Origin: Mycolicibacterium doricum
GTDB lineage: Bacteria; Actinomycetota; Actinomycetes; Mycobacteriales; Mycobacteriaceae
Direction of reading: 5' to 3'
NCBI RefSeq assembly: GCF_010728155.1
Contig: NZ_AP022605.1
Coordinates: forward strand, 1 to 64,000
Length of the DNA stretch: 64,000 nt
The position numbers were made by a program, and so were the translations under genes. Below are positions 1-64,000 of the stretch, one piece after another (position 1 is the first letter of the stretch; every line of letters starts with the position of its first letter). The notes under the pieces were generated by a model. It made no database searches. It was not told the DNA's origin and worked only from the letters and a program-made list of their open reading frames with translations.

Positions 1-263
1 TTGCGCTCACCAAGTCTCTTGCTCGCGAGATGGCCAGGCACGCTATCAATGTCAACTGTGTGTGCCCGGGGCCCACCGATACTCCGTTATTCCATGCCCA
101 GGCCGATAAGCTAAAAGATGCGTTGATCAAGGCGATTCCGTTTCGGCGGCTTGCGCGCCCAGAGGAGGTGGCTGCGCCCATTGTCTTCTTTGCCTCCGAG
201 GCCGCGTCGTTCATCACCGGTCAGGTGATCAGCGTCAGCGGCGGCCTGACGATGGCTGGGTGA
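1..263 (+). CDS. Short-chain dehydrogenase/reductase, C-terminal part (truncated by window edge)
   Basis: The gene is open at the left edge; about 86 codons remain. The visible part reads ALTKSLAREM, the helix that follows the YxxxK active site in FabG-like SDRs, then NCVCPGPTDTP, the PG segment that closes over the cofactor, and ends with FITGQVISVSGGLTMAG, the usual C-terminus of these NAD(P)-dependent oxidoreductases. The Rossmann glycine motif and catalytic Tyr/Lys lie outside the window, so cofactor and substrate cannot be judged. It converges on the minus-strand catabolic unit. An SDR is part of acyclic-terpene pathways (AtuB/AtuG), which would fit the neighbourhood, but that is inference from position only. 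Confidence 0.85.
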   Translation, partial: ALTKSLAREMARHAINVNCVCPGPTDTPLFHAQADKLKDALIKAIPFRRLARPEEVAAPIVFFASEAASFITGQVISVSGGLTMAG

Positions 264-286
264 ACGGCTCTACACCCTCAATTGCC

Positions 287-311
287 GCAACACATGCCGG
301 CGCAGTGTTGC
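287..311. terminator. Possible hairpin between convergent genes
   Basis: A 7-bp perfect inverted repeat, GCAACAC at 287-293 and GTGTTGC at 305-311 with an 11-nt loop, lies between the SDR stop and the stop of the AtuA-family gene. No T-run follows, as is common in mycobacteria. The stem is short, so this is only a candidate bidirectional terminator. Confidence 0.3.
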
Positions 312-411
312 CAACTGTGGTGGTGCGGCGGTAACGGGCGCCGAGACTTACAACACCAGCGGGTGGCCGGCCCACCGGCAGATCGGTCAAACGCCGGGTC
401 ACCGGCCCTGT

Positions 412-2145
412 TCAGCCCGCGCTGAGCAAGGATTGCGGGATGTCGACGATGCGAGAGCGCAGGTACTCGCCCAAGCCCTTCGCCTGGGGATCGGGCCGGG
501 TCGAGGATGCTACGCCCTCTCCCAACAGCCCGTGCACCACCACGTTGAGCGCACGCAGGTTGGGCAGCTCGAAGCGCTCTATGCGCAGCTGTGCAGCCTC
601 CGGGCCGAGCAGCCCGCGCAGCCGCTCGACGGTGAGGCACTCGCACGCCCAGGCGTAGCCGGCGTCGTCGCGGGCCCAGAGGCCGATGTTGGCGTTACCG
701 CCCTTGTCGCCGGACCGCGCGCCCAGCACCGCGCCCAGTGGCGCGCGGCACGTCGGCTCGGTCGGCGGCGCGGCGGCCGTGCTGCCCGTCACTTTCGCGG
801 CCGGCACGCTACCGGTCGGCGGATCGGCGATCGTCCGGCGCTCACCGTCGGGCAGCACCACGACCTGCGTCACGCTCGACCGGGGCACGGCCGCTGGGCG
901 GTACACGCCGAACGCCGACTCCGACGTGGGTGGCGTGGTGGTGTGGAAGCCCGCGTACCCGGCCAGAGCGATCTCCATGATTGCGCTCGAGAACGCCCGG
1001 CCGACCTTGCGCGGGTCGGTGTCCTTGACCGTGATCCGCAGGTGCGCGCACGCCTGATCGTTGGTGGGGGCGTCCGGTGTGTCGAACCGCAACAACCGGA
1101 CGTCCGTCTCGGCGAAGGAGTCCCGGCCGCCGAGGATGTCGAACAGTTGCTGCTGCGCGAACGCGGCCTTCGCCTCTATGTCCAAGCCGGTGAGCACCAT
1201 CGTCATGGTGTTCCGGTAGCCCCCGACCTCGTTCAGCGCCACCTTGAGCGTCTCCGGTGGCGGGCTGCCGGTGACACCCGTGATCGCCACCCGGTGCTCG
1301 GCCTGCTGGGCCAGAGAGATTGTGTCGAAGTGAGCGACCACGTCGGGCCCCAGATAGGCGGGCTCGGCGATCTCGTAGAGCAGCTGGGCGGTGACCGTAC
1401 CCACCGACACCAGCCCCCCGGTGTCGGCGTGCTTGGTGATCACTGACGAGCCGTCGGCCGCGACCTCCGCGATCGGGAAGCCTGGATAGCGCCGGTCGGT
1501 GATCTCGTCGAGGAAGGCGTAGTTGCCGCCGGTGGCCTGTGGTCCGCATTCGATGACGTGTCCGGCCACGACGGCACCGGCGAGCCGGTCCCAGTCGGTG
1601 CGCTCCCACCCGTGCCACCAGGCGGCCGGGCCGACGACCAGCGAGGCGTCTGTCACACGTCCGGTGACGACGACGTCGGCGCCCGCACCCAGCGCTTCGG
1701 CGATACCCCAGCCCCCGAGGTACGCGTTGGCCGAGACCGGCTTGACCTCACCGAGCGGAGGCGTGATCGCGGCGAGGTTCCCGCGCAGGTCGTCACCCTC
1801 GACGTGGGCGATCCGGACGGTGATACCGAGCCGGTCCGCAAGCTCGCGCAATTTGACGGCCAGCCCGGCGGGGTTGAGCCCACCGGCGTTGGCGACGATC
1901 TTGATACCGCGGTCGGAACAGGTGCCCAACACCTGCTCCATCTGGGTCAGGAACGTGCGCGCGTAGCCGCCCGCGGGATCCTTCGCCTGGGCCTTCGCCA
2001 GGATGAGCATCGTCAGCTCAGCGAGGTAGTCGCCGCAGAGCACGTCGATGCTCTCGCCCGCTCCGCCCTCGACCATCTCCCGCGCCGCGGCGATCCGGTC
2101 GCCGTAGAAGCCCGAGCAATTGCCGATGCGTACCGGGTCCCTCAC
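412..2145 (-). CDS. AtuA-family protein (acyclic terpene utilisation, DUF1446)
   Basis: A 577-residue protein beginning VRDPVRIGNCSGFYGDR. The N-terminal 430 residues match the AtuA/DUF1446 fold family (GNCSGFYGDR, CGDYLAELTM, VANAGGLNP, GRVTDASLVV). The last ~100 residues (LGAVLGARSGDKGGNANIGL onward) are the small domain fused to it in actinobacteria. The GTG start at 2145 follows GGAGGTG at 5-6 nt and overlaps the preceding gene's stop by 4 bp (GTGA); the longer in-frame reading has no ribosome site. AtuA is required for citronellol/geraniol growth in Pseudomonas but its biochemical role is not established. It is the last gene of unit A and supports a branched or isoprenoid acyl-CoA substrate for the island. 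Confidence 0.88.
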   Translation of the reverse strand: MRDPVRIGNCSGFYGDRIAAAREMVEGGAGESIDVLCGDYLAELTMLILAKAQAKDPAGGYARTFLTQMEQVLGTCSDRGIKIVANAGGLNPAGLAVKLRELADRLGITVRIAHVEGDDLRGNLAAITPPLGEVKPVSANAYLGGWGIAEALGAGADVVVTGRVTDASLVVGPAAWWHGWERTDWDRLAGAVVAGHVIECGPQATGGNYAFLDEITDRRYPGFPIAEVAADGSSVITKHADTGGLVSVGTVTAQLLYEIAEPAYLGPDVVAHFDTISLAQQAEHRVAITGVTGSPPPETLKVALNEVGGYRNTMTMVLTGLDIEAKAAFAQQQLFDILGGRDSFAETDVRLLRFDTPDAPTNDQACAHLRITVKDTDPRKVGRAFSSAIMEIALAGYAGFHTTTPPTSESAFGVYRPAAVPRSSVTQVVVLPDGERRTIADPPTGSVPAAKVTGSTAAAPPTEPTCRAPLGAVLGARSGDKGGNANIGLWARDDAGYAWACECLTVERLRGLLGPEAAQLRIERFELPNLRALNVVVHGLLGEGVASSTRPDPQAKGLGEYLRSRIVDIPQSLLSAG

Positions 2146-2954
2146 AAAACACCTCCGTCGAACTGTCCTGCGGTGCGCCCGCCACCGGGTGGTCCGGCGA
2201 AGGCCTGCGCGATGGAGAGCCACTGGTCGGCGAGCGGACCGGTGACTTGCAGCGCGGTGTCGTCGCGATGCCTGCGCTGGGTGACGAGCAGGCAGAAATC
2301 ATGCGCTGTGCCGGTGACCCGGTTGGGCACGCCGTCGGGGCCCCACGTCCATAGCGTGCCATCCGGTGCGGTGAGCTCGACGCGGACGGGCTCCTCGGGC
2401 ACCTGCAGGCCGTTGGCCAGGTAGCTGAACGCCCGCGCTCCCACGCCGATGTGCGCGACGTGGCGCAACCGGGCCGAGGGCACACGGGTCACTCCCAGCG
2501 CGTCGGCGACGTCCTGACCGTGCGCCCAGGTCTCCATGATCCGCGCGGTCAGCGAGGATGCCGCGCTCATGGGGAGGCCGAACCACGGCACCCGCACTGA
2601 GGGGTCGATCGTGGCGAAGGCAGCGACGAGGGCCCGGCGGGCGCGGTCGAACCAGGACAGCAGCTCGGCTCCCGGCATCGACCGGTAGCGCTCGGCGATG
2701 GTGTCCGGGGAAATCTGGCCGTCGGCCAGCATGGGCAGCATCTCGGCCGTGAACCCCTCGGGGTCGGTGGCTGACCGCACCGCGACGTCGTCGAAGAACG
2801 CAAGATGGCTGATCTGATCGCGGACCGCCCAGCCTGTCGCCGGGGTCGGAGCGTCCCACCCGGCCGGGCCGTCGGGCAGCTCGGCGATCAGCAACCTCAG
2901 CTCGGCCGTTTCCGCCTCGATATCGGTGATCAAGGACTCCATCGTCACGGCCAC
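2142..2954 (-). CDS. TIGR03084-type metal-binding protein (maleylpyruvate isomerase/DinB-like fold)
   Basis: About 270 residues. The N-terminal half has the four-helix DinB/mycothiol-dependent maleylpyruvate isomerase pattern with candidate metal ligands in QISHLAFFDD and ETWAHGQDVADAL (the HxxxD motif). The C-terminal half (ELTAPDGTLWTWGPDG, VTGTAHDFCLLVTQRR) is the SCP2-like extension usual in this family. The GTG at 2954 is chosen because GGAAGGG lies 9 nt upstream; an ATG at 2942 is the alternative. The gene overlaps AtuA by 4 bp and starts 2 bp after the crotonase stop, so the three are probably co-translated. The reaction is unknown; members often use mycothiol, which fits an actinobacterium. 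Confidence 0.82.
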   Translation of the reverse strand: MAVTMESLITDIEAETAELRLLIAELPDGPAGWDAPTPATGWAVRDQISHLAFFDDVAVRSATDPEGFTAEMLPMLADGQISPDTIAERYRSMPGAELLSWFDRARRALVAAFATIDPSVRVPWFGLPMSAASSLTARIMETWAHGQDVADALGVTRVPSARLRHVAHIGVGARAFSYLANGLQVPEEPVRVELTAPDGTLWTWGPDGVPNRVTGTAHDFCLLVTQRRHRDDTALQVTGPLADQWLSIAQAFAGPPGGGRTAGQFDGGVL

Positions 2955-2956
2955 GG

Positions 2957-3724
2957 CTAACGTCCCTTCCAGACCGGTGTGCGCTTCTCGCGGAAGGCAG
3001 CGGGACCCTCTTGCGCGTCCGCGCTGAGGTACACCGGCTCCCATATCTGGTCGGCGAGGTCGTAGGCCTCCGTCAGGGGGTGCTCTGCGGAGAGGTACAC
3101 CGTCTTCTTCGCCGCGAGTACGGACAGCGGTGCGTTGGAAGCGATCCGCAGGGCGATCTGCTGCGTTCGTGCCCGAAGCTCGGCTGCGGGCACGACCTCG
3201 TTCACCATGCCGACCTCGCGGGCGCGCTCGGCAGAGATCGGGTCGCCGGTCATCAAAATCTGCAGCGCAATCCGCGGCGGCAGCAGCCACGACAGCGGTG
3301 CAGCCCACGGCGAGCCGCGACCTACCTTGACCTCGCTGACCGCGAACGTGGCGTGCTCGGCCGCGACGACGAGGTCACACTGCTGGGCCAGCAGGAATCC
3401 GCCGGCGAAGGCGACGCCGTTCACCGCGGCAATAGTCGGCTTGACCACCTCGATGTTGCGCCCGAACTGCGGCGCGAAGTCTGGTGGCGGAACCGTGAGC
3501 GCGGTCTCCGCCATCTCTTTGAGGTCCCCGCCGGCGCAGAAGGCCTTGTCGCCGGCCCCGGTCAGCACCAGAACCTTGGCGGAGTCGTCGGCGTTGAAGC
3601 GGTGAACGGTGTCGAACAGTCCCTGCCGGACCGCCCCGTTGAGCGCGTTCCGCGCCTCGGGGCGATTGATCGTCAACCAGGCCACCCCGTCGACGACCTC
3701 GTAGGTGATCGCTTCCTCGCTCAT
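2957..3724 (-). CDS. Enoyl-CoA hydratase/isomerase (crotonase) family protein
   Basis: 255 residues from the ATG at 3724 (MSEEAITYEVV), preceded by GGACGGGG. Crotonase landmarks are present: WLTINRPEARNAL, the first oxyanion loop KAFCAGGDLKEM, and the second NGVAFAGGFLLAQQCD. The position equal to Glu144 of rat crotonase is Leu (GGFLLAQQ), while the Glu164 equivalent is kept (FAVSEVKVG). Loss of one acid/base suggests an isomerase, dehydratase or specialised hydratase (AtuE-like) rather than a standard enoyl-CoA hydratase. It lies in unit A between an acyl-CoA ligase and the TIGR03084 gene. A 190-bp gap to the ligase could hold a secondary promoter. Confidence 0.87.
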   Translation of the reverse strand: MSEEAITYEVVDGVAWLTINRPEARNALNGAVRQGLFDTVHRFNADDSAKVLVLTGAGDKAFCAGGDLKEMAETALTVPPPDFAPQFGRNIEVVKPTIAAVNGVAFAGGFLLAQQCDLVVAAEHATFAVSEVKVGRGSPWAAPLSWLLPPRIALQILMTGDPISAERAREVGMVNEVVPAAELRARTQQIALRIASNAPLSVLAAKKTVYLSAEHPLTEAYDLADQIWEPVYLSADAQEGPAAFREKRTPVWKGR

Positions 3725-3914
3725 CAATCCCCGTCCTGATCGGCACCCGCCCTCCCGATGTGAGGGCTCGTTCACTCGCAGTACGTTACCCGGCAGGTTC
3801 TCATGATGACCAGAAACGAGCGTCGACTGGTCTTACTCGATGCTCAACCTCGATGCTCAACGTCTTCCACGACGAGGCCCGCGCACGCCGAAGTGGCCGT
3901 CCGTAACCGGTGCG

Positions 3915-5516
3915 TCAGCTCTCGAAGTGGCTGCGGTAGCGCTCGCGAAGCACGTTCTTCTGGATCTTGCCGGTGGCCGTGTGCGGCATGGCGTCGGTGA
4001 ACAGCACGGCTTTGGGTACCTTGAACCCCGACAGCCGGGTGCGGGCGGCGGCGATCAGGTCCCCTTCGGTCAGCACGACCCCCGGCTTCGGTGTCACGAT
4101 GGCGGTGATCGCCTCCGACCACCGCTGGTGGGGGAGCCCGATCACCGCCACCTCCTGGATTAGTGGCTCCACCTCGTAGAGTGCCTTCTCCACCTCGACG
4201 GACGCGACGTTTTCACCGCCGGACTTGATCACGTCCTTCTTGCGGTCAGCGAACCAGAGCAGCCCGTCACCGTCGAAACGCCCCACATCGCCGGAGTGGA
4301 ACCAGCCGTGCGCGAACGCCTCTGTCGTGGCCTCCGGGTCACGCAGATATCCCTCCATGGCGTGCGGGCCGCGGTAGACGATCTCGCCGGTCTCCCCGGT
4401 CGGCAGCAGGTGGCCGTCGTCGTCCATGATCCCGACCTGGACGTTGGGCACGGGCAGGCCGACCGACCCGGCGTGGCTGAGCTGGTACTCCGGTGGGAAC
4501 ACCGTGGTGAGCGGGCTCATTTCGGTCTGGCCGAAGCCCAACGCGAAGTCACAGCCGAACGCCTCGATTGCCCGGCGCAGGTCGGTGTCGGGCATCGGCG
4601 CCATCGCGTAGAGCGCCAGCCGCAGCGTGGACACATCGCGCTTGTCGATGTCGGGGTGGTCCATCAACGCGCGGTACATCATCGGCAGCCCGAAAATTTG
4701 AGTGATCCGCTCGGTCTCGATCGTTGCCAGCAGGGCGGCCGGGTCGAACGCCCGCATCAGTACCAGCGTGCCGCCCATGTAGAGCAGCCCGGTGGTGAAG
4801 CCGTTGAGCTGTGCGGTGTGGAACAGCGGCATCATCGCGACTGCGCGCTCGTCGCCGTTGATGCCGAGCACAAGTGGACCGTTCAGCGATTCGATGTAGA
4901 CAGCGACGTGGCTGCTCACCACCCCCTTCGGGGCCGATGTGGTACCGCTGGTGTAGAGGTAGCTGATCGGATCGCGGTCGCCCACCAGACACTCGGGCTC
5001 AGTGGTCGCGGCGCCGCCGACGAAGGAGGCGAGGTCCTGCCACCGGCCCGTCGCCCCCGGCTCCCACGAAGCGTCGGTGCCCGGTGCCACGATCACGTCG
5101 GTCACCGTGGCATTGCCGAGCCGCATCAGGGCTGCGGTGACAAGCTCGGCGAGCTGGCTCTCTACCACCACTCCGCGGGCCCGTGAATGCTCCAGGACAT
5201 AGCTCACCTCGCGAGGGCCCCAGGCCAGGTTGACCGGGACGCACACGACGCCGGTCTTGGCGCAGGCGAAGTAGGTGGTCAGGAACTCGACGCTGTTGCC
5301 GCTGGCCAAGGCCAGGACGTCGCCGCGCTGGTAACCCGCCGCGAGCAGCGCATGGGACAGGCGGTTGACTTCGTCGTTCAACGCGCGGTAGGTGAACCTG
5401 CGGGCGCCGTCGATGACGGCTTCGTGGTCCGGTCGGCGCCACGCCGCCCGGGTCAGCATGTCGCCGACATTGACCCGGGTGACGATGTTGGCGTCCAGGT
5501 CGTAATCCGTGGGCAC
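3915..5516 (-). CDS. Acyl-CoA synthetase (FadD-type, AMP-forming)
   Basis: An ANL-superfamily ligase of about 533 residues that activates a carboxylic acid to its CoA thioester through an acyl-adenylate. The P-loop is YLYTSGTTSAPKGVV; the A5-type motif is GFGQTEMSPL, the hinge/A8 region WFHSGDVGRFDGDGLLWFADRKKDVIKSGGENV, and the catalytic A10 Lys is in TATGKIQKNVL. The GTG at 5516 (VPTDYDLDANIV) has GAGAGG 6 nt upstream, better than the earlier GTG at 5549, which directly follows the DUF35 stop. It resembles AtuH-type ligases by context, following the thiolase/DUF35 pair in unit A. Chain specificity cannot be read from sequence. Confidence 0.93.
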   Translation of the reverse strand: MPTDYDLDANIVTRVNVGDMLTRAAWRRPDHEAVIDGARRFTYRALNDEVNRLSHALLAAGYQRGDVLALASGNSVEFLTTYFACAKTGVVCVPVNLAWGPREVSYVLEHSRARGVVVESQLAELVTAALMRLGNATVTDVIVAPGTDASWEPGATGRWQDLASFVGGAATTEPECLVGDRDPISYLYTSGTTSAPKGVVSSHVAVYIESLNGPLVLGINGDERAVAMMPLFHTAQLNGFTTGLLYMGGTLVLMRAFDPAALLATIETERITQIFGLPMMYRALMDHPDIDKRDVSTLRLALYAMAPMPDTDLRRAIEAFGCDFALGFGQTEMSPLTTVFPPEYQLSHAGSVGLPVPNVQVGIMDDDGHLLPTGETGEIVYRGPHAMEGYLRDPEATTEAFAHGWFHSGDVGRFDGDGLLWFADRKKDVIKSGGENVASVEVEKALYEVEPLIQEVAVIGLPHQRWSEAITAIVTPKPGVVLTEGDLIAAARTRLSGFKVPKAVLFTDAMPHTATGKIQKNVLRERYRSHFES

Positions 5517-5549
5517 GGCGGTCCTCTCGTCGGATCGGTTCAGGACCAC

Positions 5550-5975
5550 TCAGGCAGGGACGAATCGAACGATGCCGATGTCACCGACACGCTCGAACGC
5601 CGCGCGCACCGCCATCCCCGCCACCACTGTGGTGGGGTCGCAGTCCTCCACGGTGGAGAGCATCTGCGGGCCCTCGGCCAGGCGGACCACGACGACCGGG
5701 TAGGGCGCCGATCGGGGTAGGTCGTTCCACGGGGGACGGCTGACGAGCGCGGCGACGAGCACGGTCGCGTTGCCGGACAGTTCGGTCCACGTCAGCTCGG
5801 CGGAGTGGCAGCGGGGACAGAACGGGCGCGGGTAGTGGAACAGCAGCCCGCACGCGGTGCACTCGCGGACGGCGAGGCGGCCCCGGGCTGCGGCCTCGAA
5901 GTGGCCGCGGTTGACCTCGTCGATGCGGGGTAGTACCGCCGGATCGGCCAACCCCTCCAGGTAGGTAGCGGTCAC
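5550..5975 (-). CDS. DUF35 OB-fold/zinc-ribbon protein
   Basis: About 141 residues. The N-terminal helix (HFEAAARGRLAVREC) is followed by a rubredoxin-like zinc ribbon with CTACG and CPRCHS, then the OB-fold domain (TVLVAALVSRPPWNDLPRSAPYPVVVVRLAEG). The likely start is GTG 5975, with GGAG 8 nt upstream. DUF35 proteins pair with thiolase-fold enzymes: in steroid side-chain degradation the DUF35 domain of ChsH2 binds the aldolase Ltp2. Here the gene sits immediately after a Cys-less thiolase homologue, so a heteromeric complex is a reasonable inference. Between them is a 13-codon reading frame that overlaps both genes. Confidence 0.88.
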   Translation of the reverse strand: MTATYLEGLADPAVLPRIDEVNRGHFEAAARGRLAVRECTACGLLFHYPRPFCPRCHSAELTWTELSGNATVLVAALVSRPPWNDLPRSAPYPVVVVRLAEGPQMLSTVEDCDPTTVVAGMAVRAAFERVGDIGIVRFVPA

Positions 5976-6013
5976 GACGCCGTCTCCGCGAAGTTGGTTG
6001 TCTCGGTGGTCAT
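5972..6013 (-). other. 13-codon reading frame linking the thiolase and DUF35 genes
   Basis: An ATG at 6013 overlaps the thiolase stop (ATGA) and opens MTTETTNFAETAS; its stop overlaps the DUF35 GTG start (GTGA). It therefore bridges the gap by two 4-bp overlaps. It could be a coupling peptide that carries ribosomes from one gene to the next, or the original N-terminus of the DUF35 protein separated by a frameshift. No function is claimed. Confidence 0.4.
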
Positions 6014-7176
6014 GATCCCTCCAGGATGACGGTGACGTGGCTGCAGAGCATGGAACCGTAGGCGTGGACCACCCCGAGGTCGGCCTGCTCGACCTGGATG
6101 CCGGCGGCACGGCCGGTCATCTGCTGGTAAGCCTCCAGTATCCCGCAGATGCCCGAGGCCGTCCCGGAGTGGCCGAAACGCAGCAGCCCGCCGTTGGTGT
6201 TCACCGGCAGCCGCCCGCCGGGACGGGTGGCGCCCTCCCGGTAGAGCTCGACGGCTTTGCCGCGATCGGCGAGGCCGAGCTCCTCGAGCAGCATCAGCGG
6301 GTTGGAGCTGAACGCGTCGTAGAGCTGCGCGAGCTGGATGTCGGCGGGGGCAATGCCGGCCTGGGCGAAGGCGGTGGCGCCGGAGCGCACCGCGCCGGTG
6401 CGCGAGAGATCGGGCATCGAGGTGAGGAACCCGTGTGTATGGCCCTCCCCGATGCCGACCACGTGAACCGGTCGGTGCGGCAGGCTTGCGGCCCGATCCG
6501 GCGAGACGACGACGAAGGCGCCGCCACCCTCGCACGGAATGGAGCAGTCGAGGTAGCCGAACGGACCGGCGATGTGCCGCGCATCAAGCACCTGCTCGAC
6601 GGTGAACCTCCCGGCTCCGGCGCCGATGGCAGTCGGATGCGCCAACGCCCATTCCTGCTGGGCGACCACGGCCTCGGCGAACACCTCGCGGCTCTGCCCG
6701 ACGTCGTCGAGCCACGCCTGGGCGATCAACCCGTAGAGGGTCGGAATGGACGGCGCGTAGGGAAGCTCGTAATCCGGATGGCAGGTCATCGTCATCAGAC
6801 GCCTGCCGACGTCGCGGATCGGCGGGAATACCCCGGCCGACACGCACAGGACTGCCGAACACTGGCCGGACTGGATTGCCCGCGTCGCGACGCCGAGCAT
6901 GGCGAGGTGGCTCCCGCCGCCCAGCTGGACACCGAGTTGCAACCCGAGCTCGTGGAGCCCGAGAGAGTCCTGGATCTCCTCGGACAGGAACGTGTGCTCG
7001 ATGGACTCGCCCATCATCGAGCCCACGCAGATCAGGCCGTCGACGTCAGAGGCCTCCATCTCCGCATCGCCCAGGGCGGCGACGGCCGACTCGAGGTGCA
7101 GGTCCAGGAAGGGGCGGTCAAGACGGCCGGGGGTGACCTCCGAGAATCCGGCAAGCGTCGCGAGTGGTGCTGGCAT
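6010..7176 (-). CDS. Thiolase-fold protein lacking the nucleophilic Cys (Ltp2-like, candidate retro-aldolase)
   Basis: 388 residues with the thiolase superfamily fold (LDLHLESAVAALGDA; DVDGLICVG). Where thiolases have the acylated Cys near residue 89 this protein has Ser (QLGGGSHLAML, Ser89), and the GHP motif is GHSG (His336). A YDAF motif (Tyr286-Asp287) occupies the place of the catalytic His region. Ltp2, the steroid side-chain aldolase, is a thiolase homologue that uses tyrosines and partners a DUF35 domain; the adjoining DUF35 gene fits that model. A thiolytic role is unlikely. The ATG has no Shine-Dalgarno, and a TAACGT -10 ends 8 nt upstream, so the mRNA is probably leaderless. First gene of unit A. 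Confidence 0.85.
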   Translation of the reverse strand: MPAPLATLAGFSEVTPGRLDRPFLDLHLESAVAALGDAEMEASDVDGLICVGSMMGESIEHTFLSEEIQDSLGLHELGLQLGVQLGGGSHLAMLGVATRAIQSGQCSAVLCVSAGVFPPIRDVGRRLMTMTCHPDYELPYAPSIPTLYGLIAQAWLDDVGQSREVFAEAVVAQQEWALAHPTAIGAGAGRFTVEQVLDARHIAGPFGYLDCSIPCEGGGAFVVVSPDRAASLPHRPVHVVGIGEGHTHGFLTSMPDLSRTGAVRSGATAFAQAGIAPADIQLAQLYDAFSSNPLMLLEELGLADRGKAVELYREGATRPGGRLPVNTNGGLLRFGHSGTASGICGILEAYQQMTGRAAGIQVEQADLGVVHAYGSMLCSHVTVILEGS

Positions 7177-7184
7177 GGGTCGAA

Positions 7185-7202
7185 ACGTTAGCAGTGACTA
7201 AC
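7185..7202 (-). promoter_or_regulatory. Unit A promoter: TAACGT -10 overlapped by GTTAG-N6-CTAAC operator
   Basis: The 16-bp inverted repeat GTTAGCAGTGACTAAC occupies 7187-7202. Read on the minus strand, one arm merges into TAACGT (7185-7190), a TANNNT -10 hexamer ending 8 nt before the thiolase ATG, as expected for leaderless transcription. The same arrangement recurs at 16238-16255 ahead of the carboxylase, with 18 of 21 positions identical across the wider element. A repressor bound here would occlude RNA polymerase; TetR-type regulators bind such sites, but no regulator gene is in the window. Confidence 0.72.
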
Positions 7203-7285
7203 ATCGCCGGCCAGTGAATCGCGGGGATCGCCACCATCTCCATCACCGACGTCCGTCATTGCGCGTCGAGTTCTGCTGAGCACAC

Positions 7286-7723
7286 CTATCCGGTCGGGAG
7301 CTGCAGAGTCGCCTCGCTAGGCACGCACGGCCCCTCCTCGCTGGAGACCATGAGCTCCAGGTCGATCAGGCCCGTGCCGTCCACCTCCCGCTTGCCGATG
7401 ACGTGCCCGGTGAGGGTCGCGGTCTGTCCCGGGTAGATCGACCTGATCATCGAGATCTTGCGACGGCGCAGCAGCGCATCCGGACCGGCCCAGTCGCCGA
7501 GGCCGCGGTCGATGAAGCCGTGGAAGAACAGTGTCGACAGGTAGATCGTCCGCTGGCCCTGGCTGCGCGCGTACTCGGGGTCGTGGTGACCAGGGAACCA
7601 GTCCCAGGTGGACGCCGCATTCATGCAGACCCGCTTGTAAGTGACCGGGATCGAGACCGGGGTGATTTCGTCGCCGACCGCGACGTCGTCGAACCGGAGT
7701 CCCGCCGTCGGGGTGCTGGTCAT
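7286..7723 (-). CDS. MaoC/hot-dog acyl-CoA dehydratase-like protein (second subunit)
   Basis: 145 residues from ATG 7723, overlapping the upstream gene's stop (ATGA). The hot-dog fold is suggested by LRFDDVAVGDEITPVSIPVTYKR at the N-terminus, then a long helix region and SMIRSIYPGQTATLTGHVIGK. The hydratase-2 type D-x4-H signature is approximated by TWDWFPGHHDPEYA, with FFHGFIDRGLGDW following. It is coupled to a second hot-dog gene directly upstream, the arrangement seen for heteromeric MaoC hydratases such as ChsH1/ChsH2 of cholesterol catabolism. The inferred role is hydration of an enoyl-CoA made by the acyl-CoA dehydrogenase of the same unit. Confidence 0.78.
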   Translation of the reverse strand: MTSTPTAGLRFDDVAVGDEITPVSIPVTYKRVCMNAASTWDWFPGHHDPEYARSQGQRTIYLSTLFFHGFIDRGLGDWAGPDALLRRRKISMIRSIYPGQTATLTGHVIGKREVDGTGLIDLELMVSSEEGPCVPSEATLQLPTG

Positions 7724-8265
7724 GGCTGCTCCTCGGTTCGGCCCATGTCGTCGCCGTTGGTGATGTCGTACCGGAACAGCACGTTGGTGTTGCGCGCGAT
7801 GACCTCGTCGTGCTGGTCGCCGTAGGTGGTCAGAGAGGTGATGAACACCCCGGTGCCGAGCCGGGTGGTCTTCTCCGGCGAGACCGAGACGATCTCGTCG
7901 ACGGTCCACACGTGGTCGCCGATCCGTGGCCGGCGTTCCAGCTCGGTGGTGGTGGAGGCATTGATGATGTGATGACCTGGCAACGGCACGCTGAACGCGA
8001 ACAGCGAGTCCTCGCGGTGGAGGTGCTCGGGCGCCCATTGGGGGTTGAAGCCCAGCGTCATCAACAAACCCGGCGGGCACTCGTCGCCCTCCCAGTACCG
8101 GGGGTTCCCGTCCTCCACCAGTGAGCAGTAGTAAAGCACCATCGAGCGGTCGATCGGAAACCAGGCCTGCTTACGCGGCGAGGTGCGACCGGCCCAGGCC
8201 CGGCCCTCCTCAAGGGTCCCGAAGGCCATCCCGAGACCGGTGACGTCGGTGGTCGATGTGCCCAC
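7720..8265 (-). CDS. MaoC-like N-terminal (FAS1-type) dehydratase-domain protein (first subunit)
   Basis: About 181 residues. It matches the FAS1_DH/MaoC-N domain: FPIDRSMVLYYCSLVEDGNPRYWEGDECPPGLLMTL is the substrate-side half, followed by the hot-dog strand set ERRPRIGDHVWTVDEIVSVSPEK. The GTG at 8265 (VGTSTTDVTG) has AAAGGA 5 nt upstream; an ATG five codons earlier overlaps that site and is less likely. It overlaps the next MaoC gene by 4 bp, suggesting a stoichiometric heteromer in which one subunit carries the catalytic Asp/His and the other shapes the pocket. Last pair of unit B. Confidence 0.8.
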   Translation of the reverse strand: MGTSTTDVTGLGMAFGTLEEGRAWAGRTSPRKQAWFPIDRSMVLYYCSLVEDGNPRYWEGDECPPGLLMTLGFNPQWAPEHLHREDSLFAFSVPLPGHHIINASTTTELERRPRIGDHVWTVDEIVSVSPEKTTRLGTGVFITSLTTYGDQHDEVIARNTNVLFRYDITNGDDMGRTEEQP

Positions 8266-8395
8266 GGTCGTCCTTTCCATCGATGGTGCGGTCCGGCTGG
8301 AGAACGCGCGAACTCCTCGTCGTGGTGGATCAGGCTGCAGCCCCCGTCGCGTGAGCGTACCGGACGATGTGGGGGCTGGTCAGCGGCCACGCCGC

Positions 8396-9559
8396 CTAGC
8401 GGAGGGCCGCCAGGATCGTGACGACACAGGCAGCGGGCCCGTCACCCAGGGAGCCACCGGCATTCTCGGCGAGGCCGATCCGTGCTCTCTGCACCTGGCG
8501 CGCGCCGCCGCGGCCGCGCAGCTGATCGGCGATTTCCACGAGCTGGGCCGCCCCGGTGGCCCCGATCGGGTGGCCGCGCGCCAGCAGCCCGCCGGACACG
8601 TTCACCGGGGTCGAGCCGCCGATACCCGTGGCGCCGTCTCGGGCGAGCTTGGCGCCCTCGCCCGCCGGGGCGATGCCGATCTCCTCGGCGATCACGAGTT
8701 CGGCGGGCGACGCGGCGTCGTGCACCTCGAACAGGTCAATCCCGTCCGGGCCAACCCCGGCCTGCTCGAAGGCCGTCCGGGCGGTGCGTCCGACGACGTC
8801 CCCGCCGTCGCCGACCCGTGCCGCCCCGACCGCCGAGGCCAGCACTTGCACGGACGGCAGGTTGCGTCGGCGGGCCAGGTCGGTCCGCGTCAGCACACAG
8901 GCGGCCGCGCCGTCACCGATGGAGGAGCACATCGGCCGTGTCAGTGGGGCCACGATCGTGCGCGCAGCCAGGATCTCCTCGACGGTGAGCGCGGTGCGGT
9001 TCTGCGCGATCGGGTTGAGGCTGCCGTTGTGCAGGCTCTTGGCCGCAACCAGCGCCAGGTCGCGGGCCGACGCACCGGTCCGTTCGAGGTAGGCGCGCGC
9101 CTCGGCCGCGTAGATCTCCATGAACACGGGGCGGCACCCGTCGTGCTCCCCGGCCAGCTCGACGTCGATGGCGGTGGCCAGCGCTCGCCCGGCGCGCGTG
9201 CGGTCGGTGCTCGTCATCTTCTCCGCGCCGACCACCAGGACATGGTCGTAGGCGCCGGAGGAGACGGCCATGGCTCCGAGGTGGAACGCGCTCGAGCTGG
9301 ACGCGCAGGCGTTCTCGACCGACACCATCGGGCGTCCGGCGACACGCGATCCGCCCAGCGCCGTGTGGGCCCGGATCATCTCCTGCCCGGTGAGGACGCC
9401 GGCCGCGGCATTGCCGAACACCACCAGCCCGATCGCGTCCGGCTCCACCCCGGCGTCGGCGAGCGCCGCGTCGGCAGCCTCGGCGGCCAGATCCCGCAGC
9501 CGGGTGCCGACGAACATGCCGAACCGAGTGATGCCGGTGCCGATGATCGCTACGTCCAT
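8396..9559 (-). CDS. Thiolase (acetyl-CoA acetyltransferase, SCP-x type) with intact active site
   Basis: 387 residues from ATG 9559, preceded by GGAAGGA. In contrast to the thiolase-like gene of unit A, this one keeps the nucleophilic Cys85 in VENACASSSSAF, His280 in EVHDAAS and His330 in ARGHPIGATG, so it should catalyse thiolytic cleavage of a 3-ketoacyl-CoA. The overall layout (DVAIIGTGITRFG start, VVFGNAAAG) is that of the SCP-x/lipid-transfer thiolase subfamily used for branched or bulky acyl-CoAs. It lies in unit B, 68 bp after the acyl-CoA ligase and 130 bp before the MaoC pair. Confidence 0.92.
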   Translation of the reverse strand: MDVAIIGTGITRFGMFVGTRLRDLAAEAADAALADAGVEPDAIGLVVFGNAAAGVLTGQEMIRAHTALGGSRVAGRPMVSVENACASSSSAFHLGAMAVSSGAYDHVLVVGAEKMTSTDRTRAGRALATAIDVELAGEHDGCRPVFMEIYAAEARAYLERTGASARDLALVAAKSLHNGSLNPIAQNRTALTVEEILAARTIVAPLTRPMCSSIGDGAAACVLTRTDLARRRNLPSVQVLASAVGAARVGDGGDVVGRTARTAFEQAGVGPDGIDLFEVHDAASPAELVIAEEIGIAPAGEGAKLARDGATGIGGSTPVNVSGGLLARGHPIGATGAAQLVEIADQLRGRGGARQVQRARIGLAENAGGSLGDGPAACVVTILAALR

Positions 9560-9627
9560 GTCGCGACGTCCTTCCTGCCCTCCATGTCGGGTGACTCGTC
9601 GATGCCGGGGGCACCGCACTCGCTGCC

Positions 9628-11184
9628 TCAGCGCTGGACGACGCCGCCCTCGACACCGGTGAATCGCTTGCGCAGCTCGGTCTTGAGGAGCTTGCCGGTG
9701 GCATTGCGGGGCAGCTCGGGAAGGAAGTGCACCTCGCGCGGGCACTTGAAATGCGCCAACCGTTCGCGGCACCACGCGATCAGTTCGTCGGCGCTGGGTT
9801 GCTGCTCGGCGGCTGGGTCGGCAACCACCACCGCGACGACGCGCTCACCCCACTTCTCGTCCGGACCGCCGACCACCGCGGCGTCCAGCACACCGGGGTG
9901 ACGGAACAACACCTGCTCCACCTCGATGGGGTAGACATTCTCCCCGCCTGAGATGATCATGTCCTTCTTGCGGTCGACGAGCGTGATGTAGCCGTCAGCG
10001 TCGATCCGGCCGAGGTCACCGGTGTGGAACCAGCCGCCCCGGAAGGCCTCGGCAGTGGTCGCCGGCTTCATCCAATACCCGACGAACACGTTGGGTCCGC
10101 GCACCAGGAGCTCGCCGACGGTGTCGACCGGGACGTCCCGGTCGTTGGCGTCCACGATGCGGGCATCGACGTGCATGGCGACCCGGCCGATCGAACCGGC
10201 CCGGGTCGTGATGTTGGCGGCGTCCAAGACCGAGACCATGGGTGCAGTCTCGGTCATCCCGAATCCCTCGGTGAAGGGCACGCCGCGTTGCTGCATGAAG
10301 TCGATGACGGTCAACGGCACCGGCGCGCCGCCGCCCATGGCAAACCGCAGGGCCGAGAGGTCGTAGGAGTCGAAGTCGGGCACCTGGGTCACCGCCGACC
10401 ACATCGCCGGCACCATGAACTGGACGGTCGCTCGGCTCTCGGCCATCGCCTTGAGCGTGCCCACCGGGTCGAAGGACGGGAGGATCACGCTGGTCCCGCC
10501 GACGTAGAGCAATGGCAGCGTATGCACTCCCAGCCCGCCGATGTGGAACATCGGGGCCACGGCGACGGTCACGTCGCTGCCGTGCAGGCCCTGGTCGGTG
10601 CCCAGCACGTTGACGGCATTCCACAGCAGGTTGTCGTGGGTGATGATGGCGCCCTTCGGGCGGCCGGTGGTGCCCGAGGTGTACATGATGAACGCCGGGT
10701 CGCGGCCGTCGACGTCGTTGTCGAGAGGCTCGGAGGCACCGCCGGAGAGCAGGTCGGCGTAGGGCATCTCGCCGTCCGCGGCGGCGCTCCCGGCCCGGAC
10801 GGTGTGCCGGACCCGGACCCCCGGCTCGGCCAGCGCGCTGACCGCCGCCGCCGCGAGCGGGTGGTGGAAGACCAGCACGTCGGCGCCGGAGTCGGCGAGG
10901 ATGTAGCCGATCTCCGGGCCGGCGAGCCGGACGTTGATCGGGATGGTGATGGCGCCGATCTTCGCGCAACCGAGTAGGACCTCCATGAACTCCACGGAGT
11001 TCACCAGCAGCACGGCCACGCGGTCCCCCTTGCGGACGCCGAGGCGCAGCAGGTTCGAGGCCACCTGGTTGGTGCGCTGTTCGAGCTGGGAGAAAGTGAA
11101 GCTGGTGTCACCGCAGACGAACGCCGTGCGTTGCCCGCTGAGGAAGGCCCGTTTGGTGACCCACTGACCGATACCGCGATCCAT
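9628..11184 (-). CDS. Acyl-CoA synthetase (FadD-type, AMP-forming)
   Basis: 518 residues with a good GGAGGAG site 6 nt before the ATG. ANL motifs: IMYTSGTTGRPKGAII (P-loop), EGFGMTETAPMVS, GWFHTGDLGRIDADGYITLVDRKKD, and NATGKLLKTELRKRF with the C-terminal catalytic Lys. Second of three ligases in the island; it lies between the acyl-CoA dehydrogenase and the catalytic thiolase in unit B. Either it activates a different pathway intermediate (for example a side-chain acid re-entering as CoA ester) or the ligases cover different substrates. Confidence 0.93.
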   Translation of the reverse strand: MDRGIGQWVTKRAFLSGQRTAFVCGDTSFTFSQLEQRTNQVASNLLRLGVRKGDRVAVLLVNSVEFMEVLLGCAKIGAITIPINVRLAGPEIGYILADSGADVLVFHHPLAAAAVSALAEPGVRVRHTVRAGSAAADGEMPYADLLSGGASEPLDNDVDGRDPAFIMYTSGTTGRPKGAIITHDNLLWNAVNVLGTDQGLHGSDVTVAVAPMFHIGGLGVHTLPLLYVGGTSVILPSFDPVGTLKAMAESRATVQFMVPAMWSAVTQVPDFDSYDLSALRFAMGGGAPVPLTVIDFMQQRGVPFTEGFGMTETAPMVSVLDAANITTRAGSIGRVAMHVDARIVDANDRDVPVDTVGELLVRGPNVFVGYWMKPATTAEAFRGGWFHTGDLGRIDADGYITLVDRKKDMIISGGENVYPIEVEQVLFRHPGVLDAAVVGGPDEKWGERVVAVVVADPAAEQQPSADELIAWCRERLAHFKCPREVHFLPELPRNATGKLLKTELRKRFTGVEGGVVQR

Positions 11185-11313
11185 GGCGTACTCCTCCGCC
11201 GCAGCGTCGGCGGCTTCTCGTAGGTGAGAATGGCTCGGTGAGGCAGCGCCCGGGCCCGACGGCCACCCGGTCGCTGCCGTCCGCCCATGTCCACCGGAAC
11301 GGACAGGAACGGG

Positions 11314-11361
11314 GTGAAGAAAGCAGTGAAGAAAGCAGTGAAGAAGGCAGTGCAGAAAGCT
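11314..11361. repeat. Four tandem 12-bp units between the ligase and dehydrogenase genes
   Basis: The unit GTGAAGAAAGCA occurs twice perfectly (11314-11337), then GTGAAGAAGGCA and GTGCAGAAAGCT. It ends at the first base of the acyl-CoA dehydrogenase stop codon region. Read on the plus strand it would encode VKKAVKKAVKKAVQKAQ within a 26-codon frame ending at 11394. It is purine-rich on one strand, unlike its surroundings. Function unknown. Confidence 0.85.
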
Positions 11362-12515
11362 CAGTACGATCGTGGCAGGTTCAGGCTGTGCTGAGCCACA
11401 TAGTTGAGGATCATCTCTCGGCTGATCGGCGCGGTGCGCATCAGCCGCACCGGGCCCCAGAGAGTGGCCAGCCCGTACTCGGTGGCCAACCCGTTGCCGC
11501 CGTGGGTCTGGATCGCCTGGTCGAGGGCCAGGATGCCGGCCTCGGCCGCAGCGTATTTGGCCATGTTCGACGCCTCAGCCGAACCCGGGTCGCCGGCGTC
11601 GTGCAGTGAGGCCGCCCGCTGGGTCATCAGCCGGGCCAGCTCCAGCTGGATCTTGGCGTGTGCCAGCGGGTGGGACAGGCCCTGGTGGGCTCCGATCGGC
11701 ACGTCCCAGACCTTGCGCTCGCGCGCGTAGGCAGACGCCTTGTCCAGCGCATAGCGACCGATGCCGTTGCCCAGGGCGGCGCCCATGATGCGTTCGGGGT
11801 TGAGGCCCATGAACACCTGACGCAAACCGTCGTTTTCCGCGCCGATCAGGTTCTCGGCCGGCACCCGCACGTCGTCGAAGAACAAAGTGAACTGCTTCTC
11901 CGGTGTCACCGCCTGCACCGGGATGAGGGTCTTGGTCAACCCGGGCGCGTCAGTCGGGACCACGAGCAGGCTCAGCCGTCCGCGGCCGCGGTCGTCTGTC
12001 GCGGTGCGGGTGACGACCAGGATGGCCTCCGCCTCGTCGACGCCGGAAATGTAGTACTTGGTGCCGTTGAGTATCCAATCCCCACCGACGCGCTTGGCGT
12101 GGGTGGAGATGTTGTGGGAGTTCGAGCCCGCATCCGGCTCGGTGATGGCGAACGACATGATGATCTCGCCGCTGGCGATGCCCGGCAGCCAGCGCGCCTT
12201 GAGCTCGTCGCTGCCGAAAGCCTGGATGATCGTGCCGCAGATGGTGGGGGAGACCACCGTCATCAGCAGCGGGCAGCCTGCCGCGGCCAGTTCCTCACCG
12301 ACGATCTGCATGTCGTAGATGCCGCCGCCGCCGCCGCCGTACTGCTCGGTGATGTTGACCCCGAGGAACCCCTGCTTGCCCACGGCCTGCCAGAGTTCCG
12401 AGCTCTTCTCCCCGCCGAGCGACTTGGCCACGTAGTAGTCGTGCCCGAAGTCCTTGGCGATCTCGGACACGGCCTTGCGAAGAGCTCGCCGTTCCTCGGT
12501 CTCGTGTAGTTCCAT
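11361..12515 (-). CDS. Acyl-CoA dehydrogenase (FadE-type)
   Basis: 384 residues, FAD-dependent alpha,beta-oxidation of an acyl-CoA. FAD/substrate motifs: FAITEPDAGSNSHNISTHAK (residues ~125-145), KYYISGVDEAEAILVV, and QTHGGNGLATEYGL in the C-terminal helical domain. A Glu in GLNPERIMGAALG occupies the place of the catalytic base of isovaleryl-CoA dehydrogenase (Glu254), which points to short branched or isoprenoid acyl-CoA substrates; the usual YEGT-type Glu is absent from the C-terminus (TAPISREMILNYV). AtuD-like in context: it follows the two carboxylase genes in unit B by 58 bp. Confidence 0.92.
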   Translation of the reverse strand: MELHETEERRALRKAVSEIAKDFGHDYYVAKSLGGEKSSELWQAVGKQGFLGVNITEQYGGGGGGIYDMQIVGEELAAAGCPLLMTVVSPTICGTIIQAFGSDELKARWLPGIASGEIIMSFAITEPDAGSNSHNISTHAKRVGGDWILNGTKYYISGVDEAEAILVVTRTATDDRGRGRLSLLVVPTDAPGLTKTLIPVQAVTPEKQFTLFFDDVRVPAENLIGAENDGLRQVFMGLNPERIMGAALGNGIGRYALDKASAYARERKVWDVPIGAHQGLSHPLAHAKIQLELARLMTQRAASLHDAGDPGSAEASNMAKYAAAEAGILALDQAIQTHGGNGLATEYGLATLWGPVRLMRTAPISREMILNYVAQHSLNLPRSY

Positions 12516-12573
12516 ACCGCTCTCCTACTTCGAAGTCACCCGCCACCGGGGCCGGTGACAGGTCGGGTGGTGC

Positions 12574-14595
12574 TCAATCCTGGTCTGCACCGTCGGCCGC
12601 TCCGACCACCGCGAGGGCATCGCCGGTGGACACCTGCTGACCCACCTCGACGGAAAGTTCGGCGACGATCCCGTCGATCGGGCTGGCGATGGTGTGTTCC
12701 ATCTTCATCGCTTCCACCACGACCAAGGCTTGCCCGGCCGTCACGACGTCGCCCGCGGCGACGGGCAGCCGGATCACCGAACCCGGCATGGGCGCCGTCA
12801 GGGAGCCCGCCGGTTTCAACGTGCTCGGGTCCAGGAACCGTGGCACCTGGGTGAATGCAGTGAACCCCGCAGGGCTGTCAACATAGGCCATGTCGCCGTC
12901 GAGGACGACGTCGTAGCCGCGCCGTACTCCGCCGGTCTCCAGGACCACCCGGTCCGGCCGCTGCACGAGCACCCTGACATCCTCGACGGGCTTGCCGTCG
13001 ACTTCCACCTCGACGCCGTCGCGGAGCAACCCATAGCCCACCCGACGCTCGCGGCCGTCGGCGCTCACCCATCCGGCGGACTGCAGCTGGGACGGGTTGT
13101 TGCGCCACCCGGCAGGCAGCGTCGGCTGGACGGAGGCCGCGGCGCGGCGCGCCGCGACCAGGGCGAATGTCGCCGCGATGGCGTGCATGCGCTCGCCGTC
13201 GCTGTCGATGAGGGGCCCACCGAGATCGGCCACGTCGTGGCGGTCGAGGAACCCGGTGTCGGTGCCGCGTCCGGCGAACTCGCCGTCGCGCAGGACGCGA
13301 ACCAGCAGATCCCGGTTGGTGGTGAGTCCGTGGATCCGGGCGCCGGCGAGCGCGGCGGACAGCGTGCCGAGCGCCTCGGCCCGGGTGGGCGCCCAGGCGA
13401 TCACCTTGGCCAGCATGGCGTCATAGTGGTGGCTGACCACCGAACCGTCGCGCACGCCGGAGTCCACCCGGACCCCGACGTGGTCGGGGATCTGCATCGT
13501 GCGCAGGGTCCCGGTCTGGGGCAGGTATCCCTTCGTGGGGTCCTCGGCGTAGAGCCGGGCCTCGACCGCGTGGCCGGTGATCCGCGGCTCGCTCACCTCG
13601 GCGGGCAGTGGCCGGCCCATCGCCACCAGCAACTGCAGGCGCACGAGGTCCAGCCCGGTGACGAGTTCGGTGACCGGGTGCTCGACCTGCAGCCGGGTGT
13701 TCATCTCCAGGAAGGCGAACGTCCCGTCGTTATCGCCGCCGTTCGCGTCGAGCACGAACTCGACGGTTCCGGCCCCGACGTAACCCACCGCCTGTGCCGC
13801 CGCGACCGCCGCCGCGCCCATCCGCGCGCGCAGGTCGTCGTCGACGACGGGGGAGGGCGCCTCCTCGATGACCTTCTGGTGGCGGCGCTGCACCGAGCAC
13901 TCCCGCTCGAACAGCGAGACGACCGTGCCGTGCATGTCGGCCATCACCTGGATCTCAACGTGGCGGGGGCGCTGCACGTACCGCTCGAGGAACACCGTGC
14001 CGTCGGAGAACGCCGACATCGCCTCGCGCGAGGCCGAGGCCACGGCCTCGTCGAGGTCGTCGGCCGACTCGACAACGCGCATGCCGCGCCCGCCGCCACC
14101 CGCGCTCGCCTTGACCAGCAGGGGGTAGCCGATCTCGGCGCCGAGCTTGCGCAGCTTCTCGGGGTTCAGGCCGGTGGCGTCGCCGCCCGGGAGGACCGGC
14201 ACCCCCGCATCGGCCATCATCGCCTTGGCCGTCAGCTTGGAGCCCATCGCGTCGATGGCGTCCGGCGGCGGGCCGACGAACACGAGCCCGGCGTCGGCGC
14301 AGGCCCGCGCGAAGCCGGCGTTCTCGGACATGAAGCCGTAGCCGGGATGCACGGCGTCGGCGCCGGTGAGAAGGGCGGCGGCGATCACCCGGTCACCGTC
14401 GAGGTAGGTCTCCGCCGGCGAGGAACCCGGCAGCCGGACGGCCTCGTCGGCGTCGTCGACGTGCCAGGCGTCGGCGTCGGCGTCGGAGTACACGGCGACG
14501 GTGGCGATGCCGAGTTCGCGACAGGTGCGAAACACGCGCCGGGCGATCTCTCCCCGGTTGGCCACCAGCAGCTTGTTGATCACGGGCACCGCCAT
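12574..14595 (-). CDS. Biotin-dependent acyl-CoA carboxylase alpha chain (BC-BT-BCCP)
   Basis: About 673 residues. The N-terminal biotin carboxylase has INKLLVANRGEIARRVFRT, the ATP-grasp glycine loop KASAGGGGRGMR, FLERYVQRPRHVEIQ and FLEMNTRLQVEHPVTE. A BT-type linker follows and the C-terminal BCCP carries the biotin site VVEAMKMEHTI, with Lys near residue 631. The start is ATG 14595 or GTG 14598, both overlapping the beta-chain stop, so the chains are co-translated. Architecture equals geranyl-CoA, methylcrotonyl-CoA and mycobacterial AccA1-type enzymes; context with AtuA favours a 3-methyl-enoyl substrate, but sequence alone does not fix specificity. Confidence 0.94.
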   Translation of the reverse strand: MAVPVINKLLVANRGEIARRVFRTCRELGIATVAVYSDADADAWHVDDADEAVRLPGSSPAETYLDGDRVIAAALLTGADAVHPGYGFMSENAGFARACADAGLVFVGPPPDAIDAMGSKLTAKAMMADAGVPVLPGGDATGLNPEKLRKLGAEIGYPLLVKASAGGGGRGMRVVESADDLDEAVASASREAMSAFSDGTVFLERYVQRPRHVEIQVMADMHGTVVSLFERECSVQRRHQKVIEEAPSPVVDDDLRARMGAAAVAAAQAVGYVGAGTVEFVLDANGGDNDGTFAFLEMNTRLQVEHPVTELVTGLDLVRLQLLVAMGRPLPAEVSEPRITGHAVEARLYAEDPTKGYLPQTGTLRTMQIPDHVGVRVDSGVRDGSVVSHHYDAMLAKVIAWAPTRAEALGTLSAALAGARIHGLTTNRDLLVRVLRDGEFAGRGTDTGFLDRHDVADLGGPLIDSDGERMHAIAATFALVAARRAAASVQPTLPAGWRNNPSQLQSAGWVSADGRERRVGYGLLRDGVEVEVDGKPVEDVRVLVQRPDRVVLETGGVRRGYDVVLDGDMAYVDSPAGFTAFTQVPRFLDPSTLKPAGSLTAPMPGSVIRLPVAAGDVVTAGQALVVVEAMKMEHTIASPIDGIVAELSVEVGQQVSTGDALAVVGAADGADQD

Positions 14596-16196
14596 CACAT
14601 CCGGAACACGCCGTAGCCACGTTGGCCACGGACCTCGTTGTTGTGCACCACGGACAGGCAGAACCCCAGAACGGTACGGGTGTCGCGTGGGTCGATGATC
14701 CCGTCGTCGTAGAGCCTGCCGCTATTGGCCAGCGCCAACGACTCACGCTCGATCTGGTTCTCGACGGCAGCGCGCATCTGGGCGTCGGCCTCCTCGTCGA
14801 ACGGAAGGCCCCGGTCGGCGGCCGACTCCCGGGCCACGATCGACAGCACGCCCGCGAGCTGGGCCGGGCCCATGACGGCCGAACGCGAGTTGGGCCAGGT
14901 GAACAGGAAGCGGGGAGAGTAGGACCGCCCGCACATCCCGTAGTTGCCCGCACCGTAGGACGCGCCCATCACGATCGTCAGGTGCGGGACGGTGCTGTTG
15001 GAGACGGCGTTGATCATCTTCGCGCCGTCCTTGATGATGCCGCCCTGCTCGTACTCCGCACCGACCATGTAGCCGGTGGTGTTCTGCAGGAACAGCAGTG
15101 GCGTGTCGATCTGGTTCGCCAGCTGGATGAACTGGGCGGCCTTCTCCGCCTCCTCGCTGAACAGGATTCCGCGCGCGTTGGCCAGGATCCCTACCGGATA
15201 TCCGTGGATCGAGGCCCAACCGGTGACCAGCGAGGTGCCGTAGAGCGGCTTGAACTCGTCGAAGGCCGATCCGTCCACGATGCGGGCGATGACGTCGCGT
15301 GGGTCGAAGGGAACCTTGGGGTCCACCGAGGCGATCCCGAGGAGCTGGTCGGGGTCTCGCAGCGGGGGGGTCGGTGACTGTGTCGGGCCCGGCCCCAGCT
15401 TGCGCCAGTTCAGTCTCGCCATGATCCGCCGCCCGATCCGGATGGCGTCCTGCTCGTCCTCGGCCATGTAGTCGGCCAGCCCGGAGGTGCGGGCATGCAT
15501 GTCGGCGCCGCCGAGCGACTCGTCGTCGGATACTTCGCCGGTGGCCATCTTCACCAGCGGCGGACCGCCGAGGAACACCTTGGACCGGTTACGGACCATC
15601 ACCACGTAATCACACATTCCGGGGATGTACGCGCCGCCTGCCGTCGAGTTACCGAACACCAGTGCGAGTGTCGGCAGGCCCAGCGCGCTGTGCTGGGTGA
15701 GATCGTGGAACAGCTGGCCGCCGGGCACGAAGATCTCGGCCTGCGTGGGTAGGTCAGCCCCGCCCGACTCGACGACGTTGATGATGGGCAGCCGGTTCTC
15801 ACGGGCGACCGCCATGCCCCGGAACACCTTGCGGAAGGTGTAGGGGTTCGAGGCTCCGCCGCGCACCGTCGGGTCGTGCGCGATGATCATCGACTCGACG
15901 CCTTCGACGATGCCGATGCCGACCACAACGCTGCCGCCCACGGGGAACTTCGTGCCCCACGCCGCGAACGGACACAGTTCCAGGAAGGCGGTGTCGGGGT
16001 CGAGCAGCAGCTCGACGCGCTCGCGGGCCAGCATCTTTCCGCGCTTACGGTGCCGGGCGACGTACTTCTCGCCGCCGCCCGCGTTGGCCAGCGCCAGCTG
16101 TTCGGCGATCGTGTCGAGCTGCGCGATGAGTCCCTCGCGATTCTCGAGGTATACCGGTGCACGGGTGTCGACCCGGTCGGGCAGGACGTCAACCAA
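14595..16196 (-). CDS. Acyl-CoA carboxylase carboxyltransferase beta chain (AtuC/LiuB/AccD1 type)
   Basis: 533 residues with two crotonase-like carboxyltransferase halves: N-half oxyanion loop FGNSTAGGAYIPGMCDY with VFLGGPPLVKMATGE, C-half FLQNTTGYMVGAEYEQGGI and MGASYGAGNYGMCGR. These are typical of 3-methylcrotonyl-/geranyl-CoA carboxylases. The TTG at 16196 (LVDVLPDRVD) has a strong GGAGG 5 nt upstream. It heads unit B under the promoter at 16238-16255. It would accept CO2 from carboxybiotin and carboxylate the gamma-methyl of a 3-methyl-2-enoyl-CoA; whether the chain is C5 (leucine) or longer (terpenoid) needs structural comparison. Confidence 0.93.
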   Translation of the reverse strand: MVDVLPDRVDTRAPVYLENREGLIAQLDTIAEQLALANAGGGEKYVARHRKRGKMLARERVELLLDPDTAFLELCPFAAWGTKFPVGGSVVVGIGIVEGVESMIIAHDPTVRGGASNPYTFRKVFRGMAVARENRLPIINVVESGGADLPTQAEIFVPGGQLFHDLTQHSALGLPTLALVFGNSTAGGAYIPGMCDYVVMVRNRSKVFLGGPPLVKMATGEVSDDESLGGADMHARTSGLADYMAEDEQDAIRIGRRIMARLNWRKLGPGPTQSPTPPLRDPDQLLGIASVDPKVPFDPRDVIARIVDGSAFDEFKPLYGTSLVTGWASIHGYPVGILANARGILFSEEAEKAAQFIQLANQIDTPLLFLQNTTGYMVGAEYEQGGIIKDGAKMINAVSNSTVPHLTIVMGASYGAGNYGMCGRSYSPRFLFTWPNSRSAVMGPAQLAGVLSIVARESAADRGLPFDEEADAQMRAAVENQIERESLALANSGRLYDDGIIDPRDTRTVLGFCLSVVHNNEVRGQRGYGVFRM

Positions 16197-16237
16197 CTTT
16201 TCCTCCAGGTGACATCGACGTCGATCGCTGACACGTT

Positions 16238-16255
16238 ACGTTAGCCGCTACTAAC
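16238..16255 (-). promoter_or_regulatory. Unit B promoter: TAACGT -10 overlapped by GTTAG-N6-CTAAC operator
   Basis: GTTAGCCGCTACTAAC at 16240-16255 has the same 5-bp arms and 6-bp spacing as the unit A site. On the minus strand the arm again runs into TAACGT (16238-16243), with a second overlapping TAACGT at 16233-16238. Here the predicted start site leaves a leader of roughly 30 nt that includes the GGAGG of the carboxyltransferase gene. The match in both sequence and position argues for one shared regulator. Confidence 0.72.
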
Positions 16256-16402
16256 ATCCGATGACAACGGGGTCGGCGCGCCACGTCATGCATTCCCCCC
16301 GAACCGTTACCGCACGAGCGCCCGGACGGCTCAGCCGGAACAGCGTGAGGGACGGTGGCCGCTTTGCCGACCGGTGGATCACGCCAAGCGCGTCCATTTC
16401 CG

Positions 16403-17182
16403 TCACCTTGCGCCGAAAGTCGGGGCGCGTCGCTCGGTGAAGGCGCCGAAACCTTCACGGCCGTCCGGAGTGGCGAAGAGGTCCGCCACCGCGTCGCGCT
16501 CGTGTTCGACACCGTCGGACGTCGACACGTTGGCCGTCCGCAGCAGCAGGGACTTGGTCGTCGACGCGACTTGGGCTGCGCCAGTGGCCAGCTGCTCTCC
16601 GATGGCGCCTGCCGTCTCGAGCAGCGTGCCGGCGCCGCTAAGCCGATTCACCAGCCCCAGGCTGTGGGCCCGCTCGCCGTCGATGACGGTACCCAGCATC
16701 AGCATCTCGGTGGCCACCCCGACGGGGATGAGCCGTGGCAACCGCTGCGTACCACCCCCGCCAGGGAGCACGCCGAGTTTGGCCTCGGGCAGACCGAGCC
16801 GGGCCTCGGGTGTGGCGACCCTCAGGTCGCATGCCATTGCGAGTTCGAGCCCTCCGCCCAACGCACTGCCGTGGATGGCGGCGATCACCGGAAGCGGGCT
16901 GGCGACGAGGACGTCGAGGGCGTCGGTGAAGCCATGGAGGAAGTCAGCGAAATCGTCGCGGCTACCGAAGGCCTGGATCTCTTCGATGTCGGCGCCCGCG
17001 CAGAACGCCCGGCCGGCCCCGTGTATGACCACCGCACGCACTGATCTCTGCGACTCCAGGGTGCGCAGGGCGTCGGCGAGATCGGTGTAGGTCTGGGTGC
17101 CGATGGCGTTGAGCCGGTCGGCGCCATCGAGTTCAACCCAGGCGACCGCGTCCGCGACGCGGGTGGCGATCCTGGTGGCCAC
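16403..17182 (-). CDS. Enoyl-CoA hydratase with both catalytic glutamates
   Basis: 259 residues. Oxyanion segments HGAGRAFCAGADIEEI and HGSALGGGLELAMACD are present. Both crotonase acid/base residues are kept: Glu in GGGLELAMACD and, twenty residues on, Glu in LGLPEAKLG, followed by GVLPGGGGTQRLPRL. It should therefore be a true syn-hydratase of 2-enoyl-CoA. The GTG at 17182 is 3 bp after the stop of the preceding crotonase gene, so translation is probably coupled. Last gene of unit C; 206 bp separate it from the carboxylase start. Confidence 0.92.
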   Translation of the reverse strand: MATRIATRVADAVAWVELDGADRLNAIGTQTYTDLADALRTLESQRSVRAVVIHGAGRAFCAGADIEEIQAFGSRDDFADFLHGFTDALDVLVASPLPVIAAIHGSALGGGLELAMACDLRVATPEARLGLPEAKLGVLPGGGGTQRLPRLIPVGVATEMLMLGTVIDGERAHSLGLVNRLSGAGTLLETAGAIGEQLATGAAQVASTTKSLLLRTANVSTSDGVEHERDAVADLFATPDGREGFGAFTERRAPTFGAR

Positions 17183-17185
17183 GGG

Positions 17186-17998
17186 TCACTCAGCCGTGAT
17201 CGCGCCCGGGGTGGTGAAATCGGGCGCACGCTTCTCGCGGTGCGCGGCGAGGCCTTCCCGGACCTCCGGACCGCCGAAGCCGATGAACTCCAACCCGAGG
17301 GACGTCTCGAATGACGGCCCGAACACCCGGAACCACTGGTTGAGGCTGTGTTTGGTCCAGCGGATCGCCGTCGGTGCGCCGGCGGCCAGGCTGGTCGCGA
17401 TGCGGCTCGCCTCGGTCAGGACGTCGTCGTCGTCGACGCACTTGGACACCAGGCCGATGCGTTCGGCTTCCTCGCCGAGCAACGTCTCGCAGGTAAGCAG
17501 GTAGTACTTGGCCTTGGCCATACCCGCCATCAACGGCCAGCAGATGGCGGCGTGGTCACCGGCGGCGACCCCGAGACGGGTGTGGCCGTCGATGATCTTG
17601 GCGGTGCGCCCGACGACGGAGATGTCGGCCAGGATCGCGACGACCAGACCGGCGCCCACCGCGGGCCCGCGGACCGCGGAAATCACCGGCTTGCTGAAGC
17701 TCACCATATTCATCACCAGGTCGCGTGCCTCGCGCATGATTCGGACCCGGCTGGGGTAGCTGTTGATCATGTCGTCGAGCAGGTCGAAGTTGCCGCCCGA
17801 CGAGAACGCCTTCCCTTCGCCGCGGACCAGCACGGCGCGGACGGTGTCGTCCTTGTCGATCGCGGGCCACATGTCGGCGAGGTCGCGGTGCATCTGGGGA
17901 TTGACGGAGTTCAATCCGGGGGCGTCCAGCACGATGTGGAGAACACCGTCAGCGGCTGGTTCGAAGCGCAGACTGGGAAAGTCGTCGTAGCTCATCAT
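17186..17998 (-). CDS. Crotonase-family protein without the hydratase glutamates
   Basis: 270 residues from ATG 17998 ([12 protein letters not shown]), with AAAGGA 8 nt upstream. The crotonase fold is clear: [29 protein letters not shown], and [18 protein letters not shown]. At the Glu144 position it has Val (GAGLVVAIL), and the PE of the second glutamate is replaced by GHTRLG, followed by [13 protein letters not shown] with an Asp-His pair. This subgroup is common in actinobacteria; the chemistry may be hydrolysis, isomerisation or dehalogenation-like rather than hydration. Middle gene of unit C. Confidence 0.87.
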
Positions 17999-18225
17999 CG
18001 AGTGTTCCTTTGCATCGTCAAGAAGGGCTACTCCGCGTCGGTGGGATGTAGCGGCCACGGACGAGGACTGCGAGGCTTCTCTCATCGCGCCCTCGAAATG
18101 GTAACGAACCTTCCGACCGGCCGTGGTCGGATCACGGTGCGGCGGCCTCAGCGCTGATTGCGGTTCATGATTGGGTTCCTCCAACGCCGCGGTTCGGTAG
18201 CAGAGAGTGTGCGGTGGAGGCGGTC

Positions 18226-18729
18226 TCAGTTGTCGGCCTCGACGAAGTCAGCGCCGCGGATCAGCCGAACCGGAGTGAACACCAGGACCTCTTCGTCGCG
18301 CTGGTTGCGGACGCTGACCGTCGCGGTGACGACGCCCCGACCCGGCTTGCTCGACGGCCGCGACTCCGTGACAGTGCAGATGGCGAGGAGGGTGTCACCG
18401 ACGTACACCGGTCGCTTGACCCACAGTTCCATGTGCATGAAGGCCAGGCCGGTGCCGTTGAGGAAGTTGGACTGCACGATCAACCCCTCTGCAATGCAGT
18501 AGATCAGAGCGCCGGGGACCAACCGACCTTGGTACCCGCCGGCGGCGGCGTGCGACGCGTCGTAGAACAACGGCTCGTTGAACCCGCCGAGGTTGACGAA
18601 CGTCGTAAGGTCGGATTCAGTAACGGTGCGCTTGGCGGTCTTGAAGCGAAAACCTGGCGTCATTTCTTCCCAAGTCCTGCCGCGAACCAGTGGTTCCACC
18701 TCGGAGCTGGACAGGTGGGCTGAGTTCAT
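18226..18729 (-). CDS. MaoC-like hot-dog acyl-CoA hydratase
   Basis: 167 residues from ATG 18729 ([14 protein letters not shown]), with AAAGG 8 nt upstream. A single hot-dog domain: [39 protein letters not shown], then [16 protein letters not shown] in the hydration-site region, and the strands [24 protein letters not shown]. This is the MaoC/R-specific enoyl-CoA hydratase or mesaconyl-CoA hydratase type. It is the first gene of unit C, divergent from a ligase gene across about 400 bp of repeat-rich DNA; 227 bp separate it from the next gene of the unit. Confidence 0.85.
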
Positions 18730-18938
18730 GAGAGGCCTTTCGTCGAGGCGCTGACACGGCAAACGATCGGGATGAGGCACAGCAGCTCAGCCACGGTGCG
18801 GGCAGAGCCGGACACAGCTTTCGGTATCGTAGGCACTCCGCTGGGAGCCGTTGATTCCAGATACTCGCAGATGACGACGCATTGCCCGCGCGGACCCCGT
18901 TCGCGCAGTCGTTCTGGACGGAAGTGATCCGAGGTTCT

Positions 18939-19029
18939 CAGTCGTTTCGCTAAACCACAGTCGTTTCTCTAACCAACTGTCTCCCGAAACCAACTGTCTC
19001 CCGCCATCGAGCCGGTAAGGTTAATAACC
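18939..19029. promoter_or_regulatory. Direct-repeat array and small palindrome in the divergent intergenic region
   Basis: Two near-tandem copies of a 19-bp unit starting CAGTCGTTTC (18939-18957 and 18958-18975) are followed by two perfect copies of AACCAACTGTCTCCCG (18971-18986 and 18988-19003, 17-bp period). A palindrome GGTTA-A-TAACC lies at 19019-19029. The period of 17-19 bp and the location between divergent operons suggest protein binding sites, but no regulator is known here. Confidence 0.55.
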
Positions 19030-19049
19030 GATAACTCGCGGGCGCCGCG

Positions 19050-19092
19050 CCATCGGTGTGTCCGCCATCGGTGTGTCCGCCATCGGTGTGTC
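19050..19092. repeat. 15-bp tandem repeat, nearly three copies
   Basis: CCATCGGTGTGTCCG is repeated at 19050-19064 and 19065-19079, and 13 bases of a third copy run to 19092. It lies 41 bp before the ligase start and falls in its likely 5' leader. The 18730-19132 gap holds no recognisable gene beyond these repeats. Confidence 0.85.
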
Positions 19093-19132
19093 ATTGCAGG
19101 CTCGCACCTGCCAACGGTGAGGAGTAAGTGCC

Positions 19133-20686
19133 ATGTATCTCACTCAGGGCTTGCACAGGGCGTTGCAGCACCATCCCGACCGCCTCGCCACCATCGACGG
19201 GGACCGGACACGGACCTATGAGGCGTCCGCGCAGCGAATCGCGAAGTTGGCGAGCGCATTACGGCAGATCGGGGTGAACCGGGGAGACCGCGTCGGCATG
19301 CTTGCGCTCAACTCCGACCGATATCACGAATACCTGCTAGCGGTGCCTTGGGCCGACGCCGTACTCAACCCGATCAACATCCGGTGGAGCCCCGCGGAGA
19401 TCGGGTACGCCCTACGTGACTCCCAAACCGACGTCCTCTTCGTCGATGACGCCTTCAGTCCGGCTGTGCCGGCGCTTCGGGCGTCGTATCCCGACCTGCA
19501 CACCGTCGTTCACTGCGGAAACGCCCCTACGCCGGAGGGGATGTGTTCCTATGAGGAACTCATCGCCAGCGGTGAAGTCGTCGATGACGTGCGGCGCTCT
19601 GGCGATCAATTGGCCGGTGTGTTCTATACCGGCGGCACCACGGGTCTACCCAAAGGCGTGATGCTCAGCCACGCCAACCTGATGACGTCGGTGCTGGGAA
19701 TGCTCAGCGTGGGGAGCTTTCTCAGTCCGGAGGGCCGGCTGCTTCACGTCGCGCCGCTGTTCCATCTCGCGGACCTGGCTGCCTGGGCGGGGCAGACCAC
19801 CCTTGGCGGAACCCACGTGATGCTCTCGACGTTCGATCCGACTGCCATCCTTGAAACCATCGAAGGCCAGCAGGTCACCGACGCACTGCTGATCCCTACC
19901 ATGCTGCAGATGGTCATCGACCACCCGACCGTTGGAGAACGCGACCTTTCCAGCCTCCAAACCGTGATGTACGGCGCGTCGCCGATCCCTGAGGCGGTGC
20001 TGTCGCGGGCGATGAAGACCATGGGCTCGGCGCGGTTCATGCAAGGTTACGGAATGACAGAACTGTCCCCGCTGGCCACGGTCCTGCGCCCGGAGGACCA
20101 CGATCATCCGGAATTGCTGCGTTCGGCCGGCCGCGCGGCGCCCTGTGCCGAAGTCAAGATCTTCGACGCCAACGATCGAGAGGTGCCGCCGGGACATACC
20201 GGCGAGATCGTCGCGCGCGGCGGTAACGTGATGCTCGGTTACTGGAATAAGCCTGAAGAGACCGCGAACGCGCTGCGGAATGGGTGGATGCATACCGGCG
20301 ATGCCGGTTACATGGACGCGTTAGGTTACGTGTTCCTCGTCGACCGCATCAAGGACATGATCATTTCGGGTGGCGAGAACGTCTACTCCACTGAGGTCGA
20401 GAACGCGCTTTGCCAGCACCCCGCGGTGTCGGCGTGCGCGGTCATCGGCGTCCCGGACGAGACCTGGGGCGAACGCGTTCACGCGGTCGTCGTCTTGGCC
20501 GAGAGTTCTTCGGCGACCGCCGAGGAGTTGCGGGATTTCTGCAAGACCCTGATCGCGGGATACAAGGCGCCCCGTACGGTCTCGTTCGTCGATGCGCTAC
20601 CACTCTCGGGGGCTGGAAAGGTACTGAAACGGGAACTCCGCGAACGCTTCGGCGGAAATCTCCCCAGCACCGTCGGAGGTCGATAG
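19133..20686 (+). CDS. Acyl-CoA synthetase (FadD-type) with variant P-loop
   Basis: 517 residues from ATG 19133 with GAGGAG upstream. ANL landmarks: FYTGGTTGLPKGVMLSH, GYGMTELSPLATV, GWMHTGDAGYMDALGYVFLVDRIKDMIISGGENV, and SGAGKVLKREL for the catalytic Lys. The P-loop has Gly where most relatives have Ser (YTGGTTG instead of YTSGTTG), a variant seen in some FadD enzymes. Third ligase of the island, divergent from unit C and 146 bp ahead of the monooxygenase gene. Its substrate may enter unit C (MaoC and crotonases). Confidence 0.93.
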   Translation: MYLTQGLHRALQHHPDRLATIDGDRTRTYEASAQRIAKLASALRQIGVNRGDRVGMLALNSDRYHEYLLAVPWADAVLNPINIRWSPAEIGYALRDSQTDVLFVDDAFSPAVPALRASYPDLHTVVHCGNAPTPEGMCSYEELIASGEVVDDVRRSGDQLAGVFYTGGTTGLPKGVMLSHANLMTSVLGMLSVGSFLSPEGRLLHVAPLFHLADLAAWAGQTTLGGTHVMLSTFDPTAILETIEGQQVTDALLIPTMLQMVIDHPTVGERDLSSLQTVMYGASPIPEAVLSRAMKTMGSARFMQGYGMTELSPLATVLRPEDHDHPELLRSAGRAAPCAEVKIFDANDREVPPGHTGEIVARGGNVMLGYWNKPEETANALRNGWMHTGDAGYMDALGYVFLVDRIKDMIISGGENVYSTEVENALCQHPAVSACAVIGVPDETWGERVHAVVVLAESSSATAEELRDFCKTLIAGYKAPRTVSFVDALPLSGAGKVLKRELRERFGGNLPSTVGGR

Positions 20687-20832
20687 GTGCTTGTGCGCGA
20701 GCCCCGCCGAATTCGGCCCCAGCGTCCTCGGGTCATGTCCGCAGAAACGGACCCGTCGGCGCACTCAGCGTCGCGTCGCCACGGTGATCGACCGGGCATA
20801 GCACGAGTGGCACTACGGATTGGGTGGTCACG

Positions 20833-22296
20833 ATGACCGAACAACGACCGGTGAAAGTCGCAATCATCGGTGCGGGCATGTCTGGATTGTGCATGGCCGT
20901 CAAGCTGCAGGACGCCGGCATCGACTCGTACACCATTTTCGAGAAAGCCGAGGAAGTCGGGGGCACCTGGCGCGACAACACCTATCCGGGGCTGACGTGC
21001 GACATCCCGTCGCGGTACTACTCCTACTCGTTTCGGCCCAACCCGAACTGGTCCCACTTGCTGCCGCCGGGCCCAGAGATTCAGGCCTACTTTCAGCAGG
21101 TCGCCGACGAACGGGGCATTCGGCGGCACATCAAGTTCGGCACCGAAGTGATCTCTGCGCGGTACGACGACGGGCGCTGGCTGCTCACCACCGCCGATGG
21201 CGAAGAGACATTCGACGTGCTCGTCACCGCGACCGGCGTGCTGCGGGTGCCACGCTATCCGGACATTCCGGGGAAAGCCGACTTCGCCGGGCCGGTGTTC
21301 CACTCCGCCAGATGGGACCACTCGGTTTCGTTGGCCGACAAGCGGATCGGGCTCATCGGGACGGGGTCAACAGGTATACAGATCATTGCCGCGCTCGGCG
21401 GCAAGGTGAATCGGTTGACGGCCTTCCAGCGCACTGCGCAGTGGGTCTTTCCGCTGCCCAATCCGCGTTATTCACCGGTGATCCGAGCAGCTCTGACGCG
21501 ATCGCCGGTCCTCAACCGCCTGAGCTATCGGTTCTGGGGCCTGGTGGTCCGCCACCTGTTCGGTCGCGCGCCGATCCGTCCTGGACTTCACCGCCGCCTG
21601 TTTCAGACGTTATGTCGATGGAACTTGCGCCTTTCGGTGCGCGACCCACAGTTGCGCGCGAGACTCACCCCGAATTACCAGCCGATGTGCAAACGACAAA
21701 TCATCGCGTGGGGCTTCTACCGTGCTGTCCAGCAACCCGGTGTAGAAGTTGTCTCCGAGGCGATCGACCACATCGAGCCTCTCGGCGTCGTCACCGCCGA
21801 CGGTGTATTGCACGAACTTGACGTGCTGGTCTATGCCACGGGGTTCGACGCCCGGGCCTACGTGCGTCCGCTGACGGTGATCGGCGAGCACGCGGTCACC
21901 CTGGACGAGGCGTGGGCAGATGGCCCCACGGCGTACCGGTCGGTCGCGGTTCCTGGATTCCCGAACTTGTTCATGCTGATGGGCCCGCATTCGCCGATCG
22001 GCAACCAGTCGCTGGTACCGATAGCCGAGGACCAGGCCGATTACGTGATGTGGTGGATCAACCGGATCCGTGAGGGCAGCATCGTCTCCGCCGCGCCCAC
22101 AGAGCTGGCCACCAGGGAGTACAACGACAGCATGAAGTCGGCAATGCCGCAGACGATCTGGGTTACCGGTTGCAACAGTTGGTACCTCGGCAAAGATGGG
22201 CTCCCGGAATTGTTCCCGTGGACACCCGAGCGTCACAGCGAACTGCTGCGTACACCTGCGCTGGCCGACTTCGATGTCGTCGCCACGTCGCAGTGA
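20833..22296 (+). CDS. Flavin-containing Baeyer-Villiger-type monooxygenase
   Basis: About 487 residues. FAD Rossmann motif VAIIGAGMSGLCMAVKL at the N-terminus, EEVGGTWRDNTYPGLTCDIPS typical of class B flavin monooxygenases, the BVMO fingerprint FAGPVFHSARWD near residue 158, and the NADPH Rossmann motif IGLIGTGSTGIQI. It should insert oxygen next to a ketone (or oxidise sulfur/nitrogen) using NADPH and O2. ATG 20833 is preferred over GTG 20824; neither has a strong ribosome site. The downstream LLM oxidoreductase and the nearby carboxylesterase could process the ester formed from a ketone, a coherent ketone-to-acid route. Confidence 0.9.
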   Translation: MTEQRPVKVAIIGAGMSGLCMAVKLQDAGIDSYTIFEKAEEVGGTWRDNTYPGLTCDIPSRYYSYSFRPNPNWSHLLPPGPEIQAYFQQVADERGIRRHIKFGTEVISARYDDGRWLLTTADGEETFDVLVTATGVLRVPRYPDIPGKADFAGPVFHSARWDHSVSLADKRIGLIGTGSTGIQIIAALGGKVNRLTAFQRTAQWVFPLPNPRYSPVIRAALTRSPVLNRLSYRFWGLVVRHLFGRAPIRPGLHRRLFQTLCRWNLRLSVRDPQLRARLTPNYQPMCKRQIIAWGFYRAVQQPGVEVVSEAIDHIEPLGVVTADGVLHELDVLVYATGFDARAYVRPLTVIGEHAVTLDEAWADGPTAYRSVAVPGFPNLFMLMGPHSPIGNQSLVPIAEDQADYVMWWINRIREGSIVSAAPTELATREYNDSMKSAMPQTIWVTGCNSWYLGKDGLPELFPWTPERHSELLRTPALADFDVVATSQ

Positions 22297-22345
22297 GCGG
22301 CCAGCGAATCGATTAGGGCGCCGTGCCGATCGCTGGAGAACCGAC

Positions 22346-22363
22346 ATGGCGAGCGCCTCATGA
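22346..22363 (+). other. Five-codon leader frame overlapping the LLM oxidoreductase start
   Basis: ATG GCG AGC GCC TCA TGA at 22346-22363 has GGAGAA about 6 nt upstream, and its stop overlaps the ATG of the next gene (ATGA at 22360). The downstream gene has no comparable ribosome site of its own, so termination-reinitiation is a plausible way to start it. Confidence 0.35.
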
Positions 22364-23295
22364 ATTCGCCGGTGACCGTGAAAGACGCCGGGTTCGGCGT
22401 GATGTTGCCCAGTTTCGATCCCTTCCGGCTTGGCGCTCCGCCGCTATTGGCGGCCGCCCGCCTCGCCGAAAACCTCGGGTTTGACTCAGGTTGGGTAGGT
22501 GATCATCTGAGCTTTCATCCGCCGGTGCTGGAACCGTGTGGGGCACTCGCGGCCGTCGCTGCCGTCACTCGACGGCTGGTGCTGGGCACCGGTGTGCTGC
22601 TCCTACCGATGCGCAATCCGGTATGGACGGCCAAGCAACTCGGGACGGTCGCGGCGCTCGCGCCCGAACGCCTGATCGTGGGTGTCGGCGCAGGTGGGGA
22701 GAACCCAGCGGAGTTCGAAGCCGCCGGGTATCCCGTCGCACAGCGCGGCCGCCGGCTCGACGAGGCCATGGTCGTCCTCGACGCGCTACTGCGCGGGGAG
22801 GCTGTGGACCACCCGGGTCCATTGCTTCCGGTACGTTCACCCCAGCTCGAGCCGGTGCCATCCTCTCGCCCACCGCTGGTGGTCGGCGGCCGGTCCACCC
22901 ACGCGGTGCGGCGCGCGGCTCGGCTCGCCCAAGGCTGGCTCGCGGTGTGGCTGAGTCCCCGTCGCGTGCGTGCGGCGGTGGAAGATCTGCGGGCGCATGC
23001 CGAAGAGTTCCGCAGGCCGGTCTGCACGACGGTGATGTTGTCGTTCGTACACGTCACCGATGACGTGGAAGCCGGTCGTGCCGAGCTACAACGATTCGTC
23101 GCAGGTCAGTACGGTATGCCGGTCGAAGCAATCGAGAAATGGTGTGTGATCGGAAGCGAGGCTCGGGTGGCAGACATGCTCGCGCAGTACCGTGACGCCG
23201 GCGCCGAGTCATTCGTGATGCTGCCGACCGCTGAGGACGTACTGGCGCAGTACGAGCGCCTCGCCGCGGTTCGCGAGAGGTTGGGGGCGATGTAG
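22360..23295 (+). CDS. LLM-class F420-dependent oxidoreductase
   Basis: 311 residues of the luciferase-like TIM-barrel family. Landmarks: FGVMLPSFDPFRL at the N-terminus, ENLGFDSGWVGDHL, LGTGVLLLPMRNPVWTAKQLGTV, PERLIVGVGAGGENPAEFEAAG, and PPLVVGGRSTHAVRRAARLAQGWL for the phosphate-binding end. Mycobacteria use F420 for many of these enzymes; flavin use is the alternative. The 64 bp after the monooxygenase contain a five-codon leader frame. It ends 11 bp before the stop of the convergent acyl-CoA dehydrogenase gene. Substrate unknown. Confidence 0.9.
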   Translation: MNSPVTVKDAGFGVMLPSFDPFRLGAPPLLAAARLAENLGFDSGWVGDHLSFHPPVLEPCGALAAVAAVTRRLVLGTGVLLLPMRNPVWTAKQLGTVAALAPERLIVGVGAGGENPAEFEAAGYPVAQRGRRLDEAMVVLDALLRGEAVDHPGPLLPVRSPQLEPVPSSRPPLVVGGRSTHAVRRAARLAQGWLAVWLSPRRVRAAVEDLRAHAEEFRRPVCTTVMLSFVHVTDDVEAGRAELQRFVAGQYGMPVEAIEKWCVIGSEARVADMLAQYRDAGAESFVMLPTAEDVLAQYERLAAVRERLGAM

Positions 23296-23306
23296 GTCTC
23301 AGGCCG

Positions 23307-24497
23307 CTACGGAGCAAATTCTCGCCCAAGCAGGTGGCGGGCGACAACGAGCTTGGCGACCTGCGCGGTTCCATCGGCGATTTCGAATGCCAACACGTCG
23401 CGCAGCCGCTGCCCTTGCACACTGTCTCTGCCCCAGCCAGCGTGGCCAAAGGTAAGCAACGCCTGATGCACGACCTCGCCCGCGGTCTTGGGGGCGAACC
23501 ACTTCGCCATGTTTGCAGCCACCGTGTGATCCAAGCCTTGGTCCTTTCGCCACAGCGCCTCGTAACAGATGTGACGCGCCCCGGCCAACCTGGTGGCCTG
23601 CTCTACGAGGGGAAACGCCACCCCTTGGTGGCGACCTATTGGACCGCCGAAGGCCTGCCGCGTGCGCGCGTACTGCAGTGCATCGTCGAGTGCTGCCTGG
23701 GCGATGCCGACGCACATCAGGCCGATCACCGCCCGCGAGTAGTCGAACCCCTGCATCACCGACACGAATCCGGCGCCCTCCTCCCCGATCAGTTCGTCGC
23801 GCCCCACCTTCACCCCGTCGAAATGCAACGACGCGCGCCCGATGGCCCGGCCGCCGTGATCGTCGAGCGCGGTTCGCGCGACCCGCTCGTCGTTGAGGTC
23901 GACGTAGAACGCGCTCACCCCGCGAGCCCCGGGTCCTCCCGTGCGTGCGAACACCACACCGGTGTCTGCCGACATCCCCACTGAGATCGAAGTCTTCTCG
24001 CCAACCAGCCGCCAACCTGTCCCGTCGGGTTGTGCGCGCAGCGACAGGTTGGCCGCGTCGGACCCGTGCTCTGGCTCGGTAAGCACCAGCGCCGACAGCG
24101 CGGTGCCAGCTGCGAGCGGAGGTAACCATCGCGCCAGTTGCTCATCGCTAGCGTTGCCGACCAGGATGTCAGCGTTGAGACTGGCGATCAGCAGGATGTA
24201 GCAGGCGTTGATGTCAGCCCGCGAGATCTCCTCGGCTGCTATGCCGGTGGTGACGGCGTCGGCCCCCTGGCCGCCGAATCTCTCCGGGATGCGCAGGCCC
24301 GTCAAGCCCATCGCCGCCATCTGGCGAGGTAACTCCGGGCGCATCCGCGCGGCCCGGTCGTCGGCCTGGTAGTGGGGAGCGAGCACGCGCTGAGCGAAGG
24401 TAGCGACCTCACGCCGGAAGGCCTCTTGGTCATCGTCGAAGGCGTAGTGCACGTGCGGCTCCCTGGGTGCGCTGCTCGGGCGACGGAACGATGTCAT
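23307..24497 (-). CDS. Acyl-CoA dehydrogenase
   Basis: 396 residues from ATG 24497 (MTSFRRPSSAPREP), with AAGG 9 nt upstream. Motifs: LTEPEHGSDAANLSLRA for FAD/substrate contact, KTSISVGMSADTGVVFAR, GFDYSRAVIGLMCVGIAQAALDDALQYARTRQAFGGPIGRHQGV, and LTFGHAGWGRDSVQGQRLRD. At the C-terminal base position the sequence is LAFEIADGTAQVAK, which keeps Glu but spaces it from the GT by an extra Ile-Ala-Asp compared with the YEGT of medium-chain enzymes. It is transcribed convergently to the LLM gene and 89 bp upstream of it (on its own strand) is the carboxylesterase gene's end. Confidence 0.9.
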   Translation of the reverse strand: MTSFRRPSSAPREPHVHYAFDDDQEAFRREVATFAQRVLAPHYQADDRAARMRPELPRQMAAMGLTGLRIPERFGGQGADAVTTGIAAEEISRADINACYILLIASLNADILVGNASDEQLARWLPPLAAGTALSALVLTEPEHGSDAANLSLRAQPDGTGWRLVGEKTSISVGMSADTGVVFARTGGPGARGVSAFYVDLNDERVARTALDDHGGRAIGRASLHFDGVKVGRDELIGEEGAGFVSVMQGFDYSRAVIGLMCVGIAQAALDDALQYARTRQAFGGPIGRHQGVAFPLVEQATRLAGARHICYEALWRKDQGLDHTVAANMAKWFAPKTAGEVVHQALLTFGHAGWGRDSVQGQRLRDVLAFEIADGTAQVAKLVVARHLLGREFAP

Positions 24498-24586
24498 CAA
24501 GTTAGCCTTGGGTGACGTCGATTCAAAGACCAAGGCTCAGATGTCCATTGACACTCAGAGGGGCGAACCTTTGTGGACGCCGCTCG

Positions 24587-26095
24587 TCAGCGTGCGAGGA
24601 CTTGAAATCCTTCCCATGCTTGCCGCCGGTCGGCATGGGGGTCGTACTCCACCCGCGAGGAGCGGTCGAAGACCAGCACCGCACGGGTGTCGCTGGTGTA
24701 GCGCGGCCAGCCGTCTCCTGGAACTCCGGTGCGGGCGAAAGCAAGCCAGCGCCCTTGCATGTCGTCGGTCACGCGCATGGCCGAGCGGCGATCGGCCCCG
24801 GCGCTGAGAAGCCGACCGAGGGGCGTGCGGTAGGCGTCGAACACCGCAAGAAGTTCCGTCGCGTGGGTGGCACCCAGCCCGGCCCATTGCAGAGTGCGCG
24901 GGGCGAAGTCATAGCGGTACAGGTAAGTGGGGGCGTGTCGACTGTGGGAGTCCGCGAGCTGCCACAGTGTCGATCCGAATGTGAAGTCGGCCCCCAGTCG
25001 GACACAGGCATCGGGCGCTGGATACTCGGGATAGGCAGCGGTAATACGCTCGCGATAGATGGGTTCCGCTCCCGCGAGTAACGCTTCGATCTTCGCTTCG
25101 TTCGTCGGAAGGAGTTTGAGGAAGCGAGTGAACAACCGGCCCTCGTCGGCGTTCGTGCCGACGATCAGCGGCACACGGTACGCCTTGCCTTCGCGCATCG
25201 CTTGAACGGGCTCGAGCGGTAGATAGTCGGTTCCGAAGGTGCATCCCACCGGGTAACCGCCAGCGAGGTCCGATGCACTCGTGGTGAGCAAGCGATCGAA
25301 TGCCTTCACCAGTTGAGCCGGACGCGCCGCCAGCAGGAGGCGGGCGGGCTCCCGCTCCTCGGCGCCGAGAATGGATGCGAACTTGACGGCGAACTCCGCG
25401 GCCAGCTCCTTGGAGCGGGATAGGGCGCCGGCCGGACTTTGTGAGATCGCCCGCGCGAAAAGGCCTTCAGCCGCTGGCACAGCCAACAATGTGGTAACGG
25501 CATGCGCGCCCGCGCTCTCGCCGAATATCGTCACGTCATCGGGATCGCCGCCGAATACCGCGATGTTTTCGCGTACCCACCCGAGCGCCGCCACGATGTC
25601 GCGCAAGTAGAGGTTGTCGTCAATACGGATCTCTGCGGTGGACAGCGACGACAGGTCGACAGCCCCTAGCGCGCCGAGGCGGTAATTCGCCGATACGTAC
25701 ACGCAACCGCTGCGGGCAAGCGACGCACCATCATAGATCGGTGTCGCGGAACTGCCCAGGAAGTACGCCCCGCCGTGAATGAAGAACATCACCGGCAGAG
25801 GTCGGTCCGAGCCGCCCTCGGGCGCAACGACGTTGAGGGTGAGGCAGTCCTCGCTCATAGGCTGGAACTTGCCCGGACCGACGATGGTGTACCGGCGGGG
25901 CTGCGGAGCGCAGTAGCGGAATTGGTGACATTGTCGAACGCCCACCCACGGCTCGACCGGCTGGGGAGCCTTGAATCGTAGGGCACCGACCGGTGGCTTG
26001 GCGTAAGGAATGGAACGCCAACGATTGACGCCGTCCCGGGTCAATCCTTCGATGGTGCCTGAGGCGATGTCCGCGCGGACAGTCTTAACTGGCAT
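24587..26095 (-). CDS. Type-B carboxylesterase
   Basis: 502 residues, alpha/beta-hydrolase of the carboxylesterase/cholinesterase family. IPYAKPPVGALRFKAPQP and SEDCLTLNVV are family signatures; the oxyanion hole is FFIHGGAYFLG; the nucleophile is Ser194 in TIFGESAGAHAV. C-terminal ATHATELLAVF holds a His in the position expected for the triad region. No signal peptide, so it is probably cytoplasmic. ATG 26095 (MPVKTVRADIASG) is chosen by homology; the ribosome site is weak. It could hydrolyse the ester product of the nearby Baeyer-Villiger enzyme. A palindrome lies 15 bp upstream. Confidence 0.9.
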   Translation of the reverse strand: MPVKTVRADIASGTIEGLTRDGVNRWRSIPYAKPPVGALRFKAPQPVEPWVGVRQCHQFRYCAPQPRRYTIVGPGKFQPMSEDCLTLNVVAPEGGSDRPLPVMFFIHGGAYFLGSSATPIYDGASLARSGCVYVSANYRLGALGAVDLSSLSTAEIRIDDNLYLRDIVAALGWVRENIAVFGGDPDDVTIFGESAGAHAVTTLLAVPAAEGLFARAISQSPAGALSRSKELAAEFAVKFASILGAEEREPARLLLAARPAQLVKAFDRLLTTSASDLAGGYPVGCTFGTDYLPLEPVQAMREGKAYRVPLIVGTNADEGRLFTRFLKLLPTNEAKIEALLAGAEPIYRERITAAYPEYPAPDACVRLGADFTFGSTLWQLADSHSRHAPTYLYRYDFAPRTLQWAGLGATHATELLAVFDAYRTPLGRLLSAGADRRSAMRVTDDMQGRWLAFARTGVPGDGWPRYTSDTRAVLVFDRSSRVEYDPHADRRQAWEGFQVLAR

Positions 26096-26109
26096 GTCTC
26101 GACAATAGC

Positions 26110-26121
26110 GAATGAGCATTC
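26110..26121. promoter_or_regulatory. Palindrome GAATG-AG-CATTC flanked by CAATAGCG repeats
   Basis: A 12-bp inverted repeat sits 15 bp before the carboxylesterase ATG and is bracketed by direct repeats CAATAGCG (26103-26110 and 26123-26130). The GAATG/CATTC arms look like sites bound by TetR-type repressors in actinobacteria. The rest of 26122-26354 shows no gene. Confidence 0.5.
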
Positions 26122-26354
26122 ACAATAGCGTCGGGGGTTTGGTCGTCAGCCGCGGCCGCTGCCTGGGCGACCACGACTGCTGGTCGACGGGCGGTTGGTC
26201 GCCAGCGTGAACTCAGCAAACCCTGGCCGATCCGGTCGCCGACCTGACCAGCGGCCGCCGTACACCGCGTGGGCAACCACTGATGCGCTGCACAGCGGCG
26301 TGTCCGGCTAACGCGGATCGACATCACCGCAGCTCGATCAAGGCCACCGCGACG

Positions 26355-26398
26355 CCACGCCAACCACCTGAACTGACCGGCACAGGTGGTTGGCGTGG
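26355..26398 (-). terminator. Strong hairpin after the alcohol dehydrogenase gene
   Basis: A perfect 16-bp inverted repeat, CCACGCCAACCACCTG at 26355-26370 and CAGGTGGTTGGCGTGG at 26383-26398, with a 12-nt loop. It begins 25 bp beyond the alcohol dehydrogenase stop in its transcription direction. There is no U-tract, the usual mycobacterial form of intrinsic terminator. Confidence 0.75.
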
Positions 26399-26423
26399 AG
26401 CCGTACGCTTCACAGCGAAGGCA

Positions 26424-27530
26424 TCAGTAGCGGATGAGGCCCCGGATGTTTCGACCAGAACGCATGTCGTCGTAGCCTTCGTTGATCTGGTCGAGACTGT
26501 ATTCGCGGGTGATCAACTGGTCGAGTTTGAGCTGTCCTGCGTTGTAGAGCTCAACCAGTCGGGGGATGTCGTGGGCAGCATTGGAGGAGCCGTACAGGGA
26601 GCCGCGGATCTGCTTCTCGTACAGCGTCATTTCCAACAGCGAGCCCGACATCGAGGTGTCCTCGGGGTGTCCGATCGCGGTGACGACGACACGTCCACGT
26701 TTCCCCACCAGCGAGAGGGCCTCTGCCACGTAGGAACTTTCGGCGACACCGGTGGTCAATATGCATACGTCCGCAAGTCTGCCGCGAGTCATATCGCTGA
26801 CAAGTTCCCACGCCTCGGCAACTGACGCGACGGCGTGCGTGGCGCCGAAGAGGCCGGCCTCTTCGCGCTTGAAGTCCACGGGGTCCACCGCAACGATGTT
26901 CAGCGCACCGGCGATCCGTGAACCCTGAATCGCGTTCATGCCGATACCGCCTGCACCTATGACAACTACGGTGTCTCCGGCCGCTACTTCACCTGTGCGG
27001 ACTGCAGATCCGTACCCGGTCGTTACGCCGCAGCCGATCAGGGCTGCCTTGTCGAGTGGAGTGCCACTGTCGACCTTGACCAAAGAGGCTTTGGGTACCA
27101 CGGTGTACTCGGAAAATGTGCCCAACAGACACATCTGACCGATGTCCTCCCCGCGGGCGTGGAAGCGATAGGTACCGTCGATTTGGGGTCCCATCATGAT
27201 TGCAGCGCCCATGTCGCAGAGATTGCCCATTCCGCGCGCACAGTACGAGCAGTGTCCGCAGGCCGGCAAGAACGTCAGGATGACCGAATCGCCCTCGGCG
27301 ATATCCTCCACTCCAGGGCCAACGCCGACTACGGTCCCTGCACCTTCGTGCCCGCCTACGACTGGTAGCGGAAAGGGCAAATCGCCGGTCACCAGGTGCT
27401 CATCGGAATGACACAAGCCGCTCGCTGTCAACTGCACCAGAACTTCGTCGGCGCCGGGCGGATCCAACTCGACCTCTTCGACCTCCCACTTCTGCCCCAA
27501 TCCCCAGAGCACTGCAGCCCGTGTCTTCAC
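26424..27530 (-). CDS. NDMA-dependent-type zinc alcohol dehydrogenase
   Basis: 368 residues of the zinc MDR family. Catalytic zinc ligands appear in ASGLCHSDEHLVTGD and VVGGHEGAGTV; the structural zinc site is CGHCSYCARGMGNLC. The nucleotide site is VVVIGAGGIGMNAIQG followed by AVDPVDFKRE. Overall layout (MKTRAAVLWGLGQKWEVEEVELDPP) is that of the NDMA-dependent methanol/alcohol dehydrogenases (TIGR03989), which hold NAD tightly and in mycobacteria depend on the mycofactocin redox system. No mycofactocin genes are in the window. GTG start with AAGGGA 6 nt upstream. Confidence 0.9.
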   Translation of the reverse strand: MKTRAAVLWGLGQKWEVEEVELDPPGADEVLVQLTASGLCHSDEHLVTGDLPFPLPVVGGHEGAGTVVGVGPGVEDIAEGDSVILTFLPACGHCSYCARGMGNLCDMGAAIMMGPQIDGTYRFHARGEDIGQMCLLGTFSEYTVVPKASLVKVDSGTPLDKAALIGCGVTTGYGSAVRTGEVAAGDTVVVIGAGGIGMNAIQGSRIAGALNIVAVDPVDFKREEAGLFGATHAVASVAEAWELVSDMTRGRLADVCILTTGVAESSYVAEALSLVGKRGRVVVTAIGHPEDTSMSGSLLEMTLYEKQIRGSLYGSSNAAHDIPRLVELYNAGQLKLDQLITREYSLDQINEGYDDMRSGRNIRGLIRY

Positions 27531-27714
27531 GATGTTCCCTTCTTACTCAATTTTGCCGTGCGGTCGCGGCGCTGCTGCCGGTCCAGCCGAACGGCTCGGA
27601 GAGGCTGCGCCAACTAGGATCGAGATTATCGCCGATTTCAGCACTGTTCCCGTTCCTCGCGAATTCTGCCTACGATAACTCTTCACCCTGTGCCGATCGC
27701 GGTGTTCGCGACGA

Positions 27715-28125
27715 TCACGCGTCGAGCAGATCTCGTCGGTTCTCGCTTTCGAGCATCGATCGGTACTCCGGGAAAAGAACCTTTGCCTGGGGTATCAGTT
27801 TGATCAGTTTCGGCACCGGCCCCTTGGCCCGCACCGAGCCCTTGGCCATTGCGAGCGTGAGGTTCACCTTGCCCAGCCAGAATTTGTTGCCGGTGTCCGC
27901 CGACATGAACAACTCGACGTTGGGCACCGCGCTGCTCGATGACCCGGTCTCCACTGTCTTGTTCGGCATGTCCACCGTTACCACCGCGTCTGGATCGGTG
28001 TAGTGCACACGCAACACCACGCCTGAGGTCGACAGCTTGTCCGCCAGGCCTTCCTTCTCCAATCCGCGCCGAAAGATGCCGGCAAGGTAGGTGTACACCT
28101 CGTCCTCGTCTTTGAAAACTGCCAC
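27715..28125 (-). CDS. SCP2 sterol-binding-domain-like small protein
   Basis: 136 residues, GTG start with GGAGGT 5 nt upstream. The pattern VVLRVHYTDPDAVVTVDMPN, VELFMSADTGNKFWLGKVNLTLAMAKGSVRAKGPVPKLIKLIP resembles SCP2-type lipid-binding domains, in which strands and a hydrophobic helix line a tunnel. It has no catalytic motif. A lipid or acyl-CoA carrier role next to alcohol and acyl-CoA enzymes is inference. The 28126-28577 stretch upstream contains no gene I can recognise; on the minus strand it has two TTGACT boxes near 28190-28210 that could be -35 elements. Confidence 0.75.
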   Translation of the reverse strand: MAVFKDEDEVYTYLAGIFRRGLEKEGLADKLSTSGVVLRVHYTDPDAVVTVDMPNKTVETGSSSSAVPNVELFMSADTGNKFWLGKVNLTLAMAKGSVRAKGPVPKLIKLIPQAKVLFPEYRSMLESENRRDLLDA

Positions 28126-28577
28126 AACAGACCTCCGTTCAGTAACGCCACTTCGGACGGTGAAAGTGATCGGCCACCCGTTACCCGCTCTTAGTCAACG
28201 AGAGTCAATGCCGATGTAACACCCGTCGCTATCGCAGCCTCGACGAGCGAGCAACATCCCGCTCCGGGATCAGGATAGAGGGTGCTTACGCACCGTCGTC
28301 TCCGATCTCGAATATGCCTGCCGCCGAGGCCTCACACCCGCCCAGCGAAGAGGACGCGCAACGAGCACTTGTGATCGTCGGACCTCGCTCCAACATATTC
28401 GCAGCAGTCACTCCGACAGGTTCGTAACGACTTGGTCGCGGTCGCGCAACGGTGGGATCGCATTCGCGGTCGTTCTCGCCATGTGGGCGTGATCCGGCGG
28501 GAACAGGGGTAGTACATGGTCGCGTCGGGACCGTCTCCCGGCCGTGCTGAACGGAATCGACGACACAAGGAGAAACA

Positions 28578-28871
28578 ATGTTCTGGACGATCATCTCGGC
28601 CGTCATCGGCGGCCTGATCATCGGCGCGTTGGCGAGACTCGTCATGCCCGGCAAGCAGAACATCGGCGTGATCATGACGATCGTGCTCGGCGTGCTCGGG
28701 TCGCTCGCCGGTTCGTGGCTCTGCTACAACCTTTTCGGCTACCAGAACGAAGGTGGCGGCTGGGCGGTGATCCCGTTCCTCGTCGGCATCCTCGTCGCCA
28801 TCGTCCTTATCGCGATCTACCTCGGTATCACCGGTCGGCGCGGGTCGCGCCCCGGTACCGCCGTCCGCTAG
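28578..28871 (+). CDS. GlsB/YeaQ/YmgE family small membrane protein
   Basis: 97 residues from an ATG preceded by AAGGAG at 7 nt. Three hydrophobic segments: FWTIISAVIGGLIIGALARLV, IGVIMTIVLGVLGSLAGSWL and VIPFLVGILVAIVLIAIYLGI, separated by a MPGKQ turn. This is the transglycosylase-associated (DUF/GlsB) family, associated with general stress in several bacteria although its molecular function is not known. It stands alone between the SCP2-like gene and the convergent sugar-dehydrogenase lipoprotein gene. Confidence 0.9.
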   Translation: MFWTIISAVIGGLIIGALARLVMPGKQNIGVIMTIVLGVLGSLAGSWLCYNLFGYQNEGGGWAVIPFLVGILVAIVLIAIYLGITGRRGSRPGTAVR

Positions 28872-28937
28872 CAACCGCGCCGGAGCCGGGCTCGGGCCAT
28901 TCGCGCCTCGCGCCCCCTTCTGCGTGTCCGTGGTGGA

Positions 28938-30222
28938 TCATCGACCCGGCGGCGCCAGCCGGTAGACGGCGCCGGCGTCGTCGTCGGTGATGTAGACCGC
29001 ACCGTCCGGTCCGGCCACCGCGTCCACCGGCCGGCCCCAGCGGGATCCGTCCTCGGCCTGGAACCCGCCGACCAGCGTCTGCTGGTTGCCCAGATCGCCG
29101 TCGCCCCATGGATAGAACGACACCTCGGGTTCTCGCGGCGGCCGTCGGTTCCACGACCCGTGGATGCCGACGAGTGCCCCGCGCGCATACGGTTCGGGCA
29201 GTTCGCCGTCGACGAAGCTCAGCCCCAGCGGAGCGGAGTGTGCTCCGAAGCTCTGCTCGACCGGCGGGAGCGCGGCGCAGTCGAGCTTGTCGCCGCCGGG
29301 GTTGGTCTGCACGTCCCGGATGAACGGCACGTCGGCCGGTCCGCCGTCGATGTTGCAGTACGGCCACCCCAGTTCGCGCCCCGGTGTGAGCTTCGCGAGT
29401 TGTTCGGGCGGATGGTCGTTGACATATTGCGGGTCGACCTCTCCGGTCGCGGGATCGGCGACGTTGTCACGGCCGTTGACCGCCGTCCACACCGAACCGT
29501 CGGGGGCGATGGCCAGCCCGGTGCCGTTGCGGACGCCGGTGGCGAACGGTTCGGCCGGACCACCGCCCGGCGGGACCCGCATGATGGTGGCGCGCGGCGG
29601 GGTGGCGTCGCGGTCCTCGGCAGAGATGTTCCCTGTGGAACCAATCGAGAAGTACACCGCACCGTCGGGTCCGACCGTGACGCTCTTGAGCGCGTGCGCA
29701 TACGCGCCGCGCAGATCAGGGCTCTCGGCGTCGGGCAGGCCCGCGGCGACGGTGCGCCGGTTGGTCGCCCGGCCGTCCGCATAGTCGTAAGCGGAGATCT
29801 CGTCGCTCTCGGCGACGTAGAGCGTCGACTCGGCGAAAGCCATCCCATGCGGCTGGGTGAGCCCCTGGAGCAGCGGCGCGCGCCGTGGACCGCCATCGCT
29901 TGGCGCGAGTCGGACGATCTCGCCGGTGCTGGGCACGGAGATCAGTAGTGCCCCGTCGGGCGTCCACCGCGCAAGCCGGGCCTCGGGCACACGCGCCCAC
30001 ACCGACATCGTCCAGCCCGCGGGGACCGACGCCCGGCGCGGCTGGTCGAACGGTGCCGCGTCCAACCCCGCGGGGACGGCGACGGTCACCGAGGTGACGC
30101 CGGTCGCAGGCGGCGCCGTCGGCGTCGAGGGCTGTGCAGACGGTGTGGGGGCAGGCTGGTCCGGAGTGCTCGCCGCGCATCCGGCGAGCACTGCGGTGGC
30201 CGTGAGCCAGGCGCCGAATTCC

Positions 30223-30245
<23 letters not shown>
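28938..30245 (-). CDS. PQQ-type sugar (glucose/sorbosone) dehydrogenase-like lipoprotein
   Basis: 435 residues. A signal peptide with lipobox LAGC (MPISLWLREFGAWLTATAVLAGC) predicts a membrane-anchored lipoprotein, followed by a Pro/Thr/Ser-rich linker. The body is a six-bladed propeller of the soluble glucose dehydrogenase/sorbosone dehydrogenase type: GLTQPHGMAFAESTLYVAES, HALKSVTVGPDGAVYFSIGS, GTGLAIAPDGSVWTAVNG, and the closing VDAVAGPDGAVYITDDDAGAVYRL. PQQ dependence is a family expectation, not visible here. The ATG at 30245 overlaps the end of the pirin gene by 23 bp, so the two are probably co-transcribed. Confidence 0.88.
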
Positions 30246-32970
<2,725 letters not shown>

Positions 32971-33032
32971 TGTCGGGTGTCTCGCTTAGGTTTGCCCTAT
33001 GAATACGAGCGAGGAGCGGAGCGGATCCGCGT

Positions 33033-33782
33033 ATGAATGACGACAAGATGCTGGCGCGCATCGCGGCGCTGCTGCGCCAGGCCGAAGGCACCGACAACGC
33101 CCACGAGGCCGAAGCGTTCATGGCGGCCGCGCAGCGCCTGGCCACGGCGACGTCGATCGACCTCGCCGTGGCTCGCTCGCACACCGATCGCCGCACCACG
33201 GCGCAGATGCCGGTGCAGCGGACCATCACGATCGGCGAGGCGGGCACCCGTGGGCTGCGGACGTACGTGCAGTTGTTCGTCGTCATCGCCGCCGCCAACG
33301 ACGTCAAGTGCGACGTCGCCTCCAATTCGACCTTCGTCCACGCCTACGGTTTCGCCGAGGACATCGACGCCAGCCACGCGCTGTACGCGAGCCTGGTGAT
33401 GCAGATGGTCAAGGCATCGGAGGCCTACGTCGCCTCGGGTGCGCACCGGCCCGCCCCGACCATCACGGCGCGGCTGAACTTCCAGTTGGCGTTCGGTGCA
33501 CGCGTCGGGGAGCGGCTCAGCGAGGCCCGCGAGCAGGAGATGGCCGCGGCGACGAAGGGGGACAGCAGTCGTCCCGGCACCGCGGTCGCGTTGCGGGACA
33601 AAGACCTCGAACTCACCGATTTCTACCGGCAGGCCTCGCAGGCGCGCGGGACCTGGCGTGCGACCAGGGCGACGGCCGGGTATTCGTCGGCGGCGCGCCG
33701 CGCCGGGGACCGGGCCGGGCGGCGGGCCCGGCTCGGGCCGAGCCAGGAACTGTCCGGTGCCCGCTCGGCTCTGGAGAGGTGA
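33033..33782 (+). CDS. DUF2786 domain protein (Rv0184-like)
   Basis: 249 residues. The N-terminal helices MLARIAALLRQAEGTDNAHEAEAFMAAAQRLA are the DUF2786 signature; the middle (VVIAAANDVKCDV, VHAYGFAEDIDASHALYASLV) matches the rest of the family, and the C-terminus is Ala/Arg-rich and probably disordered or nucleic-acid binding. Function is unknown. The ATG at 33033 sits at the end of a purine-rich leader; a 13-codon frame (MNTSEERSGSAYE) starting at 33000 precedes it and overlaps the start. It overlaps the metallohydrolase gene by 4 bp. Confidence 0.9.
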   Translation: MNDDKMLARIAALLRQAEGTDNAHEAEAFMAAAQRLATATSIDLAVARSHTDRRTTAQMPVQRTITIGEAGTRGLRTYVQLFVVIAAANDVKCDVASNSTFVHAYGFAEDIDASHALYASLVMQMVKASEAYVASGAHRPAPTITARLNFQLAFGARVGERLSEAREQEMAAATKGDSSRPGTAVALRDKDLELTDFYRQASQARGTWRATRATAGYSSAARRAGDRAGRRARLGPSQELSGARSALER

Positions 33783-34294
33783 GCGGCCGCGACAGCCAGC
33801 GCACGAAGGTGTACGCGGCCGAGCAGTTCGTCCGGACGCTGTTCGACCGGACGGCCGAGCGGGGTAATCAGGTGGTCGAGTTCTTCGGCGCCCAGCTCAC
33901 GCTGCCGCCCGAGGCCCGCTTCGCGTCGGTGGCGTCGGTGCAGGCCTACGTCGACGACGTCCTCGCCCACCCGCGGATCCGCAGCGGCTGGCCCGGCGCC
34001 GCTCCGCTCACGATACGGGCCCGGCGAGGCGCGACGGCCGCGCACTACGAGGTCGTGGACGGCCGGGCCGTCATCGCCGTCCCCGAACGACAGACCACCT
34101 GGGCGCTGCGTGAGCTGGTGGTCTTGCACGAGATCGCGCACCATCTGTCCCAAGCGGAACCGCCCCACGGCCCCGCGTTCGTGTCCACGTTCTGCGACAT
34201 CGCCGAGGCCGTGATGGGTCCGGAGGTGGCTCACGTCCTGCGCGTGGTGTACGCCAAGGAGGGCGTCCGGCAGGGTGGCGGTTCCACGGGTTAA
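33779..34294 (+). CDS. TIGR04338 family metallohydrolase (Rv0185-like)
   Basis: 171 residues from GTG 33779 (GTGA overlap with the DUF2786 gene). A zincin-type motif LVVLHEIAHHLSQ gives two His ligands and a catalytic Glu; EPPHGPAFVSTFCDIA, further on, supplies a likely third ligand. The family is annotated as a putative metallohydrolase and occurs next to DUF2786 proteins across mycobacteria, which suggests a functional pair. Substrate unknown. Confidence 0.9.
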   Translation: MSGRDSQRTKVYAAEQFVRTLFDRTAERGNQVVEFFGAQLTLPPEARFASVASVQAYVDDVLAHPRIRSGWPGAAPLTIRARRGATAAHYEVVDGRAVIAVPERQTTWALRELVVLHEIAHHLSQAEPPHGPAFVSTFCDIAEAVMGPEVAHVLRVVYAKEGVRQGGGSTG

Positions 34295-34297
34295 CGT
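34292..34297 (+). promoter_or_regulatory. Likely -10 element (TAACGT) for leaderless O-methyltransferase mRNA
   Basis: TAACGT ends 7 nt before the GTG at 34305; no Shine-Dalgarno precedes that codon. The position inside the end of the previous gene fits an internal promoter. Confidence 0.45.
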
Positions 34298-34304
34298 GTG
34301 CGAC

Positions 34305-34964
34305 GTGAGCGAGCCGAATCCACAGGTCGTCGACCAACTGTTCGACCGCCTGCTGCACACCGAGGACGACGCTCTGATTGCGGCCAGGGAGTCTGCGGCG
34401 GCGGCCGGGATGCCGCAGATCGAGGTGTCCGCGCAGCACGGCCGGCTGTTGTCACTGCTGGCGGCGGCCACCGGCGCGCGCCAGGTACTCGAGATCGGCA
34501 CACTTGCCGGCTACAGCACGATCAACCTCGCCCGCGGCGTCGGGCCCGACGGGCACGTGGTCTCCCTGGAGTTCGACCCCCGCCACGCCCAGGTCGCCCG
34601 GGTGAACCTGGCCCGCGCCGGTGTCGCCGACCGGGTCGAGGTCCTGGTCGGGGCGGCGCTCGACACGCTGCCGACCCTGCAGCACAGCGAGCCGTTCGAC
34701 CTGGCGTTCATCGACGCCGACAAGGAGAACAACGTCGCGTACGTCGAATGGGCGATCAAGCTCGGCAGGCCGGGCATGGTGATCGTGGTCGACAACGTCA
34801 CCCGCATGGGCAGGGTCTACGACCCGGCGCCCGACGACATCCAGGCGCAGGCCGTGCGCGGGATGCTCGAGATGATGGGCAGCCACCCCAGGTTGAGCAC
34901 CGCGGCGATCCAGACCGTGGGGGCCAAGAACTGGGACGGGTTCGCGGTCGCCGTCGTGACGTAG
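34305..34964 (+). CDS. Class I SAM-dependent O-methyltransferase (Rv0187-like)
   Basis: 219 residues. SAM-binding motif I is VLEIGTLAGYSTINLA, motif II VVSLEFDP, and the metal/catalytic region is FDLAFIDADKENNVAYVEWAIKL followed by VVDNVTRMGRV, which is the catechol O-methyltransferase (Methyltransf_3) family with divalent metal held by the IDAD and DN aspartates. Substrate is probably a small catechol or phenolic compound; this is family knowledge. The start is GTG 34305, 11 bp after the metallohydrolase stop. Confidence 0.92.
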   Translation: MSEPNPQVVDQLFDRLLHTEDDALIAARESAAAAGMPQIEVSAQHGRLLSLLAAATGARQVLEIGTLAGYSTINLARGVGPDGHVVSLEFDPRHAQVARVNLARAGVADRVEVLVGAALDTLPTLQHSEPFDLAFIDADKENNVAYVEWAIKLGRPGMVIVVDNVTRMGRVYDPAPDDIQAQAVRGMLEMMGSHPRLSTAAIQTVGAKNWDGFAVAVVT

Positions 34965-35062
34965 CCGCAATCTTGGGCGCCGCGTGTGGGCCGGCGCGCA
35001 TCTCCCGGTACTGGCCGTCGGGTTGCGGCGCATCGACCGGATGGTCAGCGCGAACTAAGCCC

Positions 35063-35070
35063 GACTAACC
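35063..35070 (+). repeat. Target-site duplication, left copy (GACTAACC)
   Basis: GACTAACC at 35063-35070 is repeated exactly at 37024-37031, flanking the insertion sequence on both sides. Confidence 0.85.
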
Positions 35071-37023
35071 CGAAGTTACGGCGTTGAGGGCGGCGTTTTC
35101 GGGTTTGGACCTGGTGGTTTGTCGTTTTGGGGTGGTTTTTTCTGTCGACGTCAGGTCAGTGTGAGTGGGACGGCGGCGCCCAGGAGGTCGAATGCGCGCC
35201 GGTGGGTGCGGTCAGGGTGGGCACGATGGGGCCATTGTCGCCGTAGCGCAGGTCGTTTCGGGTCAGAGTGCCCAGGTGTGTGAGCAGGGCCTGGTAGCTG
35301 CGGGCTGGTAGTGCGGTGTCGGTGGTGGTTTTGCGGGCGGCTTTGGTGGCGGCGGCGGCCGAGCGCCGGGCGGGGGCGACGGGGTCCTGGCGTGCGGGTG
35401 GATGCTCGTCGGTGAAGGTCAACGGGGCCAGCGCTTTACGCATGTGCCAGGTCAGGTAGGCGGCCAGCATGCAGATCAGGACGTGGGCTTTGACGCGGTC
35501 ATCGAGGCGGTGGTGGATGGGGCGCAGGTCCAGGTCGATGGCTTTGAGGCTGCGGAAGTCGCGTTCCACCTGGGCGAGGTTCTTGTAGGCCCCGATCACC
35601 GCGTCGGTGCTGAATTCAGTGGGTGTGGCGGTGGTACGCAGGACGTAGATGCCGTCGAGGGCGGCTTCGGCGTCGATGCGGTCGGTGTCGCGGTTGATGG
35701 TCTGTGTGGTGTCGGTGATGTTGAGATGAAAGTGCTTGGCCATCTTGAACTTTCCCAGGATTTTGCCGACTTTCACCCCGATCGGCCCGGCGCCGGCGAC
35801 CCGGCCCGCGCTGACTGCGGCGATGATCGGTGCCAGGGCGGCCTCGGTGGCGGCGAGCAGTTCACCGCGTTTACGCGCCCGTTCGGCGGCCAGCAGCGGG
35901 TTGCGACACGCGACGAGACGTTCGCCGGGGTAGTCGGGATGGGTGATCTCGGCGAAGTTCTGCTCATCGAACAGCGTCATTTGCAGCGGTCCGTCATCGG
36001 CGGCCAACGTAGCGATCTGCGGGGCGCGTAGCGCGGTCAGCCAGCCGATCCCGCCGAGGTCCTTCAAGGCGACGATGCGGGCGGAGGTGATCATCCCGCG
36101 ATCCCCGACCATCAGCATGTTCTGCAACCCGAAGGTGTCGCGGACCGCGGTCACCGCGTGGGTGAACGCGGTCGGGTCGGCGGTGTTGCCGGGAAACACC
36201 CGGATCGCGACGGGACGCCCGTCGGGATCGGTGAGCAGCCCGTACTCGATCTGCTCGCAGCCCTTCTTCGCGTCGCGGGAGTAACCGCGGGCAGCCAGGT
36301 CGCAGTGCCGTCCGGTCACCCACGAGGAGGACAGGTCGAACATCGCGATCCGGGACGGATTGACCGCCGGGCCCAGATGGCGTGCCGCGAGCTTCTTCTC
36401 GATGGCCTCTTGGCGGGTCAGCAGCCAGTCCATCGCCGCGTACACCTCGTCGGTGGACACCGAGGCGAGGTCCAGATCGGTGGCCAGGGTGGTGTCGGCC
36501 CACCAGGAGATGGTCGCCAACTTCGACGCCGGGGCCACCGTGCGGGTCAGAATCAACGCCATCGCGACCTGACGGTGCCGGCACGTCGGGCCCAGCAGCC
36601 CGGGCCCAATGCCTTGGCGGTGACCGACGCCGCGGCCAGATGTCCGTGCGGTAGAGCGCGGGTCACGGTGCACACCGCGGCGGGATCGACCAGGCTCTTG
36701 CCGGCCAGGATCGCCCTGATCGCGGCGATCGCCTCCGGTGGCAGCACCGAGAGGTTGGCCAGCGTCTCGTTGCGCACCCGTCCGTCCTCGCGGAAGGACC
36801 GTCGCAGCAATTGTGACTCGTAGACCCGTTCGACACCATCTTTCCCGGTGTACTTACGACGTTGTGTAGCGATGTGAACTGCGCCAGTCCCCTTGGGCAT
36901 GAACAGATTCTACGCCACATCCATCAGGCAGTCTACAATATTAGTGACTACACAATGAACGTGTCGAACAGTCAACTCCGCAGATCAGACCTCAAAACCC
37001 TACTCAAACCCGCCGTAACTTCG
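35071..37023 (-). mobile_element. Complete IS1634-like insertion sequence, 1953 bp
   Basis: The element begins CGAAGTTACGGCG (35071-35083) and ends with its exact inverse CGCCGTAACTTCG (37011-37023), 13-bp terminal inverted repeats, and is flanked by the 8-bp direct repeat GACTAACC. It carries one transposase gene on the minus strand, split by a -1 frameshift. It lies between the O-methyltransferase gene and ilvD; the right-hand target copy contains the ilvD stop codon. Intact ends and duplication indicate a fairly recent insertion. Family assignment rests on the transposase. Confidence 0.9.
35156..36900 (-). CDS. IS1634-family DDE transposase, two frames joined by a -1 shift
   Basis: Frame 1 runs from ATG 36900 (MPKGTGAVHIATQRRKYTG) for about 100 codons; frame 2 continues to 35156 with the catalytic core: IAMFDLSSSWVTG, MLMVGDRGMITSAR (second Asp), and AYKNLAQVERDFRSLKAIDL (Glu and Lys of the Y-R-E-K region). 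At 36607-36601 (minus strand) frame 1 contains G GGC CCG, an exact X-XXY-YYZ heptamer, followed by a second GGGCCC that could pair. A -1 slip there yields a continuous product of about 581 residues with the motif KALGPGLLGPTC. This is either programmed frameshifting or a one-base deletion. Confidence 0.85.
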
Positions 37024-37031
37024 GACTAACC
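37024..37031 (+). repeat. Target-site duplication, right copy (GACTAACC)
   Basis: Second copy of the 8-bp duplication. Bases 37026-37028 are, on the minus strand, the TAG stop of ilvD. Confidence 0.85.
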
Positions 37032-38756
37032 GCAGACCGCGCCGAGGGCCGCCGACCCGACCAGCTTCGTGTACTTGGCCAGTACGCCGGTCGTGTACAC
37101 CGGAGGCAACGGCTCGAATCCGGCCTTGCGTGCCTCGAATTCGTCCTCGTCGACCAGCAGACTCAGTGTGCCGTTGGCGACGTCGAGCCGGATCCGGTCG
37201 CCGTCGCGGACGAATGCGATGGGTCCGCCGTCGACTGCCTCGGGCGCTATGTGCCCGACGCACAGGCCGGTCGTCCCGCCCGAGAACCGGCCGTCGGTCA
37301 TCAGCAGCACGTCCTTGCCGAGCCCGGCGCCCTTGATGGCACCGGTGATGGCGAGCATCTCTCGCATCCCGGGCCCGCCCTTGGGGCCCTCGTAGCGGAT
37401 CACCACGACATCGCCATGGGTGATCGTGCCGTCCTCGAGGGCATCCAAGGCGGCCCGCTCACGCTCGAAAACCCGCGCTGTGCCCTCGAACACGTCGGAG
37501 TCGAAGCCCGCCGACTTCACGACCGCGCCTTCGGGAGCCAGCGATCCGTGCAGGATCGTGATGCCGCCGGTGGGATGGATCGGGTTGTTCATCGCCCGCA
37601 GCACCTTGCCGTCGGGATCCGGCGGCTCGATGTGGGCCAGGTTCTCGGCCATGGTCCTGCCGGTGACGGTCAGGCAGTCGCCGTGCATCAGGCCGGCGTC
37701 GAGAAGCGCCTTCATCACCACGGGGACACCGCCGATCTCGTCGACGTGTTTCATGACGTGACGGCCGAACGGCTTCACATCCGCGAGGTGGGGGACCCGC
37801 TGCCCGACGCGCGTGAAGTCCTCCAGCGACAGCTTGACGTTGGCCTCCCACGCGATGGCCAACAGGTGGAGCACGGCGTTGGTGGACCCGCCGAACGCCA
37901 TGACGACGGCGATCGCGTTCTCGAAGGCCTCTTTGGTGAGGACGTCGCGGGCGGTGATCCCGCGCCGCAGCATCTCAACCACGGCCTCACCGGATTTGCG
38001 CGCGTACTCGTCGCGCCGGTTGTCGATCGCCACCGGAGAGGCGCTGCCCGGCAACGACATGCCGAGCGCCTCCGCTGCCGACGCCATCGTGTTGGCGGTG
38101 TACATACCGCCGCAGGCCCCTTCGCCCGGACAGATGGCGCGCTCGATGATGTCGACGTCCTCGCGTGACATCAGCCCGCGCGCACACGCGCCGACCGCCT
38201 CGAAGGCGTCGATGATGGTGACTTCCTTCTCCGAACCGTCGCTGAGCTTCGCCACGCCCGGCATGATCGAGCCGTTGTACAGGAACACCGAGGCCAGATC
38301 GAGGCGGGCCGCGGCCATCAGCATGCCGGGAATCGACTTGTCGCAGCCGGCCAGCAGCACGGTGCCGTCGAGGCGCTCGGCCTGCACGACGGTCTCGACG
38401 CTGTCGGCGATCACCTCACGGGAGACCAGCGAGAAATGCATGCCCTCGTGACCCATCGAGATGCCGTCGGAGACCGAGATCGTGCCGAACTCCAGCGGGT
38501 AGCCGCCGCCGGCGTGCACGCCGCCCTTCACCGCCTGCGCCAACCGCTGCAGCGACATGTTGCACGGAGTGATCTCGTTCCACGACGAGCCCACACCGAT
38601 CTGCGGCTTGACCCAGTCGTCGTCGCCCATGCCGACGGCCCGCAGCATCCCGCGGGCGGCGGTCTTCTCGAGCCCGTCGGTGACGTCGCGGCTTCTCGGT
38701 TTGATGTCGGGTTCGGGCCGACGGGTAGCTTCGGTATCTGGACTTGCTGAGGGCAT
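37026..38756 (-). CDS. ilvD: Dihydroxy-acid dehydratase
   Basis: 576 residues, enzyme of valine/isoleucine synthesis that dehydrates 2,3-dihydroxy-isovalerate and -methylvalerate using an Fe-S cluster. The cluster cysteines are in [22 protein letters not shown] and [34 protein letters not shown] and [16 protein letters not shown] are further hallmarks. The N-terminal lead and [15 protein letters not shown] match mycobacterial IlvD. Its last codon falls at the edge of the IS insertion: the TAG stop is within the target duplication, so the protein is intact but everything downstream of it on the minus strand is now IS DNA. Confidence 0.97.
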
Positions 38757-38803
38757 CTACCGATTATGCCTCCGGCATTTCCCCCGGCCAAACCGTTTCC
38801 CTA

Positions 38804-38818
38804 TACCCCCTCGGGGTA
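38804..38818 (+). promoter_or_regulatory. RicR operator (copper-responsive)
   Basis: TACCCCCTCGGGGTA is a perfect palindrome with 6-bp arms, matching the TACCC-N5-GGGTA pattern of the M. tuberculosis RicR regulon. It lies 18 bp before the DUF305 start in the 80-bp gap between ilvD and DUF305, and ricR is the next gene, so copper-released autoregulation is the expected behaviour. Confidence 0.85.
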
Positions 38819-38836
38819 CCTAGGTAGGGTGGTGAC

Positions 38837-39217
38837 ATGACGTCGCGAAACCTCCGACCGCTCGCCTTGTTAGCCGCGGTCCTCGCCGCGTCCCAGGGCC
38901 CCGAAATGGACCAGCTGACGGAGATGCTGCGCAGCTGGGGAGAGGACCCGGAAGCGGGGATGGACCACAGCGGCCACGGCTTGGCGATGCCCGGCATGGT
39001 CGACGACGCGACCCTGATGCGCCTCGAGTCGCTGCTCGGAGCGGAATTCGACACACTGTGGCTGGAATCGATGATCGCCCACCACCGGGGTGCGGTCGAG
39101 ATGGCCAAGGCCGAGATCGTCAACGGAGACGACGACGCCGCCAAGGCGCTCGCCGGGGCGATCCTCACGGCCCAGGAGGCGGAGATCGCCCAGATGAAAC
39201 AGATGCTGGAGGGTTGA
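38837..39217 (+). CDS. DUF305 protein, shortened (copper-associated)
   Basis: 126 residues. The start MTSRNLRPLALLAAVLAAS looks like a signal peptide and is followed almost at once by QGPEMDQLTEMLRSWGED, which in ordinary DUF305 proteins comes after the first HH-x2-A-x2-M ferritin-like helix. Only the second copy is present here: ESMIAHHRGAVEMAKAEI. The protein is thus about 60-70 residues shorter than usual, as if an in-frame segment had been deleted. Met/His content (MDHSGHGLAMPGM) suits copper binding. It lies directly behind the RicR operator and 2 bp before ricR. Confidence 0.85.
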   Translation: MTSRNLRPLALLAAVLAASQGPEMDQLTEMLRSWGEDPEAGMDHSGHGLAMPGMVDDATLMRLESLLGAEFDTLWLESMIAHHRGAVEMAKAEIVNGDDDAAKALAGAILTAQEAEIAQMKQMLEG

Positions 39218-39219
39218 CG

Positions 39220-39531
39220 GTGTCCACAGATGTCCCTGAAGACGTTGCCGTGCATGGTTATACGCCACAGAAGGACAACTACGCCAAACGGCTGCGCCGC
39301 ATTGAGGGGCAGGTCCGCGGCATCGCCAAGATGATCGAGGACGACAAGTACTGCATCGACATCCTGACGCAGATCAGCGCCGTCAACAGTGCGTTGCAGT
39401 CCGTCGCACTCGGCCTGCTCGACGAGCACCTCGGCCACTGCGTCAGCCAGGCCGTCGCCGAGGGCGGTGAGCAGGCCGAGGCCAAACTCGCCGAGGCGAC
39501 CGCGGCGATCGCGCGGCTGGTGCGGTCCTGA
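39220..39531 (+). CDS. ricR: Copper-sensing repressor RicR (CsoR family)
   Basis: 103 residues from GTG 39220, two bases after the DUF305 stop. All-helical CsoR fold with the start AKRLRRIEGQVRGIAKMIED. The Cu(I) ligands are Cys45 (DKYCIDIL), His70 and Cys74 (DEHLGHC), the C-H-C set of copper sensors. In M. tuberculosis RicR (Rv0190, next to ilvD as here) represses lpqS, mymT and other copper-response genes until Cu(I) binds. Operon with the shortened DUF305 gene implies joint autoregulation. Confidence 0.92.
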   Translation: MSTDVPEDVAVHGYTPQKDNYAKRLRRIEGQVRGIAKMIEDDKYCIDILTQISAVNSALQSVALGLLDEHLGHCVSQAVAEGGEQAEAKLAEATAAIARLVRS

Positions 39532-39886
39532 CACACTGCTGAGGTGACCGATGTCGGCGTGTTCACGGCGCCGGTGGCGATGCGTTGCCCTACCGATTCC
39601 CGCCCTGGTCGCCGAGACCGGCCAGTCAGCCGGACAGCGGCAGCGGCCCGCTTGCGGGCCAACGCATCCATACCTCGCTGGATGCTGTCCTGGGCCTCAC
39701 GGTGGCTCTGCTCGACGTGCGGTTGTGGAGACCAGGTGTGCGACGAAGCTCCGGCGAACGCGAAGCCCGCAGCGACGGTGCGGGGGCGCTCGAGTGTGCG
39801 CGGTTCGGAGTCCGCACGCCGAGCGCGGGTGGCCGTCCGGCGTCTTGTGCCACACTGGACCTTGACCCTGTGACTGGAGGTATCGC

Positions 39887-40867
39887 ATGCCGCAGCGGAC
39901 CGTGCTGAAGCTGACCACCGCGATCTTCGCGGCCGGACTGTTGGGAGGCGTGGTGCTGAGCGCCCCGTCGGCGCTGGCACAACCGGCGCCGCCACCGCCG
40001 GGTCCGGTCGACCCGTTCTCCCCGCCACCCCCGCCGGCGAACCCGTTCTCCTTTCCGGCCTCGGCAGCGCAGGATTCGTCGTCCTCCACCGTGCAGCCGC
40101 TGCCCATCCCCGAAGGCACCCCGGCCGGACAGAACCCGACCCCGTACGTCGGGCAGCCGGTGTTCGCCCCGCCGACGTTCAACCCGGTCGACGGGTCGAT
40201 CGCCGGAGCCGCCAAGCCGATCTACATCAACTTCCAGCGTCCGATTGCCAACCGGCAGCTGGCCGAGGACGCGATCCACATCTCGTCGAATCCGCCGGTG
40301 CCGGGCCGCTTCTACTGGACCAGCGATACCCAGGTGCGGTGGCGTCCGCAGGACTTCTGGCCGGCGGGCACGGTGGTGAACATCGACGCCTCGGGCACCA
40401 AGTCGAGCTTCACCGTTCCCGAGCAGCTCGTCGCCACGGTGGACAACGCCACCAAGCAGATGGAGATCATGCGCGACGGCGAGCTGGTCAAGACCTTTCC
40501 CATCTCGATGGGCAAGAAGGGCTTCGAGACCAAGAACGGCACGTACTACGTGCTGGAGAAGTTCCCCGACATCGTGATGGACTCCTCCACGTACGGTGTG
40601 CCGGTCGACGACCCGTCCGGCGAAGGCTACAAACTCAAGGTGCAGGACGCCGTGCGCATCGACAACAGCGGGATCTTCGTGCACAGCGCGCCGTGGTCGG
40701 TGGGCGCCCAGGGCAGCAGCAACGTCAGCCACGGGTGCATCAACCTCGCCCCAGAGGACGCGCAGTGGTTCTTCGACAACTTCGGCAGCGGCGATCCGGT
40801 CGTGATCAAGAACTCGACCGGCCTCTACACCCAGCCCGACGGTGCGTCGGACTGGCAGATGTTCTGA
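39887..40867 (+). CDS. L,D-transpeptidase (Rv0192/LdtMt4-like)
   Basis: 326 residues, GGAGG before the ATG. Signal peptide ([22 protein letters not shown]) then a Pro-rich stretch, one Ig-like domain ([24 protein letters not shown]) and a YkuD catalytic domain ([20 protein letters not shown]). The active site is SHGCINL, with His282 and Cys284. It should form 3-3 cross-links between peptidoglycan stems in the periplasm. The preceding 39532-39886 interval (355 bp) contains no gene I can support. Confidence 0.94.
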
Positions 40868-40967
40868 GATCCGACTCCCGTTCGGCGCCGCCCGCCCGCC
40901 AGCCCGTGTCAGGATGAGCTCGGCCGGCCGTCACACCGGCGGCCGGTGAGCTGCCGAGGGTTAGCCG

Positions 40968-41918
40968 ATGCCGGGTGCCGACAAGGCGACAGCACGCGCG
41001 GTCACCGTGATGGTGCTGGTGCTGCTCGCCGGTGTGGCACTGCGTGGGCATCTCCCCGGGGCGGAACGCGACGCTGACGAACCCACCGAGGGCGGTCCCG
41101 GACCGCTGATCGCCGTCCTGATCATGCTGGGTATGGCGACGGCGGTCGTCGCGGTCTCGGTGATCAGCAAGGCACGCCAGCCGGTCGGCCGTCCGAGCGC
41201 TGCAGGGGATCTGGCCCGACGCCGCGCCGGCGAGGGCGGGCAGTTCACGCGGCGGATGGCGCTCGTGCTGGTCGGCGCCCTGCTGCTGTGGCTGCTGGTG
41301 GTGCTGACGTTGATGCGGATCAGCGGCTGGCTGGACGTGGCCGTCGACCAACCGGCCGCACCGGAACCGGACTCGGATCCGGGCTTTTCGGCCGGAGCCG
41401 ACGCCGAGCAGCCGCCGCCTGCCGAGCCGGCGGGCCCCACCGCCGTGCTGGGCTACTTCGCCGCTGCAGCAGGGCTGTTCGTGGTGCTGTCGGTGGTCGG
41501 AGCGATGGCGGGCCGCAGGGCGCGGCGCCGTCCTGCGGCGGCCGTCACCACCGCGGTCGACGACAACGGTGCGGCGCCGGTGAGCAGGGCCGAGTCGTTG
41601 GCGCGGGCGGCCGAACGCGGGCTGATCGAGATTGGCGATCTCAGTCGAGAACCACGAGAGGCGATCATCGCCTGCTACGCAGCGATGGAGCGCGAACTCG
41701 GCAAGTCGCCCGGCGCCATGCCCCAGGACTCCGACACCCCGACGGAGGTGTTGGCCCGCGCCGTCGACCGGCGCCTGCTGCACGGCGAGAGCGCGGCCGA
41801 ACTCGTCGACCTCTTCGAGGAAGCCCGGTTCAGCACCCACGTGATGGGGGAGGACCACCGCGATGCCGCGGTCCGGGTGTTGCGTCTGGTGCTGCGCGAA
41901 CTGCAGGACGCGGCGTGA
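40968..41918 (+). CDS. DUF4129 membrane protein
   Basis: 316 residues. Membrane segments around residues 12-26, 46-66, 97-116 and 157-180; the acidic spacer between the third and fourth (PAAPEPDSDPGFSAGADAEQ) would be outside. The soluble C-terminal domain AAERGLIEIGDLSREPREAIIACYAAMERELGK is DUF4129. Such proteins occur with MoxR ATPases and DUF58 proteins, as here. First gene of a five-gene cluster; it overlaps the next gene by GTGA. Confidence 0.85.
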   Translation: MPGADKATARAVTVMVLVLLAGVALRGHLPGAERDADEPTEGGPGPLIAVLIMLGMATAVVAVSVISKARQPVGRPSAAGDLARRRAGEGGQFTRRMALVLVGALLLWLLVVLTLMRISGWLDVAVDQPAAPEPDSDPGFSAGADAEQPPPAEPAGPTAVLGYFAAAAGLFVVLSVVGAMAGRRARRRPAAAVTTAVDDNGAAPVSRAESLARAAERGLIEIGDLSREPREAIIACYAAMERELGKSPGAMPQDSDTPTEVLARAVDRRLLHGESAAELVDLFEEARFSTHVMGEDHRDAAVRVLRLVLRELQDAA

Positions 41919-42400
41919 CCCGCGCCGTCGCCGCCGCGCTGGTCCTGCTCGTCGCCGTGGAGATCTATTCCGTCGCCCGGCTCGACCGCGACGACGTGCT
42001 GACCGTCTCCGGCGTCGTGCTGGCCGGTGCGCTGATCGCCGCGCGATTCGCACTGGCGGGGGAGCGCGCGCCGGTCCCGCCCGCCAGCGAGTCCGACGAA
42101 CGAGCCGCGGCACTGCGCCGGTGGGTGGACCGGACCGAGACCATGGTCAGCTGGTCGGAGGCCAGCCGCGCGGACTGGGACCGACGGCTGCGCCCGATGC
42201 TGGCACGCCAGTTCGAACTGGCAACCGGTCAACGCAAAGCGCGGGACCCCGGGGCGTTTCACGCGACGGGTCAGCTGCTGTTCGGGGCCCAGCTGTGGCA
42301 GTGGGTGGATCCGGAGAACGTGTCCCGCACCGGGGTGCACGAACCCGGGCCCGGCCGCGAGACGCTCGACGAGATCTTGCGACGGCTGCAACGGGTGTGA
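41915..42400 (+). CDS. Hypothetical membrane protein of the MoxR/DUF58 cluster
   Basis: 161 residues from GTG 41915, overlapping the DUF4129 stop. Two hydrophobic segments at the N-terminus (AVAAALVLLVAVEIYSVA and TVSGVVLAGALIAARFAL), then a charged helical domain (ERAAALRRWVDRTETMVSWSEASRADWDRRLRPML) with a conserved-looking LLFGAQLWQWVDPEN. I do not recognise a named family. Position between DUF4129 and MoxR suggests a subunit of the same membrane complex. Confidence 0.75.
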   Translation: MTRAVAAALVLLVAVEIYSVARLDRDDVLTVSGVVLAGALIAARFALAGERAPVPPASESDERAAALRRWVDRTETMVSWSEASRADWDRRLRPMLARQFELATGQRKARDPGAFHATGQLLFGAQLWQWVDPENVSRTGVHEPGPGRETLDEILRRLQRV

Positions 42401-42409
42401 CGGAGGATC

Positions 42410-43375
42410 ATGAACATGCCGGTGGCGACGACCACGGCCCACTGCGAATCGGTCCTCGACTCGATCGGCTCAGTGGTCGTCGGTAAGCGCCGCGCGCTCG
42501 CGCTGATCCTGACCGCCGTGCTGGCCCGCGGCCACATCCTCATCGAGGACCTGCCGGGGCTGGGTAAGACCCTGATCGCCAGGTCCTTCGCCGCCGCACT
42601 CGGCCTGCAGTTCACCCGGGTGCAGTTCACCCCCGACCTGCTGCCCGCCGATCTGCTCGGCTCGACCATCTACGACATGCATTCGGGACGTTTCGAGTTC
42701 CGCAAGGGTCCGGTCTTCACCAACCTACTGCTCGCCGACGAGATCAACCGCACACCGCCGAAGACCCAGGCCGCCCTGCTGGAGGCGATGGCCGAACGGC
42801 AGGTCAGTATCGACGGCATCACCCATCCGCTGCCCGCACCGTTCCTGGTGCTGGCCACCGACAATCCGATCGAATACGAGGGGACCTACCCGCTTCCGGA
42901 GGCGCAACTGGACCGCTTCGCCGTCCGCCTCGAACTGCGCTACCTGTCCGGACCCGACGAGGTGACGATGTTGCGGCGCCGGCTGGACCGCGGTTCGGCT
43001 GAGCCGACGGTGCAGCGCGTGGTCGACGGTGACGAGTTGCTGGCCATGCAGGAGTCGGTGGAACAGGTGACGGTTCACCAGGACGTCCTCCAGTACGTGG
43101 TGTCGCTGGCGACGGCGTCGCGGCAGCACCCACAGATCGCGGTCGGGGTGAGTCCGCGCGCCGAACTCGACCTCGTCCAGCTCGCCCGCGCCCGCGCCTT
43201 GCTGGCCGGACGCGATTTCGTGATCCCCGAGGACGTCAAGTCGCTGGCCGTCCCGGCACTGGCACACCGGATCAGCCTGCGCCCGGAGATGTGGGTCCGG
43301 CGGGTGCAGGGCGCCGACGTGATCGACGAACTCCTGCGCCGCCTGCCGGTGCCGCGCACCGGGAACACCCCGTGA
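42410..43375 (+). CDS. MoxR-type AAA+ ATPase
   Basis: 321 residues, GGAGG before the ATG. Walker A EDLPGLGKTLIAR, Walker B NLLLADEINRTPPKTQ, sensor 1 LATDNPIEYEGTYPLPEAQLDRF (also the MoxR signature), and a C-terminal lid. MoxR ATPases act as chaperones for assembly of a partner complex, usually with DUF58/VWA proteins; the DUF58 gene follows with a 4-bp overlap. Cytoplasmic, membrane-associated. Confidence 0.95.
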   Translation: MNMPVATTTAHCESVLDSIGSVVVGKRRALALILTAVLARGHILIEDLPGLGKTLIARSFAAALGLQFTRVQFTPDLLPADLLGSTIYDMHSGRFEFRKGPVFTNLLLADEINRTPPKTQAALLEAMAERQVSIDGITHPLPAPFLVLATDNPIEYEGTYPLPEAQLDRFAVRLELRYLSGPDEVTMLRRRLDRGSAEPTVQRVVDGDELLAMQESVEQVTVHQDVLQYVVSLATASRQHPQIAVGVSPRAELDLVQLARARALLAGRDFVIPEDVKSLAVPALAHRISLRPEMWVRRVQGADVIDELLRRLPVPRTGNTP

Positions 43376-44601
43376 GCGGCGAGGTGCAATTGCGCTGGCG
43401 TGCATCGTCGTTGACGCGGGCGCTGGCGACGTGCGCGGCGGTCGGACTGGCGTCGGCGCTGTTCACCATGCGGTGGGAGCTGGTGGCGTTCGCCGCCCCG
43501 CTGCTCGGCGTGCTGTGTTCGGTCGGCTGGCAACCCCGTCCGCCGGGCGTCCGGGTGGGCAGCAGTTCACCGCTGCAGCGGTGCTTCGAGTCCGAACCGT
43601 CCACCGTGCAGATCTGGGCTGTGGCCGACGACGGCAGCGACGTCACGCTGACACCGTCCACCCTCGACGGGGCGGACCTCGCCACCACGGCGGACGGCAC
43701 CGGTTTGACGGTGGCGCTGACGGCTGCGCGGTGGGGCCGCTATCCGGTGCGCGCACATGTGCGCGTGACCGGCCGGGGCGGACTGCTCGAGGGAAGGGGA
43801 TCCCTCGACGCCGCGCACGTGTGCGTGTTCCCGCTCGCCCCACCGCACTCGGTCACCGTCCCGCGCACCGACCTGCTCGACCGGCTGGGCACCCACCTCA
43901 CCCGCCACCTCGGTCCCGGGGTCGAATACGCCGACATCCGCGGATACGTGCCCGGAGACCAGTTGCGCACGGTGAACTGGCCGGTCAGCGCCCGGCGCCG
44001 CAGCCTGCACGTCACGCAGCGGTTGACCGACCGGTCCGCCGACGTCGTGGTCCTCGCCGACACCTACGCGCAGCCGCCCGGACCGGCCACCGCGGCGACC
44101 GAGCGGATCGCCCGCGGTGCGGTTCAGGTGGTGCAGAGCGCGCTGCGCTACGGCGACCGCGCCGGACTGGTCACCCTCGGCAGTCGGCGGACCCGATGGC
44201 TGGCCGCCGACATCGGCCAGCGGCAGTTCTACCGCATCCTCGACGTCCTGCTGGTGGCCGGGGACACCGCGGTCACCGCAGGCACTCTCGCGCCGCAGGC
44301 GGCGGTCCCGCCGGGGGCGATCGTCGTGGCGTTCTCCACGATGCTGGAGACCGAGTTCGCGCTCGCACTGATCGACCTCCGCAAAAGAGGGCACACCGTG
44401 ATCGCCGTCGACGTCCTCGACGGCAGTCCCCTCGACGGCGAGCACGATCCGCTGATCGACCGGATGTGGGCGTTGCAGCGCTCGTTCATGTACCGCGACA
44501 TGGGGACGATTCGCGTGGACGTGGTGTCGTGGCCCGCCGATGCCACGCTGGACCAGGTGATGGCGCTGACCCGCACCCGATCCTCCAGGGCGCGACGGTG
44601 A
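43372..44601 (+). CDS. DUF58 protein (MoxR partner)
   Basis: 409 residues from GTG 43372, overlapping the MoxR stop. Two transmembrane helices at residues ~12-50, then a beta domain and the DUF58 signature YADIRGYVPGDQLRTVNWPVSARRRSLHV near residue 190, leading into a VWA-like fold (DVVVLADTYAQ, GAIVVAFSTMLE). It is probably the membrane-bound client or effector of the MoxR ATPase. The last codons overlap the following small membrane-protein gene by 4 bp. Confidence 0.9.
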   Translation: MSGEVQLRWRASSLTRALATCAAVGLASALFTMRWELVAFAAPLLGVLCSVGWQPRPPGVRVGSSSPLQRCFESEPSTVQIWAVADDGSDVTLTPSTLDGADLATTADGTGLTVALTAARWGRYPVRAHVRVTGRGGLLEGRGSLDAAHVCVFPLAPPHSVTVPRTDLLDRLGTHLTRHLGPGVEYADIRGYVPGDQLRTVNWPVSARRRSLHVTQRLTDRSADVVVLADTYAQPPGPATAATERIARGAVQVVQSALRYGDRAGLVTLGSRRTRWLAADIGQRQFYRILDVLLVAGDTAVTAGTLAPQAAVPPGAIVVAFSTMLETEFALALIDLRKRGHTVIAVDVLDGSPLDGEHDPLIDRMWALQRSFMYRDMGTIRVDVVSWPADATLDQVMALTRTRSSRARR

Positions 44602-45032
44602 AGACGTTTTCGCCCCTGGTGTTCGGGGTGGTGCCCCTGGTGTTCGGGGTGGTGATGGTGGGGGCGGTGGCCTATCGCGCCGACGGACCCGCGATCGTGG
44701 CCGCGGCGGCGGCGCTGGTGGCGGTGGCGGTGTCGGTGCGGTGGCCGACCGCGGCGGTCATCGCTGTGCTGCTCACGGTCGCGGCCGTCGTGCTCGCCCG
44801 CAGTGCGCCGATGCCGACCGCGCTGGCAGGTTTGGCCGCGGCCGCCTATCTCGTGCTGCGGCACAACGACGGCCGCGCCACCCCGCCGACCATGGTCGCG
44901 GCGGTCGCGTTCGCCATCACCGCGACGGCGGTGGTTGCGCTGCCGACCGACATCCCGTGGTTGCCGCTGGCGGCGCCGGTCGCGCTGCTGGCCGGCTACG
45001 TGCTGACGTTGCGGCCGTTTCGCAATCGCTAG
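44598..45032 (+). CDS. Small multi-spanning membrane protein of the MoxR/DUF58 cluster
   Basis: 144 residues, GTG start overlapping the DUF58 stop. Almost entirely hydrophobic, with about five or six predicted helices. Near the N-terminus the segment PLVFGVV occurs twice because of a perfect 21-bp tandem duplication (44613-44654), which lengthens the first helix by seven residues. It ends at a TAG that overlaps the zmp1 stop on the other strand (CTAG). No family recognised. Confidence 0.75.
   Translation: MKTFSPLVFGVVPLVFGVVMVGAVAYRADGPAIVAAAAALVAVAVSVRWPTAAVIAVLLTVAAVVLARSAPMPTALAGLAAAAYLVLRHNDGRATPPTMVAAVAFAITATAVVALPTDIPWLPLAAPVALLAGYVLTLRPFRNR
44613..44654 (+). repeat. Perfect 21-bp in-frame tandem duplication
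   Basis: Unit of 21 bp at 44613-44633 and 44634-44654, inside the first membrane helix of the small membrane protein; adds PLVFGVV. Confidence 0.9.
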
Positions 45033-47011
45033 TTCCAGATGCGGACACGCCGCTCGGGTTCCAGGTACAGCGCATCGTCCGCGCCGACCCCGAACGCCTC
45101 GTAGAACGCGTCGATGTTGCGGACGACGCCGTTGCAGCGGAACTCCGGTGGTGAGTGCGGATCGGTGGCCAACCGCCGAATCGCCTCTGCTGCGCGGTAT
45201 TTCGTACGCCACACCTGCGCCCAGCCGAAGAACACCCGCTGCACGCCGGTCAGCCCGTCGATCACCGGTGCGGGCCGGCCCTTCAGTGACAGTTCGTAGG
45301 CCAACAGCGCGATCGACAGGCCGCCAAGGTCGCCGATGTTCTCGCCGACCGTGAACGCCCCATTGACGTGCGCGTCGTGGTGGCCGCTGAGTTCGCGCGG
45401 CGTGTACTGCTCGTACTGTTCGATCAGCGCCTTGGTGCGGGCGCCGAACTCGGTGCGGTCGGCGTCGGTCCACCAGTCGACCAGATTGCCGTCCCCGTCG
45501 TACTTGGCGCCCTGATCGTCGAAACCGTGGCCGATCTCGTGGCCGATGACGGCGCCGATCCCCCCGTAGTTGGCGGCGTCGTCGGCGTCGGCGTCGAAGA
45601 ACGGCGGCTGCAGAATCGCCGCGGGGAAAACGATCTCGTTCATCCCCGGGTTGTAGTACGCGTTGACCGTCTGAGGGGTCATGAACCATTCGTCGCGGTC
45701 CACCGGACCACCGAGCTTCTGCACCTCCCGGTCCGAAGCCAACCGATAGCCGCTCAGGTAGTTGCCGTAGAGGTCGTCGCGGCGGATGACCAGCTGCGAG
45801 TAGTCCTTCCAGCGCGTCGGATAGCCGATCTTCGGGGTGAACTTGTCCAGCTTGGCCAGCGCCTTCTCGCGGGTCTCCGGTGTCATCCACTCCAGCCCTT
45901 CGATGCTCACCCGGTAGGCCTCGCGCAGGTTGGCGACCAATTCGTCTATGCGCGCCTTGGCATTCGGCGGGAAGTGCCGCTGCACGTAAAGTTTGCCGAG
46001 CGCCTCACCCATCAGGTTCTCCACCACCGAGACCGCGCGCTTCCAGCGGTCGCGGATCTGCTCGGTGCCCGACAGGAGGCGGCCGTAGAACGCGAAGTCC
46101 TCCCTGACCAGTTCGTCGGTCAGCAGGAATGCGCGGGCGTGGATCACCCGCCACCGCAGCCAGTCCTTCCAATCCTCCAGCGGTTCACTCGACCAGGCAG
46201 CCGCGAACTCGGTGAGGTAGTCGGGCTGGCGCACCACGACCTCGGCCACCGCCTCCGGCGTCGTGCCGAGCGCCGCGACCCACCCGGCCCAGTCGAAGCC
46301 GGGCGATTCGGCGGACAGGTCGGCGAACGTGCGCAAGTTGTACGTCAGGTCGGCGTCACGGCGTTTCACCACGTCCCAGTGCGCGGCGGCGAGCTTGCTC
46401 TCCAGCGCGACGACCCGCTCGGCCGTCTGCGTGTGGTCGCCCCCGTACACCAGTGTGAACATCGCCGCGATGTGCTTGGGGTAGGCGGCGAGGACCTCGG
46501 CGTGCTGCTCGTCGCGGAAGTACGACTCGTCGGGCAGCCCGATGCCGGACTGGCTGAAGTGCAGCAGGTAGCGGGTCGAGTTCTTGGAGTCGGTGTCCAC
46601 GTACACGCCCGCGCCACCGCCGACGCCGGTGCGCTGAAGGCCGCCGAGGACGGCCGCGAGGGCGTCGGGACTGTCGGCGGCGTCGACGCGCGCGAGTTCG
46701 TCGAGCAGCGGCCGGAGTCCGATCCGCGCGACCGTCGCCTCGTCGAGGAAGCTGGCGTACAGGTCGCCGATGCGCTGCTCGTCGGTGCCCTCTTCGGCGT
46801 TCGATTCGGCCGCCTCGGTGATCAGGTCGCGGATCTGCTCTTCGGCGCGGTCGTAGAGGGCGCGGAAGGCGCCGTCGGCGGCTCGGTCGGCCGGGATCTC
46901 GTACTCGGTCAGCCAGCGGCCGTTGACATACCCGAACAGGTCGTCCTGCGGGCGGGCTGCGGTGTCGAGGTAACTGAGGTCGATGCCCGATGTGATTGCT
47001 TCTACCGTCAC
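45029..47011 (-). CDS. zmp1: Zinc metalloprotease Zmp1 (M13, neprilysin family)
   Basis: 660 residues, close to the 663 of M. tuberculosis Zmp1. Zinc site His491-Glu492-x-x-His495 (HEIGHGFDDQG), third ligand Glu557 in VGENIGDLGG, substrate-binding NAYYNPGMNEIVFPA, and the conserved C-terminal RIWN. The GTG at 47011 gives VTVEAITSGIDLSYLD, aligned with the known M. tuberculosis N-terminus; longer readings would cross the divergent gene. Zmp1 affects phagosome maturation and inflammasome response in pathogens; in an environmental species the substrate is unknown. No signal peptide is visible. Confidence 0.95.
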   Translation of the reverse strand: MTVEAITSGIDLSYLDTAARPQDDLFGYVNGRWLTEYEIPADRAADGAFRALYDRAEEQIRDLITEAAESNAEEGTDEQRIGDLYASFLDEATVARIGLRPLLDELARVDAADSPDALAAVLGGLQRTGVGGGAGVYVDTDSKNSTRYLLHFSQSGIGLPDESYFRDEQHAEVLAAYPKHIAAMFTLVYGGDHTQTAERVVALESKLAAAHWDVVKRRDADLTYNLRTFADLSAESPGFDWAGWVAALGTTPEAVAEVVVRQPDYLTEFAAAWSSEPLEDWKDWLRWRVIHARAFLLTDELVREDFAFYGRLLSGTEQIRDRWKRAVSVVENLMGEALGKLYVQRHFPPNAKARIDELVANLREAYRVSIEGLEWMTPETREKALAKLDKFTPKIGYPTRWKDYSQLVIRRDDLYGNYLSGYRLASDREVQKLGGPVDRDEWFMTPQTVNAYYNPGMNEIVFPAAILQPPFFDADADDAANYGGIGAVIGHEIGHGFDDQGAKYDGDGNLVDWWTDADRTEFGARTKALIEQYEQYTPRELSGHHDAHVNGAFTVGENIGDLGGLSIALLAYELSLKGRPAPVIDGLTGVQRVFFGWAQVWRTKYRAAEAIRRLATDPHSPPEFRCNGVVRNIDAFYEAFGVGADDALYLEPERRVRIWN

Positions 47012-47051
47012 CCCAACATGCTGCCAGACGCGCACCGGTACCCTCACGGCC

Positions 47052-47666
47052 ATGGCCGACGAGCTCACCGACGAGCGTGCCGATGGAGCCGAATCCAACC
47101 ACGACCGGGTGTTCACGGGATTCGGTATCGCCTCGGCCATACTCGCCGCCCTCACGGTGGCCGCCGTCGCGCTGGCCGCCATGATCTGGTCGGCGCACCG
47201 CGAGGACGCCGCGGAGCGGGCCTACCAGACCCGTGTGCTGCAGGCTGCCGCCGACTGGACCAGCGTGCTGGTCAACATGAACAAGGACACCGTCGACGCC
47301 AGCATGCAGCGGTTGCACGAGAACACGATCGGTGAGCTCAACGCCGATTTCGACGCCGCCGTCGAGCCGTACCGCCAGCTCGTGCAGCGGCTGCAGACCC
47401 GCACGACCGGTCAGGTCGACTCGGTGTCCATCGAATCGCTGCACCAGCCGCGGGCCGGCCCCGACGGTGGGCCGGTGCTCGCGCCGCCACCGGATCCGCA
47501 GCTGTCCGCATTCGCCTCCCGCACCGACACCGTGCTGGTGGTCGCCACGTCGATCAGCGAGAACGTCGGCAACGAGGAGCCGCAGACGGTGCGCTGGACG
47601 CTTCGCCTCGGCGTCTCCGACGTCGACGGGAAACTGATGATCTCCCGGTTGGAGCGGATCCGATGA
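47052..47666 (+). CDS. Mce-associated-type membrane protein (Rv0199-like)
   Basis: 204 residues. Short acidic cytoplasmic lead (MADELTDERADGAESNHD), one membrane helix (FGIASAILAALTVAAVALAAMIW) and a periplasmic domain with AADWTSVLVNMNKDTVDASMQRLHENTIGELNADF, which is the pattern of Mce-associated and VirB8-like mycobacterial proteins. Divergent from zmp1 with 40 bp between the starts, and overlapping the next gene by ATGA. Confidence 0.88.
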   Translation: MADELTDERADGAESNHDRVFTGFGIASAILAALTVAAVALAAMIWSAHREDAAERAYQTRVLQAAADWTSVLVNMNKDTVDASMQRLHENTIGELNADFDAAVEPYRQLVQRLQTRTTGQVDSVSIESLHQPRAGPDGGPVLAPPPDPQLSAFASRTDTVLVVATSISENVGNEEPQTVRWTLRLGVSDVDGKLMISRLERIR

Positions 47667-48352
47667 GGAACCGGCTGCGCGTGCTGGTCTTCGACGTCCT
47701 GGCCCCCGTCGCGGCGATCGCCGGCCTGCTGTACATCGGGCTCGCGCTCGGCTGGCCGCTGTGGTGGGTGTCGGTCTGTTCGGTGCTGTGTCTGCTGATC
47801 GTGCAGGGTGTGATCGTCAACGTCGTGCTGATGCGGCGCGACGGCGTCACCGTCGGCACCGACGACGACGGGCCCGGGCTGCGGTTGGCGGTGATGGGTC
47901 TGGTGACGGTGGCGGTGGTCGCCGCCGTCGTCGCGGGGTACCAGCGTTGGACGGTGCCCGACCGGGCGTTCACCGCGGACAGCGCCGAGGTGGTGCGCAT
48001 CGCCAGCAGCGTCTCGGAGGCGACGGCGACGTTCTCGCCGCAGAGCCCCACCGCCTCCATCGACCGCGCCGCGGCGCAGATGGTGCCCGAGCGCGTCCAG
48101 GCGTTCAAGGACGAGTTCGCCGGGGCGGCCGAGGAGTTGACGAACAAGAACGTCTCCGCACAGGCCGGCACGGTGTCGGCCGGTGTGGAAGCGATCGGGC
48201 CCCAGGCCGCCAGCGTGGCGGTGGTGCTGCGCGCCACGCAGAGCTTTCCGGGCCAGCCGGTCGACCATGCGGTGCTCGCGCTGCGGGTCACGCTGGCGAA
48301 GACCGACGGGCGCTGGATGGTCGACGCCGTCACCCCGATCCACGCCCGATGA
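47663..48352 (+). CDS. Mce-associated-type membrane protein (Rv0200-like)
   Basis: 229 residues, ATGA overlap with the preceding gene. Membrane helices at about residues 8-28, 33-55 and 75-95, then a periplasmic domain with the same outline as its neighbour (IDRAAAQMVPERVQAFKDEFAGAAEELTNKN). The two probably form one complex, perhaps stabilising a lipid transporter; the nearby MmpL proteins are possible partners. Inference only. Confidence 0.88.
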   Translation: MRNRLRVLVFDVLAPVAAIAGLLYIGLALGWPLWWVSVCSVLCLLIVQGVIVNVVLMRRDGVTVGTDDDGPGLRLAVMGLVTVAVVAAVVAGYQRWTVPDRAFTADSAEVVRIASSVSEATATFSPQSPTASIDRAAAQMVPERVQAFKDEFAGAAEELTNKNVSAQAGTVSAGVEAIGPQAASVAVVLRATQSFPGQPVDHAVLALRVTLAKTDGRWMVDAVTPIHAR

Positions 48353-48362
48353 CCCGAAATCG

Positions 48363-48791
48363 CTACCGGAGCCGGGCGTAGTCCACCTTCAGGCAGCGGT
48401 CCATCACCACCTGCAGGCCGGCCGCGACGCCGTCACGCGCGATCTGCTCGTCCCACAGTCCCTGCTGCAGCCACAGCGTCTTCGCCCCGACCGCGATGGC
48501 GTCGCGCAGCACTGACGGCAACTCGCTCTGGCGCCGGAACACGTCCACCATGTCGGGGACGACGGGCAGCTCGGCCAGCGACGGATACACCGGGGTGCCG
48601 GCGATCTCGCTGACCGTCGGGTTCACCAGGTAGAGCTGGTAGTGGCTGGCCGAGCGCAGGTAGTCCCACACCCCGTAGCTCGGGCGCATCGGGTTCGCGG
48701 AGGCGCCCACCACCGCGACCGTGCGGGTCGCGCGCATGATGCGCCGCAAATCGTCGTGCTCCGGTTCGGTCCACTCAGCGGTCTCGGTCAT
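48363..48791 (-). CDS. CoA-binding domain protein (YccU-like)
   Basis: 142 residues. A single Rossmann-type CoA_binding domain: TRTVAVVGASANPMRPSYGVWDYL, YLVNPTVSEIAGTPVYPSLAELP, DMVDVFRRQSELPSV, and AKTLWLQQGLWDEQIA. Such small proteins resemble the N-terminal CoA-binding domain of succinyl-CoA synthetase but lack its catalytic part; their role is not known. Minus strand, ending 10 bp after the convergent Rv0200-like gene. Confidence 0.92.
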   Translation of the reverse strand: MTETAEWTEPEHDDLRRIMRATRTVAVVGASANPMRPSYGVWDYLRSASHYQLYLVNPTVSEIAGTPVYPSLAELPVVPDMVDVFRRQSELPSVLRDAIAVGAKTLWLQQGLWDEQIARDGVAAGLQVVMDRCLKVDYARLR

Positions 48792-48832
48792 GCCTCGAGC
48801 ATTCCCGGTTGTCGCCGCACCGACGCAGTGTG

Positions 48833-49363
48833 TCAGCGGCGGTTGTCGGCGCGTTGCGCGCGGATCTTGGCAAAGCGCTCCGACAGCCGGCCCATCCGGA
48901 TCATCAACGACGCCGACGGGCTGACCTCACCGTCGATGTAGCTCTGGAATTCGTCGACGGCGACACCGATGCGCGATGCGAACTCCGGGGCGCCCAGCCC
49001 GGACCGGTTGAGCAGCAGTTGCACGTGGTGGCCGACTTCGGTGCGCTCGGCGGCCGCCAGCTGGTCTCGGGTCTGCGCCAGCACCTCCGCCAGCGCCTTG
49101 GACACTCCGTAGGGCTTCGCCTTGGCGAGGACCTCCTCGACCTGGCGTGCCGTGCGGCCGTAGGGGTCCCGCTTGATCGCGGTGACGATGCGCTGCCAGA
49201 CCGTGAGGTCGTCGGTTTCGAGGGCGTCGCGGATAGCCGCGGTCGACCAGAACTCCACGGGCCGGTCGTCGATCGACGCCCGCCGGGACGCCGCCGTCAG
49301 CGGACGGGTCTCGGCGGAAGCAGCGTCGCGACGGGTCCCCCGCGCGTCGCTCGCCAACGTCAC
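48833..49363 (-). CDS. Helix-turn-helix protein co-transcribed with mmpL11 (Rv0201c-like)
   Basis: 176 residues from GTG 49363, with GGAGG upstream and a 4-bp overlap with the mmpL11 stop. The middle (VWQRIVTAIKRDPYGRTARQVEEVLA) is helical, and the C-terminal half (VQLLLNRSGLGAPEFASRIGVAVDEFQSYIDGEVSPSASLMIRMGRL) reads as an XRE-type HTH. It may be a DNA-binding regulator of the mmpL11 locus; targets are not evident. Confidence 0.85.
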   Translation of the reverse strand: MTLASDARGTRRDAASAETRPLTAASRRASIDDRPVEFWSTAAIRDALETDDLTVWQRIVTAIKRDPYGRTARQVEEVLAKAKPYGVSKALAEVLAQTRDQLAAAERTEVGHHVQLLLNRSGLGAPEFASRIGVAVDEFQSYIDGEVSPSASLMIRMGRLSERFAKIRAQRADNRR

Positions 49364-52317
49364 CTCGCCTCCTCGAGCATCGCCACGGCCACCGACAGGC
49401 ATCGCTGCCTGACCAGTGCCCAGTCGGACTCCGCGTCCGCGTCCCAGATCGCGGCGTCGTGCTCATCGGACGGCCGCGGATCGGCCAGGCGGCGCACCAA
49501 CTGGGTGGCCACCCATTGCTTTTCCGGCTGCTGCCCACAGTAATACCGGTCCATCCCGGACAGCACTATTGCGGCCGTTTGAGTTTCCATCGACTCCACC
49601 AGATCGGCGAACTCCGCGTAGTCGCGACTGCTGTTGCGGCACATGATGAGGTAGCTCTTCAAGCGCAGGGTCTCCGCGCCCGTCGGGATCTGCAGCCGGT
49701 CACCGGTCGGCAACTGGACGTTGGTGGTCTCCACCGGGCTCTGCCGCTCCACCGGAGCCTGCTCGGTCTCGGCCTCGGTCTCCAGCGCGTCGAGCGCCAC
49801 CGAGAGCCGGCCGCGCCACAGCGTGACCGGATGCACCGGCAACATCGAGCGCACCGTCGAGCCCCTGCTGGTGTCGATCACACCGTCGGCGTGGCCGTTC
49901 CGGCTGCGGCGCCCGGGAGTGCGCAACCGGACTGTCTGGTCCCCGCCGTTGCGGGCCACCATCGGCTCTTTGATCGGCTGGCAGCCGCTGAAGGCCAGCG
50001 GGTCGGCCACGGTGACGGTCTTCGGCGCCAGATTCTTCATCCGCGCAGCCGATTTCACCATGCCTCGCAGGTCGGCGCCGGACGGTCCGAGCGCCGAGAG
50101 GTCGTCGGGAATGACGACCAGGTCGTCGATCTGCACCTTGGGCAGCGGCTTCTCGAAATCCACCGACGGCAGCAGCCGGTCCAGCCACTTGGGCAGCCAC
50201 CAGTTCCACTGGTCGAACATCACCATCAGCGCAGGCACCAGAACCAGCCGCACGATCGTGGCGTCGACGGCGATCGCCACCGCGCACGCCACGCCGAGCT
50301 GGGCGACCAGCGGCATCCCCGCGAACGCGAAGCCGATGAACACCGCGATCATGATCAGTGCGGCGCTGGTGATGGTGCGGGCGCTGGTGCTCACGCCGTA
50401 GGCCACCGCGTCGCGGGTGTTGCCGGTCTGTAGGAAGCGTTCCCGGATACGGGTCAGCAGGAAGATCTCATAGTCCATCGACAGGCCGAACGTCATCGCC
50501 AGCACCAGCGGCGGGATCGTGCTGTCCAGCGACGGGATGGGTTCGAAGCCCAGTGCTTCGAGCCATCCCCACTGGAACACGGCAACGAGGCTGCCGTAGG
50601 CGGCGGCGACCGACAGCACGGTCATCAGCACACCCTTGAGGGCGAGGACCACCGACCGGATCGAGACCAGCAACATCAGGAACGCGATGAGCGCGACGAA
50701 CCCGAACACCAGCGGCTGCGTCGCCGACACCCGGTCGTCGAAGTCCTTGATCAGCGCGGTCGGCCCACCGACGTCGACCGAGACGTTCGGCCCGGCGGTC
50801 GCCGGCAGGTTGGCCCGCATCCAGTCGACGGTCTCGCGGGCACCCTCGTCCTCGGGGTCGACGGTCAGCACTGCCGACAGCAGCGCGCTGCGGTAGTCGT
50901 CCCCGAACCCGGCGGGCGAGACCGTGGCGACGTTGGGTGCCTCGGACATCCTGGCCCGCACCGCCTCCAGCGTGGGCTCTCTGGCCGCGGCCGATGCAGC
51001 GCCGGATTCGGCCGGGCCGTCGGGGAAAGTCACCAACACCCGGACCGGGCCGAGGGCACCGGGGCCCAGCGCCTCCGCCGCGGCGTTGACGCCGCCGCGC
51101 ACCTCGTGGGTGGGCTCGAACTGGCGCTGCATGCTGTTGCCGAGCTCCATCGCGAACGCCGGCGCGGCCATGCACAGCAGGACCACCGTCGTCGTCGCCG
51201 CCGCCACCCACGGCCTGCGCATCACCGACCCGGTCCAGCGCGTCCAGAACCGGGACTGGGTGGTGTCGGGGCGACGCGAGAAGTGCAGGTACGACGAGCG
51301 TTTGGCGGCGGCCCGCCCGAACGTCGCCAGCACCGCGGGGGTCAGGGTCGTTGAGGTGAGCACCGCGACCGCGACCGCGAGGATCGCGCCGGTCGCCATC
51401 GACGTCAGCACGGGGGTGTTGATCAGGTAGATGCCCGTGACCGAGGCGATCACGGTCACACCCGACAGCAGCACCGCCAACCCCGAGGTAGCCATCGCCG
51501 CATCTGCGGCCTGCTGGGCGTCGCGGCCTGCGCGCAGTTCCTCTCGGAACCGCATCAAGATGAACAACGAGTAGTCGACGGCCAGTGCGATCCCGAACAT
51601 CGACACCGTCGAGGCGACGAACACCGACATCGTGGTGATCGTCGACAGCAGGTAGACCAGTCCCATCGTCACGGCCACCGTGCATACGCCGAGCAGCAGC
51701 GGCATCGCCGCAGCCGCGAACGACCCGAACACGGCGAGCAGGACGATCAGCACGATCGGCAGGTTCCACTGTTCGGCCTGGGCGATGTCGGTCTTGATCG
51801 CCTCTGAGGCCGCCGCGCCGAGCGCGCCCTGGCCGATCACGTACATCTTGATCTTGCCGTCGCGGAACTCACCCGGGTCTTCGCCGTCGATGCCGACCCG
51901 AGTGCGCAGGTCTTTGGCGACGTCGGTGGCGCCCGTGTTGTCGAAGTCCAGCGACAGGGTGATCACGTACGGCCGGTCGGGCTGCGGCGCCGGTTGCTGG
52001 GGAGTGGGGGAGATCTTGACGCTGGGCACTTCGGTGGCGATCTGTTCGAGGTGCGCAACGGCGGCGTTCATGTCGTCGTACGAGGCGTCGGCGCGCGGTG
52101 CGGCCACCAGTGCCAGCGGTGATGCGCCCTGGTCAGGGAAGTGGTCCTCGATTTGGTACTGCACGTGCAGCGACTGCGACCCCTCGACCTCGAAACCACC
52201 ACCGGTCAGGTTCGACGAGTGGTTCAGCGCGAGGTAGATCGAGGGCACCAGCAGGAGCACCCAGGCGCCGAAGACCGCCCAGCGGAATCTGCGCAGGGTG
52301 CCGCTCAAGCGCATCAT
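49360..52317 (-). CDS. mmpL11: MmpL11 lipid transporter (RND superfamily)
   Basis: 985 residues. RND topology: one helix (FRWAVFGAWVLLLVPSIYLAL), a periplasmic porter loop, five helices including FGIALAVDYSLFILMRFREE, a second porter loop, and TFGLSMDYEIFLLTRIRERF in the second bundle. The Asp-Tyr pairs in these two helices are the proton-relay residues of MmpL proteins. The C-terminal ~230 residues are cytoplasmic. MmpL11 exports monomeromycolyl diacylglycerol and mycolate wax ester in mycobacteria and is implicated in haem uptake. ATG 52317 or 52314. Confidence 0.96.
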   Translation of the reverse strand: MMRLSGTLRRFRWAVFGAWVLLLVPSIYLALNHSSNLTGGGFEVEGSQSLHVQYQIEDHFPDQGASPLALVAAPRADASYDDMNAAVAHLEQIATEVPSVKISPTPQQPAPQPDRPYVITLSLDFDNTGATDVAKDLRTRVGIDGEDPGEFRDGKIKMYVIGQGALGAAASEAIKTDIAQAEQWNLPIVLIVLLAVFGSFAAAAMPLLLGVCTVAVTMGLVYLLSTITTMSVFVASTVSMFGIALAVDYSLFILMRFREELRAGRDAQQAADAAMATSGLAVLLSGVTVIASVTGIYLINTPVLTSMATGAILAVAVAVLTSTTLTPAVLATFGRAAAKRSSYLHFSRRPDTTQSRFWTRWTGSVMRRPWVAAATTTVVLLCMAAPAFAMELGNSMQRQFEPTHEVRGGVNAAAEALGPGALGPVRVLVTFPDGPAESGAASAAAREPTLEAVRARMSEAPNVATVSPAGFGDDYRSALLSAVLTVDPEDEGARETVDWMRANLPATAGPNVSVDVGGPTALIKDFDDRVSATQPLVFGFVALIAFLMLLVSIRSVVLALKGVLMTVLSVAAAYGSLVAVFQWGWLEALGFEPIPSLDSTIPPLVLAMTFGLSMDYEIFLLTRIRERFLQTGNTRDAVAYGVSTSARTITSAALIMIAVFIGFAFAGMPLVAQLGVACAVAIAVDATIVRLVLVPALMVMFDQWNWWLPKWLDRLLPSVDFEKPLPKVQIDDLVVIPDDLSALGPSGADLRGMVKSAARMKNLAPKTVTVADPLAFSGCQPIKEPMVARNGGDQTVRLRTPGRRSRNGHADGVIDTSRGSTVRSMLPVHPVTLWRGRLSVALDALETEAETEQAPVERQSPVETTNVQLPTGDRLQIPTGAETLRLKSYLIMCRNSSRDYAEFADLVESMETQTAAIVLSGMDRYYCGQQPEKQWVATQLVRRLADPRPSDEHDAAIWDADAESDWALVRQRCLSVAVAMLEEAR

Positions 52318-52610
52318 GAACTGCTGGATGGTGTCTCCCGAATATCTTCCCGGCGTTCGCGGCCTGCTGAGCGAGAGCGTACCGCAGCGTGCGGTAGGCT
52401 ACCGGCCCTCAGCCCAGCTGCGAGCAAGCTGTGACCAAAGCCTTCGACCTGCTCTGATACCGATCTCGCGCCGCACCTTCCCGGTGTTACACGGGCCGCT
52501 CGGGCGGCTGGTCGGATTGGCGGGTGCCGTCACGCGGATGGCACGATGGCCGACGACTGTCCGAAGCGTCGGACCACCTACAGCGACGTCGGAATCTTCT
52601 CAGGAGTGCC

Positions 52611-53105
52611 ATGCGATCGATCGCCCTGCGCCGAAGCGTCTTCACCGCATGCGCCGTCACCGTCGCCGGCGGTGTCGCGACCGCCGCGTTGACCATGCCC
52701 GCGACACCGGCGACCGCGGCGCCGGATCCGTGTGCGGCCAGCCAGGTGGCGAAGACCGTCGCGGCTGTGGCCACCAACACCTCCAACTATCTTGCCGCCA
52801 ATCCGGAGACCGATCAGGCGCTGACCACCATCGCCCAGCAGCAGCCCGGTCCGGCGTCGCTCGTCTCACTCAAGGTGTTTCTCGATGCCAACCCTAAGGT
52901 CGGTTCGGACCTGCAGAAGCTGCAGCAGCCGCTGACGAACCTGTCCGGGCGGTGCAAGCTGCCGGTCACCATCCCGCAGGTGCTCGGCCTGACGCAGGCC
53001 GCGCAGCAGAGCGGCGCGGCGCCGGCCGCGCAGCAGAGCGGCGCGGCGCCGGCCGCGGTGTCACCGGTGTCGGGATCGCCGGCCGCCGCAAGGACCCACC
53101 GCTGA
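52611..53105 (+). CDS. Secreted haem-binding protein (Rv0203-like), paralogue 1
   Basis: 164 residues, AGGAG before the ATG. Signal peptide (SVFTACAVTVAGGVATAALTMPATPATAA) and mature helical domain DPCAASQVAKTVAAVATNTSNYLAANPETDQALTTIA ending in LSGRCKLP; the two Cys probably form a disulfide. In M. tuberculosis the Rv0203 product next to mmpL11 is an extracellular haem carrier that passes haem to MmpL3/MmpL11. The C-terminal tail contains QQSGAAPAA twice through a perfect 27-bp duplication. Divergent from mmpL11. Confidence 0.88.
   Translation: MRSIALRRSVFTACAVTVAGGVATAALTMPATPATAAPDPCAASQVAKTVAAVATNTSNYLAANPETDQALTTIAQQQPGPASLVSLKVFLDANPKVGSDLQKLQQPLTNLSGRCKLPVTIPQVLGLTQAAQQSGAAPAAQQSGAAPAAVSPVSGSPAAARTHR
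53001..53054 (+). repeat. Perfect 27-bp in-frame tandem duplication
   Basis: Units 53001-53027 and 53028-53054 encode a repeated nine-residue Gln/Ser/Gly/Ala/Pro tail segment of haem-binding paralogue 1. Confidence 0.9.
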
Positions 53106-53240
53106 TCGCGCGCCCGGCCGAATCGGACTTTTTTCCTGCTCTTTGTGGGTAGGCAGGAAACTCGGCCCGGATTCTGATTAGCTGTGCTGTGCCGCCAACC
53201 ATCGTGGTTCCGGCTCTCAGATAGATGAAGGAGCATGTCC

Positions 53241-53663
53241 ATGTTGCTTCCTGCCCGTACCGCACGACGTGCGGTAGCTGGTGCGGCCGGCGTCGGCGCG
53301 ATTGCCGGTGCGATGTTGTTCGGCGCGGTCCCCGCGATGTTGTTCGGCGCGGTCCCCGCGATGGCCCAGCCGGCGCCTCCGCCGCCGCGGCCGCCGAACT
53401 GCACCGCCGCCGACCTGGCCGGTGTCGCCGCCGGAGTTTCCGCGTCCACGTCGGCGTACCTGTTCACCCACCCGCCGGTGAACGACTTCTTCACCAGCCT
53501 CGAGGGCCAGCCGCGGGATCAGATCCGGCCCCAGGTCGAGCAGTACCTCAACGCCAACCCACAGGTGAAGGCCGAGCTGACCGGCATCCGTCAGCCCCTG
53601 GTGGACCTGAAGAACCGGTGCGGCACGGCGACGCCGCCTGAAGACGACATCGACAACCCGTAG
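53241..53663 (+). CDS. Secreted haem-binding protein (Rv0203-like), paralogue 2
   Basis: About 140 residues from ATG 53241, with GGAG 7 nt upstream (an ATG at 53235 is too close to that site). Signal peptide with MLFGAVPA repeated, ending in AMAQ, then [28 protein letters not shown] and [26 protein letters not shown]. The NP-V-x-L-x2-I/L-x2-PL-x2-L-x2-RC pattern equals that of paralogue 1, so the two arose by duplication. The second may be a second haem carrier or have changed ligand. Confidence 0.85.
53313..53360 (+). repeat. Perfect 24-bp in-frame tandem duplication
   Basis: Units 53313-53336 and 53337-53360 repeat MLFGAVPA in the signal peptide of haem-binding paralogue 2, lengthening its hydrophobic core. 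Confidence 0.9.
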
Positions 53664-53668
53664 TCGGC

Positions 53669-54421
53669 GTGCGGGCCGGATCCGGGGAGCAGCCCGAACA
53701 CACCGAGCAGCCCGAACACACCGCGCACGACACCCCCGGTCGTACGGTGCTGATGGTCGACGACGACCCCGATGTCCGCACGTCCGTCGCGCGCGGGCTG
53801 CGGCATTCGGGGTTCGACGTACGCGTCGCCGCGAACGGTAAGGAAGCGCTGCGGCTGCTGTCGGCCGAATCGCACGACGCCCTGGTGCTCGACGTGCAGA
53901 TGCCGGAGCTTGACGGTGTCGCCGTGGTGACCGCGCTGCGTGCTCTCGGTAACGACATCCCCATCTGTGTCCTCTCGGCGCGCGACACCGTCAACGACCG
54001 CATCGCCGGGCTCGAGGCGGGTGCCGACGACTACCTCACCAAACCGTTCGATCTCGGCGAGTTGGTGGCCCGGCTGCATGCGCTGCTGCGTCGGGCTCAC
54101 CACTCCGACCGCCCGTCGGACACCATGACGATCGGGCCGCTGGCCATCGACACCGCGCGCCGCCTGGTGTTCGTCGACGGGGAGCGGGTCGACCTGACCA
54201 AACGCGAGTTCGACCTGCTCGCCGTACTCGCCGAGAACAACGGTGTGGTGCTCTCGCGCCAGCGGCTGCTCGAACTGGTCTGGGGTTACGACTTCGACGT
54301 CGACACCAACGTCGCCGACGTGTTCATCTCTTACCTTCGGCGCAAGCTGGAGCGCGATGGTCTGCCACGGGTGATCCACACCGTCCGCGGGATCGGATAC
54401 GTGCTGCGGGACGAGCCCTGA
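53669..54421 (+). CDS. OmpR-family response regulator (PrrA-like)
   Basis: 250 residues. Receiver domain with acidic cluster DDDP, phospho-acceptor Asp75 ([13 protein letters not shown]), SARD and KPFDL; then a winged-helix DNA-binding domain ([34 protein letters not shown]). The segments [21 protein letters not shown] and [28 protein letters not shown] strongly resemble PrrA of M. tuberculosis (Rv0903c). The start is uncertain: GTG 53669 adds an acidic tail with EQPEHT twice. The gene follows the haem-binding gene by 5 bp and pairs with the kinase gene behind it. Confidence 0.93.
53691..53726 (+). repeat. 18-bp tandem duplication at the response regulator N-terminus
   Basis: Units 53691-53708 and 53709-53726 differ at one base (GAG/GCG end) and encode EQPEHT twice before the receiver domain. 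Confidence 0.85.
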
Positions 54422-54425
54422 CGTC

Positions 54426-55763
54426 GTGTGGCTGCCCCGTGTCTTCCGCTCGGCGTCGCTGCGCACCCGGGTCGCCGTGGCGTCCGCAGCCGCGGCGTCG
54501 GCCGTCGTAGCGGCCTTCACGATCCTCACCTCGGTTGTCCTGGCCAACAACGACGCCGCTCAACTCGACCGCCGGCTCGATTCGATCGTCGATGCCAGCA
54601 TGTACCCGGAGCAGCTGCAGGACCCCCGACGCGGAGTGCTCACCACGGGGCGTGACCGCTCCACCGGGCAGGTGGTGTTCCAGCGCGGGTTTCAGTTGCC
54701 GCCACTACCGCCCGGCACCGAGACCGTCGAGGTCAACGGCGTGGACTACCGGGTGCGCACCCTCGTCGTCGACCAGGAGGCCGGGGTGCTGGTGTCTATC
54801 GGCATCCGCGCCGACAGCATCCTGCTCAGCCGCGGCCGCATCCCGCAGTACGTGCTGGTCGGCGCTGTGACCGTGCTGATCGCCGGTGGCCTGGGCTGGG
54901 TGCTCGCCGGGCCTGCGATCCGTCCGTTGCGCAAGCTCACCGAGCAGACCTCCAAGCTCGGGAAGGGCACCGACGAGATGCCCGAAGTGCGCGGTGTCCG
55001 GGAGGCCGAGGAACTCTCCGAGGCGATGTCGGCGATGCTGCGCCGACTGGCGGCGGCACAGCAGGCCACCACCAACTCGCTGCAGGCCGCGCAGGACTTC
55101 GCCGCCAACGCCGCCCACGAACTGCGCACGCCGCTGACCGCGATGCGCGCCGACCTGGATACCCTGCGGATTCACGATCTGCCCGCCGACGAACGCGACG
55201 AGGTGGTCGCCGACCTGTCCCGGGCACAGCGACGGGTCGAGGCGATCATCACCGCGCTCGGACAACTGGCGTCCGGTCAACTGGCCCAGGCCGCCGACCG
55301 CGAACCGATCGACGTCACCGACACCCTGGACCGCGTCGCGCGGGAGAACATGCGCTCGGCCCCGCGCGTCGACATCGTGGTCGACGCCGAGGATCTGGGC
55401 ACAGTGCGGGGGTGGCCGGACGGTCTGCGCCTGGCCGTCGACAACCTGGTGCGCAACGCGATCACCCACGGCGGTGCCGGGCGTGTGCTGCTCACCGCGC
55501 GGCGATCCAACGGGTGGCTGACCATCGTCGTCGACGACGACGGACGCGGCCTGCCCGACGAGGAACACCAGACGGTGCTGGGCAGGTTCCGCCGCGGTAG
55601 TACCGCAGCCCCCGGCGGGTCGGGTCTGGGGCTCGCGCTCGTCGCACAGCAGGCCGAATTGCACGGCGGCACGATCGAGCTGTCCGACAGCCCGCTCGGC
55701 GGGTTGCGCGCCACCCTGACCGTGTCCACGTCACCCGGGGAGGGTGAACCTCAGCTGCGCTGA
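54426..55763 (+). CDS. Sensor histidine kinase (PrrB-like)
   Basis: 445 residues, GTG start 4 bp after the regulator stop. Membrane helix 1 at residues ~20-40, periplasmic sensor region 41-138, helix 2 (YVLVGAVTVLIAGGLGWVLAG), HAMP, then the H-box AANAAHELRTPLTAMRAD with phospho-acceptor His231, N-box NLVRNAITHGG, G-boxes DDDGRGLP and GSGLGLALV. The layout fits the PrrB type. It should sense an envelope signal and phosphorylate the regulator. Its 3' end overlaps the convergent DUF3054 gene by 13 bp. Confidence 0.94.
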   Translation: MWLPRVFRSASLRTRVAVASAAAASAVVAAFTILTSVVLANNDAAQLDRRLDSIVDASMYPEQLQDPRRGVLTTGRDRSTGQVVFQRGFQLPPLPPGTETVEVNGVDYRVRTLVVDQEAGVLVSIGIRADSILLSRGRIPQYVLVGAVTVLIAGGLGWVLAGPAIRPLRKLTEQTSKLGKGTDEMPEVRGVREAEELSEAMSAMLRRLAAAQQATTNSLQAAQDFAANAAHELRTPLTAMRADLDTLRIHDLPADERDEVVADLSRAQRRVEAIITALGQLASGQLAQAADREPIDVTDTLDRVARENMRSAPRVDIVVDAEDLGTVRGWPDGLRLAVDNLVRNAITHGGAGRVLLTARRSNGWLTIVVDDDGRGLPDEEHQTVLGRFRRGSTAAPGGSGLGLALVAQQAELHGGTIELSDSPLGGLRATLTVSTSPGEGEPQLR

Positions 55764-56134
55764 ACCCGCTTGTGCCCAAACAGCTGTGCGGCGCCTCGCC
55801 AGCCGAGTAGCAGCAGCGCGGTGACCAGTGACGCCACGACGACGAAGCTGACCGCGACGCCCTGGCCGCTCAGCCTGCGCAGCGCCATGCCGACCGCGAC
55901 CGTGCACACCCACACCAGCACCCCCGTCGGGGCCAGCGACAGCGGCCGCCGCCATGCACGCCCGGCCAGCCATCCGACGGCGGTGCCGGCGAGGAACGGC
56001 CATGAGGTCTCGGCGATGCCGGCCACCGTCAAGCCCTCGGCGTGGCTGCGTCGCCCGATCGTGCAGAACGCCACGACGCAGACGAGATCGGCCAACAGTG
56101 CGAGTGCGGTGGTGCGGCGGTCGACGGTCGGCAT
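55751..56134 (-). CDS. DUF3054 membrane protein
   Basis: 127 residues with four predicted helices: TTALALLADLVCVVAFCTIG, TSWPFLAGTAVGWLAG, APTGVLVWVCTVAVGMALR and VSFVVVASLVTALLLLGWRG. The FCTIGRRSHAEG motif after helix 1 and the FLAGTAVGWLAGR in helix 2 are typical of DUF3054. Function unknown. It is convergent with the kinase gene and lies 38 bp downstream of the UPF0104-type gene on the same strand. Confidence 0.9.
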   Translation of the reverse strand: MPTVDRRTTALALLADLVCVVAFCTIGRRSHAEGLTVAGIAETSWPFLAGTAVGWLAGRAWRRPLSLAPTGVLVWVCTVAVGMALRRLSGQGVAVSFVVVASLVTALLLLGWRGAAQLFGHKRVQRS

Positions 56135-56172
56135 AGCTCAACACTTCCAGAAGTGTCGGGTTGGCATCGTTT

Positions 56173-57354
56173 TCACTCCGGGTCCGCACAGCTGGTCCGC
56201 GATGGCCTGGTCCGCGATGGCCTGGTCGGCGATGGCCTAGTCCGCGATGGCCCGGTACCGGGCGGCTCAGGTGCGCCGCGCCCATCCCTGATCGGCACGT
56301 CGGGGTCGATGTCCTTCTCGGCGCGGAACATGAAGAAGAACACCACCCAGCCGATGGCGGCGAGGAAGATCCAGCTGACGAGCCGGTAGATGAGCATGGC
56401 CGAGATGGCGGCGGCGAGCGTCATCCCGCTCGACACCAGGCCGGGGACCAGCACCGCCTCCACCACCAGCAGCCCGCCGGGCATCAGCGGGATGGTGCCG
56501 ACCGCGCGGGCAGCCGCGTAGGCCACGGTCAGACCGGCCAGCGACGGCTGACCGCCCGCGGCGTAACACGCGAACGCCAGGCAGGCGACGTCGGCAATCC
56601 AGTTGAACAGCGACCACCCGAACGCCATGCCGAGATCCCGGCGGCCCAACTGCACCGACTCCAGCTGAGCCAACAGCTCCCGCCACTTCGCCAAGCCGGT
56701 GTCGACGGGTTTGTTGCGCACCGAGTTGAACCGCGCCAGCAGCCGCGCGCCGATGCCGTCGATCAGTTCCGGACGGCTCGCGACGGCCTGAGCGAGTACC
56801 AGCAGCGTCGCGAAGCCACCGAGCGTGAAGATCAACGACAGCGGATTCTCGCTGGCGCCCAGCATGAATGCGCCCCCGAGGCCCAGCAGCGCCAGGCCGA
56901 CGCCCTGCAGCACGCCCGACATCACCAGCTGCCATGAGGCCACCACGGGGCTCGCCCCCCACAGCCGCTGCTGCCGGTAGAGGAACGTCGCGGACAGCAC
57001 CGGACCGCCGGGCATGGTGGTGCTCAGCGCATTGCCCGCGTAGTACGCCGCCTCCGAGCGCCACTGCCGCAGCTGCACGCCTGCCGAGCGCAGCAGGGTG
57101 CGCTGGATCTGGGCGAAGCTGTGCATGGAGGCGAGCGACGCGACGACCGCGGCGAGCACCCACCACCAGTTCGCGGAGACGAGGCTGTTCCACGCCTTGG
57201 CCAGCTGATCCCAGACCAGCACCACTTCGACGCTGAGCACGGCGACCGCGGTGGCGATCATCGCCCAGCGGACCCACCAGTACTTACCGCGGGTGGATCC
57301 GTCGGGTTCGGCCCGTCCTCGCTTGGCGTCGTCCGCCGTCGCGTCGTGGGACAC
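56173..57354 (-). CDS. UPF0104/LPG-synthase-like integral membrane protein (Rv0204c-like)
   Basis: 393 residues, about eight helices of the lysylphosphatidylglycerol synthase transmembrane (UPF0104) family: [51 protein letters not shown], and [25 protein letters not shown] are typical. No catalytic synthase domain, so it may be a lipid flippase-like protein. The C-terminus carries a 15-bp repeat giving [13 protein letters not shown] residues. GTG start. Conserved neighbour of mmpL3 and mmpL11 in mycobacteria. Confidence 0.88.
56192..56251 (-). repeat. Four 15-bp tandem units in the 3' end of the UPF0104-type gene
   Basis: Units at 56192-56206, 56207-56221, 56222-56236 and 56237-56251 share CTGGTCCGCGATGGC with one change in each of the last two. 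They encode the Arg/Ser/Thr/Pro-rich cytoplasmic tail, each unit giving five residues. Confidence 0.9.
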
Positions 57355-57438
57355 GCCCTACAGAGTAACGGTGCGCATGCATCGATCCGCCCGCTCACAC
57401 GGGCGCGCCGTCACCGGGGCGCGGGCTGTGACGGCGGC

Positions 57439-57444
57439 TACGCT
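57439..57444 (+). promoter_or_regulatory. Likely -10 element (TACGCT) for leaderless AI-2E-type gene
   Basis: TACGCT fits TANNNT and ends 6 nt before the ATG at 57451; there is no Shine-Dalgarno. Confidence 0.5.
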
Positions 57445-57450
57445 CGTCGC

Positions 57451-58596
57451 ATGTCAGACGGTGTGTTCCTGGAGGACCGGTCGGTTTCGCCGCTCGTCCG
57501 CAAGGCGGCCGCCTGGTCGTGGCGCCTGCTGATCATCTTCGGCGCGCTCGTCACGGCGCTGTGGGTGGTGAGGCAGCTGGAGATCATCGTCGTGCCGGTG
57601 GCACTGGCCACCATGCTCGCGGCGATGCTGATGCCGGCCGTCGACTTCCTCGACCGCCGCGGCGCGCCACGCAGCGGCGCGGTGGCGTTGGTACTGCTCA
57701 GCGGTATCGCGGTGGTCGGCGGCATCCTCACCTTCGTCGTCAGTCAGTTCATCGAAGGTATGCCCGCGCTGGGCGAACAGGTCACCCGCAGCATCGACGA
57801 GCTGCGGCGCTGGCTCGTCGCGGGTCCGCTCAACCTGAGCCGGGAGCAGATCGACAACGCCGGCAACGCGGCGATCGAGGCGGTGCAGAGCAACCAGGAG
57901 CGGCTGACCAGCGGCGCACTGTCCACGGCGGGCACCATCACCGAGATCCTCACCGGTGCGCTGCTGGTCCTGTTCACGCTGATCTTCCTGCTGCACGGCG
58001 GCCGCAACATCTTCGGATTCGTCACGAAGATCTTCCCTCCGGACGTGCGCGACCGGGTCCGCGGGGCGGGCCGCGCCGGGTTCCACTCGTTGATCGGATA
58101 CGTGCGCGCCACGTTCCTCGTCGCACTCGTCGACGCGGTGGGCATCGGTACGGGTTTGGCGATCATGGGTGTGCCGCTGGCCTTGCCGTTGGCGTCGCTG
58201 GTGTTCCTCGGTGCATTCGTCCCGCTGGTCGGCGCCGTGGTCACCGGCTTCCTCGCGGTCATCGTCGCGCTGCTGACCAAGGGCGTGGTGTACGCACTGA
58301 TCACCCTCGCCCTGATTCTGGCGGTCCAGCAACTCGAGGGACACGTGCTGCAGCCGCTGGTGATGGGCCGCGCGGTGTCCATCCATCCGCTGGCCGTGGT
58401 GCTGGCCATCGCGGGCGGTGCCGTGCTCGCCGGTGTCGTCGGCGCGCTGCTCGCGGTGCCCGCGGTGGCGTTCCTCAACAGCGCCGTCCGGGTGCTGCTG
58501 GCCCGCGACCAGGAGGCCGAGGTGGAAAGCCTGGAGGCCGACGGCGGGCCGCGGATCCAAGCGGAGCCAGACGACGTCGAGGCGAAGGCCGACTGA
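57451..58596 (+). CDS. AI-2E family transporter-like membrane protein (Rv0205-like)
   Basis: 381 residues, about seven or eight helices. Family landmarks: [68 protein letters not shown], and [45 protein letters not shown]. The family includes the AI-2 exporter TqsA and sodium/proton antiporters, so substrate is open. Acidic C-terminal tail. It is divergent from the UPF0104-type gene, and convergent with mmpL3. Confidence 0.92.
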
Positions 58597-58674
58597 CCAC
58601 GACCGCGACTACGGCTTTCGCCACGCTCGCCGAGTCATCCCCGCGCGGCGAACTCGCCGCGGCGGAGTGCGCTC

Positions 58675-61600
58675 CTACATCCGGCCTTCGCGGCGCAGCA
58701 GATCGGCGGCGCTCATGCCTCCGCCGCGACGCTTGCGCTCCTCCAGGGTGTCGAGTTTCTCGGTCGAGTCCGGATCCTGCGGTGTCGGGATCTTCGTCGT
58801 GGCGTCATTCTCCTCCGGCTGAGCCGGACGCTGCACCGGGATGGCCGTCGTGGGCTCGTTACCTTCGGGCTCGGGCTGGGGCTGGGGCTCGGGCTCGGGC
58901 TTCGGTGCGCCGGCCCGCATGGCCGTCGTCGATTCGGCCGACGGCTGCGTCGGCCTGGTCGGCCGCGGCGGCTGGCCCCCGCCGGGAGCACCGCGCAGTT
59001 CACCGAGCCACGACTCGATCTCGCGCTCCTCGCGCTTCGGCGCCGGGCCGCTCGGCTGCTTAGCCCGCTGCGCCGCCGCACCGCGCACCGCGTTCTTCGC
59101 CATCGACAGCCGCGTGGTCGGCGGTTCCTGCCCCGGGTTGGGCCGGTTCGTCGGGATCCTGCTGGTGCCCGCCGCCGAGGGGCCGTTCAGCCGCGGCGGA
59201 CCGGGAGGAATGCGGGTGGGGCCGACACGGCCCTCGATGCCGGGGTGCGTCGGATCGTGCGGCGGACGTGGCCGCGGTGGCACCGGAGCACCGGCGCCGA
59301 CGAGCGCCTGGTCGTCTGCCGGATCGCGCACCAACGGCCGTTTGCGCTCGTCGGGCAGCTCCGCTTCGCCGAGGCCGAGGCGCTCCTGGATCCGTTTCAT
59401 CCAGCGCGGTGCCCACCAGCAGTCGTCGCCGAGCATCTTCATGATCGCCGGCACCAGAAACATCCGAATGATCGTTGCGTCCAGCAGCAGCGCGAGCAGC
59501 AGGCCGAACGCGAGGTACTTCATCATCACCAGATCGGAGAACACGAACGCACCGGCGACGACGGCCAGCACCAGCGCAGCACCGGTGATCAGCCGTCCCG
59601 TGGTGGCCGTGCCCACCCGGATGGCCTCGGCCGTGGACAGCCCGCGGGCGCGCGCCTCCACCATGCGGGAGACCAGGAAAACCTCGTAGTCGGTCGACAG
59701 ACCCCAGATGACCGCGATGATCAGCCCGATCATCGGTGCCATCAGCGGCTGGGGCGTGTAGTTCATCAGCCCGGACCCGTGTCCGTCGACGAACATCCAC
59801 GTCAGGATGCCCATCGTCGACCCCAACGTCAGGGCGCTCATCAACGCCGCCTTGATCGGCAGTACCAGCGACCCGAACGCCAGGAACATCAGGATCGTCG
59901 TCGTGACGATCAAGATCGTCACCATCAACGGCAGCCGGTCGAACAGGCTGTGGATACTGTCCTGCTCCAGGGCCGGCGTACCGCCGACCCACACGGAGAC
60001 TCCGCGCGGTGGGGACAACGCTCGCAACTGTTCGATCTTGGTCGCGGCGTCGTTGCGGTTCTCCAGACCGTTCTGGATCACCCGCACCGACGGATCCTTC
60101 GATCCGCCCTCCTGGACCGACCGCTCCTGCCACATCTTCGACGGGTCGTTGTCGGGGTCGATGAAGCCGTCGATCGTCATCGCCTTGGCGCGCATGTCGG
60201 CAACCTGCTGATCGGTGACCGGCTCGTCGTTGTCGCTCTTGAGCACCAGGGTCAGCGGTTCTGTGCGGAATCCGGGGAAGCTGCGGTCGAAGTCCTCCTG
60301 AGCCAGCCGGACCGAGTTGTCCGGCGGCAGGTACTTCTCGCTGATGCCGCCGAGCGACAGCTGGCCCAGCGGGATGATCAGCAGGATCATCACGACGATG
60401 ATCGGGAACGCGAACGTGCCCGGGCGTTTCATCACGTGTGTGACCAACTTGCCCCAGAAGCCCTGCTCGACCTCGGCGCGGGTCTTGGTTTTCTGGGTCT
60501 TCTCGGCCAACCAGTGCAGCCACCACACGATGGGGCGACGCGCCAGCGGCACGTACCGGGCCAACGCGAGGCCGAAGGTGACGATCACGAGGAACGCCAC
60601 GATCCCGAGCAACATCCAGTAGACGCCGCTGCCGATGGTCCCGTTGCCCTCCAGCGCGATGATGCCGTAGGCCATGGCGCCGTACAGCGCGGTGTACCCG
60701 AGGACCAGACCGATCAGCGCCAGGTTGGCGCCCTGCTCACCCGTCTGTTTGATGCGCTTGCGGGCGATGTGGCCGAGCGCGATGCCCACCGGCGGTACGA
60801 GCAGCCCCAGCGGTATGGAGGCGACCGCCAGCGTGTTGGTCTTCTGGACCGACGGGTCGGACGCGACCGGATCAGGTTGCGCGAACTTGATCAGTGCCTT
60901 GACGCCCAGCGCATCGACCCGGGGTCCGAGGATCGCCAGGGCTGCGGCGAGGACGGTGATGGACAGGAGCGCCGCCAGCATCACCGAGGCGATGATCGCG
61001 TAGGTGATGGACTTGAGGAAGCCCTGCGGGAACAACAACAGCGGCACGGAGGAGGCGACCAGGATGACCGCGGAGAACATGATCGTGCGGCCGGAGGTCA
61101 TGACCGTGCGGCGGACGGCCGCTTCGGTGTCGTAGCCCTCGGCGAGTTCCTCGCGGAACCGGCTGACCATGAACAAGCCGTAGTCCACGGCGATGCCCAG
61201 GCCCATGAGCGTCACCACCGGCTGGGCGAAGAAGTGCACGGGCATGAACTCCGCGAGCAGGCGCATGATGCCCAGCGCTCCGGCGATGGTGAGGCCGCCG
61301 ATGACCCCGGGCAGCGCCGCGGCGATCACCCCGCCGAAGACGAAGAACAGCACCACACAGACCAGCGGGATGGCGGCGACCTCGGCGCGCCTCTGGTCCT
61401 CGCCGATGCTGCCGGTGAGCTCGCTGGCCAGCGGGTTGAGGCCGGCGAGCTGGATGTTGCCGTCGTTGATCTGCTGTAGGTACGGTTCGACGGCCTGGTA
61501 GTTCTTCAGGATCTCGTCGTCGGTGTCGCCCTTGAGCGGGATGCTGACGAACGTCTTGGACAGATCGGCCGTCTTCATCTGCTGTACGGTCTCGTTGGCG

Positions 61601-61950
61601 GTGTCGGGGGCCCGCAGCCACCCCACCCAGCTCACCACCTGCTCCGGGTGATCCTCGACGAGGGCGTCGAGCTCGCCGACGACCTCCCGCTGCCATTGGC
61701 GGTTGTCGACCGTCTCGCCGTCGGGCGGGGTCAGGATCGCGACGACGTGGCTGGTCCGGTCGCGGCCGTAGACCTCGTCACCGGTGACCGACGCCTGCAC
61801 CGACTGGCTGCCCTCGTCGTAGAAGCCGCTCTGCGTGACGTTGTTACCGAGACTGATCCCGTAGATGCCGCCGCCGACGCACAGCGCCACCATGACACCG
61901 ATCACGATGTACCGATATCGGTATACGTTTCGACCCCACCAGGCGAACAC
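58675..61950 (-). CDS. mmpL3: MmpL3 trehalose monomycolate transporter
   Basis: 1091 residues, GTG start with AAGGAG 5 nt upstream. RND topology with two six-helix bundles and two porter loops; the proton-relay Asp-Tyr pairs are in MGLGIAVDYGLFMVSR and WGLSTDYEVFLVSRM. The cytoplasmic C-terminal region (about the last 230 residues) is low-complexity with PEPEPQPQPEPEG and Arg/Pro/Thr-rich blocks, and ends GGGMSAADLLRREGRM. MmpL3 flips trehalose monomycolate for the outer membrane, is essential in mycobacteria, and is the target of several inhibitor classes. A central insert between the bundles (LALIGLVLGYTALYGAMAYG) contains extra hydrophobic segments. Confidence 0.97.
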   Translation of the reverse strand: MFAWWGRNVYRYRYIVIGVMVALCVGGGIYGISLGNNVTQSGFYDEGSQSVQASVTGDEVYGRDRTSHVVAILTPPDGETVDNRQWQREVVGELDALVEDHPEQVVSWVGWLRAPDTANETVQQMKTADLSKTFVSIPLKGDTDDEILKNYQAVEPYLQQINDGNIQLAGLNPLASELTGSIGEDQRRAEVAAIPLVCVVLFFVFGGVIAAALPGVIGGLTIAGALGIMRLLAEFMPVHFFAQPVVTLMGLGIAVDYGLFMVSRFREELAEGYDTEAAVRRTVMTSGRTIMFSAVILVASSVPLLLFPQGFLKSITYAIIASVMLAALLSITVLAAALAILGPRVDALGVKALIKFAQPDPVASDPSVQKTNTLAVASIPLGLLVPPVGIALGHIARKRIKQTGEQGANLALIGLVLGYTALYGAMAYGIIALEGNGTIGSGVYWMLLGIVAFLVIVTFGLALARYVPLARRPIVWWLHWLAEKTQKTKTRAEVEQGFWGKLVTHVMKRPGTFAFPIIVVMILLIIPLGQLSLGGISEKYLPPDNSVRLAQEDFDRSFPGFRTEPLTLVLKSDNDEPVTDQQVADMRAKAMTIDGFIDPDNDPSKMWQERSVQEGGSKDPSVRVIQNGLENRNDAATKIEQLRALSPPRGVSVWVGGTPALEQDSIHSLFDRLPLMVTILIVTTTILMFLAFGSLVLPIKAALMSALTLGSTMGILTWMFVDGHGSGLMNYTPQPLMAPMIGLIIAVIWGLSTDYEVFLVSRMVEARARGLSTAEAIRVGTATTGRLITGAALVLAVVAGAFVFSDLVMMKYLAFGLLLALLLDATIIRMFLVPAIMKMLGDDCWWAPRWMKRIQERLGLGEAELPDERKRPLVRDPADDQALVGAGAPVPPRPRPPHDPTHPGIEGRVGPTRIPPGPPRLNGPSAAGTSRIPTNRPNPGQEPPTTRLSMAKNAVRGAAAQRAKQPSGPAPKREEREIESWLGELRGAPGGGQPPRPTRPTQPSAESTTAMRAGAPKPEPEPQPQPEPEGNEPTTAIPVQRPAQPEENDATTKIPTPQDPDSTEKLDTLEERKRRGGGMSAADLLRREGRM

Positions 61951-61996
61951 GCGAGCTCCTTACCAATTCATGTCGACCGCGCTGTGGCCACAGTTG

Positions 61997-62683
61997 TCAC
62001 ACACGCGAGGTCAGCAGCGCGGACAGCGGCCGGAACGGCTGCAACCATGCTCCCTGCTCAGGCAGCGAATCGAGGCCGATCCGCGGCAACGGCTCTCGGA
62101 AAACACCAGGAATGTCTTCCAGATCGACGAACTCCAAGGTATCCGACGCTAGCGCCCAGCTCGCGTGTTCGCGAAATCCGAGCACCTGCACGGGAATCCC
62201 CTGGCGGGCGATCTCTTCCAGCGGCAACCGGAACGCCTGACCGTCCGCCGAGGCCACCAGCACGGCAGCCAGCCCCTCGCGACGGCGCAGCGCGATGTGG
62301 TCCAGCATGTCGCTGTCGACGTCGCTGTCCTCGTCGATCTTGGGTTTGGCGAAGACGGCGAAACCGACGTTGCGCAGTGCCTCCACCCACGGCCTGACGA
62401 CGTCGGCGCTGCCGGGCGCGATGTTGGTGAACACCGTCGCCTCGGGTTCGAGCGTGACGTCTTCGCGTCCGGTGGACAGGTCGGCGGTGCGGGTGAGCAA
62501 CCAGCGGCCAAGCGCGTCGAAGCGGGGTCTATGCGCCGCGGTGGGCCTCCCACCGATGATCGAGCCGAGCCCCATATCGAGGTTCGGGGCGTCCCACACC
62601 AGCAGCACCCGCTGCGTTCCCGCGGGCGGACCCGCAGGCGGTGGCGGGGGCGCGAGCTGCGGAAGGTCCTCGGTGACGCTCAT
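61997..62683 (-). CDS. NYN domain protein (Rv0207c-like)
   Basis: 228 residues from ATG 62683, overlapping the trmB stop by ATGA. After a Pro-rich lead, the PIN-like NYN fold shows its acidic residues in QRVLLVWDAPNLDMGLGSII, DEDSDVDSDMLDHIAL and AAVLVASADGQAFRLPLEEI. These Asp residues form a metal site in NYN ribonucleases. Substrate unknown; conserved between trmB and mmpL3. Confidence 0.9.
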   Translation of the reverse strand: MSVTEDLPQLAPPPPPAGPPAGTQRVLLVWDAPNLDMGLGSIIGGRPTAAHRPRFDALGRWLLTRTADLSTGREDVTLEPEATVFTNIAPGSADVVRPWVEALRNVGFAVFAKPKIDEDSDVDSDMLDHIALRRREGLAAVLVASADGQAFRLPLEEIARQGIPVQVLGFREHASWALASDTLEFVDLEDIPGVFREPLPRIGLDSLPEQGAWLQPFRPLSALLTSRV

Positions 62684-63492
62684 GGCGTTTTCTCCCAGAG
62701 CAGTTCGGTGACGTCGGGGCCCGCCAGGGCCTTGCGTTCGTATTTCGTCGCCGGGCGCTGCACCGAGATCGGCAGCTCGTCGGTCATCCTGACCCTGCGC
62801 AGGAGCGGTTCGGCGTCGCCGACGTCCGCGATGTGTTCGGCGTAACCCTGGTGGTCGGTGGCCGCGTGCAGGACGCCGCCGGGTCGTAACCGGTCGGCGA
62901 TCAGCGCGACGGTCGCCGGCTGCAGCAGCCGGCGCTTGTGGTGGCGGGCTTTCGGCCACGGATCCGGGAAGAACACCCGCACACCGGTCAGAGAGTTGCT
63001 GGCGATCATGTACTCGAGCACGTCGACGCCGTCACCGCGGACCATCCTGATGTTGCGAACGCCGGCCCGGTCGATGCCGGTCAGCAGCTGGGCGAGGCCC
63101 CGCCGATAGACCTCGACCGCGATGACGTCGATGCCCGGTTCGTCCTGCGCCATTGCCAGCGTCGACGTGCCGGTACCCGAACCGATCTCCAGGACCAGGG
63201 GTGCGGCGCGACCGAACCACGCCGCGGTGTCCGGGGGAGCCGCCGGCCGCCCGTCGCGGTCGCGGGCCTCGGTGCCCAGCTCCGGCCAGAGCCGATCCCA
63301 GGTGTCCTGCTGCCCACCGGACAGCGCCGAACGCCGCGACCGGAAACTCGTCACCCGGCGGTGCCGCGGCGCTGAGGGGAAGTCCAGCGCCGGCCCGCCG
63401 GCGGGGTCGAGCGCCGGCCCGCCGGCGGGGTCGAGCGCCGGCCCGCCGGCGGGGTGGGACTCGGGCGCGTGCATCCGTCCATGGTGTCTCAT
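62680..63492 (-). CDS. trmB: tRNA (guanine-N7-)-methyltransferase
   Basis: 270 residues. SAM motif LVLEIGSGTGTSTLAMAQ, IAVEVYRRGLAQLL, and the TrmB signature VRVFFPDPWPKARHHKRRLLQP, then LHAATDHQGYAEHI and RPATKYERKA for the acceptor site. It methylates G46 in the variable loop of tRNA. ATG 63492 (MRHHGRMHAPES) parallels the M. tuberculosis start. The N-terminal extension contains PAGGPALD three times through a 24-bp tandem repeat. Confidence 0.95.
   Translation of the reverse strand: MRHHGRMHAPESHPAGGPALDPAGGPALDPAGGPALDFPSAPRHRRVTSFRSRRSALSGGQQDTWDRLWPELGTEARDRDGRPAAPPDTAAWFGRAAPLVLEIGSGTGTSTLAMAQDEPGIDVIAVEVYRRGLAQLLTGIDRAGVRNIRMVRGDGVDVLEYMIASNSLTGVRVFFPDPWPKARHHKRRLLQPATVALIADRLRPGGVLHAATDHQGYAEHIADVGDAEPLLRRVRMTDELPISVQRPATKYERKALAGPDVTELLWEKTP
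63383..63454 (-). repeat. Three 24-bp tandem units in the trmB 5' region
   Basis: Units 63383-63406, 63407-63430 and 63431-63454, nearly perfect (one base differs in the first), encode PAGGPALD three times ahead of the methyltransferase domain. Confidence 0.9.
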
Positions 63493-63598
63493 CGCTGCCG
63501 GTGTACCCGCATCGTGGTACACATTGATACCCAACAGTTGCCTTCGGCTGGTATGCCAAAACATGCGCAAAACATGTGTGTGTGAAGCGCCCCGACAA

Positions 63599-64000
63599 AT
63601 GCCACGATTTCCCCGGGACCCGCAAGCCGTGACGGGTCGACGGAGGGAGGGCGCAGCGATCACCGTCCCCGATTTCCATAACGTGCTGACACGGTTCGCG
63701 CAGGGATGCGGGGACCCCGCGGTGTCGGCGGTCGCCGCCCGGCTGGCGGTGCCGCTGCTGGTGGCCGTCAGCGGTCGCGCCGGGGTGGGCCGCACCACGC
63801 TGAGCCGCGCGTTGGCCGGTGCCGGAATCCGGACGGCTCTCGCTGGTGACGACCTCGGGGGGCTACCGGACGTCGCGGTGGTGGTCATCGCCGAGGCGGC
63901 GAAACCGGAGGACCGGTCCTCGGTGGCGGCGTGGCGCGACGCCGGGGTGCCGGTCGTGGTCGTGCGCAACAAGGCCGACCTCGCCGGCCGAGTACCGGCC
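63599..64000 (+). CDS. P-loop GTPase-like protein, N-terminal part (Rv0209-like)
   Basis: The frame is open from ATG 63599 (alternative GTG 63629) to the window end without a stop. It reads PDFHNVLTRFAQGCGDPAVSAVAARL, then LLVAVSGRAGVGRTTLSRAL, a Walker-A-like loop with Arg where Lys is usual, then DVAVVVIAEAA and VVVVRNKADLAG, which matches the NKxD guanine-recognition motif. It is the M. tuberculosis Rv0209 position (beside trmB). The best ribosome site (GGAGGGAGGG at 63640-63649) is followed only by ATC at the right distance, so the start is unsettled. Confidence 0.75.
   Translation, partial: MPRFPRDPQAVTGRRREGAAITVPDFHNVLTRFAQGCGDPAVSAVAARLAVPLLVAVSGRAGVGRTTLSRALAGAGIRTALAGDDLGGLPDVAVVVIAEAAKPEDRSSVAAWRDAGVPVVVVRNKADLAGRVPA

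Follow-up and report, generated by a model that had tools for sequence, protein, structure and literature searches.

The first 64,000 nucleotides of contig NZ_AP022605.1 of Mycolicibacterium doricum (hereafter the window) open with a catabolic island of about 26.1 kb that appears to have been transferred horizontally between mycobacteria. We propose, with roughly even confidence for and against the reading as a whole, that this island degrades a beta-branched carboxylic acid, probably isoprenoid or alicyclic, by way of two linked modules. One is built around an acyl-CoA carboxylase and the other around ThlB, a Cys-less protein of the thiolase fold. Branches in the chain stop ordinary fat breakdown, and the two toolkits would get round them, one by addition of CO2 and the other by a predicted cleavage of the chain. 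The island provides an explicit gene set for the breakdown of branched hydrocarbons or terpenoids in mycobacteria, and it is plasmid-borne in one strain. No published description of this gene set was found in a literature search judged by titles and abstract openings.

Gene content and extent of the island

Between 412 and 18729 the minus strand carries 16 genes, preceded at the contig end by the 3' end of a plus-strand SDR. The features are listed in the order of their coordinates.

3..263, plus: SDR, 3' end only, start beyond the contig end (adh_short_C2 1.2e-24)
412..2145, minus: AtuA-family protein, AtuA and AtuA_ferredoxin domains (PF07287 6.4e-159; GTG start)
2142..2954, minus: TIGR03084-family (mycothiol-type) metal-binding protein (TIGR03084 352.7 bits, cut-off 247.95; MDMPI_N)
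2957..3724, minus: crotonase ECH1 (ECH_1 2.2e-54)
3915..5549, minus: acyl-CoA ligase A (AMP-binding 3.8e-87)
5550..5975, minus: standalone DUF35 protein, zinc ribbon plus OB, predicted partner of ThlB (PF01796, PF12172)
6010..7176, minus: ThlB, Cys-less thiolase fold, predicted C-C lyase (retro-aldolase) (Thiolase_C_1 2.4e-49)
7286..7723, minus: MaoC1, hot-dog hydratase half with D-x4-H (MaoC 2e-05)
7720..8280, minus: MaoC2, hot-dog partner without D-x4-H (FAS1_DH_region 4.9e-07)
8396..9559, minus: ThlA, Cys-bearing SCP2-type thiolase (Thiolase_N 4e-21)
9628..11184, minus: acyl-CoA ligase B (AMP-binding 2.7e-94)
11361..12515, minus: acyl-CoA dehydrogenase, ACAD (PF00441/02771/02770)
12574..14598, minus: biotin carboxylase plus BCCP subunit, BC (CPSase_L_D2 2.6e-72, Biotin_carb_C, Biotin_lipoyl)
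14595..16196, minus: carboxyltransferase (CT), GCC-type substrate segment, AccD2-type clade (Carboxyl_trans 1.4e-134)
16403..17182, minus: crotonase ECH2 (ECH_1 1.7e-55)
17186..17998, minus: crotonase ECH3 (ECH_1 1e-39; PRK07327 above cut-off)
18226..18729, minus: MaoC3, hot-dog protein without D-x4-H (FAS1_DH_region 9.7e-10)
19133..20686, plus: acyl-CoA ligase C (AMP-binding 5.4e-86; 95% in M. hippocampi)
20824..22296, plus: Baeyer-Villiger-type flavin monooxygenase (FMO-like 8.2e-17; 96% in M. hippocampi)
22360..23295, plus: luciferase-like monooxygenase (Bac_luciferase 9.2e-50)
23307..24533, minus: second acyl-CoA dehydrogenase, ACAD2 (Acyl-CoA_dh_1 1.7e-37)
24587..26119, minus: carboxylesterase (COesterase 6.9e-92)

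All the gene classes named in the original prediction were recovered among the 16 genes and the SDR end; its inventory had left out ThlA, the TIGR03084 gene and the third hot-dog gene, it had ended the island at 18729, and neither the Baeyer-Villiger neighbourhood nor the horizontal transfer figured in it. The SDR end matches at 98% over 86 residues a 263-aa SDR frame of M. hippocampi (L116:12989-13780). The TIGR03084 gene overlaps AtuA, and the trio of these two with ECH1 was also found on the plasmid of M. chubuense NBB4 and on Rhodococcus pRB98. Only MaoC1, of the three hot-dog genes, keeps D-x4-H, the hydratase motif. ThlA retains the nucleophilic Cys (ENACASS) and the GHP His (residue set C/HDAA/H), so that ordinary thiolysis is available, and groups in the tree with the archaeal thiolase 7yvy and BbsB. 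The ACAD is 81-99% identical across the mycobacterial arrangements compared and occurs both where a lineage has the carboxylase and where it does not. The luciferase-like monooxygenase is nearest to the F420-dependent Rv2161c subfamily, just under the cut-off (TIGR03619, 165.8 bits against 166.9).

The limits of the island were drawn by comparison with M. hippocampi. Over positions 1-26136 the aligned DNA is 92-96% identical, the carboxylesterase being the last gene inside this segment, and identity then falls, to 74-87% beyond 28.9 kb. This contrast indicates that the island moved horizontally. The order of 13 of the 16 minus-strand genes is identical in M. hippocampi, which is beyond chance. 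There, two short remnants are all that is left of ligase A, ECH2 is split into two pieces and ThlA is missing (best match elsewhere in the genome 39%), with transposase-like genes at its place, so that either these genes are dispensable in that strain or its island is decaying. In another genome (G103) the island retains both ligase A (88%) and ThlA (93%) at their positions, and ligase A homologues 77-78% identical occur in ENV421 and G189. A second lineage carries much of the gene set, rearranged and without ThlA. A related version of the island is located on the 615-kb plasmid of NBB4 (pMYCCH.01), where ThlA was not found. Related catabolic genes also appear at the other end of the M. doricum contig (L083, L085); they would adjoin the window only in a circular contig.

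Active-site signatures of the carboxyltransferase and of ThlB

The available part of PMC4673880 gives a pocket rule that separates geranyl-CoA carboxylase (GCC) from 3-methylcrotonyl-CoA carboxylase (MCC). Both MCC features, Phe191 and an insertion of three residues, are missing from the island CT, which carries Gly at the GCC position (AEIFVPGGQLF, against AEIFVEGARGF in PaGCC and FPDREHFGRIF in MCC); the comparison of beta-chain pockets suggested in the original prediction places this segment with GCC and not with MCC. The insertion was absent from 42 of the 47 rows examined, including the AccD2-type paralogue of the same genome, and present in its AccD1-type carboxyltransferase. In the tree the CT falls outside the MCC clade and outside the GCC clade, made up of PaGCC and L156 only (100/99), and groups with the AccD2-type paralogue in a third clade (93/100, the bootstrap being just below 95). 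Within this clade it is nearer to Acidimicrobiaceae and Nocardioides sequences than to the AccD2-type protein, and, in the stretches read, AtuA is present for 20 of the clade's 24 rows. The Atu-type carboxylation proposed originally was thus right as to the pocket signature and the AtuA gene, but the CT stands outside the AtuC clade. Judging by these residues, the pocket should accept more than 3-methylcrotonyl-CoA. Module 1 would comprise ligase B, ACAD, BC and CT, ECH1, AtuA and the TIGR03084 protein: the acid would be activated and desaturated to a 3-alkyl-2-enoyl-CoA, which BC and CT would carboxylate at the gamma carbon, and the product would be hydrated and then cleaved, with AtuA and the TIGR03084 protein possibly acting in the later steps. 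Counted against the proposal are the MaoC1 score, which is below the Pfam cut-off, and the overall similarity of the CT, which is higher to MCC (543 bits) than to GCC (477 bits), with MCC-beta as its best PDB match.

The active-site set of ThlB reads Gly/YDAF/His, where Ltp2 has YDHF/Tyr and Sal has YDCY/Gln. This pattern is common to 114 of the 120 best homologues, and none of those 120 has a nucleophilic Cys at the Gly position. ThlB holds the Tyr common to Sal and Ltp2 and matches 4u4e, CtSal (9myr) and Ltp2 (6ok1) in the PDB; its group forms a clade of its own (100/100), and the fork that joins it to Sal reaches only 85/90. In Ltp2 the YDHF motif works with a second catalytic Tyr, Tyr344 (PMC12329534). 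The label Ltp2-like given originally fails on both the catalytic motif and the clade. A Sal or Atf1 was likewise rejected (Ala and His replace Cys304 and Gln352, and ThlB lies outside the Sal clade), as was an SCP2-type thiolase, for the Gly at the nucleophilic Cys position. Sal depends on the Cys at the position of the ThlB Ala, so that activity of ThlB is not assured. Mycobacteria already offer one example of a standalone DUF35 paired with a Cys-less aldolase of the thiolase fold, namely Atf1/ChsH4 (PMC10398937).

Module 2 would share the ACAD and add MaoC1/MaoC2, DUF35 and ThlB, perhaps with ligase A and ThlA. The enoyl-CoA would be hydrated to a 3-hydroxyacyl-CoA, and ThlB-DUF35 would cleave its C2-C3 bond by a retro-aldol reaction to acetyl-CoA and a ketone or aldehyde, with the Tyr of YDAF as the putative base and the retained thiolase His as the acid; a ketone could then be taken on by the Baeyer-Villiger monooxygenase and the esterase. 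Tentatively, and with more doubt than for the island as a whole, we suggest that ThlB belongs, together with its relatives, to an additional catalytic class of thiolase-fold C-C lyases (Gly/Tyr-Asp-Ala-Phe/His) that use MaoC1/2 and DUF35 as partners and act on beta-branched acyl-CoAs other than those of steroids. Through them the methyl branch would be passed with no carboxylation: the 3-methyl-2-enoyl-CoA would be hydrated, a retro-aldol step would release acetyl-CoA and a methyl ketone, and Baeyer-Villiger oxidation and ester hydrolysis would follow. The island would hold this route alongside Atu-type carboxylation, two answers to one chemical block. Homologues of ThlB are called acetyl-CoA acetyltransferase or thiolase wherever the source names them, and this motif class would turn a number of proteins now annotated as thiolases into C-C lyases.

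Linkage of the modules and alternative pathways

In the 248 genomes surveyed (counts are of genomes, not of independent events) a close ThlB homologue is found in 22, of which 18 are one lineage. All 22 have the CT, 21 of them on the same contig, a co-occurrence far above expectation when kinship is left uncorrected, and 17 have AtuA at the threshold used. MaoC1 of at least 78% identity occurs in 25 of the 248, each with a ThlB homologue. Either module is also found alone: 10 of the 32 CT genomes lack a close ThlB, and five genomes with ThlB homologues of 40-45% have no CT match at threshold. A single pathway is therefore not required, and the idea that the island fuses both chemistries holds as far as the gene sets go together, fusion into one chemistry being too strong.

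A single linear pathway, in which ThlB-DUF35 would replace an enzyme of HMG-CoA-lyase type and cleave the tertiary 3-hydroxy-3-alkylglutaryl-CoA that CT/BC and a hydration step would yield, seems to us unlikely. Ltp2 likewise cleaves a tertiary 3-hydroxyacyl-CoA. The C17-OH of its substrate is named in the literature. The linkage of ThlB to the CT agrees with this pathway, as does the lack of an HMGL or HpcH/CitE lyase among the 23 window ORFs scanned (3 to 27530; flanks scanned in part), the Atu pathway employing LiuE at that step (available part of PMC4097962). Against it, nine of the ten CT genomes without a close ThlB carry, on the same contig as the CT, an AtuA of 95-97% identity; no thiolase is among the 22 features of a Rhodococcus plasmid stretch that holds CT and AtuA; and in one arrangement ThlB is accompanied by MaoC1/2, ACAD and an AtuA homologue but by no CT. 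Somewhat less doubtful is a cyclic terpenoid or alicyclic ketone as substrate, whose Baeyer-Villiger ring opening would deliver a 3-alkyl-branched acid to the carboxylase module, ThlB acting on another ring or on a fragment of the chain. Baeyer-Villiger monooxygenase (BVMO) genes lie near the CT in M. hippocampi and other arrangements read, among them an SDR-unknown-BVMO-BVMO-ACAD block divergent from CT-BC-ACAD-LigB; the NBB4 stretch also holds a P450, a hydrolase, an ADH and a ligase; the nearest model of ACAD2 is cyclohexanecarboxyl-CoA dehydrogenase, below cut-off (TIGR03207, 406.8 bits against 575); and a menthol ring opening to dimethyl-oxo-octyl-CoA was proposed for Thauera (same part of PMC4097962). 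BVMO substrates, however, are unreadable from sequence, enzymes for cyclohexanone, phenylacetone and steroids matching alike.

Quite improbable, in our view, is a steroid or hopanoid side-chain island with the carboxylase as an unrelated passenger. The hydratase, DUF35 and thiolase-fold enzyme do resemble the igr and Sal sets, and Mce-type genes are recognised by sequence in L085 and also annotated beside a related Rhodococcus operon, but ThlB has neither motif and sits outside both clades, Ltp2-type and Sal-type proteins exist separately in other mycobacteria (L099, L096, L105), and no ring-degrading genes were recognised among the window genes scanned. Plain leucine or isovalerate catabolism with the remaining genes unlinked is hardly credible and already contradicted, the best PDB score of the CT notwithstanding: the MCC Phe and insertion are absent, the CT clade and the ThlB-CT linkage speak otherwise, and the same genome has a separate MCC-type locus, with a CitE-like lyase and an E1 dehydrogenase.

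Comparison with known systems

The two-module reading places the island next to several described systems. With the Atu pathway of Pseudomonas (AtuA-H, with the geranyl-CoA carboxylase AtuC/F) it shares the AtuA family, an ACAD, a crotonase, a ligase and, in PaGCC, the Gly for Phe and the missing insertion; it differs in the clade of its CT and adds TIGR03084, MaoC, DUF35 and ThlB. The LiuE of Pseudomonas belongs to a separate liu set (PMC4097962). The AccA2-AccD2 locus of mycobacteria has the same CT clade and the same AtuA-CT-BC-ACAD-ECH set, although the island CT is only 66% identical to the copy in the M. doricum genome (C1:3.07 Mb). The role of AccD2-AccA2 was left open in the available part of PMC4347857. 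The island hints at a possible function of this relative, and the pocket signature and AtuA linkage within one clade suggest testing it on larger 3-methyl-2-enoyl-CoA substrates. In M. chubuense NBB4 the CYP153 alkane-hydroxylase cluster of pMYCCH.01 stands directly beside the lineage-B island; CYP153 adjoins the island in other genomes and is not adjacent to it in M. doricum. A review on NBB4 regulators, in its accessible part, treats the CYP153 P450 system and its regulators and does not discuss the adjoining catabolic genes.

The ThlB set resembles Ltp2-ChsH1-ChsH2 (igr) in its Cys-less thiolase fold, DUF35, adjacent MaoC pair and catalytic Tyr, and differs from it by YDAF/His in place of YDHF/Tyr, a DUF35 unfused to MaoC and a separate clade. 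With Sal/Shy and the mycobacterial Atf1/ChsH4 it shares the Cys-less fold and the Tyr base and, with ChsH4, the standalone DUF35. Here too the clade is separate, ThlB has Ala and His for the Cys and Gln of Sal, and the island DUF35 bears a C4 zinc ribbon (C-x2-C-x10-C-x2-C) instead of C3H1.

Gene content and extent of the island

The window forms the beginning of a 4.03-Mb genome in a single contig, and carries 16 minus-strand genes between 412 and 18729. Their order is AtuA, a TIGR03084-family gene, the crotonase ECH1, ligase A, DUF35, the Cys-less thiolase ThlB and the hot-dog genes MaoC1 and MaoC2, followed by a second thiolase (ThlA), ligase B, an acyl-CoA dehydrogenase (ACAD), biotin carboxylase with BCCP (BC), carboxyltransferase (CT), the crotonases ECH2 and ECH3 and a third hot-dog gene, MaoC3. 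Overlaps of a few bases join TIGR03084 and AtuA, MaoC2 and MaoC1, and CT and BC.

Features located in the window
3-263, plus strand: SDR, 3' end only, at the start of the contig
8396-9559, minus strand: ThlA, Cys-bearing SCP2-type thiolase

Beyond these genes the island reaches about 26.1 kb and includes ligase C, a Baeyer-Villiger-type monooxygenase (BVMO), a luciferase-like oxidoreductase, a carboxylesterase and another ACAD. The observation of the gene set in the original prediction was sound, every gene class it listed being found in the window, but ThlA and the TIGR03084-family gene overlapping AtuA had been overlooked. The best match of AtuA in the PDB had an E value of only 0.45. In the open-licence literature, judged by titles and the opening lines of abstracts, we found no published description of the island, including under menthol and BVMO, isoprenoid methyl-ketone and phytol-ketone topics.

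At the contig ends, the 5' part of the SDR (window 1-263) is missing and the opposite end carries a gene (L083) that exits on the other strand, so that the two ends are not simply one joined gene; DNA may be missing at the junction. Separately, the interval 34976-37023, which contains a DDE transposase gene (35156-36673), had no match in the stretches of M. hippocampi and strain IS-1742, though both of its flanks align there.

The carboxyltransferase and its linkage to the thiolase module

In the passages of PMC4673880 that set out their rule, Jurado and colleagues distinguish the beta subunit of methylcrotonyl-CoA carboxylase (MCC), with Phe191 preceded by a three-residue insertion, from that of geranyl-CoA carboxylase (GCC), with Gly162 and no insertion. 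We took this Gly162 as chain position 161 of the Pseudomonas GCC, because the printed position 162 is Ala. The window CT has neither the MCC Phe nor the insertion, and its AEIFVPGGQLF aligns opposite AEIFVEGARGF of the Pseudomonas enzyme. We compared this segment in 47 rows (38 of 80 homologue loci, the window, five paralogues from the same genome and three plasmid loci), the segment of L156 being judged from the alignment since the text pattern did not read it. The insertion is missing in 42 of them, namely the window, the AccD2-type paralogue L149, all 38 loci, L154 and L155; the key position is Gly in 37 of these, Ala in five and Phe in none. In a tree of 33 rows, 24 group together (support 93/100), among them the island CT and the AccD2-type protein, apart from the GCC (100/99) and MCC (99/99) groups; an AtuA homologue was present in the stretches read for 20 of the 24. 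By total score the CT is nearer to MCC (543 bits) than to GCC (477 bits). The segment and the separate group together indicate a pocket of GCC type in a third lineage. Atu-type carboxylation, as originally predicted, is thus upheld by the pocket and not by the clade.

The same evidence bears on a plain leucine carboxylase. The genome has a separate AccD1-type paralogue (L150) that carries the MCC segment; besides BC, ACAD and MaoC, its locus contains a CitE-like lyase and an E1 dehydrogenase, the set expected for leucine. With the segment and the clade of the island CT, this rules out that candidate, and on these sequence grounds the leucine alternative is dismissed. A second AtuA-CT-BC-ACAD-ECH locus of the genome (L084:9445-16860), which we take to be of the accD2-accA2 (Rv0971c-Rv0976c) type, has as neighbours an mscL-like gene and a pair of sensor kinase and response regulator. 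The substrate of AccD2 is called an open question in the part of PMC4347857 that treats it.

The linkage between the carboxylase and ThlB was examined in 248 genomes of the genus, with thresholds of at least 92% identity for CT and at least 54% for ThlB. CT was found in 32/248 and ThlB in 22/248; all 22 ThlB genomes carry CT, 21 of them on one contig with it at 8.6-28 kb, and 17 have AtuA at the threshold used. Fisher's test gave 4e-24 for this co-occurrence with genomes treated as independent, a condition that fails here, 18 of the 22 being one lineage. A second lineage of the island, rearranged and without ThlA, has ThlB at about 55% and DUF35 at about 50% identity to the window, against 92% for CT, 82-84% for AtuA, 79-84% for ECH1, 79% for MaoC1 and 72-73% for MaoC2. 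In the ThlB tree the proteins of the window and of M. chubuense NBB4 fall in different subclades, that of the window with a Pseudonocardia protein. From the low identities and the separate subclades, the ThlB-DUF35 pair may have been recruited twice or swapped; if true, the functional link with the carboxylase module would be stronger.

The modules also occur apart. A close ThlB is absent from 10 of the 32 CT genomes, nine of which have AtuA of 95-97% identity on the contig that carries CT, at 17.5-20.3 kb, and in Rhodococcus pRB98 the order is CT-BC-ECH-TIGR03084-AtuA-ACAD-ligase, a thiolase being absent from the 22 features of that stretch. Conversely, four of the 25 genomes with MaoC1 at 78% or more have a ThlB of only about 45% and no CT at the threshold, and one of the four (G243) groups MaoC2, a 32% AtuA homologue, ACAD and a ligase without CT. 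The ACAD is well kept, at 81-99% across the mycobacterial arrangements compared. Our reading from this is of two modules that share the ACAD, and not one fixed sequence; both probably act on one beta-branched substrate.

Transfer and apparent decay of the island

DNA comparison with M. hippocampi (aligned blocks of at least 400 bases) gave 92-96% identity over 1-26136, 79-80% at 26.4-28.1 kb and 74-77% from 28.9 kb on (ilvD 86-87%). Two core proteins of the two genomes are 78% identical, and the intact island proteins 92-99%. Strain IS-1742 is the opposite case, with two core proteins at 93-94% and island DNA at just 67-80%, its island being of the second lineage. Judged from these identities, the island has moved between genomes. 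In NBB4 the second lineage is on the 615-kb plasmid pMYCCH.01 (MYCCH_RS28240 to RS28420), adjoining a CYP153 system. In a third arrangement (L166), a variant that lacks carboxylase but has MaoC2, a homologue of AtuA, ACAD and a ligase, the MaoC1/2-ThlB set is bracketed by two genes (3-314 and 19117-19998) whose first residues are identical and one of which matches a DDE transposase; by its sequence, this layout is composite-transposon-like. A CT at 97% identity was also seen in a contig binned as Acidobacteria (L004), probably a mis-binned mycobacterial contig.

The set, including ligase A and ThlA, is present in another genome (G103). In M. hippocampi ligase A survives as two short remnants (L116:17275-17652), ThlA is missing with genes that we read as transposase-like in its place (L003:16520-19000), and ECH2 is split into two pieces (L003:9155-9831), so that this copy appears partly decayed. 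To the right of it (L157:6597-9831, 14234-17259) a block of ligase, ADH and small protein is repeated, adjoining P450 genes. In IS-1742 (L120:4867-6495, L011) the AtuA frame is cut short and a one-base insertion shifts the ThlB frame, which continues into DUF35. This single base, the sole indel found against an intact relative, changes the conserved ThlB C-terminus and therefore looks like decay, ruling out the frame as a gene fusion that would be evidence of a complex. In G228, G035, G113 and G195 of the genus sample the ThlB match likewise ends, at residue 356, within a longer frame. The data suggest that the island is decaying in IS-1742 and in these four genomes.

Putative substrate of the island and predicted reaction of the Cys-less thiolase

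Other arrangements have a BVMO block near CT, and in NBB4 and the M. chlorophenolicum group CYP153, ferredoxin and reductase adjoin the island; G078 has a P450 with a like N-terminal sequence. The M. doricum genome has a CYP153 homologue at 84%, located away from the island. Mce-type genes are recognised by sequence at the other end of its contig (L085), and the Rhodococcus operon has annotated ones as neighbours. The putative substrate that fits best is a branched or cyclic isoprenoid hydrocarbon. An acyclic one would pass through hydration, retro-aldol cleavage to a methyl ketone, BVMO and esterase, and an alicyclic one through ring opening by the BVMO and then carboxylation. Bacterial phytol breakdown may go via a methyl ketone. 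A 307-aa protein (L085:10638-11561), with no Pfam or NCBIfam match, has relatives (86-89%) that neighbour BVMO genes in M. hippocampi as well as in several further arrangements. At the contig end (L083:19433-19999) there is a partial second copy of it, 82-83% identical to those relatives.

The best PDB matches of ThlB were 4u4e, CtSal (9myr) and Ltp2 (6ok1). The sections of PMC12329534 on catalytic residues give Tyr302 and Cys304 in YDCY for CtSal, with Gln347 and Gln352 close by, and Tyr294 in YDHF plus Tyr344 for Ltp2. ThlB has Gly at the thiolase Cys, YDAF, Leu at Gln347 and His at Gln352/Tyr344; the thiolases of the residue table, ThlA among them, have Cys, HDA- and His (the alignment is without L132_92, which contains stop codons in the strand used, and L094 is too short for the motif). 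The Gly/YDAF/His pattern is present in 114 of the best 120 of 227 homologues (identity down to about 35%), with Cys in 0/120. In a tree without L094 and rows longer than 430 aa (L092, L100, L114), ThlB forms a clade of its own (100/100), apart from the Ltp2 and Sal clades (100/100 each). The residues, the homologue motif and the clade rule out a true Ltp2 or Sal, and the original label of "Ltp2-like" does not hold. Among 397 genomes of the wider order, ThlB was found at E 1e-75 in three only, all of the same genus. A standalone DUF35 partner of such an enzyme has a mycobacterial precedent in Atf1/ChsH4, as described in part of PMC10398937.

Since ThlB keeps, as Tyr286, the tyrosine that Sal and Ltp2 share, a retro-aldol reaction is our best guess for it, in which His336 would serve as the acid. 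This reading is weakened by CtSal, which lost activity when its Cys was changed to Ala, according to the mutant results in PMC12329534. The three enzymes differ in this presumed acid, which would be His in ThlB, as against Cys in Sal and a second Tyr in Ltp2.
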